Of a stretch of DNA of 64,000 bases, positions 1-64,000 are shown piece by piece (the stretch's first letter is position 1; each line of letters begins with the position of its first letter). Source of the stretch: Tribonema minus (Eukaryota; Sar; Xanthophyceae; Tribonematales; Tribonemataceae); assembly GCA_017506865.1 (NCBI GenBank), contig JAFCMP010000513.1, forward strand, positions 620,001 to 684,000. The letters are read 5' to 3'. The notes under the pieces are model-generated. The model was not told where the DNA came from, searched no databases, and saw nothing but the letters and a program-made list of their open reading frames with translations. The translations under genes and the position numbers were made by a program.

Positions 1-113
1 CATTCTGAGGCTGCCGCACGACTTCGATGAGTGACTACGCAGTTTTGACGCTACGAAGCCGAGTTCTTCCCGCTGAGCACGTCAACACTCTCTTGTCGCG
101 CTTTATCTCTCAG

Positions 114-677
114 ATGACCGGCACCAAGGACGAGGTCCTCGGCTCCGCCAAGGCCACCATCGGCAGCACAATCGGCAACCACCAGATGGAGGCAGAAGGT
201 GAGCTTCCTCCGCCTTGGCTATTGGATGAGTGCGCTCTTCTTCCGTCTCATCCTGGCAGTGCAGCCATGATTCGTCTGCACACGCTAAAGCACGACCGAC
301 ATTTGTCGCATGCATTGTGTATACTTGACTTTTGACCTGGTGTAGAGTGTGTTGACCAATTCAGCATTCATAAGCTATGCCAGTATGAATACAGCTTCAC
401 CCTTTGATAACATCACTTGAAGTCAGTGGTGTTCACTCACTCACCAATTATCTCAACCAACATGCATTCCTCATTTATTCGCGCAGGCCACACCCAGAAC
501 AAGGGCGGCACCGCACAGAAGGAGGCTGCGGGCACGAAGCAGAAGGCAGAGGGCGCAGGCGATGGCCTTTTTGGCCACATGCAGAAGGCCACTGGCCAGG
601 TCCTCGGCAACGAGCGAATGCAGGGGGAGGGGGAGATGAACAAGGCCAAGGGCACTTTCAAGTCTGACACCGCCTAA
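114..677 (+). CDS. CsbD-like stress-response protein (2 exons; 5' end uncertain)
   Basis: Exons 114-198 and 487-677, joined across a 288-bp intron with GTGAGC donor and GCAG acceptor; the phases match (GG|C codon). The product is about 91 residues, hydrophilic and Gly/Ala/Lys/Glu-rich, with two imperfect copies of the CsbD pattern: KDEVLGSAKATIGSTIGN near residue 5 and HMQKATGQVLGNERMQGEGE near residue 61. Between them is a Lys/Glu/Gly linker. Bacterial and fungal CsbD-like proteins are small, helical or disordered, and induced by general stress; their biochemical role is unsettled. The ATG at 114 directly follows TCTCTCAG, so it could be an acceptor and a first exon could lie left of the window. 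The TAA at 675 falls right after the second repeat, where such proteins end. No neighbour suggests a pathway. Confidence 0.82.
199..486 (+). other. Intron of the CsbD-like gene
   Basis: GT-AG intron inferred from the break between the two CsbD-like repeats. Donor AAG|GTGAGC at 199, acceptor GCGCAG ending at 486. Unlike the introns of larger genes in this window, it is short and holds no visible junction duplication. Confidence 0.8.
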
Positions 678-1242
678 GCTCGGCATTATGTGCTTCCGTA
701 GCTACGACTCTAGATTCTCAGCGTGGGCATTTGAACACGGATTGTGACCTCTGGATGTGAATTATTTGTGGATACTGGAGCATGAGCCAGGCACCTTGGG
801 GCTAGGATGTATTGCCATGTGTATGGAGGGCTTTATGCCAACAATCCTGTAGACAGGCGGTCACAAAATGAGATGATGCAGCAACAGAACATTTGCAACC
901 TCCACCTACAAATGTCTCCTTGGCTTTTGCTGCCTTGCTGATGTGAAGTTTGAAGTTTATTTTTGTGTTGTTGCAAATGCGGTGTTTAGTTTCAACTCCC
1001 GCACATGCCATGGGCAATACATGCTGGTAAGTTGTTTATGAATGGGCATTACTGCAATGATGAATTTTGCTACTTTAAAGTATACAGATATCTTCCATCG
1101 CCTGCATCTGCTATATAATATGTGTACCTACTGTATACTAGCAATGCCTTCGATCCACACAAATAACCATCTAAAGAGTAAAGTGCAAATGGTAGCGGTG
1201 GATGTGTAGATTGTAACAAGCATCTAAATACATGTGCCTTGT

Positions 1243-1338
1243 ACAGCGCAGACTAGGCTGCTGCGTTGACGCAAGCTTTTCGATTGCATAGGCAACCCGG
1301 CCTCCCTTGGGCCTTTATAAATACAAGTCCATACGTAC
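1243..1338 (+). repeat. 95-bp dispersed element, copy 1
   Basis: Begins AGCGCAGACTAGGCTGCTGC and ends near TTTATAAATACAAGTCCATA. Almost identical sequence occurs at 36699-36795 and, more diverged at its right end, at 36441-36516. It contains short self-complementary parts (TGCGT/ACGCA and GGCC/GGCC) and a TATA-like TTTATAAATA. Nature unknown: a SINE-like or other non-autonomous element is possible. Confidence 0.75.
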
Positions 1339-2704
1339 ACACTGACAACATCATTTACTAATGTACTAATTAATTTTTTGCTGCAATGTATCTTAGATAT
1401 ATTGTCATCCTGTGCCTGTGTGCACCACAATCTGCAAACAGTAAGAGTATGCATAAATACAATGGGAGAGCCAGCGCCAAAGATAACCGGAAAGTGCTCA
1501 GTGAAACGTCAAGTAGGGCTAGATGGGTGTTCGTTGTAGACAGCCTCAACATCATCCTGTGTCGGACGGTGCCAATGAAATGGTTGTGCAAGGCTTGTTA
1601 GCAATTGTGGTCATAGTGACCAGAGTAATGGGGTCTGTTTGGAGTTATCTTCGTCGCAGCAGCTTCTGTCGTGATCCCCTGCAGTCTTCACCACCATTGC
1701 CGCCGCGGCTGTGCAAATACATTGGAGCGAATGAGTGTCATGTACCATGAGCGGCAGCTGATGCATCATGCCGCCATTGCAGATGGCGGACAAGGCGTTG
1801 GCAGGCAGCACTATAACCTGCAATCCCCTGGCTTGTATGTAATCCTCGTAGAGTAGCCGCACTCGTGTAATCCTCGCCGAGTTGCCCTGTCTTGAGCTAC
1901 TGCTGCAGATGTGCTGTCTGGCCCGCTTGACGCTGTTGTGCACGATGGTGTCATGTGCTTTGGCGCGTGGTGATTGCAAGTGTCAGAGCCGCTCGTGCAA
2001 ACTGCCGCCTGGCGACTTCCTAAAATCCAAAACACGAAGCACAAACATTACTGGCACAAAGGTGTGTTTCATGACAACGTTGTGGGCAATTGCCAGAGTA
2101 GCGAAGGTGCGTGACCAATTTGGTCACCAGAGGGTGTGGCTACAAAAAACACCTGCCTGAACAACTCTAGCAAGAGTCCTACTTACCTACTGACAACACG
2201 CTACTAACCAGCCATACACATTTTGATTGTGCTGATATCACATGCATTGGGGACTAAAGAGGTGTGCATGTGTAGCTGCAAGTGGTGTAATGACAGCTTG
2301 CAGTATAACGTCGCACGAGCATGTGTGACGAAAACTCCAGGCATCACACTGAGTGTTGTGAATTTATCTGATCATTCATGCGCTGGTGCTGAGCAACAGC
2401 AGCTGCTGCTGTAGTGGCTGCTCAGCAGGTGCAGCATGGCTCAGGCAACAGTGGAGCAGTGCTGCCGTGTTGTGATGCGTCTGACGTCCACAGTGGTCCC
2501 GCGAACTGCCTACATGCTGATACGGGAGACTTGGCTGACGATGTCGTTGCACTTGCTGATCTGCGGCATGGAAATACGGACGGCAAAAAATGGGAAGACC
2601 GTGAGAACACCACAGTAATTGCCAATGCACAGGGAGAAAATGAGGCATTTGCAGTGTACTCAGGCTAGTTTCTCAGGCCATGTGCACGGCATTAGTGTAC
2701 TTTT

Positions 2705-2850
2705 CATTAATTCTCGCCCAGGGGGCAAAATGGCCCAGATGAATGGCATCTAACGTGAAGCTTGCTGTGCCGAATCTACATGTCGTGTGACAGTCTGAAA
2801 ATGTCTCAACGACAACCACTCAAACGCTGCCGCCACCACAGGGCATCTCG
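2705..2850 (+). repeat. Dispersed repeat, direct copy
   Basis: The segment from AATTCTCGCCCAGGG to GGGCATCTCGAGAT recurs inverted at about 42045-42182, sharing stretches such as AACGACAACCACTCAAACG and CATCTACATGTCGT. A diverged two-member repeat family is the simplest reading; no coding potential or terminal repeats were resolved. Confidence 0.65.
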
Positions 2851-3709
2851 AGATCCCCCCCAGTAGTGTACCATTTAAAAATTACCTTAGTGCAGAGACA
2901 TAGCCAGCTTTGTGCCGGCACAATTGCACAATGCACCAGATGGCCAAAGTTTACGCGCAGGATACTGATGCAGAAGCAGTATCATCATCCACTGAGGTTT
3001 TTTCATGTGAGCACAAAGGAAAGCTGATGCGAGGCAACACCGCGCAATTTCCTTTGAATACAGGCATGAATTCTGAGCACTGCTAGGTGAGCAGTTCGCA
3101 AAGACACGCCCCTGTCGTGTTTTTCTATGTCCCGTATTTTCAATGCAGCCTGCATTGCACTCCAGTTCAGAAGTTTCAGCACAAGTACATTTGCGCAGCC
3201 CTTGCAGTGAGGGATCATATAGAGCTGCAGCAGTGCTCAGCATTGCTGCCTCATTGCTCAACAGTCAACTGCACCCTAGCAGAGCACCATGCAACGCAAG
3301 CGCTCCTTTCCAACATGCACGGCATAGTTGGTTGCTATCGGGTGTTCTACCATTGGGTGTTCTGCTATTCTACCCACGGGTGTTTGCCCTACAGGACTTG
3401 GTTGTAGAATAGGCGGTATGCATATTCTACAGGGCTTATGGTTGTAGAAGAGGCAGTATGCATATTAATCTAATACCTGTTCAAACCAGCTCAGGAAAAC
3501 GTCGAATTCAAAATGAGACCGTGCTGAGCCGACTTAATGTGGACACAACAAAAATGTCCATTCAACGCAGGGTCTGTCTGTCAGTTGCCTCTTGTGGTAC
3601 CCAAGCCCCCGCATGGCTGATCTTACTGCCATCAGCACGCTGAGCAGAGTGAGACAGTTGCACATTCAGCCTGCGAGTGATGCAGGGTTCACCGACTGCA
3701 ATCTGCATG

Positions 3710-6700
3710 TTACGTGCATACATGTGTCCCAGCTGACTGTACCTGTGCGATGAAATATTTTTCATAGCGCTTCTCCTGGGCTTGCTCGTCAATCACAATG
3801 GTGTCGTCCTGCAAGTGGCGAAAGAGCAGCGGAGAACAGGCACGAAAACGCGTGTGTTAGAGGGTGCGCATTGATGATGGGCTGGCGCAGACACTTGCAT
3901 CTGAGGTATCGGCGCGGATGCGCAAAATTATGGTGCTTGGTGCAAGAAGAACTCAAAACACCGAAATGAGGTATAAAATATCGATCAAGGCTGCACTTTG
4001 TGCTCATTCTGATTAGTGTCGGACAGACTGACACAGGGAGTTAGGCCGGGTGTGTGCTTACAAGCACGACCACACATACCGCATGGAATACCCAAGCAAT
4101 TATGGTTGTTCATTGGCGGAGGATTAATGTGCAGAGTCATCCAAAGTGTGAAAATCAGCGATTTCTTCAGTACCGGTCTTCTGGAATGGCTGAATGATGA
4201 GCAGAGAGACCATTTTTGTTTTGTTTGTTTTTCAAAGCGTTGCATGCTGCTTCTGAAGGACACACTTCATTCGCGAGTGCTCAACTCAGCTCCCAGCTGA
4301 CACTCTCGTATGCAGGAATTCAAGTTGACTGATAAAGTACTACACGAACGGAACCCCTGCTTCAGCAGTAGCACGTGTGAGTTTTAGGTACTCTGCGAGT
4401 CAGTGTGCAGTGACTAACCCTAACCCTATCCCTAACCCTGACTCTAACCCTAATCCTAACCCTGATCAAACCAATATGCAGAGATACGCATCGAGAGCAG
4501 TCATGACGACACTTGCCTCAACAAAGTAGTTGAACTCCAGCGCCAGAGCCTGCGCCATCACATAGCAGCAGTGCAGGAAGCACAACAGGATTCAAATTGG
4601 CATTTAGAAGAGCTACTTCACAAACACCGGAACAAACACAGCATGCTGCACAAGAACATAAATGCGTGGAAAAATGTTGCTTCAGACATGCCAGTGCACC
4701 AAGCACTCGATAACATGCTCACATCGAATCGGAAGCATGGTGAGCAACATTCGCTCGCCAGTGTGTACTGTTGCGCAGCCGCCACAGTGACAGCACATGA
4801 ATGAACGAACACCGGCGGCGAATACACGGCTGTTCTGAGCACTGATGCAATCCACAGAAGCGGTCACAAACGGGCAAACGAAAGGTGTGCTGAGTAACAA
4901 CAAGTGTTGCGGCAGAGGGGGGGGGGAACGCTGCACTCCCCTGAATGATGATGCAGTCCAAACTGGCAACATGCAATCACACGGCAAGCCAAATGTCATC
5001 AATATTGATATGCACGATGACCCCCACACGCATATGCGCTGACTCATATGCCCACAGCACATCTCAGTCAGTGCATATGGTTGCTCTCCACATTGCCGTG
5101 CCGCTACTTTCACTAGGCATGACCCGCCCCTTGATGCCAAGGCATTGAGTTGTGCAAAACAACTTGAGGACAACTGAGCTCTACACCATGTCTACTGCGG
5201 TACAGTTTACCCCAAAAGCGAAGTTTGAACTTGAGCTCACCAGCTTGCCAGTCAGGGGCGATGTCTCGCTGTTCATGCCCCATTCCAGCTGCGTGAGCTG
5301 CACAGTCGCACAAACATGGTGAAAGTGGTTATGACAGGAAAAACACTCTCATGTGGGCAGTAATGTCCACCTCCCCTGCGCCACTTGCACTGTGAGGCAA
5401 CCAAATGTGCAGTATCTGCAGAAGTGTCAGAATAATCGTGCAGTCGTGCAACATGTCTCAAGCAGCAGGGAGTGCATGGTCAAGAGTGAGCAGCGTCGGA
5501 CTGCGTCATGCTGAACACTGGTGCCAGCAAGTCAGTGCTCAAACTGCAAGTCAGCGCTCAAACTGTGGTCGCACACCCACGCTCACAACAAGCTGTCGTG
5601 CGATGCGCGGATCAGGTAGAATGACAAAATAGCATGTGTTCGATGTTTTCACATGGCGACTCACAGAAAGACATGCCATATGTAACACAAAAACTATAAC
5701 GCAAACATGGTGCTGCAGATGCGCAAGGCTAGTGCAAGCTCCAGGGCCGCAGCAACACACAAGTTCAAGTTCAACAGAAGCTGTGACGTGCCCCACCTTG
5801 TGCTTCATGCTGACGAGCGTGGCCAGGTAGTCAGCCTCGCTCATGCCGTTGAAGCGCGCCATCTTGGCAATGCTGATGGTGGCGTACAGCTTGAGGTACG
5901 AGCGGACCTTGGGGAACGCCAGCTGCTGACTCATTTCGTGGCAGAACAGCTGCACCTGATGACCATGATGATGAATGGCGTCCAATTTATGCGGCAGACG
6001 CAATGTCAGCAAATTCAGCATATTGCATATGTGGAGATGTCAAGGATTACTTCTGAAGCCGCTCCAAGCGTGGCACCAGGCGTGAATGATTGTACAGCTA
6101 CTGGATCTTGCCGCAGCAGCCGATGCCGCAGTCGTTAAATACATATACTTCGAAGTATGTTGAATGTGTACAGGCTAACTATTATATGATGCGGCAGGAG
6201 TGTTGGGCTGAAGAGATGTCTTGAAGAATGCCACGATGCGCATGAGTCAAGCTGGAACTTGCGCTACACCAAGTGCTGGTTCTTTAAAAGCAACTGCAAG
6301 TCAACACCTCAGGCAAAGAGACCGGTGGTCAGCACCTTAACATTTTGAAGAACGAGGCAGTACTAACGTCATGGTACCAGATTTTGGTGTGGTAAGGCGG
6401 TGCACCAAATTCTCTTCTGTGTTTGTTTGGAATTGAAGTTCAGCTCATGCAGTGCCTTCCACCGCCACCATGATCACATGGCAGCAAACACCAGAAACAA
6501 AGTCAGCACCATTGCTACCGTGTACCTTTCATTCCCAATGTGTCAAGAACTTATTCGTGAAACTTTGAGCACGCATAATTTGAAGTACGGCGAAGATACA
6601 GAGGACAGAGCATGATCACCCTGAACCAGCAGCAACGATTGCATGCAGAGCACCTAAACCTACCCAACCCTAGTAGTGACCAACTTCATGTCCACCTGCT

Positions 6701-9700
6701 GAGCATCAGCAGCAAAAGATTGCATGCAAAGTCCCCATGTAGCCCTGACCCTCGTAGAGAGCACCTAAATACATACCTGCTGTTGGATGCACGCGCCGCT
6801 CGTGTTCTGCACCACAGAGTAGTCGGGCACGCTGGCCACGATGAACTTGGGGCACCCCATCTGGAACAGGTCCCTGCGTGAACTCACATTATTAATACAT
6901 ATGTGCATAAATTTTGATTAATTTCATGAACTGGAGCACCCCATCTGGACAGGTCCCTGCGTAAATTCACATGATGATTACATAATCCGTGTGTGAGTGA
7001 ATTTTGATGTTTGTTGTGAACTTGGGGCACCCCATCTGGAACAGGTCCCTGCGTTTATTCAGATGATGAATTCATGTGTGAGTGAATTGAAAATTTTGTT
7101 GTTTTAAAAAAAGGAGCCACTCCGTCCACCTTTAGCGGGCCATGAATTCTGGCATGATCCACAAGGGAGCGTTGAATGCAAAAAATGAGAGAGACACAGC
7201 TGAAAACAACGTGAATTGCATCAGAGATCGCTGACCACGCAGCGCAAGCGACAGCGCCAACGCGGTGCTGCAACTACCAGCACCATGCTCATCAGCCAAG
7301 ACAGCAGCTGCAGCCGCAGCACGCCCTACCTACATCCATGGGTCTCGCATGAGCACTGAGTTCGACGACGACATGTTATTGGCTAATCCTAACCCTAACC
7401 CTAAGAAAGTGATCGCGCACGTCCCTGATTACCCGTGTCCCATTCATCGACGCCCAAGGGACCTTGCGAGTGCCAGCAGCCCTAGCACACGCGCCGCCAC
7501 TTTTGTTCAAGGCAGGTGGCCCACCCTCTTCAAACGCACATTGCTGACGTACTGTAACCTCACAATGTGGGCTGCCCATCTGCAAAAGCCATGCTTTCAG
7601 CTGTTTGGGAGTCCTGAGTGGCTATCCCCAGCCCTAACCCTAACCCTGACCCTAAGTGGCTCACCCCTGCATGTGTACACACCAATATTCTGATGTCGCT
7701 CCAATGCAATGCGCGTATCAGCACCAAGCAATGGGGTTTTTGCGGCTGGTTTGCATACTGAGCACTGGGGCGCTCACATCACGGCGGCTTTGCGTGTTGA
7801 CTCACAGAGGTTTCCGCATTGTCGCCGCCAACTTATGTCGCTATGATGTCGATGCACTGCGCGTATCAGTAACATGTGACAGTCTAGTGGCATACTGAGC
7901 ACTGGGGCACTCACCTCGCAGCGTTGCCTGTCAACTCAGAGCGGCTTCGACATTGTCGCCGCCACATGTCAATGTCAATGCACTGCGTAATAGTAACATG
8001 TAGAAGTATAGCTGCAGATTGAGCACTGGGAAACTCACCTCACAGCGTTTTCTGCGTTGTCGCCACCGTCCGCCATGCGCAGCAGCCTGTCGCGGTGGCT
8101 GTCCTGTGCAGTCTGCAGATCACATTAGCAAATGCACAACACATGACAGCGTGCTGCAACTGAGTACATTGCCTATAGGTGATCACCGCATTAAAAATAC
8201 AAACAACGTACTGTGGTGAGTACATGGTCTGCAGATAATCGCAGTTGCAACATGAGTGTACTGTCTGCATGAAACTGCGAAAAAAACAACACTTCAGTAA
8301 CAGCGTGCCACAATCAAGCACAGTATGTTTGACGGGTTATGCGCGTGGCATCCAGGGAAGGATGGTTTGATCACATATCAACAGCATCACACTACCCAGG
8401 ACCAGACCTTGCAGAGCGGACAGCAGCAGCGGTGCAATTTGTTTTTGCCATGTCGAGCGAGAGATTTTCGAGCAGTGTCGTGCGAGAGTGGGAAACCCGG
8501 GATGCGTGCTTAACAGGAAGCGGACGATTCCGTGGATACATCCGCCAGGTTGGAGCGCTTCATGACTGCGGTGTACGAGAGGCTAGGAACCGTAGAGGAA
8601 AATGAGAGCCACAGTGGGCCCAATGCATGACGTTCTGGCGCAGAAGGTGCTGCTTCAGGCTGAGGAAGGTTAGGATTAGGGTTAATCTAGGGTGAGGATG
8701 AACCTAGGCTTAGGGTTAACCTAACCCTCTCTTTAACCCCTAACCCTATCCCTTTTTTTAGGGTTAGAGTAAACAGGGCCAGGGTCAACCTAACCGTACC
8801 TCTAACCCTAACCCTGACCCTAACCCTGCGCGGTCCACGTCGTCGAGTAAGGGTGCTCCCGGTTCTAACCCAACCCTGGCCTGACTCACAACCTAGCCTA
8901 ACCCTAACCCTGAGCAAGGCGTTCGTGAAGGACCGAGCCTGTCCTTGCCACTTGTTGTCTGCGGCACGGCATGCAAACCGCTCTGAGCTGACGCGTGGAC
9001 AGAGGGTCAGCACGCAAACAAGACTGTCGTACATGCGTGGACCAGAAAGTGGCAAACATGCTGCGGCACATCTGCACTGCGGCATGTCAACCGCTCCTCC
9101 CACCGAGCTGACGCGTGGACAGAGGGTCAGCAAGCAAGCAACACGACGTCGGTGCGTGGACCTAACCTTAACCCTAAAACATGCTGCGGCACGTCTTCCT
9201 CGGCCAAAGCTGCACTGCGTGCGCTATTACATCCTGCATAGAGCCCGCCACGTCTCCCATCTTGTCCTTTAGATCGCGAAGCCTCTCCTCTACCGCTGTC
9301 ACAAACCGTTCCAACCTGCCGAACAAATTCGCAAAGTTGTCCGCTTTCCTGTTGCAAACGCATGTCGGGCTCCCCACTCTCGCCATGGCTCAAAAAACAA
9401 CTCTCCTGGTCCGTTGCTGCTGTTTACTCTGGAAGGCGCCAGCCGTGCCGTGGACGACTCACACGATTTCAAGTTTGACAAAAAAACTCAAACTTGTATA
9501 CTTGTGCTAACTCAACAAAGTGAGGTTGTCGTCGAGATGAAGGTGGTCGGCAGCAGCCTCTCCGTGTCTCTCCATTTCATTTGCGCACAAAAAGATCAAT
9601 TCCTTTGTCCAAGCCCTCTCTCTATCAGGCAACTTCATGACTTGCAATCTGCCTCTGCGCAGGCCCGCTTTGTCATATTGCGCCTGGCATTGAGAATGCA

Positions 9701-12700
9701 TGGCCTCAAGAAACTTCAGATGGGGCTAAAGAAACTTCAAATGGGGGCTGAACTTAACGTATACGCCTGGTGTTCACTTGACGACTGGCGTCACTCGGGC
9801 GTGCAACAGCCAACTTCAATTTTAAAAACTTCAAGTGTGACTCACCTGAAGAATGGTCTCGTCCGCAGCAGGCCCCGGCGCCAGGAACGACGCAATGGCC
9901 AGCAGGCACATCATCTACACGGAGCAAACGAAGCCCATCAAGTGAATCACAGCGCGTATTGACAGTCTCATGTGTAATCCTAAGGGTTAGGGTTACGGTT
10001 AGGGTTAAAGCCCTGACCCTGACCCTAACCCTCAGGCACGCCGACCCAACTTGACGTGCTGACCCGGAGAGAAGTGGCGAGCAACTGCAGAACAGTGGCA
10101 GATTATCATGGTGTATTGCTGTTGATTAACATCAAAGTAGTGAGTGATAACAACCACGTGCAACTGTTACAGTACTTCTGCCTCAGCAATACCAGCTACA
10201 GCCGTCACAGCGCGCGTTGCCCCACCTCCCCCGGACGTAAAAGTCAGGAACGTCAGCATGCAGTCAGTCGACAATCATGAAGAATACGACCCCAACAATC
10301 CCTAGCCCTGACTCCAACTCAGCACCAGGCAAGTCGAGCATCCGGGCACAGCCTGGGGCCTAAGGCTAGTCCATCAGCCGGACCATCAAACCAGACGCGC
10401 AGGTATGCAAACTCAAGTTGTTGATGTGCAACCCTTGTGTGACTGCCAGCAATACCAGAACCCTGACCTCAAGCCAGCGTCAGGCTATGTGGCCTTGAGA
10501 GTGCAATCGGGCAAAGCCTCGATCTAGTGTTAAACCACCAAGTTGGATCCACAGTTGATGGTAACAGTATTATACTAGTAGCGATGAACCTTGAGTATTT
10601 GATTTGAACGCACCTTGTCGGATTGCTTGGGTATCTGCTCCATCCCCGGCTTCTGCAGCTGGCCTGTCTTAGCGGCGCGGCTGATGTGCACCAGAATCTC
10701 CGAGAGAACCCTGGAGACGACAGAAACGGCAGCATTGCACAGCAGCAAAGGGCGAACAAACGCGGTTTGCCATGTCCATGGTAAAAGTACCATGTGTGGT
10801 CGTTTTCAGCGTTTTAGCCGTATTCAACAATTTCGCGCTTTCCCTTTCAATCATCCGCTAGACAATTGCTGAGTATATTGCAGAGCTCCTCTTGTACCAT
10901 GATTTCCGAGAACACCCGGGCAATGATAGCAGCGGCAGCGTGGCAAGATAGGGTGAACAAGCACTACCTTCAACTTCATGCATTAGAATGGAGAAAATTC
11001 TGGCGACCACAGCCGGCAGCGGCAGTGTAGCACAATGGGGTGAGCAAACATGGTTTCCAAATGTCGTGTCAAGTAGCTTGTGTGGTTTTTTCGGCATTTC
11101 CATCTCATTCCACATTCAATCCTTTGCGTTGTTGACGAGCTCTAGAAATCGTTGAGCTGAGTCTCAACAGAAAAGGAGTAAAATGCTTCTTCAACATGAC
11201 CTTGCAAGGTGGGGGAGGCACAGAACCAGTGTGGAAGCAGTGGCTCAACTGATCAGTGCAAATGTCCAGGTGACAAAGAATTCTTTCAAACCCATGTGTG
11301 CATACTGTTTTAAAAAAACGTGCTGCTTGCAATAGGGGGTGCGGTTGTCCTCATCAAGTGCTGGTGCGGGTCGCGCTGGGCGCTTATGAGCACTCGCACA
11401 TTTGTATGGCGGCATTGTAGCGCGTAAACACAGCGTCCGCATGCAAATCAGGATTGAATGCAAATGCAAGCGCTACATTAATGAACATCATCACAGCAAG
11501 GACATGCGGCAAAGTGTGAACGCACCACTACAGGGGCGAATGTTGGGTGATTGATGTCCCGAGTAATACGTTACAATGCTGCTGTCTGCCAAGGGGGGCA
11601 CAAAAAAAAAGGTGCTGCTTGCAGCACAACATATGGCGTATGATCAGTACCCCAGCTATGATAGCAAGACGCACCCAGGAGTTGAAGTCAAATGACTCCA
11701 AATTGTCGACATCCAAACACTGAAGCTAGCGTTAGCGGTAGGGGTTGGGCCTGCGGTTAGGGCTAGGGTTTCTGCTCACCTGGCGGCGTCCCTGTAGCGC
11801 TTGAGCATGAGGAAGGAGAGCCCCATGTGCATGTACAGCGACACGTACGCGTGCATGTTGCTGCCAAACAGGTCAGACCTGCGTGGCCGCACAACGACAA
11901 CAAGAGAGGAAACGTGTCAGTGCACAGCGGCATGACGTGAGCGCTTGTTGCACCAACAAGAGAGAGGACACATGGTGCAGGAACACACGTCAGTACACAG
12001 CTACATGACGTGAGCATTTGTGGCAACAATAGGAGAGGTCGTGTGGTGCATTACCGCAAGTCAGTGCACAGCAACATGACGTGAGCGTTTGTAACAACAA
12101 GAGAGGACATGAGGCGCAATAACACAAGTCAGTACAGCAAAATGACGTTGGCATTTGCCAGGCGCTGATTCTGCTGTCTCGCGTGAGCGTGGCCTCCTAC
12201 AACGCTAGGGGACACAGATTGTGCAAGCCTCGACAAGTTGCTTCTGATGCATACACACATACGTACAGCCGCCCGCACTACAACCAATGCACGTAGGTAG
12301 GTACTCAGATCGCTAACCCTGACCCCAACCCTCAGGTCAACTCTACTGAGGCGGACAGGGGCTCAGCAGCGGGGCACTGCACATGCTGACAGAGCCGCAG
12401 GCAGTGCTGCACCACGACACGTGCGCGCGAATAGGAACTTAGATGCCCAGCCCTAACTGTACTTAGGGTTAGGGTTAGGGCTAGGGTTAGGCCTAACCCT
12501 AACCCTAACTCTAACCCTAAGCGTCCGTTCAGGTGCCAATGTCCATTATACTGAGGTGGACGGCGGCACAGGCATGAGCGTGTGCCGTGCCACAGCAGGT
12601 GCCAGGTGCTCAGCAGCTGGGCACTGCCACAGGAGAGATGGACCCGCAGGCAGTGCGCATGCATTCTGACACAACCAACAGCTCAACGCTTGCTGCAGCG

Positions 12701-15700
12701 TGCACCACCTGCAGCGGGTCTTTTAGTGCAGCCACTGCAGGCACAACATGGACGTCAGACTTTGAAGTTACACTTGAACTTCAGTGTCAACTGCTGAGAT
12801 TGACTTGCCCTTGCAATGTTCGGCGCACACGTGTGCTGAGGCACTGACGGTGTTCACCCAGTGCAAGGAGCAACATGCACTTGAGCTGAGTTTTTGTACG
12901 GGTGACTGAAAGTGAAAGCTACACTTGAACTTGAAATGTACTGCTGAGTTGACTTGCCTGTCCGTTACATCGAGCGGCGCCAGTGTGCTGAGATACTGAC
13001 GGTATTCACCAACGCAAGGCGAGACATGCATTTCAGTTCAAGTTCAATGCAGGTGATCAGTTCTTTTCCTAACTTCAAGTGTGGATGATGAGTTGACTTG
13101 CCTGTCTGTGACATCGAGCGGCGCCAGCGTGCTGAGGCACTGGTGGTAGTCACCCATCAGGCAGTGCAGCCGTGACATGCCGATCAGGCCATAGTAGCCC
13201 ATCATCTGTGACATACATAGTAAAGTACACATGGGCACGAACAATTTTCAAGCTTTTGTCGTGAACACTACATAGTAGTGATTGACCATCGTCAGCGATG
13301 TAAGACATAGAACGAAGCAATGCATTTGAAATAGAAATAGCGTGTGACGATACTGATGATAGCAAAGGTTTCAAGAAACCCATGTATACTTCGAAGTGAA
13401 TAATGGTGTGACGATGATGATGATAGCGAAGCGACTCTGCAGGCTCAGGCGGCGACTGCACACGCCAACGGCGTCACTGCTGCCATTCGAGGGAAGGCGG
13501 CTACTGGCGAGTGGCAGACAATGGGTTACGTGCTCTCTGCGATTGTGCGGGGCGTGCCCCACAAATTCCATGAGTCCGTAAACGAGGCTTTGACAGGAAA
13601 ACGAAAGTCCAGGTGTACGGCAAGAGCCTTTTGACTAACCCTAACCCTAACCCAAAGACATGAATCACCACACGCTAGTGCGCAGCGGCAGCGCCAATGG
13701 CGTCATGTTTGCCAGACTGCGCGCGGGGGCAAGTGATGGCGCAGCAACTGTTGGGCTTGACACAATCGAGCCCTGACGCTATGTGCCAAGCGGCCCCTGG
13801 TGCAACTGCAATGGCGACTTGGCTAGTTCTCGCCAACAAACAAGAGATAACACCGCTTTGAGTCTACCTCCACAGGTTGGCAATGCAGTGTGGCACCGTT
13901 GCAGTTACAAGGCCTCGCACCTGGTGCAACTGCGATGGCAACTTAGCTGGTTCTTCCACAAACGGGAGATTGAACCACCTTGAATGTACAGCCACAGGTA
14001 AGCAACCCAGGGTGGCACATTGCAATTGAGAGTCCTCGCACCTGGTGCAATTGCGATGGCGACTTGGGGGCGGTTGCGCCTGTCCTTCGGGCTTCCATGA
14101 TGGCCCCAATGTTGCTCTTCGTGATGAGGCCGTGCAGGTACGAGACCACGTTCTGCACCGCCCACACATCCTGAATAACAAATGGGAAAATACCACAACA
14201 ATGAATAATCATTCATGAATTCCCATTTGACATTCATGATGACACCGTGCAGGTAGGAAATCACGGAAACGGATCAAAAGGTTTTAGAGCTCTAGGAAAT
14301 CACGTTCTGCACTGCCCACATGTCCTGAAATAACAGGAAAATATCACGATCAGCAATCATGACAGCATCATGCATTGGCCCTGGTCAGCGCGCACTCTGC
14401 TGCAATAACAGAGTGTGATGCGCGTTACACCCTTGTTTTTGCTTACCATTGCCTCCCGCGTCAGTGTTGCCATATGACCCACAAAGCATAACTGTCATTG
14501 GTGGAAGGCAGTCAATTTGAAGGCTAACCCCATCTTGTCACCTAGAGATCTACGAACTGTAGTTTCGTTTCCATAATTCTGTCGCAGCGCAGTTTTTGAC
14601 GCGGCGCGTGTGGTGTCGGTCTTAATAGGCTTTCCTTGCCGACCCATTTATTTCAAATTTGAACACCTGATTTCAAGTTAAAACACCGCATGGTGAACTT
14701 CAGGATTGTTACTCAGCAAGCAGGCCCCAGACATGGTGTCAGGAAGGGCCGCAATGAGCAGTTGTCCTCTGACAACAGTTCCGCATGGTGAACCTCAACA
14801 CTTGCCTGGTCGTCCTTCAACAGCTCGCGCTCACCGTCCGAGCGACATGATGACTTTTACAAGCATTTATTTCTACATCAAAGGGGGGGGGTCGCTCTCG
14901 TGTAGCTAATCCTCTTGACGTTCCTGTGCAATTAACTTCAACACTTGCCTGGTTGTTCTTCAACAGCTCGCGCTCGCCGTCCGAGCGGCTGTCCAGCTGG
15001 GTGCGGAACTGGCAGAAGCTCTGGAACTGTTGCGCAAGCATGGAAAGAGAGCCATGTTCCAGAATAAAAGTCTGCACACAGTATGCTGCTGATGCCGCAA
15101 ATGTCAACGCATGCGTCAGGGTGGAGGACAAACATCGAATCTCTGGACTGTTTTGAAAGTTCAAATAGCACGGAGAAGGGCAGTGTGCAGGGACAAGTTT
15201 GCAGAGAAGACAAGACCAGCAGTGAGGATGCTGCCGATGCTGCAAAGGCATGCGGCCATGACCACAAGCATGTACGAGAGAATGCAAGCAAGTAAAAGTG
15301 TGGCAAGCCTACACAAGGCTGAGGTCGCTCTGACCCTAACCCTAACCCTAACCCTAACCCTACCCCTGACCCTAACCCTAAACCTCGCTCAAACAGCGGA
15401 CGCACGTGTCAGTAACAAGATGTTGAATGCCAAGATGACGAAGTACATGGAGGCAGGTGGAGGTGATGCTAAAGTTAAGGCTGCGGCATCCGCAACCGCC
15501 ACTTGCCTGCTTTCACAACTCCAAAAAGACATGCGATGAGTCATGGCGCTAGCGCGCGTGTCAGTCAAAGGTGTTGAGCGATCAAAGCCAAGAACGACAC
15601 GCAACTCGCCTGCCGCTTTTTACCACTCCAACGCGATGTGTGATGCCTCATGGCACTGGCGGAGCGCACACTTAAAAACACAAGGCCGCCGCCGCTGATG

Positions 15701-18700
15701 AGCACTGCTGCCTTCTGACACTGTAGGATTAATTAGTTTTCAATAGAATTACTTGTTGCTTATTAGTTGTCAATTAGTCACTTGCCTGGTAGACAAACTC
15801 GTTGATGATGTCAAAGGCCCACGTGGAGGTGATGATGAAGTCCGTGTCACGGCACTCCAGCAGCACGTCAAACAGCCTGGCAGCGAGAGTAAGCAGCATT
15901 GCTCAGCACATCATGTAGCAGCATTGCGCAAAGCCTTATGATATGTAGGCTACACACGTACAATCTTCTGCCACGTACATCGTACTGAAGTGCATGTTCA
16001 ATCTAGTTGCAGGCAGGACGTCAAACGGCCTGGCGGACGGGGCACGCAGCATTGCTCAGCAAGGTTTGCATTTGCGTCTTTGCGTCAAAGTTTGATGCCG
16101 TCTTCTGAGCGGCACGTCAAGGAGCCTGGCAGCATGAGCAAGCAGCATTGCGATGCAGCGCTCGTTTACCCATTTGAATGTCTGGTTTTCAAACAAGCTG
16201 CGCGTCATGAAGCCAGGCGGACACACCAGGCAGACTTACTCAGTGCCTCCTTTCATACGCTTGCAATGCAATGATGTATTTGGAGCGGCACGTCATAAGC
16301 AGCACCGCTCAACAAACCTCATCACGGGCCGGGGCTCTTCACTTGCTTTTGCACTACTCGTGGCCAATGACTGCAGCAGCGGCGACCACGGTTATTGGTG
16401 GTGGAAGGCACTTGCGGCTGACCATCCCTTGTCGCCTAGAGCTCTACGATCTTTTGATTCGTTTTTCGTTCAGAAAAGCATTGTTTGTGAGTAGGGTTGC
16501 CAAAACCGTACCTTTTTTACAAATATACTCCGTAAATCGTACCATAATTTGACCGTAAACTCCTGCCTATTGAGGTTTTGGAGAACTTCGATGCCGTTTT
16601 TGCGTCTGGCACAGTAAGCCCGAAGATAAACCTCAGGGCACCCGAAGCTGTGGTCAACATCAGCATGGTTTACGCTACAAATACCGTTGACCGTATTTTT
16701 TCAATAATACCGTTTTGGGAACCCTATTTGTGAGGCGTGCACGCTGCAACCGGGCGCACGGCTTTTTTACACGACACCGTTGAGAATGACTGTGCGTGCA
16801 CTGCCAACCCCCGCCCTGCACTGATGCTGACGGGGCTGACAAAATGCACTTCAGCACTAACGGAATAGTGCTGCAAGTGTGTTGAGAACTCAACCATCAA
16901 GTAGTGAAGAAATGAATGAAGTTCAGAAGTACCTTGGATGCTCGAGCATCCAAATCTAATGCTGATAATTCATTGACGACAATCCCTCACCCGCAATTCG
17001 AACCTTCACATGTCAAGTACAGTAGTGAACACAGGAACAGGTTGAGGTACTTTTGGTTGTTAGAGTATAAGGATTTGTTGATGAGAATTTCTCACCTGCA
17101 GTAGTTGGCCCACGCCTCAAAGCGGTCGTGGATGGTGATCTTGAGGTGCACATTCATGTGGCGCAACCGCATCTCGCTGCAAGAGTAAGGGTACAAGTCA
17201 AGACTCGGATTGAGACTCTAGTGTGATAACGAGCTCGAGACAATGCCAGCCACGCACTCCTATGGCGAGAATGAACCATACACCACATCACATGCAACCT
17301 TTATGATCACAACGCAACTATGATCATTCATGTGGCGCAACCGCATCTCGCTGCAGAACCATGAGTACAAGTCAAGACTCGGATTGAGACTCTAGTGTGA
17401 TCATGAGCTCGAGTCAAAATGCCAGCTGCGCATGCCCTTGCTGAGCATCCACACACTCGCCACATCACATGCAACCTTTGTGATCACAACACGACTGCGC
17501 TCATTCATGTGGCGCAAGCGCATCTTGCTGCGGTGCCGTGCACGACCAAACACGACTCTGAGCAAGACTCAAACTTGAGAGTGGGCTCCAGGTGGTACAT
17601 GCGCATGACGTATCGCGCACTTGCAGGACACGTCAAAAACGAAGAAAAGAAACACTCCCACATAGTAAATGCAGCTCCCTGCGGTGTCCTAACCCTAACC
17701 CTAACTCTAATGCTCACCCTTCATGCTGCCTACACTCTTCGAAGCATGCACACCATAGTACATTGCAGGTCCTGTCAAACAGCCGCTTTGCATAATGATG
17801 GAAGAAAGGATGATGGACGATGCCAGCCTTAAAAGTGTGAGTGCAAAATTGCCCCCGGGTAATGTGCACACTGGAAGCATATTGAAGTTCACCTGTCGAA
17901 CTGAAAGAAGATCTGATCGTCACCTCTAGAGGTGCGGTGCAAATTTGCGCCGCGTACTGTGTAGTGATATAATGGCATATTTAAGTTGAAGTTCACATGT
18001 GGAACTGAGATAAGAAGTAATCGTCGCCACTAATTAGAGGTGTTGTGCAAATTTGCACCGCATGTTGTGCACACTAGAAGCATACTCGAGTTCACCTGTA
18101 GAACTGCAGGAAGATCTGATCCTCGCCGCATTGGTTTGAGATGACATCCGCAGCAGGCCAAGGGCCGATCTTGTAGTAGTCATCGCTGCAAGCGGTCGAC
18201 ATCCAATCCAGAGACAGAAGTGGAGAAGAGCAGCCAATCAGAAGCCGGCAAATAAACGGCATGAGGCTCGCAGCAGCAGCGGGCGCAGGGCGATGCAATG
18301 TAGAATATTCACAAATACAAGCCGCAATTGACCGAAAAAAGGCCAGCAGACATCTCTGATGTCACTAGGGTAGTTCAGATGTACTGAGAGTGTACACTGC
18401 GCATCCTGGCTGTACTGCCATGTGTACTGTCAGTGGACGGCCCTGTAGCCATGGTGCACTGGCACGCCAACATTCACGACGCTTGAACCGTCTGTGTATC
18501 TGTGGAAAGTAAGCCGCTACGTCCACAACACTGTGCGAGCATCATCACCGCCTGTTGAGCATCGCCAACACCTTCTGAGCATCACCAACGCCGCCAGCTT
18601 CTGAGCATCACCACTACTGTCTGAGCATCACCAAAACTGTCTGATGAGCATCACCAACACTCACACCGTGTAAGCATCACCAACATCTGCTGAGCATCAA

Positions 18701-21359
18701 TGACCTCTGCCCGTGCCCACATACTGCAAGTCCCTGCTGAGCATCACCAATACTGCCTGAGCATCACCAACACAAACAATGTATGAGCATCACAGACACG
18801 TTCTGGCCTCCACCCGTGCCCACAAACTGCAAGTCTCTGCCCGACTGGCGTTGCGCTAGTCAGTTCTGCGCGCGTGAGCAGCTCAGTAAACTCTATACAG
18901 CTGCCCACATCAAGACTGGCGTATTAGAGTTACGGCATAAGGCTATTTTACATGAACCCTGAACCCTAGACCCAAGGTTTTCTGCCGCAGCGCAGTAAAC
19001 TCAGCACACCTGCCCACATCTACTGAGTGCAAGACTGGCATGTTAGAGTTACGGTATAAGGCTCGAACGCTAAAAAGCTTGCACACAGAAGTCTTTTTGC
19101 CTACTGTGGATATGGTGGCACTGTTTGACTCGTGGCAAATGACTGCAGCAGCGGCGACCGCGGAAATTGGTGGAAGGCACTTGCAGCTAACCATCCCTTT
19201 TCACCACAGCTGTACGATCTTTTGATTCGTTTTTCATAAGGCTATTGTACCCGAACCCTGAACCCTAGTCCCAAGGTTTCTGCCAAATGCAAGGTTCTGC
19301 TGTGACTTCAGCATATAGAAGTATAATGTCTATACAAACATACAGGAGTGCCCGCCATTGTCCGCCGGTGCACGGTGGTTGACATTTTGCTGTTTGCAGT
19401 TGCCGAGAAGCCCGGGCCAGAGCGTGCTGCTTGAGTCAGGACTTGTCTGACTGTGTGACAATCTGCAGTTGGCGAGTATGTCTAAGCTGATCCAAAATCA
19501 ACTGCCATCAGCACTCTTCTGGCAGATGGCTTGCCAATGAAGACAAACAGCTCTGTCGCTGATATGAGGCTGTAACTGAGCGCTGCTGCATGAGCATCAG
19601 CACAGTGCTCAGTTAGCCCCAACCCTAGGCCTCCACAAACTTGGGGCGCCTTCCCCAAGCCTGCACGGATGCAGTGCCTCCACGTTTTGAGCATTGTGTT
19701 ATATGCAGCAGATGTCCAGTCGGTCGACACGACAACTGAACGGGGTATCGTGCTCTACTTAGAAGCAGACCCGAGTGATGACCTCACCATGCTCCTGCGT
19801 TGCAGAAAACGCAGGCCCTCCCTTTCCCCTTTGCACATGCCAGGGCCCGCGTGCATGCGCTATGTACAGATGCCCATAAGCATCCGCAAAAACAGCCTAC
19901 TGCGATCCGTTGCACAAAAACCATGGTCAGCTCTCTCTGCACAGTCAGCTCTGCAGCGGCCCCCTCCCCAGATTTGAAGTTCAACACCTGAGCTTTCTGA
20001 AGTGTCCGCGATTTACAAGTTCAAGAGCATTTGAAGTTCAGCAGGTGTGTGGAGCGTCACAGTGTGAGGGTTGATACCTCAACTCCCTGAAGGTGACAGT
20101 GTATAGCGTCTCCAGCTCCTCCAGCTTTCCGCCAGCTTTCCAAGTTCAAGAGCACGTGAAGATCAACAGTGTGTGGTGCGTCACAGAGTGAGGTTTGTAC
20201 CTCAACTTCCTGAAGGTGACAGTGTACAGCGTCTCCAGCTCCTCCAGCTGCAGGCTCCGCCGCATCGCATCGTGGAGGTCAAAGACAAAGTCCTTCACCG
20301 CGCTGACCTGTGCCCAGCCATGGCAGCAACGAATGACAACAGACATGATGATCATGAGCGCTACCAGTGTAGTCAGACGCAAATGGACAGTTTTGCTGGT
20401 GCAAATAATGTGTACTCCGTGAGCAATATGTTTGCACCAACACAAAGTCCTGCACCGCGCTGACCTGTGCTCAGCCATGGCAGCAACGCGCCATGACAGC
20501 AGCTTTGATGAGCGATGCCATTATGGTCCAACAGAGGAGATGGTGTGGTGCAAACAATGCGTGCGCGGTCATGGATATGTTTGCATGTGGAAACCTGACA
20601 AGTGAGCGTCCAGCCGAGAACATACATCTTCAACTCTGCACTTCAACTATTCAACGGGCACCAGCTGTTTTCAGCAAGCCACAGAGCAAGGCATTATGCG
20701 TCGAGTGATGCGTAGGCACAGTTGCGGCAGGCTTGACGCTTGACAAGCCAATGTGTACGAGCGTACATACATACCCCAATGGCATGCATCATGAACTACG
20801 AAGTCATGATGCGAGAGCTTCACTCCAAAGCAAGTGGAACAGATTGCTGCCTTCGCATTCAACAGCATCACCAGCTGCTGCATGCTTGTTGCACAGCATG
20901 TTCATGTTCCTGGCAGAGCACAAGTACCATCGATTGCATGTCGCTGTCCAAGGCCAGAATCAATGGCACAAATAACTCAATGAGGCCATTCGTGCATCAC
21001 GCCATAATGACAGACAATGCCCAGCAGGGGTATAGAACCCACATAGCCACCATGTGCAGGCTGTGAATGCTACGTGGGTAGATCCAGATTGCATCACATG
21101 TTTCGCAAGCCAGAGCACTCACCACGTCAAAATCCAGCGGCTTCTCCTCCCTCCCATCCATGTCATCGCTGCCAGCGCCCCAGGCAGCAGCAACACAAGC
21201 GATGCACACACCAAGAGCAACTCAGATCGAATGACATGACTGCACGGTAACTTGGTGCTTTATCAGCGCATCGGTGCTTCACATGCAAAGCGTTGCCAAG
21301 CGATGAACAGCAACACAGTCGACTCACCCATAGCGGTCGTCATAGCCGTAGTCCCCCAT
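3710..21359 (-). CDS. EIF3L: Eukaryotic translation initiation factor 3 subunit L
   Basis: A non-core subunit of the eIF3 complex, which recruits the 40S ribosome to mRNA in the cytosol. Seventeen phase-compatible exons (minus strand, 5' to 3'): 21359-21328, 21168-21123, 20307-20201, 18185-18096, 17176-17096, 15876-15786, 15026-14949, 14170-14042, 13205-13102, 11878-11780, 10710-10614, 9914-9846, 8103-8039, 6873-6777, 5955-5797, 5288-5241, 3808-3710. They sum to 496 codons plus stop; animal eIF3L is about 560. Diagnostic peptides in family order: KIGPWPAADVIS, FQSFCQFRTQL, GYYGLIGMSRLHCLMGDY, LSFLMLKRYRDAA, MCLLAIASFLAPGP, DLFQMGCPKF, RSYLKLYATISIAKMARF, KRYEKYFIAQ. The ATG at 21359 has a good context (GCCACGATGG). 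Three of 16 introns use GC donors. The last exon is the least certain: it may read to TAA at 3710 or splice on, and a short exon between 5241 and 3808 may be missing. Confidence 0.9.
4400..4470. repeat. Interstitial telomere-like CCCTAA tract
   Basis: Degenerate repeats of CCTAACCCTAACC type inside the intron between eIF3L exons 5797 and 5288. One of more than twenty such tracts in the window, in both orientations. Confidence 0.85.
4499..4804 (+). other. Antisense open frame in an eIF3L intron (unrecognised)
   Basis: A plus-strand frame of about 100 codons with a helical, Gln/His/Lys-rich composition (VVELQRQSLRHHIAAVQEAQ, then LEELLHKHRNKHSMLHKN). It lies inside an eIF3L intron, has no ATG at its left edge, and ends with a TGA at 4802. 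It could be a relic of an inserted gene or chance. No family recognised; listed because its composition is more protein-like than nearby frames. Confidence 0.25.
6849..7055 (-). repeat. Junction repeat: eIF3L exon acceptor edge, 3 copies
   Basis: The start of the exon encoding DLFQMGCPKF, with its acceptor, occurs at 6849-6877 (the real junction) and again at 6931-6962 and 7019-7054. Shared core: GGGGCACCCCATCTGG followed by ACAGGTCCCTGCGT. The extra copies sit in the intron and carry intact AG acceptors. Confidence 0.9.
7757..8103 (-). repeat. Junction repeat: eIF3L exon 8103-8039 donor edge, 3 copies
   Basis: The donor end of this exon is at 8020-8090. Two diverged copies of the same stretch start at 7759 and 7896 (core TGAGCACTGGGG, then CTCAC and ATTGTCGCCGCC). 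Period about 124-137 bp. Confidence 0.85.
8669..8905. repeat. Interstitial telomere-like block, both orientations
   Basis: Head-to-head runs of TTAGGG-like and CCCTAA-like units, heavily degenerate, inside an eIF3L intron. The switch of orientation around 8720-8760 makes it an inverted array rather than a simple end fragment. Confidence 0.85.
8990..9150. repeat. Direct duplication inside an eIF3L intron
   Basis: GAGCTGACGCGTGGACAGAG followed by GGTCAGCA occurs at about 8986 and again at about 9107, separated by related sequence. A tandem duplication of roughly 120 bp with no exon content seen. Confidence 0.8.
11885..12150. repeat. Four-unit tandem array next to eIF3L exon 11878-11780
   Basis: Four degenerate units of about 70-78 bp, starting near 11913, 11990, 12060 and 12128, share GTCAGTGCACAGC, ACATGACGTGAGCG and ACAAGAGAGGACA. 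The array abuts the acceptor of the exon encoding LFGSNMHAYVSLYMHMG. Confidence 0.85.
12455..12525. repeat. Interstitial telomere-like block, inverted
   Basis: TTAGGG units followed directly by CCCTAA units around 12484-12495, so a head-to-head junction of two telomere-like tracts, in an eIF3L intron. Confidence 0.85.
12793..13205 (-). repeat. Junction repeat: eIF3L exon 13205-13102 donor edge, 3 copies
   Basis: The exon 3' end with its GC donor is at 13094-13170. Diverged copies lie at about 12949-13026 and 12793-12872, each keeping TTGACTTGCC at the donor and GTGCTGAG-ACTG-CGG inside the exon part. Confidence 0.88.
13793..14335 (-). repeat. Junction repeats on both sides of eIF3L exon 14170-14042
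   Basis: Donor side: the real edge at 14036-14070 is copied at about 13914-13950 and 13795-13830 (CTGGTGCAACTGCGATGG core). Acceptor side: the real edge near 14130-14175 is copied around 14229-14260 and 14294-14335 (TTCTGCAC-GCCCACATGTCCTGA). The same exon thus seeded copies in both flanking introns. Confidence 0.85.
14497..14574. repeat. Fragment of the GGTGGAAGGCA dispersed family
   Basis: Matches the middle and right end of the family seen complete at 19064-19235: ATTGGTGGAAGGCA, CTTGTCACCTAGAG, then TTTCGTTTCCAT. Confidence 0.6.
14790..15026 (-). repeat. Junction repeat: eIF3L exon 15026-14949 donor edge, 2 copies
   Basis: The exon end with its GC donor (CACTTGCCTGGTTG on the plus strand) is repeated at about 14795-14852, including CAACAGCTCGCGCTC and CCGTCCGAGCG. 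Confidence 0.88.
15325..15390. repeat. Interstitial telomere-like CCCTAA tract
   Basis: About eight CCCTAA-type units, near-perfect at the left, in an eIF3L intron. Confidence 0.9.
15855..16312 (-). repeat. Junction repeat: eIF3L exon 15876-15786 acceptor edge, 4 copies
   Basis: The acceptor side is at 15859-15905. Diverged copies lie at about 16010-16060, 16112-16155 and 16282-16312. Shared core: AGCACGTCAAACAGCCTGGC then AAGCAGCATTGC. Confidence 0.85.
16350..16473. repeat. Member of the GGTGGAAGGCA dispersed family
   Basis: Contains ACTCGTGGCCAATGACTGC, GGTGGAAGGCACTTGCGGCT and CTACGATCTTTTGATTCG; truncated at its left end compared with 19064-19235. Confidence 0.75.
16484..16734. mobile_element. 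hAT-type MITE, copy 1 (element 16492-16726)
   Basis: A 235-bp element starting TAGGGTTGCCAAAACCGTA and ending TACCGTTTTGGGAACCCTA, which are terminal inverted repeats with one or two mismatches. It is flanked by a perfect 8-bp target duplication TTTGTGAG at 16484-16491 and 16727-16734. Eight-bp duplications and a YAGGG-type terminus fit the hAT superfamily. No coding capacity, so non-autonomous. A near-identical second copy is at 22706. Confidence 0.93.
17150..17535 (-). repeat. Junction repeat: eIF3L exon 17176-17096 acceptor edge, 3 copies
   Basis: ATTCATGTGGCGCAACCGCA with TCTCGCTGC occurs at 17152 (the real acceptor), at 17328 and, diverged, at 17503. The long flanks (GTACAAGTCAAGACTCGGAT and onward) are also shared, giving a period of about 175 bp. 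Confidence 0.9.
17830..18185 (-). repeat. Junction repeat: eIF3L exon 18185-18096 donor edge, 3 copies
   Basis: The real donor edge (TTCACCTGTAGAACTGCAGG) at 18091-18125 is preceded by two diverged copies at about 17884-17920 and 17990-18025. Shared intron sequence TGCAAATTTGCGCCGC-type lies upstream of each. Confidence 0.85.
18535..18800. repeat. Minisatellite of TGAGCATCACCAAC units
   Basis: About ten units of TGAGCATCACCAAC with variable spacers of 3 to 60 bp, in the intron between eIF3L exons 20201 and 18185. Spacing is irregular. Confidence 0.85.
19056..19243. mobile_element. Short inserted element with 8-bp target duplication
   Basis: A 172-bp element (19064-19235) flanked by ATAAGGCT at 19056-19063 and 19236-19243. 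Its ends are weakly inverted (CGAACGCTAAAAAG against CGAATCAAAAG). A tandem copy of the surrounding sequence at about 18922-18990 has a single ATAAGGCT-like site and no element, so it shows the empty site. Related copies: 29979-30152, 49121-49284, and fragments at 14497, 16350, 30950 and 51900. Confidence 0.85.
20076..20478 (-). repeat. Junction repeats on both sides of eIF3L exon 20307-20201
   Basis: Donor side: CTGAAGGTGACAGTGTA with GCGTCTCCAGCTCCTCCAGC is at 20209 (exon) and at 20086. Acceptor side: ACCGCGCTGACCTGTGC with CAGCCATGGCAGCAACG is at 20295 and again at 20453, with an intact acceptor. Confidence 0.9.
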
Positions 21360-21625
21360 CGTGGCGCCCGACCAACACTGCAGCAAACACACATACAGAG
21401 TTAGTGATATTTGTCCCTGCAACCGCAGTGCTGACAACTGCTCGTGCCAGCGGTTGAGGCAGCAAATATTCGAAGTCACTTACCTTGTCTGGCACACGGT
21501 GGGATGCACGGAAACCTATTGGCAAGGCTCAAACTTCACGTCCGCCCATTTCATCAGGGTAGGTATGAAGAGTGTGGGAAAAAAAAAAACGGGTGAGGTT
21601 TGAGAGGGAGATCCGCGCGGAGGCC
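21360..21625. promoter_or_regulatory. Bidirectional promoter region, eIF3L / lectin
   Basis: The two start codons face away from each other across 266 bp, so both promoters and 5' UTRs must lie here unless there are upstream non-coding exons. No TATA box or other motif was recognised; the sequence is moderately GC-rich with a short A-run at 21580-21590. Confidence 0.6.
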
Positions 21626-24600
21626 ATGGAGAACCCAAAGGCGAGGAGCAGTGGCCGCAAGCGTTGCCGCCCGCTGTGGTCAGGTTTGGTTTCAGGAACG
21701 GCTCTGGCGGCGGTGACTGTGCTTCAGGATCTGCCAGGCGCCAAATCTGACTTTGTGTATCCTGTGAGTACGCCGTCATGCAGAGCCACAACTCAGCCAC
21801 CAACTGCGTGCATATGTAAAAAAGCGTTGGCAGCAGTGCGAACTGATTTGATGTGGTTGACAATGTATGCGTAAATGTACAAGACACAGCATTAGCATTA
21901 CAACCAACGAGTGCGCGTATTTTTGTTGCAGCGTCTCTGGTGCTTTCTACATTTTTGCGTATTTGTTGCAGCATCATTGCATTGGTAGACTGCATTCAAT
22001 AGTGGTATGAGGCACCTGCTCTGGCGCACCCCCTCACTTCTTCGAATGTCACAAAGTTGAAGTAGCGAGTTGAGGTTGTTGCGCCATGCTTCCTCATAAT
22101 TGGCAAAGATAGCGTGTACACCCGTGGCACGCGTACGAGGACAAGTTTTTGACGCGCGTTTTAACTCGTACCTGTGGCCGCGGAATAACTCGTACGCGTA
22201 ACCTGTTGTGCGAGGTAACGCGTGAAAACTCTACTGGTCAGCACCTGATAACTCGCGCTACGAGTTATTCTCATATTACTGCTTTCGACGCTGCGCAAGC
22301 TCCGCAAGAATAAATCATTTCATGTTGGGTTGGGCCGAAGTTTTTCTGCTGCGAGCGTTGCCACTGCGATTGCAAGCAAGCACCGACGATAAAACAGGTC
22401 ATCTAGCAGCTGCAAATAGCTGAGGCCGTAGCAACTCGGGCGTAGTGGCCTTTGCCTTTCTCAGCGAGCATATATAGCGAGCATTCGTTTTTCATCGACT
22501 CAAGTCTGATGCCATGCTGCGCTGGCCCACAGCTTACTACCAAAGAGATGTGCATGCTAGGAAGCTGCACGTACATTGTGCATGCCAACTACCAAGTGCT
22601 TCCAAATCTGAAGTGCTTCTAAACCTGAATCAGTACATCCTGCTGTGTTTTGTGCCTTTCGCACGGCTTTCGAGCCTTTGAGCCTCAAAAGAAGATGTTC
22701 GCAGGTAGGGTTGCCAAAACCGTACCTTTCTTACAAATATACTCCGTAAATCGTACCGTAATTTGACCGTAAACTCCTGCCTATTGAGGTTTCGGAGAAC
22801 TTCGATACCATTTTTGCGTCTGGCACAGTAAGCCCGAAGATAAATCTCAGGGCACCCGAAGCTGTGGTCAAGATCAGCATGGCTTACGCTACAAATACCG
22901 TTGACCGTATTTTTCAATAATACCGTTTTGGCAACCCTATTCGCAGGGCAGATTTAATCTTACAAATATTGTGGTACATGACGTAGGACAATGCTGCAAG
23001 GAATCTGGCACAACAGCTCAAAAACTCGTGGAATCAGGCAAATAACCTGTTCAATCAGCAATTACCTGTTCAACGAGTATACACGTACCCGTTTCACAGA
23101 GCACGAGTTTAACTCGGTAGCCGCTCTCACAAGTATTTCAATACTCGTACGCGTACGTAAGGACTTACGCGTACTTGTCAAAAAATTTCGCGCCCTACGC
23201 GCAACCTGTTCAGCGATGGCACTACGCGCCATCTCTGATAAATGGTACTTTTTGTAAGGGAGCTTGGTACGCCGGCTAACAGCTGCATTGTGCCAACTTG
23301 TTGTCGTGTATGCTGGTGCTGCAGTCTTTCAATTCAACCCATGGCATCACATTTGTGGGATCCGCCGCCACAAGCAGGTAATGCATGTTGCGTGTGCCAT
23401 AGCGACTGCAGAACAAGCAATTGAGCCTGTCCAACACTGCAGAGTCCTCTCATGGCATAGTTTACAGGTGGAAATGCACCTGCAAGTAGACATGAGCGCT
23501 GTTGGCGAGCGGAGATATGGGTCATTTGATGGCAATGTGATGTTGCACTTTGCTTCAAGCATCTGCTACTGAAGTGCTACTCAGATTGTACTGCACTGCC
23601 GGCACTTGTTGTTACTCCATGTACGCTAGCACGCAGGCAGGTTGTAGCATTGTTTGCGCCTGTTGCAACACGCCAGCCACGTCATGTGAGGCCATACGTG
23701 CATGCGCAACCTTGAATTCACCAACTTGAAGTCACCCGATACACCACCAAATGCGGTGCAGGCCGTGCACTTGCTGTAAGCTTGATGAAGTACGATGCAC
23801 GCAGAACCGACGATGAACGTCGCGCAATGTACATGCTCGGAGCCCTCACGCACTGACTCGTTGCTCTCACAGATTGTCATTGGTACATGCCTCGTGTAGC
23901 ATGTATGTACAGAAGCTGCCGGCCATGGTACCTACATGCCATGCTTGCAACGAGGCTGGGTAGGGCTGTGTCAGATTGAATTGTCCCAGAGGCGGCATGT
24001 CAGTTTCTTGACTGTGGTGTTCCCATCTTTTCCACTGAGCAGCTTGGCCAATTCGATTTTTCAGCAAGCAAGCTGACAAGGGCCTTTGTGACCACATGAT
24101 CAATGTTCGGGCTCAGTGTCCAGCACAGCAGCCCCTGCAGACAAATACCAGAGCATTGGTACATTGTGCGCAGTACACTAATGCATCTTGCAGAGCTTTT
24201 TGCCTCTTTGCCATAGGCAAAGCTTTCATACCTACAAAGTGGAGCCAGTGCTGACCCTGCACAGGCGCACCATTTCCTCGTCACACAATCGCTGCTGAAG
24301 CACAGCATGCATGTTGTGAACATCACGCGCGTGTGTGCATGTGTCACATGATGTGTGTGTCATGAACTTCAACTTCAGATGTAATGGGGGTGCGTGTCCT
24401 CAACTTCAACTTCAAGTATAACGGGTTTTCGTCCTCACTTCAACTCTGGACTTGCCAGCTGTGTGGAGGTCCCGGCACTGCTCTACGGGGGCAGGCAAGG
24501 GCAGGCGGATCAGTCCTCAGGAACGCTCCCGGAACAGTCTTCAGAGACCCTGGAGTCTGTGGCGCGCACGACGTATGACACCGCGCCAGCAAGCGAACAG

Positions 24601-27600
24601 AACGTCACAAATAGGATCATGGTGAGCCGCCCAGCGCAACTCTGCATGATGAGAGGTATTTGAGGTACTTTAAAGTAGTAGTGTTCATCCGCTGTCAACT
24701 GCTACATTTCAAATGTCCCTGTCTTGAAGAGGGCCGGGTGCTAAGCTGACCAGTCGTGCAGGGCAGGACACTTAAACCTCACCCTAACCTCTTGCAAGTG
24801 TCTGAGAGCTGGTGCTGTTTGCAAGTATCGGGTTCAGATATTACCCTTATTGTACATACACCAGGTATCGTTCGCAGTGTAACAGTTGAAGTTGAAATGC
24901 GATGGCGGTGAGCATCGAGCGGCTGCGCTCTGTGCTGGCGGGCTGGCGTGGCTGCTGCTGCCGCGATGGAGCGGGTGGCGGCCTCGCTCGAAGGCAGGAG
25001 GGCGACGCGGCGTTGCTGCTGGGGCTTCGCTTCTCGAGAACGTGGCTTCTCGAGAACGCGACTGCTGTTTGGGCCGGGAGAGTCGGCCGCGCCTTCGTTG
25101 AGAACGCACAGGCCTGTCAGCGCTGCTATCTCTCGCTCGCAGACCTTCGCTCCCTCTTTCGCTAGCTGTCAGTTGCCAGCCATCTGCCATGGTGAAGCCT
25201 CAGAACGCTGCTGCTGCCAAGGCTGTTGCCACATTGCAAGCTGGTGTAAACCGATGCGTAAGCGACAACGTGCGTTGTCACTCTGCAACGTACTATAGTA
25301 GTTACTGTATGTAGTAGATGCGTAAGCGACAAAGTGCCCTGTCACTCTGCAGCGTAGATGTGGGTGAGGTCAGTGCATTAACCTGTAGTGTAAGGCCTGT
25401 TGTAACCCGAAGCATAAGCGGTAACGTGCGCTGTCACGCTGCAAGCGTAGTTGCGAGTCAGGTCAGTGCATGAACCTGGAGTGTAAGTCATGGAAGGACA
25501 CATCAATAGCACAATGTTGTGGCAATTCAGATGCAGTGTGTTGCCCAGTAATTGTCTGCAGCAGCATTGCAAGCTGTTGTAAACCATTTTTCCGTTGGTC
25601 TACAGACTTGCTGTGAAACCACAAAACATCCGGGCGCGCACCAATCGAGAAAGGGAAGCGCTCTCTGTATGCAAGTCGTCGATCCGGAAGAGAGTTACGA
25701 CTCAAACTGCATGCTGCACATGGCTAGCGCTCTAGCTTGGGCGACACGTGCGTACTTCAAATGTGCGCTCTGCTTGTTTCCGAGGCACCCCATGCCTATG
25801 CATACATCGCCTCGGCCCTGAATCCTAACTCTGTCACGCTGCAGGCGGGCTTCGGGCACAGGAAAAACGTCGCAGGCACACCCTGCCCTATGCATACGTC
25901 ACTCAACCCCCGAACCCTAACCCTGTCAAGCTGCAGGCAGGCTTCGGGCACAGGAAAAACGTCCCAGGCACACCCTGCCCTATGCACACGTCACTCAATC
26001 CCCTAAACCTCACCCTGTCACACCGCAGGCAGGCTTTGGGCACAGGAAAAACGTTGAGCCAGCGCTCAGCACGGAATGCCCCGTACGCGCGCGCCTAGCA
26101 CCGTCGCTGCCCAACAAGGCGGGGGCCATCTGGTACAGCGTGCCGCTGCCGGTGCTGCGCGGGTTTGAGACGCAGTTCACGTTTCAGGTGGGTAGGTAGG
26201 TATACGGCGCTGTTGCGAGGGGGGGGGGATGCTGAGCGTTGTTGCCTTGTTTTCTCAGTGACGAGCGCTGATGCTTGGTGGCTAGCGGAGCGCTGGCGCG
26301 GGGGCCATCTGGTACAGCGTGCCGCTGCCGGTGCTGCGCGGGTTTGAGACGCAGTTCACGTTTCAGGTGGGTAGGTAGGTATACGGCGCTGTTGCGAGGG
26401 CTGGGGCTGAGCGTTGTTGCCTTTTTTGCTCAGTGACGAGCGCTGATGCTTGGTGGCTAGCGGACCGCTGGTGCGGGGGCCATATGGTACACGTGCCGCT
26501 GCCGGCGCTGCGCGGCTTCGAGACGCAGTTCACATTTAAGGTGGGTAGGTAGGTATACGGCGCTGTTGCGAGGGCTGGGGCTGAGCGTTGTTGCCTTTTT
26601 GGCTCAGTGACGAGCACTGATGCTTGGTCGCTAGCGGACCGCTGGCGGGGGGCCCATGTGGTACAGCGTGCCGCTGCCGGTGCTGCGCGGGTTCGAGACG
26701 CAGTTCACGTTCCAGGTGGGTGGGTATGTATCTACGCTGTCGCCCTGCTTGATGTGGCCTTCGGCGCATCGTCCAGTCCGCACGGTGCTTCCTGCCTCTT
26801 GTGTGCTTCGGTACTCGTCGCGGAGTGTGCGCATGAACAGAAGGGCTTGAGCTGAGCGGTGGTGCAAGTGCTGAGCGCTGGTGTGAGTGCTCAGTGGCGG
26901 TAGCGAGTGCAGTGAACTGGTGGTGAGGGCTGTGCTGGCAAGTATCCGAGATGCAATACGAAAGATTGAGACATGATTTCATCCTACCCCTATCCCTCCA
27001 TGCCTATGCCCAAACCCCTTGCCTCGTGGACGCTGTCAGACTGACTTCCGCCGCCGCCGCTTGCGTGCATGCCGATAATCCCAACCCTGAACCCTCAGGA
27101 CTAACCCTAATCCTGACCCTGACTGGTGGTTTGCATGTCCTTCCCCTAACCCTAACCCTACCCCCCCGACTCCCTTCACGTATGTATGTACCTCAGATCA
27201 CAGACCACAGCCGCGTGTGCACCGAGCACAGCGACCCCCTCTTCAGCGCTGCGCTGCACAAGACCTGCAGCGTGAGGGGCGGTGATGGCTTTGGTGAGTC
27301 ACTGGAGGACTCGACTCAGTAGGGCTCGCTGACTCACTATTTTGACTCGCTCTCCACATGTGCAGTAATCGCTCTTTTGCCAGCGTATGATCGTGTGGCC
27401 CTGTGACAGCTGGCGTTTGCTAAGGCCAGCGTAACCCTACTCTAACCCTATCCCTACCTGCCTACAGTACCTTGTGAAGGCCGGCGTAACCGTAACCCTA
27501 TCCACTTGCGTACCCTACGCCTAACCCTAAGGTTGGGCCCCGTTTGCATGCCCTAACTGCAAAACAATCACCAGCGTTGAGCCCTCAGTGCCTGTGGCAG

Positions 27601-30600
27601 CTCTACCAGAGCAGCCTGCTGCACCTGCGTTAGGGGTACATAGCATGGTCAGCTTACGTTTAGTTTTGATGTACTCATGATGTGCTCTTGGCATGCTCAA
27701 AGCACTGCACGCGATGCTCAGCTTACTCGGAGGATCCAGCAGCTCAGGATTACGGGTAAGGAGCGGGGGTTAGGACAACCCGTTAGGGCTAGGGTTAGGG
27801 TTACCTAATGCTTATCCCAAAGTTGACTCTCAGTCTGCTTCTGGACTCATCCTCTGCGCATCGTGCGCGTTGCTGCAGCGTTTGTGCTGCACCAAGACCC
27901 GCAGGGCCTTGCAGCGGTGGGCGACAATGGTGCAGGCATGGGGTATGCTGGTATACAAACAAGGTGAGGCCATACCCCCTTCAGGGTATGCGCGATGCTT
28001 TGACGCACTTCTAGACGCACTGTTGTGCGACGGTCGCATGTAGCAGCACACACAGCGTGTGACACGCTGTATTGAGAATCACCTACCCCTTCTGAGGTAT
28101 GCTTGTCAAGGCAAGAACATGCCTCATCTCTGGGACCTGCTGGTAGTTGATGAATTTCTGCATTCACTGACATTTGGAGCATCGCTTTTGGGCATGCTGG
28201 TGTTGAATCACGGCGTGGCACTCCTACGTTCACTGTTGTATGACATGTTGCAGCATGTTGCGCTGAAGTTCATGATATCTATTGAGGTTCACACGTGATG
28301 AAAATCATGCGAGTTGCCTCAGGTATCAGATTTGAGTGATGAGACTGTCCGAAGCAATTAATAGCGGTCAAAGCGCAGCATGCGCGACAGTAGTTTGACT
28401 TGCGGGACGGACGTGCTTACTTTGTGCATGCAGAAGCAACGCGACGCGTCACACAATGGCGTGGCATGCCTCAGCTACCTTTTGCCATGCACACTTACCC
28501 TTCCCAAAACACGCTTCTGATAATCATGGATCATCTACAGGACAACGGGAAGAGTGTTTATGACACTAATCAGGAATTGATTTTCCCGTCTGCCCTCGCG
28601 TCAGCAGCCTTGCTGTGGAGTTTGACACCTGGTACAACGCGCAAGACGGCAGCACGGACCTCATATACGATCACATCACCGTGCAGGGAGCGGGCAGGTT
28701 CAACAAGAACACGTGGTGAGCTCACGTGCCTGTTGCCACATGCGATAATTGTCTGCAATGTGCAGTGCATGCTCGCGTGGGTGTTGCTGCACCTCAAGTA
28801 ATGGTTTTGTCACCGTGTCCAGGCTCAACAGTGACGGCACGGCGCTGATGTTTACTTCAAGTGTGAAGTTGCGAGAAATGCCCATCGCTCTGTACCTCAT
28901 TTCGCGTGGCTGCACCTGAAGACATGGTGGAAATGTGGTTTGCCATTGTGCCTGAGCACTAAAAGAAAACGCATAATGTGTACTGCACTCTTGTTGAAAA
29001 GGTAAACACCATGGCTACAACACCTCATCATGACCGCTGAGCACACCAACCACAAAACGCGTTTTACTGTGCGAACGGGATTCACACATGCCTGCTCCTG
29101 TTAAGTGCCCAGCGGAGTATCACTCATCACGCATGCATGTATTGCCAGTACCTCTTGCAGCACAGGACACGACCGCGGTCACGGTGATCTTGTACGCCCA
29201 TCATTCACCAACGATTAGCCGTCAAGTTTTTTAGAATTATCATACATAAGGTGACAGCAAATAAGCAGACATAAATACGACTAGCGTATTTATTCTATAT
29301 TCATGGCTATGAATCACCACAACCTAAGCTAAAGTAAGGGTGACTCAAAGCTGTGGATATAGTGCGTACGGGGAACCTGCCTGCAAATGTAAATGGGACT
29401 TTTCACCCCACTCTGGGGTGATCTGACCGTACGTACGACTCATTTTCTTCAACTTCAACTTGAAGTTTAAGAACCTGAAACAGCCGTAACGGGATGTAAC
29501 GGGATGTTACATCAAGTGAATCATTGTATATGATTCGCCTATGCAGGGGAGCACATATTAGTGCCCTACATAATCAATAAGTCGAAGAAAATAAGCTGTT
29601 ACGCACCACATACGTTGCTTTTTAATTATTGCTGACGGACAACCCGAGACGGAGCGAAAACTGGGTAGATGGAACTAGAGAAAGAGGTCCACACTTCTAG
29701 CGCGGCGAAGCTAGGGGACCAGACAAGGCTCCTGACACGCGCTCCACTGCTACGCTACTGCTCGTAGGTGAGGAAAGGAGAACGCTACGGATAGCTCGTG
29801 CTAAACAACCTGGAGCCTTCCATGTCGCCGCATGGATTGGTTCAAAACCCGCGTCATCACCTTCTACACTACGCGCATTCAAGAGCGCTGTCACTAGCTG
29901 CTGAACCTCTGTGTTGGGCCGCCGGCTGGAGCTGGCCTACCGAACACGTGAGACCTTTCCAATACTGAACACCCATGCCTCGAACGCTAAAAGCTTGCAC
30001 ACAAAGTCTTTTGACTGGAATACGGTGGTACTGTTTGACTCGTGGCCAATTGCAGCAGCAGCGGCGACCACGGTTAATAAATTGGTGGAAGGCACTTGCG
30101 GCTAACCATCCCTTGTCACCTAGAGCTCTGCGATCTTTTGATTCGTTTTCATTCACCACTTATGCTGCCCCCCCCCCCTCCCCCCCCTAGCTGCTTGTAC
30201 GCCCATTATTCACCATTCATGATGACCCTCCCCCCCCCCCCCCCCCCCCTGGATATTTGCATTCGGCGCCACAGGCAACGAGCTGCGGCGTTGACAGTAC
30301 CAAAGGCACACGAGCTTGCCGATGGGCAGCACCACCGTGTCAAAATTAGGTGAGATTTCATCTTGTGTTTCAGCGCGTGAGATTGGCAGTCGTGTCCAAA
30401 TTAGTGAGGGTTCATTGTGTCTTCCATTGCGTCACATCGAAGGTGCTGGTCTGCAAAGTCAGGAGTGATCAATACATATGCATCTGATACTTCAGATGAT
30501 ACTTCACACTCTGAGCAGCACTGACATGAGGCCATGCCTGTGAAGCACTTGCAGCGTGTGAGCTTTGTTGTACCTGCCAAAGCTGTTGATGTTGTGCGTT

Positions 30601-33600
30601 GCCGCAGAATGCGTGCGTTTACTGCATCGACGAGCTCTCTAGCCAGTATATATTCCGTCTCCCTTGTATTGCGCACGGCATGTTCTTAAGGTCGATGATG
30701 GAAGCCCTGCAGCTGATGTGCATGCGATTGCTGTCATCCGTCTGTCATTCTTCGAAGCGCTGCTGCGTACTTCAACATTTGCAGCAGGAGCCGCTTTGCA
30801 AGGCTGGGCAGGTGCTAGCCTGAGACAGCAATTAGGGTTGAGGTTTCGATTAGGGCTAGGGCTAGAATTAGGGTTAGAAATTGCCGGTGCTCACTCATGT
30901 GCTAGAGCCTCAGGCCACGCCATTGGGCCTAAGCACGATCACAACGCATTATTGGTGGAAGGCATTATTTAGCGGCTACATAACCACACCTTGTCACCTA
31001 GAGCTCTACGACCTTTTGATTCGAAAACCTATGTCTTCGCAGGTACTACCCGTATGTGGAGAAGAAGTACGTACCTCAACAGCAATGAGGCTCAGGGTTA
31101 GGTTTAGCAATTATCCATGCTGATACATGTGCTAGGGTATCAGACCACGCCATTGGGCCCAAGCGCGTCCACAATACGTACCTATGTCTCTGCAGGTACT
31201 ACCCGTATGTGGAGATGAAGTATGCGCAATATTTCAGTGCCACGGATCAGCTCAAGCCGTTCCTCATGGACAACGGAGAGAACCGCCGAATAGGGTGAGT
31301 TCTTTTCAACTCCAAAGTTCAAATAGGGCATGCACATACCTGTCCTGCACCATACTTCGAAGTAGTATACTGGCCACTGCTTCCAGGAGTCAATGACTGA
31401 CCGACACTGGGCTTGAGCAGTTGTGCGTTTGCGGCCCTTGCTGCATGGGGAGGAGGGGCTGCCAGTTGATGCCTTCCTTGTTAGAGGGCGCGATGATGCT
31501 GCGTGTCAGTGCTCCCGTTGTAGTGCGCATAGACAGAAGGCAACAATGATTGGTTGTCTTGCAGCACTCTTGTGCTTTCAGTTTATTGAAGTCAAAAGCA
31601 GTTGTTCACGTCGCTTGAAGCTCGTCCCCTGCAGACAGCCCGGACTGGCGCAATGAAGTGCGTTTCTGCCAGTGTACTGATGCCTATATCTTGCGGTGGC
31701 ACATCAGGCATTCGCATATTCTGAACGTGATGCAACAACTGCCCTCGTAGACTATGCCAGTAAAATGACGACTGCTGATGTCCACTTCGTTGGACTTGTA
31801 AAATGTGAGCACACCTACATGGAGGATGCCTTGTCAACACTACTCCAGTGCTGCAGAGATCAAGCACATCACACTAGTGCAGGTGACGCAATGCGTCGCT
31901 GCGCAACAGCTTTCTTCGATGGCACCGGAATGTTCATGCTCAATGACACGCGATATACTGAGAAGTGGGATAAGGATCAGGGATAGAGATGAACTACATC
32001 GTCAAGCGCACAACTTCAAGTTCAACCTGATCGCAAATAAATTAATTGGAGTGCTGAGTGCTCGCTGCTTCCACTCGCAGGACGCTTGTGGTGTGGGTGG
32101 ACGACGGCATTGCTGCGGAAGTTGACACTCCCCTTGTCGCCATTCCGGTAAGCAGCAGCATCAAAGGATGCATTACTGCACTGCATGTACTTCAAGTTGT
32201 TGCCGAGCAAGGGTCGCAAGTACTTCAACAGCTGAGGTACCAGTAAGAGCTGTTGTGGCACCAAAGTCAAGGCCAGGGGGCCGATTGTAAGCTCTGCTGC
32301 AGTAAAAAAATCGCATGCTCTCGCCCCTTGCTCTTCAGGCATACCGTACGAAAGTAAACAGCAAGGTGTTTGCGTAGCAATAAGTGCTCGAGCGTCATGC
32401 TCCGAGTGCAGCCACCTGTCTGTCCCAAGCGAACTTCAAATTCACAACCCGGTGACGCTCCAGGCCTGAGCGCTGCCCCTCCCGCATGCACTTGAAAATC
32501 ACGATCTTGCCGCCTTCCCCCTTGCAGCAATTTCAACAAAACAATGCGCATGACTTCAACCGCAATTCGCTCCTGCAGGTGAACTTGAGTATACTGCTGG
32601 ACGTGCCTGCTGCTGACCCTGGCGGGGGTGTGTATGTAGGGTTCACCGCCGCCACCGGCCGTGCATGGGCCAAACACGACATCATCTCCTGGTACTGGTG
32701 CCACCAGAACAGCTGCGAGGAGGATCGCACGGACAAATGGGCACAGGTACTTACAGAAGAACTGCCTTGTTGGATGGAACTGCTTGATTTTATTGTGTCG
32801 AACATCAATGGGGCTCATGTAGTCTAGCCATTGTGAAGGACTTCGGAGTATGCAGCAGTGCCGGCAGAGGTGCAACAAGTGTTGCTGCAACTGTAAGAGG
32901 CTGTTTAGTAATGGCTGAACTGATTGGCGACAGGTACTCAGTCACAGAGGAGCTGCTTGATTGTATTGCGTTTAATGTCAATAAGATTCATGGAGTGTAA
33001 GCCACTGTAAGTACTCGGGAGTATGCAGCAGTGCTGGCAGGTGCAACAAGTGTTGCTGTAACTGTACGAGGCTGTTTTGATTGAACGCGCTTGCTTGTGA
33101 GTCCGTTGTGATGCCAACCTTTCCGATGGGCAGAGGAACTGCTTGGTTGTACTGCGTTATATGTCAATGGGGCTCATGTGAGTCTGAGCCACTGTGAAGT
33201 ACTCGGAAGTATGCAGCAGAGCGGGCAGCAGTGCAGTGAGTGCTGCTGCAACTGTAAGAGGCCGTTTTGTAATTGCTCAACTGAGCGCACTCGGTTTTAA
33301 GACACGTGTTTTTGTTTGCCAATCTTCCCATCAATCATGCATGCACCCACTGTAATACTGACGACGGGCACAGGTACTCACAGAGGGACTGCTTGGTTGT
33401 TCTGCGTTGAGCGTCAGTGAAGGGGCTCGTGGTAGTCTGAGCTGCTTTGGAGTATGCAGCAGGTTCGGCGCAAGCGCAGCGAAGCATCACACTGCAACTG
33501 TTGGCGGCCGCTTTGTACTTGCGTTTAGGACTGGGTGCACTTGTGTTGAAGCAGTGACGTCGTGCAGATGACCATAAGTTCATGGTGAATTTAGTGAATG

Positions 33601-33920
33601 GACTGCGCGTTCATGCTCGTCAAATGAGGTCATGTGGCTGACCACCATATCATGAGTGAACGGGGCACATCCAACACATAAATGAACGCGGATGAGCATT
33701 GATTCACGACGGTAAATGCTGCAAGCTTGCTTTTCACTGCTTGTGCCCACAGGTGCGATGCCAAACTTTCCATCATTTCTGTATGCACCCCCACTGTAGT
33801 GCTGACGTCGAGCGACTGTTGGCGTTGTTCGCGCTGCCGCAGTTCGACTTCCACCAGACGTCCAAGTACTTCACGACAGCACGCTTTGGGGAGTACACGC
33901 CAGACATGCGGACCTCTTAA
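21626..33920 (+). CDS. L-type (legume-like) lectin-domain protein with N-terminal signal or anchor
   Basis: Thirteen exons with matching phases: 21626-21763, 23325-23377, 24459-24621, 26029-26187, 27197-27293, 27879-27963, 28608-28715, 28823-28860, 30298-30349, 31196-31294, 32081-32147, 32579-32746, 33843-33920, totalling 434 codons plus TAA. The N-terminus is basic then hydrophobic (GLVSGTALAAVTVL), so probably secreted or membrane-inserted. The beta-sandwich follows in order: SFNSTHGITFVGSA, APSLPNKAGAIWYSV, GFETQFTFQ, GGDGFAFVLHQDP, AVEFDTWYNAQDGSTD (the Asp/Asn-rich region of this fold that usually binds metal and sugar), ELADGQHHRVKI, GTLVVWVDDGIA, then VYVGFTAATGRAW with HDIISWYWC. This is the L-type lectin-like architecture; sugar specificity cannot be read. 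The TAA may not be the true end: candidate exons for a coiled coil and a membrane anchor lie downstream. Confidence 0.87.
22698..22947. mobile_element. hAT-type MITE, copy 2 (element 22706-22939)
   Basis: A 234-bp element near-identical to 16492-16726, with the same TAGGGTTGCC terminal inverted repeats. Its own perfect 8-bp target duplication is TTCGCAGG at 22698-22705 and 22940-22947. It lies in the first intron of the lectin gene. The different target duplications prove two separate insertions. Confidence 0.93.
25780..26060 (+). repeat. Junction repeat: lectin exon 4 acceptor edge, 3 copies
   Basis: The acceptor and exon start GCAGGCTTTGGGCACAGGAA at 26025 is preceded by two copies, at about 25841 and 25931, each with intact intron sequence (CCCTATGCA-ACGTCACTCAA). 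Period about 85-90 bp. Each copy carries an AG acceptor in the same context, so three competing acceptors exist. Confidence 0.92.
26119..26725 (+). repeat. Junction repeat: lectin exon 4 donor edge, 4 copies
   Basis: The 3' 70 bp of exon 4 with the donor and about 105 bp of intron is present four times, starting near 26119, 26299, 26473 and 26646 (period 173-180 bp). All copies keep CTGCGCGG(G/C)TT(T/C)GAGACGC and a CAG-or-AAG|GTGGGT donor. Only the first is joined to the full exon. The copies are over 90% alike by eye, so the amplification is recent. Confidence 0.95.
27080..27170. repeat. Interstitial telomere-like CCCTAA tracts
   Basis: Degenerate CCCTAA runs at 27080-27125 and 27145-27165, just upstream of lectin exon 27197. 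Similar runs lie at 27430-27455 and 27490-27530. Confidence 0.85.
29979..30152. repeat. Member of the GGTGGAAGGCA dispersed family
   Basis: Full-length match to the element at 19064-19235: starts CGAACGCTAAAAGCTTGCAC, contains TTGACTCGTGGCCAATTGC and GGTGGAAGGCACTTGCGGC, ends GATCTTTTGATTCGTTTTC. No target duplication was resolved. It lies in a lectin intron. Confidence 0.85.
30950..31078. repeat. Family fragment plus junction repeat before lectin exon 10
   Basis: 30950-31023 is the right half of the GGTGGAAGGCA family. 31034-31076 is a copy of the acceptor edge of lectin exon 31196: GCAGGTACTACCCGTATGTG then GAGA-GAAGTA, 155 bp upstream of the real one. Confidence 0.82.
32747..33590 (+). 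repeat. Junction repeat: lectin exon 12 donor edge, 4 diverged copies
   Basis: Four diverged units begin near 32741, 32932, 33130 and 33370. They share CAGGTACTCACAGAGG-type donor sequence, CTGCTTGGTTGTACTGCG, GGAGTATGCAGCAG and GCAACTGTAAGAGGC. The third unit is followed by a stretch resembling the sequence just before the last exon (GCCAATCTTCCCATCA, compare 33758), so intron from both ends has been shuffled in. Confidence 0.85.
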
Positions 33921-34879
33921 AAGGTGACTACATCAAAGACGCCAATACTCAGCGTCACCACGACTTTTGCATATGTATGTATGTATGTATGTACGCTGAT
34001 GACGCCCACAGGCGCCATTGTGTTCGTCAACTCATTGTGCCCTTGTCTCTAGTGCAAATTGCAGCAATGTAGCCTTACCCAATGAAATGTTCGCATCAAA
34101 AGCGGCCGCATGCGCCATGGGGGGAGAGTTTTGTTGCTCTGTGAAGGCTCACACACTATTTTTGCAGCTGAAAGTTCATGAGAGCTGGAGCGCTTGGTTG
34201 AGCACTGCTGCTTGGTTGAGCACGCTTCAATATTGGAAGCATCAACATACTTGGCAGCGCCCAGCACGGCACAACCTGGAATTCACCCACTTCATCCTGA
34301 TAGTGCAGCAGTGTTTAGTGTCGTTTAGACGGTCTCTCGGGCGCTGGGCCCTTAGCGTTCCATCTAGGCACGTGCTATTTGGTGTCAGCCAAATCAGGTG
34401 CCTGTTTTGATACACGGGGTTGCAGCATCTCTGTTGTCTCGGAGGGTACGTTTGGCATTGCAAAGGTGCGCTGCCTGCTGAATGCGCAACGGATCAGTCG
34501 GCAATGACTGTTATTCGATCAGCCAGAACATGCTTACTTGGAGTGAGTGTGCTTTCCAGCCTTCTGACTCAGTCAAAACCTCGAACGTTACTTGCCGTCA
34601 ACCTTGACATCTTCAGATGGCCCTGCCCCGACGCATCGTTTTTCCGCATGGCTGTTCACACCCAGCATCTGTTGTTCTGCGAGCACACGCAGCACCATGC
34701 CGTGATCGGTTTCTTCGCAGCAGTTCCCCCTTGCGTTGACGAAGCACTCCTCACCAAGCGTGTATCACGGGATGATTTGGTCTTCACCAGCACTCTCCAG
34801 CTACCTTCTGCACCTCAGCACCTCATGGTGCAAATGGCTGATTGTAGTGTTGTTGATTGTGGTGTCATCTTTGCCGCAG

Positions 34880-34945
34880 CTGGTGCGCATGCAGAGGCAC
34901 TTTGCTCAAGAACTGCGTGCCAGAATTTCAGCACAGGCATCATGA
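34880..34945 (+). other. Candidate coiled-coil exon downstream of the lectin
   Basis: Behind acceptor TTTGCCGCAG a short frame reads LVRMQRHFAQELRARISAQ, a regular amphipathic helix. It can end by a GC donor at 34936 or at the TGA ending 34945. The entry phase (0) matches a read-through of the lectin exon at 33843. It could be a 3' exon of the lectin gene; no family match. Confidence 0.35.
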
Positions 34946-35954
34946 AGTTGTGAGCACCGCACTGCATTTCAGCACGTGCTGTGGCTGCTGCTGGCTGCTG
35001 CTGCCCCACTCAAGCATCGGCCAAGAATAAACCTCCTCTGGACCCTGCTGTCAGCGCGTGTATACAAGTCTGCTGCCCGTTGTGCCTTTCGTGATTGTGT
35101 GTTTTGCCCCACAGCTCACACGAATAAGAAGGCGTTGTCTATACGTGTCCTCAGCATCCCCCCCCACCGACACACTCGGTCGTCATCACACACACATTGA
35201 ATCCCTCGACAGCTGACGCGATGAATGAGCCAGGCATGAGGCAGTTGTGGACATTGCACTGCATTTAGCATGTGCGGCACGGTCGCTCCAACCTTTGCAT
35301 GGACACGATTTCAAAATATTAGTTTGATGCTGGCGGCGTTGCGGGGGTTCGAGCGATGCATGTAGCCCGTGTTTCGTTTCAGTTGTGTTCACACATGCCT
35401 GCAGATAAAGGGTCAGGGGGTCGAATGCTCTGTAAGATGCGAGTACGTGGACTCAGGACGAGTGTGCCGCGCCATCAGATGGCGCATCACATCATCTGCA
35501 TGACGCAATTGGTGACTCACCTTGGAAAATTCCTACGGGGAGACCCAGGCTTCCGTCGAAAGTTGGTACGTTGTACAGATCACGTTTGGTGCCAGATCTC
35601 GCGAAACAGGCCGAAAGGCGCTGGCGGCTGGGACTTGGGCGAGAGCCGAGAGGACTGGCGAATTTCTATTCGGGTCGCCGCCGCCTGCGGCCGCTGCTTG
35701 CCTCGGCACGAGCGAGAAAAGCCCGGATGTCTAAGGCGGAGAAGTGGGCCACGTGGCCTTTTTATTGACACGTGGATAGTCTCAGAGAGCTTTTTTCACT
35801 GGGCAGATTCACTGGGTGACGCGTGTCATTTGGACACGTGTCACACGCTGGCCTTGCAGTCACCGTCATGCAGCGCCTACGGTGTGCAGTAGAGCAGGAA
35901 GCAGCTCGCAAGCAGGCTAAGCGAGGTTGGTGGCAACAGCTATCGTCTGCATAG

Positions 35955-36121
35955 ACCTGGAGCTGCACCTACACTTTCGATATGACACGACCTCCGTGCT
36001 GGCGCCTGTTGGCGCCCAGGATTGCTATGTCGACGCTGCAGTGCTTCCCGCAAGCGGAGGACGCATCTCGGAGCTGGAGCGCGTTTGTGAATAGCAGCAG
36101 CGCCAGCTCAGTGTACTGAAG
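35955..36121 (+). pseudogene. Candidate lectin 3' exon with in-frame TAG
   Basis: A coherent frame (ELHLHFRYDTTSVLAPVGAQ, then RISELERVCE, stop, QQRQLSVLK) runs from an acceptor at 35954 to a donor AAG|GTTGGC at 36122, interrupted by TAG at 36092-36094. The reading on either side of TAG forms one heptad-like coiled coil, so TAG probably replaced CAG. Whether this is a real premature stop, a sequence error or a different exon structure is open. I place it with the lectin gene because that gene's known homologues tend to have coiled-coil tails; this is inference. Confidence 0.4.
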
Positions 36122-36440
36122 GTTGGCGCGCCACCAGCCATACCAGCAGCCGCTGCAGGAATACCATTGGCGTTGAGAGCAGCAGCAGCAGCAGCATCAG
36201 CAGCACCGACAGCACCACCAACAGCAGCAGCAGCACCAGCAACAACACAAGCCATAACTTCGTACACAGGCAGTATCCTGGGGCCTGATGACGCCCAGGG
36301 GGGCTTCATCCACTCCTCGGCAGTGTTGCTCACATGCAGACGATTCAATATTGTGTCTATATTGCATACGTTCTGCATTAGACAGTTGTATACATACGTG
36401 CCTCAAAGTCAAGCGCTGATTCCTGGGTACGTTAGTACAT

Positions 36441-36516
36441 AGCGCAGACTAGGCTGCTGCGTTGACGCAAGCTTTTCGATATGCATAGGCAACCCGGCCT
36501 CCCTTGGGCCTTTATT
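36441..36516 (+). repeat. 95-bp dispersed element, copy 2
   Basis: Same left part as at 1243 (AGCGCAGACTAGGCTGCTGC), one-base differences in the middle, and a changed right end (TTTATTCATAAATTCC). Confidence 0.75.
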
Positions 36517-36545
36517 CATAAATTCCTGGGTACGTGAATACTCAG

Positions 36546-36679
36546 ATGTGTTACGCAAGGCCGGGTTAGCTAAGCGTCAGATCCACATTGAGCTGAGCAT
36601 ATCGCTGGCGCGGGAGTTGGCGGAGCGCGTCATGGCATACACACGTGGAGTGCGAATGCTGGGCTGTGTTGCGGCGCCG
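36546..36679 (+). other. Candidate exon, amphipathic helices (unrecognised)
   Basis: Acceptor ATACTCAG, then a frame reading QIHIELSISLARELAERVMA and YTRGVRMLGCVAAP up to a donor-like CCG|GTATCC. It lies between two copies of the 95-bp element. Without the splice, the frame would end at a TAG inside the second element. It could be another 3' exon of the lectin gene: its exit phase 0 fits the exon at 38228. Confidence 0.35.
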
Positions 36680-36698
36680 GTATCCAAACTCCTAGGGC

Positions 36699-36795
36699 AC
36701 AGCGCAGACTAGGCTGCTGCGTTGACGCAAGCTTTTCGATTGCATAGGCAACCCGGCCTCCCTTGGGCCTTTATAAATACAAGTCCATACGTACT
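36699..36795 (+). repeat. 95-bp dispersed element, copy 3
   Basis: Nearly identical to 1243-1338 over its whole length, including TTTATAAATACAAGTCCATA followed by CGTAC. Confidence 0.8.
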
Positions 36796-37821
36796 CAGAT
36801 GAAATGACGGACCCCACCTCACCTTTTCGCTTTTTACCTACTGCACGCGCGAGCGATCTGACAGCTGGTATCAGGTCGGGCTGCTCTAGAAACCTTATGA
36901 CGCGAGCGGCGTCAAGCGCCGTGCTGTAGCCACGGCGCTGTCCAAGAGAGGTGCACAAGAACCCTACATGGCCTGTGAGAATGAAGTGCGAACTGTATCA
37001 CGCTGTCGGTCGGCAAGCGTATAAGCTGCAGTAGAGCTGATGATCGACTTGCGCTATGATACTGCTACCCTTGGCTGATGCAGCACTGCTGCCGCTATCT
37101 TGGCGAGACTATGGCGCTGCCCATGAGTCTCCAAGAAAATTTGAGATCGAAAAAAAACGCCCTCTTTCGCAAGAAGAGGGGATTACGTCGTATTGCTGCA
37201 CGCGCGACCGCATCCTTCTGGCAGTCCATGCAGCAAGTGGTGAAGCTGCTTGCTGCACCATCACGCGTCTCATCTCAGTGTGTGTCAGGCGCAGGTCTGT
37301 GTGAGAGTGCGCTGGCGAGGTTGAGGATTCGATGCGGCCCCCGGGCGGGTCTCAGGGGGGCCTGTTGGCCAACTTCGGGGATCGCGCTGGTTAGCCAACG
37401 TGCAATCACAATCACGCACCACTTTCATGTATGTTTGTGGACGACAGCAGGGCTGCTATTTTGTTTTGTCCTTGTTCATTTTCTTCTTGGGGATTATCCC
37501 CCAGAACTTGAAGTTACTTCAGCGACAACACATGGCTGGACGGTCAGGTTTTTGAAGTACAGCGCGTGGGGGGGGGGTGTAATGGGCAGGTGCTGTTCAC
37601 CACGCATTTCCGATGTCCATGTTCATAGACGAAGGAAATGGCTGCTTTACAATATTTAACAAAAAACACAACGGTGAACTGATCAATTCCGAAGTAATTT
37701 CACCAGTAGACGAATCAAGTTCCCTGCTGCCGCACCATGACCGTTAGGAGTCTCCTCTCAGAAATCTATGTGCAGATCTTGTCGTCAGGCGCAGTCTGTG
37801 AGACCATGTCTGCGTGCAATG

Positions 37822-37864
37822 CCCCCCCCCCCCCGCCCCGACCCGGAGGGGGGGAAGGGGGGGG
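37822..37864. repeat. C-run / G-run hairpin
   Basis: A run of 13 C and CGCCCCGACC is followed by GGAGG and long G-runs, so the strand can fold on itself or form G-quadruplexes. No gene is nearby except weak frames. Confidence 0.7.
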
Positions 37865-38227
37865 CAAACCTGGCATACTATAGATAGTTCATTGGTGGAT
37901 AACATATCTTAAGTATCAGGTAAAGCGCATGCGAGCTAATTTAACGTGAGCGGTGCAGACGCTGCAAATCACGAGTTTACGGTGAATCAACTATAGTATA
38001 CGTAGCGGTTGAAGGTGCTGCTTCGTACATCACTCAAGCGAAAATCACATGAGGTGCACACCCTCGGTGTGTGTGAAGATCAGAGAACTGTTCCTTCTCA
38101 CACGTTCACGTCCGTTCACGTACCCAGGACTCGACCCACTCGTAGTGGGTCCTCTCCCCAATGAATGTAAATACAGCAGCGCGTTGCTCAGCCGCACACG
38201 GAATCCTGGGTTGGGTCTGCGACCCAG

Positions 38228-38627
38228 GACTCCGGCAGCGCCGCTGCCTTCAAGTATATTCTCGAACTCCTCGAGCAGCTTGAGCTGCTGAGGTACTCAC
38301 CGACGTCGTGACAACAAAAGCGGACAACACGAAAGTGACTTGACCCGCAAGAGCAGCAACGAACTTCTGCTGCGACCGCTAGCTTCGCACACACCATAGA
38401 CATACAGCAAGCCCTGTCCTGTTTTTCCAGCAAACAGGCGGATCCTCGTCGAGACACTCAGCATGGTGGCCGTAGTGGAAGGCGTCGTCCTCGGGCTGCT
38501 CGGCCTCGCAATGACGTCTTGGGATCTGGCTTTAGCCCTTAGGGGGCACAAGCACGCCAAGCTTCAGGATGCTACCAAAACCCGCCCTGACGGCGCTGAC
38601 ACAGAGGCAGTGGCGCCAGCAAAATAG
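38228..38627 (+). CDS. Two 3' exons encoding a C-terminal membrane anchor (partial gene)
   Basis: Exons 38228-38292 and 38438-38627 join in phase (AG|G) and read AAFKYILELLEQLELLRRIL, then a hydrophobic stretch VAVVEGVVLGLLGLAM, a basic turn RGHKHAK and a 20-residue polar tail ending in TAG at 38625. A single membrane span after a helical stem is the plain reading. TGTAATAAAA at about 39114 would serve as poly(A) signal 490 bp downstream. It is probably the 3' end of the upstream plus-strand gene, perhaps the lectin, which would make that a type I surface lectin. The join is not proven. Confidence 0.5.
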
Positions 38628-39129
38628 GGACAAGCGAGCTGCTGTGCGTGCACCGCCTGTGGCGAGAGGGCCGCTGTGTGCAGCAGCATGCGCGCATGCC
38701 GCCGTCTCGAGCACGGGTACGTGGCCAGCCAGAGTGCATGTTTTACGCTGGAGCGAGGATGGATATCAGGCAGTAGCCGCCCTGTAGCCGCCCTACACGC
38801 ATGCGAAGCAGAACGGGGGCGAGGAGAAGGCAGTTTGGAGGCGAGGATAGTGCATTCCCTGGCCCTTCAAGTTTCCAGCCTCGCACAGGTGACGGTGCTC
38901 TGTCGTGTTTGAGTTACATGCATGTTCCTCACTTTATGTATACGTCATTTGTGTTGTTTTTCACGAGGTCCGTGCTGCCGGGCGCGCATGCGAGCCACAG
39001 GGCTCTCAGGCAGCCGCGCTGGTGGCGCCGATGATAGATGTAGAGCACACGTCCGCAGGTCACTTCTCAGTTGACAGACACACAAGAGGGACGCGTGCAA
39101 GCACTGCCAAGACTGTAATAAAACGGTGT

Positions 39130-40815
39130 ATCTCTGTCTCTGTCAGCCACTTGTGCGCCTTCCATGCTTTGGTGCACTCGCTTCTGCGAGTTGAATGCAT
39201 CGAAAGTCTTCATGGAGCTTGTGAACGGCGCTCTATTGGCTGCGACGTTTGCTGTGATGCGACAACGTTGTCGTGTGCTTTAATTTGTTAGCAACAGCAG
39301 TGCTCCGCATGCGCATCTTGCCGTCATGGCAGGAGCAGCTCAGTGCAGGAGAGCATGTTTTGCCAAAGGTGCGTGATGATGCATGTCACGCTTTCATGCA
39401 TCATGCTATGAATAGTTTATGCTACCATGGTGTTGCGATACTGTATGCATGAACCAATGATTGTTACGAGCGCTGTAGGCATTGCCACATATACATACAT
39501 AACAGCATGCACAGCAGGGCTCTCTAGGCCGTCAATGCAGAACATTGCAGGTTGGCAGCTGCTTGTGGCTCACTTGTTGGAGAACATGATAAGGGGGCCC
39601 TTGTAGCTGTGAGCCCTTGCACTGGCCATTTCAGATGCGTCCGACGTAATGCAAGCTGCAAGGCATTGTTATGCAATACCTCTCTTCCTGTGCAGCAAGA
39701 TGTGGTTGTCTTGGCTCGATGTCTGGCCTGATTAGGTTGCACTATTTGGCCGCAGTCCCGCCCATACATGGCAAGCGTGATTTACTTGAGCAGTTACAAC
39801 TTTGTACTGATGATTGGTGTATCACTATGACCTTCATTACATGCGTGCGTGTCAGCCCCAGGCGATTGCAAACCTTGAGAGCGTGTGCTTGCCTGTCTCG
39901 CGGCATGTCTGGCAAATGCCCAGCCGGGCAGCATGTGCCAGCCCCACGTCTAATTTCATTGGTACTGCACCTAATGCACTGCTGTACAGAAATGCGTCCA
40001 CACTGCTGTACACAGAAGTGCATCGACAAAGCGACACTTGGATACGATGCGATGTAGTGCCTGCTAGTGCAGCCCAGACCACACTATGCACACAGATTAC
40101 TGTGAAGTTGATCGAAATCCGGTGAAGAGTTGGCCATAATGCCATTTCATACTTCTGAATAGATCATGTCAGACGAGCAATAATTACGTGGGCACGAATC
40201 AACTGCGGTGCATAGCGTACCAGACTTTGAACCGAGGTCTGCATGTAGAGCATCTGCACGTGTTCCTGCTGTCTACACACTTGCAAGTACATCATAAGCA
40301 ACATAGCCCAAGATGACGTGCATGGTATGCCTGCATAACAGATACATTGGAGCACAAGGCAACGAATGCAGCAACATTAGTGCCTTAACAGACCAGCACC
40401 AAACGAAGCAACAGGAGCAGTGAATTAACATTTGAAGCCGCAGGAGCAGCCAATCGACATCTGCAGAGGAAGGGACACATACTGCTGCAATCATTCAAGT
40501 GCAATGAAATAATGTTCATTCAGAGCGTGCTGTCCGTACTTTGTCGCTTGCCTGCAAGGCTACATATGTGCACTTCCGCATCTGCTCGATTCTGACAGCC
40601 AAAGTATACTGCTTGATATCCGTCACGCACACCTATATTGATAAGCAGCTGCGCATGTGCTCAACTGCAAGGAAATAAGCACAGTTTGTCCGCACTGTGG
40701 ACATGCTCGATGGCTGCATACACAGGAGACAAAGCTATGCCAGTGCATGAGTGAGATAAGATCAACTAAGTCACCACAGCCAGCGCTGCAGTAGAATGAA
40801 GCAGAAACTCTCATG
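39130..40815. other. Region without a supported gene
   Basis: Several frames of 90-130 codons overlap on both strands at 39670-40145. None has clear splice sites or a recognisable motif, and they contradict each other. No repeats of note. Confidence 0.5.
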
Positions 40816-41283
40816 TCAGCTTCCTTTGCGCTCGCTGTCCTCCGTATCTGCTGACTGAGCCGTGTCCACTCGCTGAGCGCTGCCTGCTGACTGTTGAAGT
40901 TTATCAACTATAACAGCTGGCACGTCTCCGCCCGCATGCGCACCCTCCTCAGCTCCAGATGCCACAGTGTCACTGCCGCCAGTTACACCCTCTGTATCCG
41001 CTGGTTTGGCTTCTGCAGAGTACGATGCCACGCCGCCTTGTGATGCTGCCGCTCTGAGCACACTGGTCTTCGGTGCACAGGAGAAGCTCTCGCCGCCTTG
41101 TGATGCCGCCGCTCTGAGCACACTGGTCTTCGGTGCACAGGAGAAGCTCCTGCGGCCGCTGCGCCGGCTCGCTGCCGCCACTGCCGCCTTGGCGCAGTCG
41201 CTGCACAGCTGCGGCCGCCACGGCGCCTGCGTGCGTATATGGCGGGGCGCACACGGTGTGCTGAGCGTTGCTGCCATTGCCAT
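40816..41283 (-). CDS. Hypothetical Ala/Ser/Asp-rich exon or small protein
   Basis: An open frame of 155 codons starting at an ATG and ending in a stop at 40816. The N-terminal half is basic and Ser/Ala-rich like a transit peptide. The C-terminal half is acidic and disordered (SGAEEGAHAGGDVPAVIVDK). In the middle, 60 bp is duplicated in frame (two copies of SFSCAPKTSVLRAAASQGG). The opposite strand is also open (40967-41293), so strand choice is uncertain; I prefer this one because similar acidic exons lie on the same strand at 42933 and 43812. Confidence 0.35.
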   Translation of the reverse strand: MAMAATLSTPCAPRHIRTQAPWRPQLCSDCAKAAVAAASRRSGRRSFSCAPKTSVLRAAASQGGESFSCAPKTSVLRAAASQGGVASYSAEAKPADTEGVTGGSDTVASGAEEGAHAGGDVPAVIVDKLQQSAGSAQRVDTAQSADTEDSERKGS

Positions 41284-41332
41284 TGCAGTTTGATTGGCCG
41301 CCTATTTGTGGTGTTGTTGTGCACTGTCGATT

Positions 41333-41515
41333 GACAATGAGTACACTTTGGAGCATGTGTATGAACGTGTTGCTGGCATGACGTTGCGACAGCAAGCCTT
41401 GCAGAGTGTGAAAGGGCTTGGCCCAATGATAGGCATGAAGGTGCACATGCAGCAGTCGTTCTCATTGGGTGAAGGAGCTATTGACTTCATCTGCGCCACT
41501 GCTGCGGCAAAGACC
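41333..41515 (+). other. Candidate exon or relic ORF (unrecognised)
   Basis: The frame reads YTLEHVYERVAGMTLRQQAL, then QSVKGLGPMIGMKVHMQQSF and GEGAIDFICATAAAK, with protein-like composition. A further plus-strand frame at 41616-41833 ends in SWLKRTLEL and a TAA. They could be relics of one inserted gene. No family recognised. Confidence 0.3.
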
Positions 41516-42044
41516 AATGGTACTCACATTGGCCGCTGCCGCTATCATGCAGCTTGAAAGATGAGTTCAAGGCCATGATCAAGGCTCAGCACTAATTCAC
41601 AATGACTTCATGTTGACGTCAACGCCTATGGCAGCAGACCGCTGTTTCTGCCATTGCACATCCCGATCAGCATTCGTGCTCATACGTCACTGCGCAATAC
41701 TTCACTCACCGAAGTGCCATTGTCCTCAGGGATGTCGGCGCCGCATCTGCACAGGGGAGCGTCATCGCTCCTGCACCTCTTCAAGTTGAGGTTGGGCTCA
41801 CCGCCAGCTGGCTCAAGCGTACCCTGGAGTTGTAAAAGTGCCGGAGAGAACACAGAATGTACTGTCAGGGGAGAATTTGGCGCTACAAGAGGCAGAATGA
41901 AGAGTGCTTGCCGCTTACACGTTTTCTGTTCTCCTGGTGGCTGGATGATTTATGATCATCATATGTAGTGCCACTGCTGAACATTTTTGAGCTAGAGGTG
42001 CAGTACGAACATGAAGGGCAGTCCACTTGTTGGCAGTCATGAAG

Positions 42045-42182
42045 TACCGAGATGCCATTTGGCGGCGGCGGCGTTTGAGTGGTTGTCGTTGCGACACTTT
42101 CAGACTGTCATACGACATGTAGATTCCTTACAGCTAGATGCCAATCATCTGGGCTTTTTCGCGCCCTGAGCGAGAATTAATA
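42045..42182 (-). repeat. Dispersed repeat, inverted copy
   Basis: Reverse-complement match to 2705-2850, sharing GAGTGGTTGTCGTTG and CGACATGTAGATTCC. Confidence 0.65.
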
Positions 42183-42932
42183 AAAAGTACATGCAGAGAC
42201 TGATGACCTCAACATGAGCCTTACAGCGCACTGCAAAACGGCACGTACTGTGAGTTTGGTGAAGTATTGATAAGCTACAACAAGAACAACCGCTAGCACC
42301 CCCAACTAGCCATATGCCGCACTTCGGTGCCCGATGGCAGCAGAAAGGGTGAAAATAGGGGCGAGAGGGCGGGTGTCCGCTTTGCTATTGTCGCAGAGAA
42401 TGGCGACTGATTCAACGTAGACGTCGCGGCAGCACTGTTGTCGTGCAGAATGGCGAGTGGTTCAATGCAGAAGACACGCAGCACTGGTAACGAAGTGACC
42501 GAGCACCTGCAAGTGCTGAAAGCCGTGCGGTACATGGCGCACGCAAAGATGTACTGCCTCTGACCGAGGCGAGCATTGGGAGTCCAAGTCATTGAGTCAT
42601 TGAGGGCTGTGCCCTGCCTGCTGCAGCACAAGTAATACATATAGGGCATGTGGAGGCTGTGGCTCTTGCCTTGCGAGCATGCTGCACTCGTTATGGATAT
42701 GGTGTTCTAATTGAAGGCCATGGCATAGACAGGTACATTCCTGTGTCCTGTTCCTGTATCACTGAGGCATGTTTCATGAGCAATTGCGATTTCTACCCCT
42801 GCTGTAAGTAGCAACCACATTTGACTGGAGCTGATGCTGTCACAGCAGCTGTTGAAACAACTGCTGTCAGCAGCAAGCCAATTTAAAATCATGTATGCCT
42901 GCGGCATTGTGCCGGTCTATACTTGAACGCAC

Positions 42933-43285
42933 CTCGGTGCTGTCGCCAACTTCACCACCATGTAGGCCAGTCAGCACGCCAACTTCGCTTCTGCTGTTGT
43001 CAACGTCGTATATCTCTATTGACGTGCAGCTTTGGTCAGCAGCACCACCACCATCACCACTGCCGTCCGTATGTTCAGGAACCTGGCTGGCGTCAGTTGG
43101 GACGTTGTCCAGAGCAGCCTTGTTTGCTGCTGTCGCAGACTTGATTGCCTCCGTGACTGGTTCCGCTGCGTCCTGAGCACTGCTCTCCACCTGTGTAGAC
43201 GGCCAGCCGTATACCACAGCTGCTCCATCAAAGGCGCTTGCTGGCGTTGCTACTCTTGCTGATGCACCTGAAGATGTTGCTGCAG
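42933..43285 (-). CDS. Disordered acidic exon of an unrecognised gene
   Basis: An internal exon of about 117 codons with donor GAG|GTGCGT at 42932 and an acceptor at 43279 or 43285. It is rich in Ala, Ser, Asp and Thr (ESSAQDAAEPVTEAIKSATA, then DGSGDGGGAADQ and SIEIYDVDNSRSEVG). No fold recognised; probably a long disordered linker. It may belong with the exon at 43812. Confidence 0.45.
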
Positions 43286-43519
43286 CTATGGCGCCATCAA
43301 TGCAGTACAAACAAATATGTGGCTGTCATGTTTAACACCTCCGGATGCGGAGCAATACCAGGCAACTGTATTAGCATGACATGCTGGGGGAAAGTGACAA
43401 CGTGCAAGTGGGCTGCTGTGAGGGCACGCACAGGTCATGCTCACATGGATAGATGATGAGATCTTAGCGGTCTGAAGAGTGTGGGCACGGTGGAGCAAAC
43501 ACTCAGCAAGGCTTGCACT

Positions 43520-43684
43520 ATGCTGAATACTCATTTAATACAAGTGGTGGCGATTATTGCAGTTGCCACCCTCTGTGCCTGTACGAATGCCGGCGAAAAT
43601 TGGCCGCCCGACAAAAGACGCCTCTCTCCAATCTGCGATACATGCGCAAAACCACCAGTGCTGAAGAAGCCATATTGTTGGTAG
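43520..43684 (+). CDS. Possible small secreted peptide
   Basis: A 54-codon ORF from ATG at 43520: hydrophobic N-terminus THLIQVVAIIAVATLCAC followed by a short basic, Cys-containing tail (SPICDTCAKPPVLKKPYCW). It looks like a signal peptide plus mature peptide, but it overlaps an equally open frame and has no other support. Confidence 0.2.
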   Translation: MLNTHLIQVVAIIAVATLCACTNAGENWPPDKRRLSPICDTCAKPPVLKKPYCW

Positions 43685-43811
43685 GACGCTTATGTTGGAG
43701 ATCTTCTGCTGCTCGGATCAAAGCTTGTGGCAATTCTGGTAGCGACAGCTGCCCGTTGTCCTCCTCAACAACGAAATCTGTTTAGTAGACATGTTCAGCG
43801 CTGCATCATAC

Positions 43812-43963
43812 CTCCACGGTCACAGTCGTCTGCACGCCAACAATCGTCCCACGAAGGCCGCCAGTACTTCTACCGCCAGATTGAGGATCGTCGGCCTCTG
43901 CTGATGCTTGCCCTCCCTCTAGCGGCGACATTTCCTCGTTGCAATTGGCTTGTGTCCACCTCA
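43812..43963 (-). CDS. Disordered acidic exon, same gene as 42933?
   Basis: Donor GAG|GTATGA at 43811 and acceptor ATCATAG at 43964. Reads EEMSPLEGGQASAEADDPQS and then GGLRGTIVGVQTTVTVE. Its composition resembles the exon at 42933-43285 on the same strand. No family recognised. Confidence 0.4.
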
Positions 43964-44532
43964 CTATGATCGAGATAGCGCACGCGGCGTACACAGGCCG
44001 CGCTGATGCTGCTGCCGAGGCTGAGCTTCGCCAACGGGCCACGCCACCCACACGCTGTCGGCAAAATCTTGCTGCTCAGTGGTGCGCCGACAAGCTTCCG
44101 CTGAAATGTGTTCCGAGTTTTGCAGCACTTCAACTTGGTGTGTGCAGAATTGAAGAGAGCGACGCACACGTTGGACCATATGAAGGCAGGCAGAGTGAGC
44201 AGTGTAGAAGGTGGTACTCGAAGGTAAACGAGTACATTTAATGCGCAACGCACGTGCACCTCATTGGCCCAAAGGCTGGGGAAGCGACAAAACCGGCTGG
44301 TTGAAGTTCTACTTAACTTCACATTCAAGCTTGGGCAGGAATCTTAACACTTCGTCAAATCATCACCTCAAACTTGGAATTGACATTTGCTCGGACCTTC
44401 ACAGGTGAGCAGCCATGGTACGCCATGTGCGTGTGTCTGAGCCGTGTACTACGTTGACTGTCATGGCAATGGCAGCGGCACGGTCATTACGTTCCTGGCA
44501 ATGCACACCCGCGCGCCGTAAGACTGGCGCAA

Positions 44533-45680
44533 ATGGAGGTGCAGGCGCAGAAGGCGACAGCCGTGGCTGCTGAGATTGCACGCCAAGAAGCTGTTGCCAG
44601 CGGCGGCAGCAGCGGCGGTGGCGGCAGCGGCGCCAGACCAGATGACGCCCGCACCGCCTCTTCTGCTTTCGTGAGCGAGGATGCGTCGGCGGCGCGCCCC
44701 GCCAACAATGGGCGCGGCGGCAGCGCGGCTGCGACGGCGGCGGCGGCGCTGACTGCGGCGGTGACAGCGGCGCTCGCCGAGGCGGCGGAGGCGCAGGTGG
44801 TCGTGGCGGTGGCGGTCGCGGAGCTGGTGAGCCGTGCAACTCGCCTGAGCGCTGAGGCGCTACTGCTGGTGCGCCGTGCGCCGCTGTTGTGTCATCGCAG
44901 GCGGGCCGCCCCCGCCTAGCTTGCGCGCGCCGCCGGTGTGCCCACGGGCGGCGAGCATGCGCGTCTCAAGCGTCGAGCTGAGCAGCAGCGTCACGCTGGG
45001 CTCGGCTGCGCGCGCAGAGCGCTGCGGCGCCCTCTGTGCCGTGCGCGCACAGAGCTGCGCACCTCGGCCGCTTCCGCTGATGGCGCGTCAAAACGCGCAG
45101 GATTGATTCCTCTCATCATGATGATCTCGCGCACCGCCCCCTTTGCACGGACCTGCCTCTGCTGCAGCCGCGTCAGGGGAAGCACCCGACGCGCGTCGCT
45201 TCACAAGTGTTGCTGCCGCGATGGTGCCCAGCAAGCTGCGCCACTCAATTGCTGGGCTGCTCTCAGACCGATGCGCAGCGCCTGACACCACACACTGTGG
45301 CACGCATTGCCGCCGCTGCTGCCGCCGCAGCCTGAGGAGTACGCGCGCGCGTGCAGGAGGAGGCGGCGGCGGCGGTGGCCGCTGCCGCCAACCGCAGCGA
45401 GGCAAGTTGAACGCGGCGCGCGTTTGCGGAGGAGGTCAATGCCGCACTGCGCGAGCTGCTCGCACGGCGGGCCGTCTCTTCGCGCCACCGCAACGTGCTG
45501 CAGCAGCTGTTGAGCGCCGCTGTGGACAGCACCGCGGCAGCCTCAGTGCGGCGGTGGCGGCACGCGGCTGCAGCAGCGCGGAGACCTCACCCAGGCCCCG
45601 CGGCGGCGGCGTTGGCGGCGGTGACCACAGCAAAACCGTCGCCGGCGCGTTCGGCTTTGATTGCGTGCGGCCAGTGTTGA
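44533..45680 (+). pseudogene. GC-rich Ala-rich coding-like block with internal stops
   Basis: First frame 44533-44919 reads QKATAVAAEIARQEAVASGG, then long Ala/Ser/Gly runs and VVVAVAVAELVSRATRLSAE. A second frame (about 45265-45600) reads VQEEAAAAVAAAANRSEAS, TGA, then FAEEVNAALRELLARRAVS and NVLQQLLSAAVDSTAAA. It is broken by TGA around 45341 and 45409. Helical, low-complexity protein. Either exons of a gene whose splicing I cannot resolve or a decayed copy. No family recognised. Confidence 0.35.
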
Positions 45681-45739
45681 TTGCTGCATGCTCGCCTGCG
45701 TTGCAATGCAGCTCGCATTGCCGCACGCGCAGCATGGAC

Positions 45740-45835
45740 CTGTCCGCGCAGGAGGCGCCGGCGCCGGCGCCGGCGCCGGTGCCGGCGCCGGTGCCGGCGC
45801 CGGTGCCGGCGCCGGCGCCGCCGCCGCCGCCGCCG
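45740..45835 (+). repeat. GCCGGCGCCGGT microsatellite-like tract
   Basis: About eleven units of GCGCCGGCGCCGGTGCCG-type hexamers, reading Ala-Pro on the plus strand and Gly-Ala in another frame. All long ORFs over this tract are products of the repeat. Confidence 0.8.
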
Positions 45836-46033
45836 CAGTCCGACGGCGGCACGGGCGCGGACGCGGCGCTGCAGCCAGTGACCTGCTGGGTCAGTCTTCG
45901 CCAGAAACAACGGCATGCAAACCAGCGACATATCCAATTTCAGGATCCCCACTGGGGTACAGGCGGCAGCTCATCTCAAAGTGCAGACTATGTGTATCAC
46001 AGCAGTGTACCACGGCATTTTTTTAAACGTTAA

Positions 46034-47299
46034 ATAGTGTTGTACAACAAGTCAACTTTGCTCGATGACATTTTTTTAGCGTTGAGTCAATTGCGCGAAG
46101 CAAGCCGAGATTGGTGTGCCCTAACACAGCTGTAGGCCAAACTGCTGTTTGACTTTGTATCAGCAACGGCTTTTCTGCGCTCAGCAACCAAAGCGACAAG
46201 GTGTATTCAAGCCCGACTGTGAGCACAGCTTCACTTGACTAATCAGCATTGGTTCAAGTGCTGCGATGGCTTTCTGCAATTGGCATATTATGACATTCAC
46301 ACTGATGAAAGCACTCTTCAGCAAGTTGTGACGTAGGCTCTGCACGGAGCCGCTCCATTAGCTCGTAGTCGGCGTTGGATCATGCCCATCTGTGCCTGCT
46401 AGCAGGGGCTCACACAGCTTCAGTGCTTGCTGCTGCTGCTTTGACATGCTACCATTAAAGGAAGAAAGCTGAGGTCCTTCATTAGAACTTGTCATAGCTG
46501 AGCTGAAAAGCACACAGACATTTCCTGCTCTGCAACTTTCTTTCAATGCAGAAGCTGCTGATGGAAGTCCTGAATTGTGAGCATCTCAGAGCCTTGCAAT
46601 GCACCCCCCGCTCAGCTTCAGCTTCAGCTGCAACTGCTGCTGCGGTGCTGATCACGTTTGAGTATGAGAGCAAAGCCTCCTTGTAGCAGCTTCAGTGCCG
46701 CTGAGAAGACTCGTTTTCAAATCTCAATATTATCACTATACTGCACGTGATTTTTTACTGGTGTGTTCGGGTGTGTTGACGCTTGTCTGCTCACATCATG
46801 CAAAGCGAGAAGCGCAGGTCGCTGTAGCAGCAGCAGCAGCTGCAGCAGCACCTGATTGCTGCCGACCATCACGCGCACCTTGCATCAGCTCTTTGTAGAA
46901 AGCTGGTGCGGTTCTGGGGTATAAACGTACTAGTTACAACACATCACGTGGCGTCTCCCAATGCTCGCTGTCAAGACCGACTTGGAGAGCAGCTACTGAC
47001 TACAGCGTGCTTGCGATGCCTGCGTTTGCTGCTGGCAACACAGCGACGGCCGTGTTTGCGTCATTACGGCGGCGAATGTGCCACGCCGCAGCTGCAAGTG
47101 CGGCCAAGGCTCCCTGGCAGAGAATTATCATGTCCAGCAACATCAAGACGGAACACTTGCACAAAACCAGGTCACTTGGCAGTGATGTTGCATGATCATG
47201 ACAGTCAGACTTCACAATTAAGGTGCGCAGAGTCAGGCACCCTGTCGAAACAATGGCGCAAGCCATTGAAAGACTGGGCGAGCACGAACATTCACTCAC
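46034..47299. other. Probable introns of the EF-hand-like gene
   Basis: The minus strand has two short protein-like frames: EALLSYSNVISTAAAVAAEA around 46590-46680 and SMSKQQQQALKLCEPLLAG at 46360-46450. They could be exons of the gene starting at 47445, but I could not fix splice sites. Confidence 0.3.
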
Positions 47300-47445
47300 C
47301 CATCTCTGTCCAAATCCTGGAACACGCTTCTGACCCTGGATTTGAATGCCGCCATGTCCACTGCATTTGCCTTTGAGTCTCCGGCATCGCCTTGGTCCAG
47401 CTTCAGCGTCAGCCTCCGTCGCGAGGCTGCATTGCCGTTCGGCAT
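47300..47445 (-). CDS. First exon of an EF-hand-like protein (partial)
   Basis: ATG at 47445, then 48 codons to donor GATGG|GTGAGT. Reads NAASRRRLTLKLDQGDAG, then VDMAAFKSRVRSVFQDLDRDG. The last residues match the helix and the first Ca-ligands of an EF-hand loop (DxDxDG), cut by the intron inside the loop. The second half was not found, so the call rests on one motif. The start codon faces away from the PPR gene across 219 bp. Confidence 0.5.
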
Positions 47446-47664
47446 GCTAGGCGTGATTTTTCTGCCACACCATTCTACGTGCTCCTGCTGAAGATTGGTG
47501 TACAAACCCGCTGTGGCAGTGCTGCGTCAGTGGGCTTGGGAGATCTTTTTCTGGCTTGCTCGGCAAGGAAGGCGGGAAGCTTTCACCAGCACTCACGAAA
47601 TTCAACTTGAAGGTGAAGTTAGCGATCCGTATCCGTTCCATGACCCGTGACACGTGAAAACGCC
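47446..47664. promoter_or_regulatory. Bidirectional promoter region, EF-hand-like / PPR gene
   Basis: The two start codons diverge across 219 bp. The stretch includes an AACTTGAAGGTGAAGTT motif at about 47600. No TATA box was seen. Confidence 0.45.
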
Positions 47665-50600
47665 ATGACGCGCATGGGTCGTTGGTTCGTTGTGGGTGCC
47701 GCAGCAGCGGTCTCTCTTGCGGGGCAGAGCAGCGGCTTCGTGTCACTCGCTCCAATCTCAAACAGCCGTCGTGTCAAATCGCTGGGTCACCAGCACGAGC
47801 AGCAGCGATGGCGGCCGCTGCTGCTAGCTCGTGATAGCGACGACGCTGCTGGAGGCGGCGCTCGAAGGCGCCGATTTTATTTTAGGCTCAGCAGCATCAG
47901 CAGCCTGAAGGAGAAAATTGCTGGTGCGGTGGGAGTTGGACACGTGGGTGAGGAGCACCAAGATGATGCTGCTGCGGCAAGGGCTCAACAGCCTTTCGAA
48001 GAAAGGTGTTCGAAGGCACGAACCCAAATCCTTTTCGAGACCATTGCTCGCAGTGGTGGGATCGAGGGGACGGTGGAAGTCATCGACCAGCTCCGCTGGC
48101 GGAACATGCTCTGCGGTGCGGATTACGAAAGAGCCATAGATGCGCATCACAGGGCGAAGGGCGAGCTGGGGGCCAGGAGGCTGCTGGACGATATGGAGAA
48201 GCATGGCTTTCCATGGACCCACTCTGCGTGCATGTCTGTGGTGCTTGCACTATCAGACGCACGGAAGGTGGATGGGGCGATGGAGCTGCTCGACGAGATG
48301 AGCGTTCGCGGCGTTGCTGCCACTAGCAAAGACTACGTCATGCTCCTGGACCGCTTCGGATGCAAGAGGGCGATGGCGCTGCTCCATCACATGGAAAGCC
48401 ATGGCGTGGTGCCAGACTTTGAGTACTACGCAGGTGCGATGGGTGCATGCACACTGAGGGTCGGCTTAAACGGGGTGGTCGACTTAGACGAGGCGAGCAA
48501 CTTGCTCCAGTGGATGCTCGACAAGGTGAGACATCTGTCTGGTGCGCCAGCAGCTGACGACTTGCTGTCTGGCACAGATACCGTAAATCACGGAATATAA
48601 GACCCCCCCCTTGTATAACGCCCCCCCGTCTCAATCTTTGCATAAGCCCCCCCGTCTTCCTGAATGCTGGCCTAAATGTCGGTACGACCGGGGGTATGCT
48701 GTATAGGTAACTCCGGGGGCAGCATGCTGTATAAGACCGGGGTGTTATACAACATAAGACAGGGGGGGGCATGGAACGCCGATCATATACATGCAACCCA
48801 CTGCTGAGGTGTGTCAGAAACGACTTAGATTCGGTACATGCTGTACACAGTATGCATCTACTCATGCCTCAACTTGATATGTAATGTCTCGGCATTGCCG
48901 GCTGGCAGCACTGAACTCGTTATGTTATTGTGCAATGAATTTGAAACTGTTGTCAGCCATGCCGAACTCGGTAGCAATGACGACGACGCTGTCAGTTGTG
49001 GCATGCACGATATGCCAACCTCACTCTGCGCGCCCAGAGCTTGACGGATCTTGCATCCGGTTCCATATACATATATATCATGATGATATATGCATACATT
49101 GATGATATAAACGTCAATATCAAAAGCTTGCACACAAAATTTCATGAATTTTATGGACACGGCGGCACTGTCTGATCCTGGCCAATTCATCAGCCATTGA
49201 CAACGACCGTGGTCCTTGGTGGAAGGCATCAACAGCTGACCATCGCTTGTCACGACCTCTACGATATTTTGACTCGTTTTCATACAATATGGATACTCAC
49301 ATGTATATATAATAAACACACCTTGACTACCTACGTGTACACATGTATACATGTAGGTACACGATAATGCACATGTGAACTAAAAGCGTCTTCCCCGTGA
49401 ACGACGCGCGCTACGTCGCAGGGGGTCTCAGACTTCGAGACGTGGACGATGCTCCTGGAGGCGTACGGCCGTGTGGGCCAGGCGGACCGCATGCTTGACG
49501 CCTACAAGGCCATGTGCGCATGTGCGCGCCGCCACGCCGCAGCCGCCACCGTCGACGCCGACGATGACGGCGCCTGCACCAACTATCGGGCCCGCCCGCT
49601 TGTGGACACCATTGACACGATGCTGGAGTACGCGGCCAACCTGGACAGCGTGCACGTGGCAGAGTACGTGTGGGAGGAGTTTGGGCGCTGGGAGGGGCTG
49701 CAGCCGGACGGGGACACGGTGGGCCGGATGGCGCGCGTGCTGGCGGACGCGGGCGAGCTGGAGAAGGCGGAGAAGCTGCACGCGAGCACAATGCCCAAGC
49801 ACAGCAACTACCGCAAGCAGCGGGAGGCCAGGGAGGCGGGCAGGTGCGTACGTACGTTGATCCAGCACACCCTGACCCCTGACAGTGCTGCAAAGTGTCT
49901 GGATTCCGCTGCATATTTGCCAGTGGAGCTTGCCAACTTTTCAAACTTTCATTGTCTTAGATTCTAAGAGTAATAAAAAAATTTAAATTTTATAAATTAT
50001 TAATTTTATTTAATTATTATTTTTGAATTAATTTCTTTTTATTATAAGGATCCGCTCCGCTCATCCGCGACCCTGACGCCCAAAAGCAACCGAGCACTTA
50101 TGCTATAGTGAAGTCTCCAGGGCAGAACTGATATTGAAGTTGGGTTATGGCATGCTGTAGCCCTATGTCAGGCATCTGCTGACTACTCACTTGTTGAAGT
50201 TGATGTTGATCCTGATGTGATATTGTACTTCAACGGTGATATTCATCCTTCAACTTCATGCTAACTTCAACTGTCATATCACTGCTCAACGTGCAATAGC
50301 ATGGCTCCACCCGTCTCAACTTCAACAACCAACAGCTCTTCTGGTGCGTCTGAGTGAGGCCAACAACCTCCTATAATCAAACTTCAACAGTTTGAGTGTC
50401 TTGACTGACCTCACTATAGCTCAAGTGCTCGGTTGCTTTTTGGGTTTCAGGGTCGCGGATGAGCGGAGCGGAACCAATGGAGTAGTGGGCATGACGTGAT
50501 CCTAGTATAAGGTGCTGCTGCTATGGCAAACAACACCACAAGGCAAAGCGCTTACACTCACAGCACAGCTCAGTCAAAGTGTGTGTGTTAGAAGACTGGC

Positions 50601-52566
50601 TTCCTTGCTCTCAGAGCACAGGTCGCAAGGCTTGCAGTTGGCAGTTGCACCTGATAGGGGCAGGCGCCAGGACCTGTTGGGGACACCCATTCAGCCAACC
50701 TTACCCCAGCTACAAAGGTTGCAGCTTTGTGTGCAAACACTGTGTGCACACACTTGGTGATACCACAGGATCGCCACATATATCACCTCACCTTCAAATT
50801 GAAATTGTACTGCGCAGCGACGCATGCGGAACCGAGCTTGCCACACCGGCATTGTATGCCTTTTAAACTTGCGGTGTGTGAATAACAATTTGTTTGCGCT
50901 AACTGCATGTTCTCCTTGCCAGGTTGCGTTGACAAGAAATGCAGCAATAACTCTCTCAAACTCATTCCTACGGGTAGCAGTACACTTGACACAGCTGGAG
51001 TAGCTGCTACTTTGCTACTTGGTTCACTGCCACTTGATGCATCATGTTTTCACGCGTGCATCGTTCGCTCCGCTGACGCAAGGGGGTCTAGCAGCGAGGA
51101 GAGGTCAGGTTCAGGTTTAGGTTCAGGGCGAGGGTGACCTGGTCGTCTGTTTCCCCTGTACTAGAAAGACCCCCTAGCCTGGCGCTTGCAACCCTGTCAG
51201 CAAAGCGCAAGCTGCTCTTGAACTGGCTCATTGCTTCTTCCCCTTGCATGACGTGTGCAACCCTTCCAGCAAAGCCCAAAGCTGACCCTGGCCGACTCCT
51301 GCCCCCTACTAGATCCCCTCGCAGACGTGCAACCCTTGCAGCAAAGCCCAAGCCGACACTGCTTTCGACCTGGCTGACTGCTCCTCCCCCCTACTAGACC
51401 CCCTTGCATGACGTGTGCGACCCTTTCAGCAAGCGCAAGTTGGCGCTGCTTTCGAACCAGCTTACTTCTATCCCCTACTAGACCTCCCTGCATGCTGTGC
51501 GCAGCCCTTTCAGCAAGCGCAAGCTGACACTGCTTTCGACCAGGCTAATTGCTTCTCCGCTGATCTCACATCAGGCCCCGGAAGGACACGGACGGAGTCC
51601 GCTTCATGCTTCATGCTTCATGCTTCCATTCCCCATGCATCCCTTCGTTCTGGACTACGAATGGCTATGGATGAACGTGATTTATGCGGCGCATGTAGCG
51701 GGCGACGCTCAGCGCGCCGACGAGCTCTACGAGCTGGCGATGGCCGATTCGCCAGATGCAATGGCCTTTCTCTATAAGGCGCAGGGGGGTCCCGATCAGC
51801 AACCCCAAGGCACAGTGGTGGGTAGCAAGAGTTGATCTTACATGGCTTCACCCCTTGTCTTGAACGCACACCAGCTCGCAACGCAGTCACTTCTGCGTGA
51901 CAAGGTGGCACTGTTTGACTCAGGCCGACTTGTCATCAAGTGACAATGACCTGTGCTAGTTGTGGAAGCATGACATGAAGCATGACATGCGACCTCGCTT
52001 TGTCTACTGAGAGCTTTACGAATCTTACATTCGATTTCATGGCTGGTCATGAATTTGTTTTTTGCTCCATGTCCCGCCTGATGCACCATGCCGAATGGCG
52101 GCAGTTCGTGCCACTGCTGCTTCTGCTGATGGCAGCTTAGACACCCTTTAAGTTAATGCCTGCGCAACACACAAGCAGCACCGTGGGGCAGGCTTGAGCA
52201 TGGTGCGCCACATCTCAACTGCTGCTTTGATACTTCGTATGTAGGCTCACGGCCACACAAAATCTCTGCACCCTGACGTTTGTTATATAATATGTGGCTG
52301 TTTGAGTGCAGCTCCTGCTGCAGGACTTCTCGGAGGGCGGCCTCGGCTTCCCGATGGTGCGGCCTGCCGTGCGGTACGAGCTGGACCGGCAGGCTCGGCA
52401 GCTGCGCGACAGCGGCAGCGCGGTGCCGCTCTACATTGTGGTAGGAGAGCAGGAGGGCGCGGCGATGCAGACAGTGCTGGACGCGGTCACGTCCAAGGAG
52501 CGCTCATACGAGGTGCTGCAGTGGGGAGACGGGTTTATGGTCGTGCCAGCTGTGGCCACTTCGTAG
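47665..52566 (+). CDS. Pentatricopeptide repeat protein with C-terminal SMR-like domain
   Basis: Organelle RNA-binding protein family. Exons 47665-48525, 49422-49843, about 51575/51598-51817, and 52312-52566, about 585 codons. The N-terminus (GRWFVVGAAAAVSLAGQSSG, then Arg/Ser-rich) looks like a chloroplast or mitochondrial targeting sequence. PPR-like helical pairs follow: GARRLLDDMEKHGF, GAMELLDEMSVRGV, RAMALLHHMESHGVVPDF, FETWTMLLEAYGRVGQADRM, and in exon 3 NVIYAAHVAGDAQRADELYE. The last exon (QDFSEGGLGFPMVRPAVRYE, then VPLYIVVGEQ) has the layout of an SMR domain, but lacks the canonical LDLHG and TGxG motifs, so nuclease activity is doubtful. Exon 3 has a reading-frame problem: the acceptor with the better consensus (51574) is out of frame because of a 7-bp repeat, while a weaker one (51597) keeps the frame. 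Confidence 0.8.
48598..48775. mobile_element. Fold-back element with C/G-tract arms
   Basis: The left arm (ATAAGACCCCCCCC, TTGTATAACGCC, then CCCGTCTT) and right arm (GGGGTGTTATACAA, CATAAGACAGGGGGGG) are imperfect inverted repeats around a short centre. It lies directly behind the donor of PPR exon 1. A fold-back or MITE-like element is likely; no target duplication was resolved. Confidence 0.6.
49121..49284. repeat. Member of the GGTGGAAGGCA dispersed family
   Basis: Diverged full-length copy in the PPR intron: AAAAGCTTGCACACAAA, ACGGCGGCACTGTCTG, TTGGTGGAAGGCATC, ACGATATTTTGACTCGTTTT. Confidence 0.75.
49961..50047. other. AT-rich island
   Basis: Nearly 90 bp of almost pure A/T, in sharp contrast to the surroundings, ending exactly where the left arm of the next element begins. 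It might be a fragment of organelle DNA or part of the element's insertion site; neither can be shown here. Confidence 0.7.
50048..50474. mobile_element. MITE-like element with about 65-bp terminal inverted repeats
   Basis: The left end (GGATCCGCTCCGCTCATCCG, CGACCCTGACGCCC, AAGCAACCGAGCACTT) is the inverse of the right end (AGTGCTCGGTTGCTTTTTGG, then CAGGGTCGCGGATGAGCGG). The 300-bp centre has many TTCAAC units and no ORF. It lies inside the PPR intron. No clear target duplication, so the superfamily is open. Confidence 0.85.
51185..51575 (+). repeat. Five-unit tandem array before PPR exon 3
   Basis: Units of about 75-85 bp share GCAACCCTTTCAGCAAAGCG-type, CTGCTTTCGACC-GGCT, CCCCTACTAGACCCCC and TTGCATGACGTGTGC. 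The last unit runs into the exon's acceptor region. Confidence 0.9.
51900..52041. repeat. Diverged member of the GGTGGAAGGCA dispersed family
   Basis: AAGGTGGCACTGTTTGACTC, AGTGACAATGACCTGTG, GAGCTTTACGAATCTTAC, TTCGATTTCATG; located in the last PPR intron. Confidence 0.55.
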
Positions 52567-52830
52567 GCGTCACTGCTACTGACGCGCAGCCCTATGCGGA
52601 TCGTGATTGAAACGGAACGGTCAAAGGAAGGTTCCCGACAGGCTGGTGCTGTGGGGGAGACTGTGGTGGTCATGCCAGCTGTCATCGCGTGTTGAGCGTC
52701 GCTGTGGTACAAGAGTTCTACACGGGCCTTGCAAGTCACCGCAGTTGAAGTTTGGTATAGGAAGTGGGCTGGAAACTCGCGGTCGTGCCAGGTCATGGCC
52801 GCATCATGAGAGTCACTGCAGTGGGTGAGC
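52500..52830 (+). repeat. Three-fold duplication of the PPR gene's coding end
   Basis: The exon end (GGAGACGGGTTTATGGTCGT, GCCAGCTGTGGCCAC, stop) at 52525-52575 is repeated with divergence at about 52655-52705 and 52770-52820 (TGGTCATGCCAGCTGTCATC; GGTCGTGCCAGGTCATGG). The copies lie behind the stop, probably in the 3' UTR. Confidence 0.75.
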
Positions 52831-53648
52831 AGCCCTGTGCATTGGCCTCGTCAAGCGGCGGCAAGGAACTGAGTGCCGACTGCCTTTTGCATAAGTAGTG
52901 CAAGTTGCTGATTGAAGTCTGGCTGTCATACACACTAGTAGCACTCATGCGCAACGTGCATGTAGGTAGTGCGAGCTGCAATGGGCAAAGCCCTGTGCAT
53001 ACTATTAGTCAGTATCTGGCGGTGTTCCAGCGACTTCACGTAGCAGGCTGTCCTCACGCAGTGGCAAGCCCAGCACGCCCCGCTGCTCTTGCGCATGGGT
53101 CAGGCACCACGCATATGCTAGTCTTGTGCATACCATGCACACCCCATTTGTCTAAGTGTACTGCTACATCAGCCATTGGCGGCCTGTGGTATCTGGAGAG
53201 TATCGAGCGAACCAGCTGTTGTCTGAGTCACATGTACATATATACCAATTGCACAGCCTTTGTGACACCAGCCGAGCTTTTCTTGGCTGCACTCTCATGC
53301 GCAGTCAGTATCCACATGATGCATTTGCAGTACATACACTGTTGACTGCCAACCGACGCTGTTCTAGACTCTTCCGCCTGCTGCTTTCTGTGTGCACCTG
53401 CATTGAAGTTCAAGATTGTCTGGTTCATGTCTCTCTTTGATTTGTAAAGATCATTTCGCGATTGAAAGACTGTTAAAAAAATTCTTCATCTCCGGAAGAT
53501 TTTACAATCATTGAAGTGACAGATTCATTTCACTTTGTCAAACCGAAGAATCTCGTTATGTAGACTGTTGTTCACACGCAGCGAATGATAAGCTGCAACC
53601 CTCAGGCTGGCGACCCGGCTGAGCAGGCGTGAGGGGCTGGCAGCGGGG
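52831..53648. other. Region without a supported gene
   Basis: Only short, contradictory frames. 53440-53540 is AT-rich and includes TTGTAAAG, a possible poly(A) signal for the PPR gene. Confidence 0.45.
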
Positions 53649-53649
53649 C

Positions 53650-54758
53650 CGTGCGACGGCCGCAGGTTGTGTGCGCTGCTCAACTGCCTCGATGCGCCGC
53701 CCCCGCGACTGGCGTCGCCGGGCGCCGGTGCGCCGCTGCCGCTGGCGCAGTTCCTGCGCGGCACAGCGGCACTCAGCGGTGCCCTCGCGGACCTCTTCTC
53801 GGGGCCCGACGTAGCGGCAGGGCCTCCTGCAGCTGACACTGCCAGTGGCAACGCGCGTGCCTGCGGCGTGCACTGGACGCCGGCGGCCGTGGCGGCATTG
53901 ACGGCGGCGGCGGCGGCTGCGGCGATAGACGGGTACGCGTCCGATGACGAAGCGACAGTGTCAGACCCAGAAACGCCGGGGCTGAGGGCGCGCGCGCCGT
54001 GGTGCGACGGCGGCGGCAACGGCGGCAACGGCGGCAGCGGAATTGGCAGCAGTGGCGGCGGCGGCAACGGCGGCAGCAGCGGCGGCGGCGGCGGCGGCGG
54101 CAGCGGCGGCAACGCCATGTGGCTGACAGATGCAGTGCTGGAGCAGGCGTTCGCATCACTGGACCTGACGTCGCAGAGCACGCACCTCAACGTCATGCAG
54201 TTCGCGCTGCTGTGACGCGTGCTTGCGGGCGAGGAGTCGCTGGACCACAACATGGCGGCGCAAACCGCCACTTCGGCGAGCGCCTCTTGCGTCTCCGACT
54301 GTTGCCACGTGCGATACGCGGTGTCTGCGCGCGCGCCGCCGGGTGCGCGCGGCCGCTGCCGCTGCATGTGCAGATCGCCTCGCCTGGACACACGCTGAGC
54401 ATCACCAACGCTGCCGTCACCATCGCGCCTCTGTCTGGCACGCGATGAGCTGTGCGCTGTCCTCCTGCGCGCGTCGCTGAGAACGCTGGTGGCGACATTC
54501 GATGTGCAGCCGCAGCGCGTGGTCGCAATGTGCGCGCAGCCTTTGGCCCAGCCTGTACGAGTGCGCTCATCTGCACCGACGCTCTATGCAACACTTGCGC
54601 TGCCGTCATTGTCATGCCTTTGTGAGGCTCAGCGCTGCCCACCTGCGCGCGCCACTGCAGACGCTGGCGGCGACTGCATCGTGCATCTGGGCAAGTTCAA
54701 GGCCGGTTATCGCCTGTACGAGAGCGAGTTGGGGTCCGAGCACCCCGTCCTCATTTAA
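53650..54758 (+). pseudogene. GC-rich coding block with two in-frame TGA codons (unrecognised)
   Basis: From an acceptor CGGCCGCAG a single frame runs 1.1 kb: CALLNCLDAPPPRLASPGAG, LRGTAALSGALADLFSGPDV, GYASDDEATVSDPETPGL, a Gly/Asn/Ser-rich linker, AVLEQAFASLDLTSQSTHLN, then TGA at 54213, VLAGEESLDHNMAAQ, TGA near 54402, RDELCAVLLRASLRTLVATF, GDCIVHLGKFKAGYRLYESE and TAA. Composition and length say it was or is coding. The two TGA codons fit CGA to TGA changes in a decayed gene, but missed introns could also explain them. No family recognised. Confidence 0.45.
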
Positions 54759-56237
54759 CCTACGCGCGTGGCTCGAGTCCCAGACTGTCTCCTTGTATGG
54801 CGTGAGGGCGCACAGGCGGCGGCAGCGGCAGCATCAACGCAGCGCGGCGACGTCGGCAGCAGCTGTGACGCCGCAGCGCTGGGCAGCAGCGGCGCCGTGC
54901 CGCAGCTGCGGCGGCGGCGGCGGCGGCAGCGGCAGCGCCGCGGCGGTGTGTAGTGGTGAAAGCGCGTGCGTGCCGCTGCGGTGTGTAGTGGTGAAAGCGC
55001 GAGCGCGTGCATGTGAATGGTAAATGCTTATGGAGTGACCGACAGCTCGGGTGGCGGCTGGGCGGCCAAGCAGGCGGCGTCCTTGCACGGCAATTTGAAT
55101 GTTGAGATGTTTTCGGGCCTTTTGATAAGAGGGAGGGGGGAGGGGGTTGCGCTGGGGGTGAAATGGGAGGGGGCGGGGATCTGTGTTGGTACGCTGGAAC
55201 AAACAGCATGGTCTGTGCAGCTTGTTTATGTGAAACACATAGCAGGCATTCTGCTTAAATCCACATGGCGGAAGTTGCGTTTGCTCCTGCGTGTGTAATG
55301 AGATAAATGAGATACTTCACTCGCTTCACTTGGTCCAGCACAAGAGAATTTCAGCAAATGTGCCACAGTGTGGTGACTTAAATGAAAAAAGTTCCTGATT
55401 CATTCTTACCTTCAGCAACGTTTGTGAACTGGTCGTGCCCGACCTAGATGCAAAATATCACAAACACTCTCAGAAGTGTTGGGCAGACAAGAGTTGGACG
55501 TATGCGAAGCACATGCGTACGACAGCCTGAGACTCGCACAATCACTCAACAAAAGTTCATCTCAAAGTGTTGGTCGTGAAACAGTCCAAGCACCATCTGC
55601 TGGCAACAGATAGAAAATCCATGCCAGCTGTCGCCATTATTCGGTCAACCACAAAGCGTGAAACTGTCAATCCGTTCTGTCAGTAAACAACAGCATACAG
55701 AACGTGAATACTCCACTTGGCCGTGAGGTGACAACTGTACTCAACGCTCAGCAGATCCAGGTGCTCGTGCTCTAAGCTACGCAACAAGCACATTCACCAG
55801 CATGGACTGTAGGCAGGCATCAGCCGTTTACGCAGCGTTGTGGACAAGCAACAAATATTCACATGTCACTCGACACTGCAGTGGTGCTTGCCAAGGGTGC
55901 GGCACACGTCAGATACACAAAAGCCTCTTGTGGCACATGCCAACAAAGCAGGTATTGCAGCAGAGGCTAACGTCAACAGAGTGCACAGCGGATGTCCGTG
56001 CCTCGACTTCTTGACTCGGTCCATCTCAATATGCACGTGGACAAGGAGCAAGGCAAGCACTCATACACAGCACACTACGTGCAGGACATTCAACAAAGCA
56101 GGGCACGCAGACAACACAACAAGAGACAAACAAAATCAAATGGATACCAGAGACTTCACAATGCTTTCATTTATGGGCGTGTGTGTGTGTGTGTGAAGCG
56201 CATACAAAAGCGCTTGCGGAATCTCTTGAGTCCACAG

Positions 56238-56422
56238 TTACTGTATCTGATCTGCATTATGCGGCCTACGTTGGAAGTCTGCACGGGGCGGCGACAAGTT
56301 GCACAGCTTATGCCGTGCTAGACTGTGGGAGAGCCGTGGATTGGAAGAAGTCAGCAACATTAGCAGCACATACCACCAGTTTAACACATCTCTCAGCTGC
56401 TCTTGCCACTCAATATATGAGA
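56238..56422 (+). CDS. Orphan exon of an unrecognised gene
   Basis: Acceptor GAGTCCACAG and donor AG|GTAACA bound a frame of 61 codons: VSDLHYAAYVGSLHGAAT, TAYAVLDCGRAVDWKKSA, THLSAALATQYMR. Its composition is protein-like. Its donor edge is the seed of an 11-copy array in the next intron, which supports it being a real exon. Upstream and downstream exons were not found. Confidence 0.45.
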
Positions 56423-57132
56423 GGTAACAACTCAAGGGAGTGCCTGTGACCACTGCAAGATTGCTCTAGCCCCAACCAGCGGCAGGGGTAACAATCTTGC
56501 GGTCTGGTGCCCACTGCAGAGATACCAGCCATTTGCCAGAAGCTGCTCTCGCGCAACTTGCATGCCAGGCGAAGGGGTTAACAGCTAAGTGTGATGCTCA
56601 ACTTGCATAACACAGCCGCTCTACCCCCTTCACCTCTCACACAAAAAAGCGTAACAACTGGTGACGCCGCATGCAGACTGCTCTAGCGCCGATCGAATGC
56701 GCAGCAAAGGGGCAACAACAATGTGCGGTGGCATTCCCATCACCAAGTTGCTCTTGCCCCTTATGTCAAGGGACATTCATGCAGTGTAACAGCTGATATC
56801 TAGCATGAACCACCTGCTCTTGCGCCTATGGGTGCTCAGCAAAGAAGTTGACAGCAGTAGGTGGGTAGTACCCATGCCACAACGCTGCTCTCCCCTCTTC
56901 GCTAAACACCTCCAAGCGTAACAGGTTGAAACACGCAAAGCTGCTCTCTCACCGCTAGAGTGCCACCGACGGGGTTAACAACTGTGAAGTGACAAGTCAA
57001 GCACTACACACAGCTGCTCTTACCCAGTCACTTGGCACACGAGGGCGTAACAGCTGCAGGCTTGGCTTGGCTTGTGGTGAATCTGCTGTGCACGAAGCTG
57101 CTCTTGCCTCCTGCCGTGAAAGAGGAGGTAAC
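56396..57132 (+). repeat. Eleven-unit degenerate tandem array seeded by an exon edge
   Basis: Each unit of about 70 bp has two conserved cores, GCTGCTCTTGCC and GGGGTAACAACT, about 20 to 35 bp apart. Units start near 56396, 56460, 56541, 56613, 56677, 56746, 56812, 56884, 56939, 57012 and 57096. The first unit is the end of the exon at 56238-56422 with its GTAACA donor. Confidence 0.88.
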
Positions 57133-59407
57133 AACTAGCGTGCAGGGCGTGGTGGTGGGTGCTGCTTGTGGCTGGCTTGCTTGGTGACATGGTGCACGGG
57201 CGTGAGCGTAGTACATCTGCACGGAGAACGTGTTTGGAGGGGAGGAAAAGGGGAGAAAGGGAGCGCTATGAGTAGTTTGTGATGCGCCAAACATCGCGGT
57301 GCCTGTGAGAGCATGCTGTCAGGCATTCACGCTGCCAAGCACGTCGTTGGAGCACGAAGCGCAGGACACAACGCCCGAAGTATCCATCCGAATAAAAGTG
57401 GGGGGCAACGAGATCGGGCAAACCTCTGAGCCGCACATCACCAAGGCGCGCTCGCGTATAAAAAGCAGATGAAGCATCGGTGAGATAGTGCTATCGATAG
57501 CCAGGCGCACTGACCTTAGCCGCGCGTGCTTGTGCTCGTGGGAGCTGCAGGTTGAAGGTCGGCAGATCTAGAAGGAGCTGCCCGGCCGAGGTTGCCGCTG
57601 GTGTTGCTGCCGTGCTGGTGGCGAGCTGGTGATGAGGAGAGGAGGGCCGCCGCAGAGGGCGAAGCCCTGCGCGGTGGAGGCTTCACATGCTTTGGTGGCG
57701 TGGGGGCGTCGGTTGTTGTCTTGCTTTCGAGGGAGTGACGAAGAGTGAAATGATCTGAGCTCGCAAGAGACTAAGACCCCCCGTGTAAATGAGGCCCCTG
57801 GGGTCTCTGACCCCCCCCCCCCCCCCACGGTTCTGAGAAATCTCGCGGAAATTTGAGCGGGACACTACTCACGGAAGCCTCGCATGTAAGAGTCTTGTCA
57901 ATATGGTCACATTGCTTCAGTCCACCATGGGTGTGCTACAGTGCTCCTTGACTTTTGAGCATGCAACCAAGGGGGCAAGGTCTCCAGTGTTGCTGAATGC
58001 AACTGACAAAGTGCACAGCAAGTCTGCATGTGCGCTCGTTCTGGTGCAGGCACAAATCAATCAGTCCCTAGTATGCAGAGGCGTGGAGGTGCTCAAGTCA
58101 ATGCTAGGTGTGATGATGTCACGCCGCGCTAGCATACCACTTGCATTGCAAACCGCAGTACAGCACACTAATTAATTGCACCACACAATAGACTAGGCCT
58201 CAGATTACCATTGCATCAAAACAAAAGACCCACAGAGCATGCTCAATGTCCATGGAGGCAAAGGCCCGTTTGCAGCGCAGGCTGAGGGCCAAAGACAGTC
58301 GCATGCAACTTCACATTCAGACATCAACTTACAACCTCACGAGCTACACAAAACGCTTTGCCGCAGTAGCACTCGTACCAGTTGCTGTACAGGCAGCAGG
58401 CACAACATCAACCCACGGCGGCGCCATGCGCGCAAGTCGGTCGTGCAGGTAGCACCAATCGTTGCGCCATAGGTACGCCCGCCCCGCCGGTACCCCGCTG
58501 ACTGGTGCACATTCACGCAAGTGACCTCAGCGCCGGCACCAGCTGCGTCAATCACAAAGGCCGCCCGGGCAGCGCCAGTTGCGCCGCACATGCATCGTCC
58601 GTCCGTCACGCCACGCATAGCGGGGCAGCGCACCCACTGGCAAGTACCCTCCTGCCCAGCCGTTGCGCCGTTTGCGCTGCCAGTCGCTTGTGCTCTGCAT
58701 CGGCCACTGAGCCGCCGCTCAAGTCATCATCTGCCTCGGCTCTGCAAGAGCTGTGACTCCTGGCACTTTGGCGCGTGCCATCTGGCGCGCTGTCGCTCTC
58801 AATCTCACCCGGCCTCTCGAAGCTTTTTATACCAGCAAGGGGCCACATCATAGCGTATGCATTCACCTTCAACCATTTCCGGCAGTACACACTAGCCCTG
58901 ACGCACCGTCACAGAGAGAAGCCGCACGGGGCGACAAATAGCGGCGATGGCGCACACCCGCTGATTGCCGGCAAATGTGTTTACTTGGACCCCGTGTTGC
59001 CAGATGTACAGGGCACTGTTTGCACAATGGCCACATATCAATCAAGTTTGGGCCCGATGCAGCCATGACACTTTGAAGCAGTTGGAACAGCGACGCACAG
59101 GCATGCGCAGACCAGGTGCAGAGAAAGCAGAGCAGTCACGTGCCGCATAAACTTCAACTTGAACTTGTCCGTGATTTACACATTCGCCACTTTCAAAAGC
59201 ACAGAGGACTGGCACAACGCCAGTCCCCGCCCCCAACCCCCCCCACTTCTGCGGGGCAACGGCGCAGCATACAATCAACCTCACGTGCTGAGGCACAGGC
59301 GCCTCACATCATGCAAATCTGTACAAGCAGGCGGCGGCGTTGCGCGCCCGGCGCACTATGCAGCGAGGAAGCTGTGGCGCTGCTCAGGCGGCAGCAGCGC
59401 TCAACCG
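57133..59407. other. Region without a confirmed gene; possible exons on both strands
   Basis: Plus-strand frames at 58236-58450 and 58775-59068, and minus-strand frames at 58337-58633 and 58606-58890 (AEADDDLSGGSVADAEHKR), are all protein-like and overlap. I cannot choose a strand. A C-run of 17 lies at 57811-57827. TGTAAA on the minus strand at about 59176 would serve the PIP kinase. Confidence 0.4.
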
Positions 59408-62400
59408 TCAGTCCGTCTGCTCGCGCATGAAATGCAGGAAGCGCGACGCATAGAGCTCCGGCTCCACGCAGCTGATGTCAATCTTGCTCTTGCGCAGGGA
59501 CTGCAGCGGCGGCGGCGGTGAATGCACAACGAAGAAGACGACATTTGCACAGCTCATTGAGTCAGACGTTCGGCGTACGTATGCTTTTGAGCAGCGGCGG
59601 TGTCCGGGGGAGCGGAGCTCGCAAGAGCCATGTAGCGGAGGAGAGGATGACGGCTTGCAGAGATGTCAGAATGGTCTCTGAGTACACCTAACTCCGCTTG
59701 CAAACACACTGGCCAGCCAGCAAGCGCGCTCCTCAAGGGTTAGGGTTCGGGTTTTGGGTTACATTTTGGCCCAACCGCTAGCGCTGCTGAGTACTGCTCA
59801 CGAATGATGCGCATCGACTTGGTGCAGGTTGTTCAGATGTTCCGACGAGCACCCACTGGTGCAAATGCGCAGGGGCTGACGGCGCAGACAGCGGCACGAC
59901 TGGCTTGACGGCCTCAGCAACTAACCCTAACCCTAATGCTAACTCTAGCCCACGCATGGAGTAGACCTACCTCACTGCCACGCCTAGCCGAAGCGAGACT
60001 GCGAACGCAAATGCTCACATCACATCATGCTGCGCGGCGCAGGCCACCGGGTGTGCTTCAGGTCTCAGGTTCCTGACAGCATATACGTGCATACCTACAA
60101 GCCCTAACCCTAACCCCACCAACGCCGCCTCACCGTGAGCGCTGTCTCGGCCGCGTTTGACAATGCATACCTGCATACCCACAAGCCCTACACCTAATTC
60201 CACCGACGCTGCTTTGCATTGAGCGCCATCTCGGCGCGTTTGACGACGCATATCTGCATACCCACAAGCCCTAAACCTAGTAGTACCGCTCACCTTGAGC
60301 GCCGTCTCGGCGTGTTTGCGTATGTTGTACTCCTGCAGTACGTCGATGATGCCCATGAAGTAGATCTCGTTGCCACGCCTGGGCGGCTCGTCTTGCTTGC
60401 TCATCTGCAGCACCGCGCGCGCGCGCGTGATGGCAGCAGTGTGCACGGTTCAGATGTGGGACGCCACGCTCAACAACTTGACAATGCCGCACGGCGCATC
60501 AGCAGATGACGATGATCTACCTCTTTTTTTTAATGGTTGATCGCACAAAAGTGTCTGTCAACATGAGCCTTGCTCCTTTGTGCAACGCACAGTTGGATTG
60601 GCCTCACATCAGCTGCCATCAACGGAAGTGCATCTTGCAGCTACTGGGTATGATGATGTAGGTGCTTGCAGCGTTAGTTAGACAGGCAGCTTTCAGAAAA
60701 CACCATGCCTCAGCGGAAGCGGCTCGACCTGTACCCTAACCCTACCCCTTACCCTAGTCTGATCATCTGCGACGCCCAGCGCGCATTTGACAACAGCACA
60801 TCCATCTTGCAGCTCTCATCTACAGGACTGTGTATAAAGGTGATAGGTGATTGTGACGGTGGCTGGACAGGCCTGACCCTAACCCTAACCCTAACCCTAC
60901 CGTAACCCTAACCCTAACCCGAACTCAAACCCTAACCTACCCTTAAGCGCGCCCCAACCGCACTCACATCGCTGTAGATACCAAGGTCGCTGCGACGCTC
61001 AATCAGCCCCCCCGGCCGCATGCGCCGCTTCACGGAATGCCGCCGCCCCATCAGAACCACAGGCCCCGCCCCCGCCCCCCCCCCGCCCCCCGCCGCCCCC
61101 CTATGTATCGGCAGCGTCGCCGCATTCGCCGCGACCATCGCCTCCATCGCCGCCACCGCCGCCGCCGCTGCGCTGCCGGCGCCGCTGACCGCCGCCGCCG
61201 CGCCGCCGCCGACCGTCGCCATTGCCGCCGCCGCCATTGCTGCGAGGCTCGTAGGAGCAGTGCTGCAGCGGCTGAGGCCGCCGCCGGTGGCGGCGGCGCC
61301 GTCGCCGCTTTCGTCCTCCGAGCCCGGCGCAGGTGTCGCCACTGCGGGGGGAAGGCACAGGGGCATAGGGGGTTGGGGGGGGGGGGGGGTGCGGAGCGCT
61401 GTTGAGTGGGTGCGAAGATGCCATGCTGAGGCCCCCCGTGACCGTGCGCACGCGCGCGCATGCAGAGTCGCAAGTAACCCTAACCCTAACCCGGAGGCTT
61501 GATGTTGACGTTGATGCCCTGCCCTACAACACACCATTACCGTCTGGCAATAGCTGGTGGCGGCAAGGGTGTGAACGGGCCCGCCGTGACTTCACAAACA
61601 ATCCTGCGGTCAAGGCACCGGCGGCACAGGGCACCTCCAACCATCCAACTGCCCCCTCGTCCTTCCCTGCTCCAACTTCTACTTCAACTCGTGCGGCGCG
61701 CAGGCACTCACTGGCAGCGGCCGCCACGGTCGTCGCCAGGGAAGCGGTCGGCGACGGCGTGCGCGTCGCCGCCGCCGCCGCGCCACCGCTGCCGCGCGGC
61801 GGCGGCGCCGGCAGCAGCAGCGGCGCCGACGGCAGCGGCCCCAGGAAGCTCCCATCCCCCTCCCCATCCGTGTACAGGTGATCGGAGAAATCCTCCTCCG
61901 TGCCGGTGCCGTCGCCGGTGTCGCCGGCTTCGTCCGTGTCCTCCTGGTCATCGCTCTCGCCGGAGGTGCTGCCGCCGCCGCCGCCGCCGCCGCCGCGCGC
62001 GCTGCCGCGGTGCCAGTTGCCGCCGCCTGACTCGCTGCCCGTGCTCATGGGGCTGCCGGGGGACACGCTGCGCAGGCTGTACGCGCTGCCGCGCCTGCGC
62101 GCGTCACAGTTTGAAGTTGAGAAGTTGAGGTTACAGGAGCGCGGCGCGGCGTTAGCGCGGCCAGGCACGCTGCAAGAGCGATACATGAAGCTGCCAAGGC
62201 TATGTACAGCGGGCAGCTTTATGACAGGGCAGCATTGCGGATACTGTAGCGTCGGCTTGGGAGCTTAGCTTAAAGTTAGTGAGGGCATGGCAGCAGCAAA
62301 CGTACCTGGATGCATACCGATTGGTGCGCGGGCTGGCGTCATCTTCAACGTCCTCGTCGTACTCGTCGCCGTCGCCCTCCGCGCGCTGCGCCGCCGCCGC

Positions 62401-62478
62401 GGCGCCCAGCAGCTCGCTGCTGCGCTGCGGCGCGTTCGCCGCGCGGTCGGCGCCCACGTCGTCTGCAAAGGTGATGAA
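59408..62478 (-). CDS. Phosphatidylinositol phosphate kinase, C-terminal part (5' end beyond the window)
   Basis: Lipid kinase that phosphorylates the inositol ring of PI-phosphates at membranes. Five exons in phase, 378 codons: 62478-62306, 62094-61712, 61341-60968, 60404-60294, 59500-59408 (TGA). The last two give the end of the PIPK catalytic fold, YFMGIIDVLQEYNIRKHAE followed by IDISCVEPELYASRFLHFM, matching the family's conserved FGIIDxLQxY and the final xYxxRFxxFM. Before it lies an insertion of about 300 residues: acidic (DEYDEDVEDDASP, GESDDQEDTDEAGDTG), Gly-rich and Ala-rich, disordered. The catalytic MDYSLL and nucleotide-binding parts must lie right of 64000. Whether it is a 4-kinase or 5-kinase cannot be told from this part. 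Confidence 0.87.
60104..60330 (-). repeat. Junction repeat: PIP kinase exon 60404-60294 donor edge, 3 copies
   Basis: The real edge CACCTTGAGCGCCGTCTCGG at 60291 is copied at about 60132 (CACCGTGAGCGCTGTCTCGG) and 60214 (GCATTGAGCGCCATCTCGG). Each is preceded by CATACCCACAAGCCCTA-type intron sequence. Period about 80 bp. Confidence 0.92.
60873..60950. repeat. Interstitial telomere-like CCCTAA tract
   Basis: About ten CCCTAA-type units immediately downstream, in the gene's sense, of the donor of PIP kinase exon 61341-60968. Confidence 0.9.
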
Positions 62479-62765
62479 CTGCGGAGAGGGGGGAGAAGGG
62501 GGGGGGGGGGGGGGTTGATGTGTGCACATTGTATACTCACCTGTACAAAGGTGGTTTTGAAGTAGTACGCATGTATGCGCGGTCGGCGCCCACGTCATCC
62601 GCAAAGGTGATGAACTACGGAAAGGGGGGAGGGGGGGGGGGGTACATTCATGTGAGGTACATGAGGAGAAACCAACAGCTCTGCAGGGGTACGCGTGTGT
62701 GTGTGTGTCCTGCACCCAATTCATATGTCAAGGTGATGAACTGCAGAACGCAGGGAGGGGGGGGG
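62455..62765 (-). repeat. Junction repeat: PIP kinase exon 62478 acceptor edge, 3 copies
   Basis: AAAGGTGATGAACTGCGGAG at 62467 (the real acceptor) is copied at about 62605 (with CGGTCGGCGCCCACGTCATC in front) and at about 62731. Each copy is followed by a long G-run, the inverse of a C-rich polypyrimidine tract. Confidence 0.92.
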
Positions 62766-64000
62766 TGGCGACGGGGGGTGGAGGGGGGGGGGGGGGGGGG
62801 GGGCATGCACAATGCGGCATTCGTTGGCATACAAAAGTACCTGAGGAGAAGCCAACAGCCCTTCAAGTAAAGTCTACAATGGCAGGAGCACCGGCTCAAA
62901 TTGATCACAAAGGCATGCCTTCGGAGATTCAGAGCACGCGCCGCCGGGGCATGCACTGCAAGTTGAAGTGCCTTGTCGGTGGGCAGAAGGGCGAAAATGA
63001 AGTGGCCCGGGGCGATGCCATTTAGCGATGTCGTTGCACAGAGATCGTCAATGCGCCATGGGAGACTTTGTCACCAGATACAAGCAGATTCTGGTAGCAA
63101 GCTGCACATCCGCCATCTGGGGCTCATTGGCGCGCCCAAGCGAGGTTTCAAGTTGAAGTTCCTTGGATAACTTCAAGTTGAAGTACCTTATCGTAGTGCG
63201 GCCGGCAGCTGGTGTTGGCGTCGGGCGGCCGCGTGCGGTCGTGTATGCCCAGGAGCAAGCTGCGACGCGCGTAGCAGCACACACCGGCAACAACGCGACG
63301 TCAGTGTGGCCTCAACTTCAACTTGAACTTAAAATTGAACCGAAGCGCAGCGTCGTCAGCCCGTTCTACTGCGACTTGCCCCCTTAGGGATAACGTGTGT
63401 GCCTCCCTTGGCAATTGGGTTGAGGGTTGGGTCAGGGTTAGGGTTAGGCCACAACATGCGCTGCACAGCGAAGCGGCAACCCTGGCGCGATTTGACATCG
63501 TCGCGCTGGCCACACAATGCGAGGCATTGCAGCCAACCCGGAAGGAGCCCAGTAGCACGCAGAGTGGTGGTCGAGGTCTGACCCTAACCCTAACGCCAAG
63601 CGGGGCGCAACACGAGGCACTGCCACCGACACCGTGGCGTCAGCGCAACAACAGCTGCATCCACCGTGTGCAGCCGACTTATTTAGGGTTGAAATGAGAG
63701 TGAGTGAGAGTAATGGTCGAGACGCATTGCGAGGCGCACAGTGTGCCAGAGGGTTATCGCAACCAGGATCAAGGTCAGGGTTAGAATTAGGGTTAGGCGC
63801 TGAGTGCAGTGCCGATGCGCGCGATGCTTCACGCGCGGCAGCGGGGGAATCGCTGTTCAAGGGTTAGGGTTAGGGTGAGAATGAGGGTTCAGTTGAAGGC
63901 TGTCTACACAGGTCATGCCTGCAGCAAGTGGATGATGTATTTCCAAGTGCAATGATTGCAGTGATGGTGTGCATCGCCCTCATTCGTGCATGCCTGCATC
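62766..64000. other. PIP kinase intron with telomere-like and TTCAAG motifs
   Basis: No exon recognised. It contains G-runs (62780-62805), clusters of AACTTCAAGTTGAAGT at 63148-63185 and 63310-63330, and TTAGGG/CCCTAA tracts at 63430, 63580, 63775 and 63860-63875. Confidence 0.6.

Follow-up and report, generated by a model that had tools for sequence, protein, structure and literature searches.

Tandem copies of exon edges in adjacent introns of Tribonema minus and their bearing on intron growth

Results

Junction copies in the window

In the 64-kb stretch of Tribonema minus DNA analysed here (the window, C510:620001-684000) and in further loci of the same genome, sequence spanning an exon edge is copied in tandem into the adjacent intron, and the copies carry an exon part, a splice site and an intron part. 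What is unusual in the pattern is that existing junctions are copied so widely and in one direction, and no earlier report of exon-edge copies was found among the best-ranked open-licence literature. The process grows existing introns and gives no sign of intron gain. The duplication of exon edges, described in a first-pass annotation of the window, largely holds, with the accompanying claims confirmed in part.

The eIF3L gene, recognised by Pfam (Paf67) and by a PDB eIF3L match, occupies 6777..20307 on the minus strand and has 12 internal exons of 69-129 nt each in one open frame, mapped at 20307-20201 (E1), 18185-18096 (E2), 17176-17096 (E3), 15876-15786 (E4), 15026-14949 (E5), 14170-14042 (E6), 13205-13102 (E7), 11878-11780 (E8), 10710-10614 (E9), 9914-9846 (E10), 8112-8039 (E11) and 6873-6777 (E12). 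Joining these exons at the exon-attached, innermost sites yields a clean, conserved eIF3L. The product aligned with the PDB sequence (2.5e-67) over residues 21-361 of 372, and the alignment showed no long inserts where exons meet. A plus-strand placement of the gene was rejected, Pfam being empty on the plus strand and Paf67 matching on the minus strand.

Acceptor copies in eIF3L, all on the minus strand like the gene, were mapped upstream of E12 (two copies, at 83 and 175 nt; 6842..7088), E6 (one, at 154 nt; 14150..14345, approximate limits), E4 (at 153 and 249 nt, with a third, weaker copy; 15859..16245), E3 (two, at 174 and 351 nt; 17151..17540) and E1 (one, at 157 nt; 20282..20488). One weak acceptor copy beyond those first listed, with its AG lost and a score of 23, lies 206 nt upstream of E9 (10690..10930, approximate limits). 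Donor copies were found downstream of E11 (at 124-261 nt; 7751..8054), E7 (a GC donor, two copies at 144 and 293 nt; 12790..13154), E6 (two, at 121 and 245 nt; 13793..14065), E5 (a GC donor, one copy at 143 nt, 93% over 54 nt; 14791..14987), E2 (two, at 99 and 203 nt; 17846..18127) and E1 (one, at 123 nt; 20012..20249).

Elsewhere in the window, an exon near 26028-26187 on the plus strand (first base ±1) has two acceptor copies, 92 and 184 nt upstream (25779..26054), and three donor copies, 179, 353 and 528 nt downstream (26119..26731), the first of which is identical over 69 exon nt. The acceptor of the predicted plus-strand exon 31196-31294 has one copy 153 nt upstream (31027..31222; 93% over 43 nt). 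On the minus strand, the donor of the PIP kinase exon 60404-60294 (Pfam PIP5K, 3.3e-08) is followed by copies 76 and 160 nt downstream (60083..60318), and the acceptor of exon 62478-62306, which is predicted only, has two copies with spacings of 136 and 126 (62441..62768).

Sixteen of the 19 junction positions in the first-pass annotation proved to be exon-edge duplications, comprising eight of nine acceptors (6849, 14130, 15859, 17152, 20295, 25841, 31034 and 62455, with the exons at 31034 and 62455 called by prediction only, without a Pfam test) and eight of ten donors (7757, 12793, 13793, 14790, 17830, 20076, 26119 and 60104). Positions 51185 and 32741 fall in genuine repeat arrays at which an exon edge was not found, and neither a duplication event nor an exon was detected at 56396, so that the PPR gene supplies no confirmed junction. 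Among the gene names proposed, eIF3L, PPR and PIP5K were supported, and L-type lectin had weak Pfam support (E 0.019, far under the Pfam cut-off). At 11889-12157, 18531-18814, 32776-33471 and 51171-51558 the window has tandem arrays in which no exon edge was identified; that at 11889-12157 adjoins the E8 acceptor, with no exon sequence seen inside it.

Architecture and direction of the copies

The copies, detected as Tandem Repeats Finder arrays, are local tandem duplications, lying close together, head to tail and in one strand orientation (76-219 nt between successive copies in 61 of 68). Local self-matches of at least 28/40 occurred at 6.2% of positions at shifts of 40-600 nt vs 0.14% at shifts of 3000-3560 nt. 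From one to four extra copies were detected per junction, fewer than the one to ten initially proposed; with so few copies and uneven spacing within arrays (e.g. 153, 96, 88), a minisatellite was rejected.

Copying is one-sided. When 600 nt on both sides of the edge were searched, 29 of 29 junction matches were located on the intron side, a count that omits a single predicted exon which proved to be a copy. The aligned copy reached the far exon end in none of 46 junction matches. Donors and acceptors were copied at similar rates (23/79 and 23/74 with a copy, respectively), and mid-exon probes had copies in 4/45 cases vs 26/88 for the edges of the same exons. Where a junction had several copies (n = 22), the nearest scored above the farthest in 14 and below it in 6, a weak sign that new copies may come from the edge.

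Excess of copies at exon edges

A local match of at least 26/40, scored over 40 nt centred on the edge, was present at 12 of the 24 eIF3L junctions. Over 81 exons from 13 loci, 46 of 153 junctions were copied into the adjacent intron, several of the 46 in low-complexity exons (e.g. 5/7 in L008), and 36 of 141 when low-complexity probes were left out; the earlier statement that most junctions are affected was therefore too strong. When the same probes were searched in the introns of other loci, a score of at least 17 was reached in 1.05% of 1530 trials, corresponding to 1.6 expected matches vs the 46 seen, and a score of at least 30 in 0/1530, and one family dispersed among unrelated introns was not found in these trials. 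Rotation of junctions within loci gave 13.2 ± 3.7 matches, with a maximum of 26 in 3000, vs 29/118 seen; this control and the far-shift comparison preceded a better, one-sided test.

Within the annotated introns of 15 locus-strand groups, matches scoring at least 17 were found at 45/119 edges, 34/123 positions 100 nt into the intron, 22/121 at 200 nt and 43/347 at 350-600 nt, giving an edge/deep ratio of 3.05 (bootstrap over locus-strand groups, 2.29-4.23). For strong matches (at least 30) the counts were 34/119 vs 21/347, a ratio of 4.72 (2.83-7.66). The excess around edges declines over about 300 nt into the intron. In 12 groups with introns of at least 700 nt, the corresponding figures were 28/75 vs 26/288 at 350-600 nt (ratio 4.1, 2.9-6.0) and, for strong matches, 22/75 vs 12/288 (ratio 7.0, 3.5-12.4); for the 15-group set, three chaperonin genes were added and the lower limit on intron length was set at 500 nt instead of 700 nt. 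The junction totals given here (118, 153, 141, 75 and 119) vary because the filters differ. The first-pass annotation had named beforehand the lack of an edge excess as an outcome that would count against it, and the excess is present in the sample of about 0.24 Mb from an assembly of 158 Mb.

Taken alone, the three chaperonin genes showed a weak contrast (17/38 junctions vs 17/59 deep positions; strong matches, 12/38 vs 9/59), perhaps because arrays run deep into their introns. Copies were present at 9/12, 6/12 and 2/14 junctions of L020, L021 and L022, respectively. L020 and L021 were chosen by span and exon number and L022 because its rows in the table of chaperonin-family matches lacked overlapping model positions; the rows of L020 and L021 already showed such overlaps, so that this selection leans towards copies.

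The loci differ widely. L007, L015, L017 and L019 had copies at 0/36 junctions and zero duplication events in 40 kb, vs 49 events in the 64 kb of the window, and 'systematic', as the duplication was first termed, is too strong a word. Positions with a local copy amounted to at most 0.5% in these four loci vs 8-25% in the window, L003, L004, L009, L011 and L012. Tetranucleotide profiles gave no grounds for assigning the quiet loci to a different organism: these loci correlated with pieces of the window at a mean of 0.42-0.49, and the window pieces with one another at 0.40-0.53. Event density correlated weakly with GC3 (rho 0.57, P 0.04, 13 loci). GC content as a driver was unsupported, with far duplications at 0.568 GC vs 0.545 in matched DNA (P 0.06).

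Divergence of copies and decoy splice sites

The identity of copies ranges from 100% down to barely detectable, as first reported, and fits a continuing process. Decay was measured in bins on the junction-spanning copies (42 of 68). Identity per bin was 0.86-0.95 in the exon half, with one exception (0.75; acceptor, positions 2-5). Past the splice consensus it was 0.74-0.84 in the intron half, again with one exception (0.92; donor, 25-34). In the 20 paired events with both parts measurable, intron distance was 2.2 times exon distance; constraint on the exon-attached copy alone, with the other copy free, should give such a difference.

Decoy dinucleotides were functional in 59/66 cases and unchanged in 57/66. 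The decoy bases were kept at 38/42 for AG and 40/42 for GT, jointly 78/84 (0.93); as this identity falls within the exon-half range, it fits neutral decay, and decoy splice sites appear to decay like neutral DNA. Selection for or against decoys is unsupported by these identities. GC-AG introns are common in this genome, with a GC donor in 9 of 60 training-set exons (window examples at 15786, 14949 and 13102), and copies of GC donors kept the GC in 6/7.

Birth and retention of edge copies

Events at least 90% identical numbered 10 in 44.4 kb near exons vs 25 in 158.9 kb elsewhere, a density ratio of 1.43 (0.48-2.51), and older events 54 vs 41, a ratio of 4.71 (2.20-8.55). The contrast between young and old had a Fisher P of 0.0055 and a bootstrap P of 0.005, with 9 of 139 events unmeasured, and is sensitive to the identity cut (Fisher P 0.055 at 0.85, 0.0055 at 0.90 and 0.24 at 0.93), the intervals overlapping. 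In annotated introns only, the 33.6 kb near exons had 8 young and 39 old events, and the 30.3 kb lying deeper had 6 and 7, respectively. With intron-only probes, the ratio from young to old was 1.16 (0.62-2.11), 1.80 and 2.08. This age structure suggests, and the comparison of young and old copies favours, retention near exons, as in border-induced selection.

In forward simulations of a deletion veto without a hotspot, edge/deep ratios stayed within 0.8-2.4 across 11 settings, some of which included strong insertion in mid-intron; a twelfth setting without a veto gave 0.8-0.9. A deletion veto as the whole cause is thus insufficient, reaching at most 2.4-fold vs the 3-7 observed, and extra births at edges are likely. 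A simulated 5-fold edge input bias yielded frequencies of.49,.28,.17 and.12 for scores of at least 17 at 0, 100, 200 and 300 nt vs.37,.30,.18 and.11 observed. Retention and an edge birth bias, which are not separable here, probably both act.

Unit lengths of 28 junction events hinted at phasing by 10.35 bp (R 0.41; P 0.009 before correction), an idea that arose after the data were seen. The 75 other events gave R 0.20-0.21 (P 0.04-0.06) at 10.3-10.4 bp, with phases about 1.5 bp apart from those of the junction events. After repeats of one array were removed, P was 0.048 for a period fixed at 10.3 bp and 0.48 for a scan of periods 8-13.

Discussion

The copies are accounted for, with a probability that we put slightly above even, by recurrent short tandem duplication that is tolerated outward at exon edges. 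Short duplications, with units mostly of 76-219 bp, would recur in these genes through a presumed repair or slippage step, and a unit overlapping an exon edge would deposit an extra exon end, splice site and stretch of intron on the intron side. Pairing of the site still attached to the exon with the opposite site would define the smallest exon, splicing thereby ignoring the decoys; since the innermost sites would still define the exon, such a duplication should be harmless and nearly silent, and the silent copy would then decay as ordinary intron DNA. Deletions, the presumed loss process, would be lethal and removed by selection when they reach the exon, and duplications within an exon or across a whole exon would likewise be selected against. 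Edge duplications would therefore be tolerated one way only and introns would grow outward. Retention near exons leads as the cause of the excess, yet falls short of its full size, and an added edge birth bias is likely.

Intron gain by tandem genomic duplication has reportedly occurred in the potato RdRp gene. Passages describing the AGGT model of such gain have a duplicated exon segment becoming a new intron (PMC3443670). The copies described here resemble that process in that a segment bearing splice-site sequence is tandemly duplicated, and differ from it in that an existing junction is copied and an existing intron lengthened. The first-pass annotation had invoked intron gain or growth; growth stands, as the copies lengthen introns, whereas the pattern expected of birth by tandem duplication at a score of at least 17 was found in 0/60 introns (exon end matching the intron 3' end) and 1/60 (intron start matching the next exon start). 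In border-induced selection, as set out in passages of its source, deletions that reach a border are rejected, so that nearby intron DNA is retained and introns can grow (PMC9748784). The model is there presented as one of length that omits segmental duplications and sequence (PMC9748784). Retention of intron DNA near a conserved border would be common to both. Old copies were 4.7-fold and young copies 1.4-fold denser near exons, a contrast that depends on the cut; here, in difference, dated border copies are visible and a veto alone misses the amplitude in simulation. Introner elements are dispersed families of repetitive DNA bearing splice sites, whereas the copies found here match their own junction and not a dispersed family. 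A likeness in form is offered by the small tandem duplications that arise at breaks by fill-in and end joining, described for mouse and human cells at overhangs down to 43 bp in passages of one study (PMC8355091). These are likewise short, head-to-tail and homology-independent; they were shown at induced breaks, and the passages concerned are silent on exon edges (PMC8355091).

A competing and less probable reading, which we nevertheless take seriously, makes exon edges hotspots of birth, for instance if paired nicks or breaks form at well-positioned nucleosomes on exons and are repaired by fill-in and end joining. It draws on the close reproduction of the gradient by a 5-fold edge bias, on the hint of 10.35-bp phasing in the 28 junction events (R 0.41, uncorrected P 0.009) and on overhang fill-in being an established route to small tandem duplications, at least in the passages cited (PMC8355091), but density near exons is not clearly raised among the youngest copies (1.16, 0.62-2.11), the phasing is post hoc with a P of 0.48 when periods of 8-13 are scanned, and far duplications are barely richer in GC (0.568 vs 0.545, P 0.06). 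More doubtful still is the broader proposal that continuing duplication directed at exon edges, possibly phased by exon nucleosomes in multiples of about 10.35 bp, builds introns outward and leaves a dated record.

Exon halves are more alike than intron halves, and a conserved exon half might keep edge copies recognisable for longer; this detection artefact is mostly refuted, and very improbable, because an exon-constraint simulation attributed 1.1-1.3-fold to detection alone vs the 3-7 seen, and because purely intronic probes 100 nt away were also enriched (34/123 vs 43/347). It is about as improbable, if not slightly more so, that decoys are redundant or regulatory splice sites under selection: 59/66 are intact, but the GT/AG match of 78/84 (0.93) is inside the exon-half range and fits neutral decay. 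We give almost no credence to the idea that introns were born here by tandem genomic duplication or are mobile introns of the introner type, both of which share with our arrays the occurrence of repeats at splice sites, given the 0/60 and 1/60 introns with the birth pattern, the match of copies to their own junction and the 0/1530 trials reaching 30 in the introns of other loci. Misassembled or haplotype repeats are just as hard to credit, since most copies are clearly diverged, with exon and intron parts changing at different rates, and the pattern recurs in unrelated contigs.

Intron lengthening has usually been argued from length statistics. The additions described here can be seen, have a direction and can be dated by comparison with the exon copy, which makes growth from exon edges directly testable. 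Near-identical, mostly intact decoys that carry an exon part also constitute a natural test of site choice by the spliceosome. As use of the innermost pair gives the conserved protein, the innermost sites would be the ones chosen; exon definition is what would be predicted in such a test.

Exon models and sample

The assembly comprises 158 Mb in 554 contigs. A small model of codon use and splice sites, trained on the same genome, was used to call exons, and many of the exons behind the edge counts are predictions. Pfam searches of joined predictions recovered GBP (L003), PIP5K (L004), Kelch and BTB (L012), PTHB1 (L014), HSF (L010) and CAP-Gly with a GTPase domain (L007); L019 matched WD40, its best model being Prp19, though under that model's cut-off, and L015 matched TauE just under the cut-off. 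Left out of the counts were the short loci L001 and L002, L005, in which few clear introns were evident by eye, L013, which has a bacterial or phage-like look, and L018; L011 and L016 had no chained exons, so the 81 exons come from 13 loci.

Exons scoring less than 20 were excluded. Predicted exons removed by hand as copies were those at L003 5680, L012 8889, L006 878 and window positions 26291, 26667 and 6971; the L021 copy exon 3897-4052 was likewise dropped. L012 90-185 and 16 other low-confidence or plus-strand window predictions, including 31196 (which has a copy), were also removed by hand. Exon 62306-62478, which has copies, lies outside the chained set. Limits were set by hand for exons 14949-15026 and 26028-26187, and exon 60294-60404 was added by hand.

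The excluded L013 (G000:C221:30001-40000) has long intronless ORFs that by eye resemble phage tail genes, and is probably a bacterial or prophage contaminant contig. CCCTAA/TTAGGG hexamers occur 76 times in the window, and many of them are grouped in short interstitial arrays (e.g. 15333-15385 and 60872-60937). At G000:C51:21979-22639, three matches to overlapping chaperonin-family model positions occur within 661 bases, possibly another exon-edge array.
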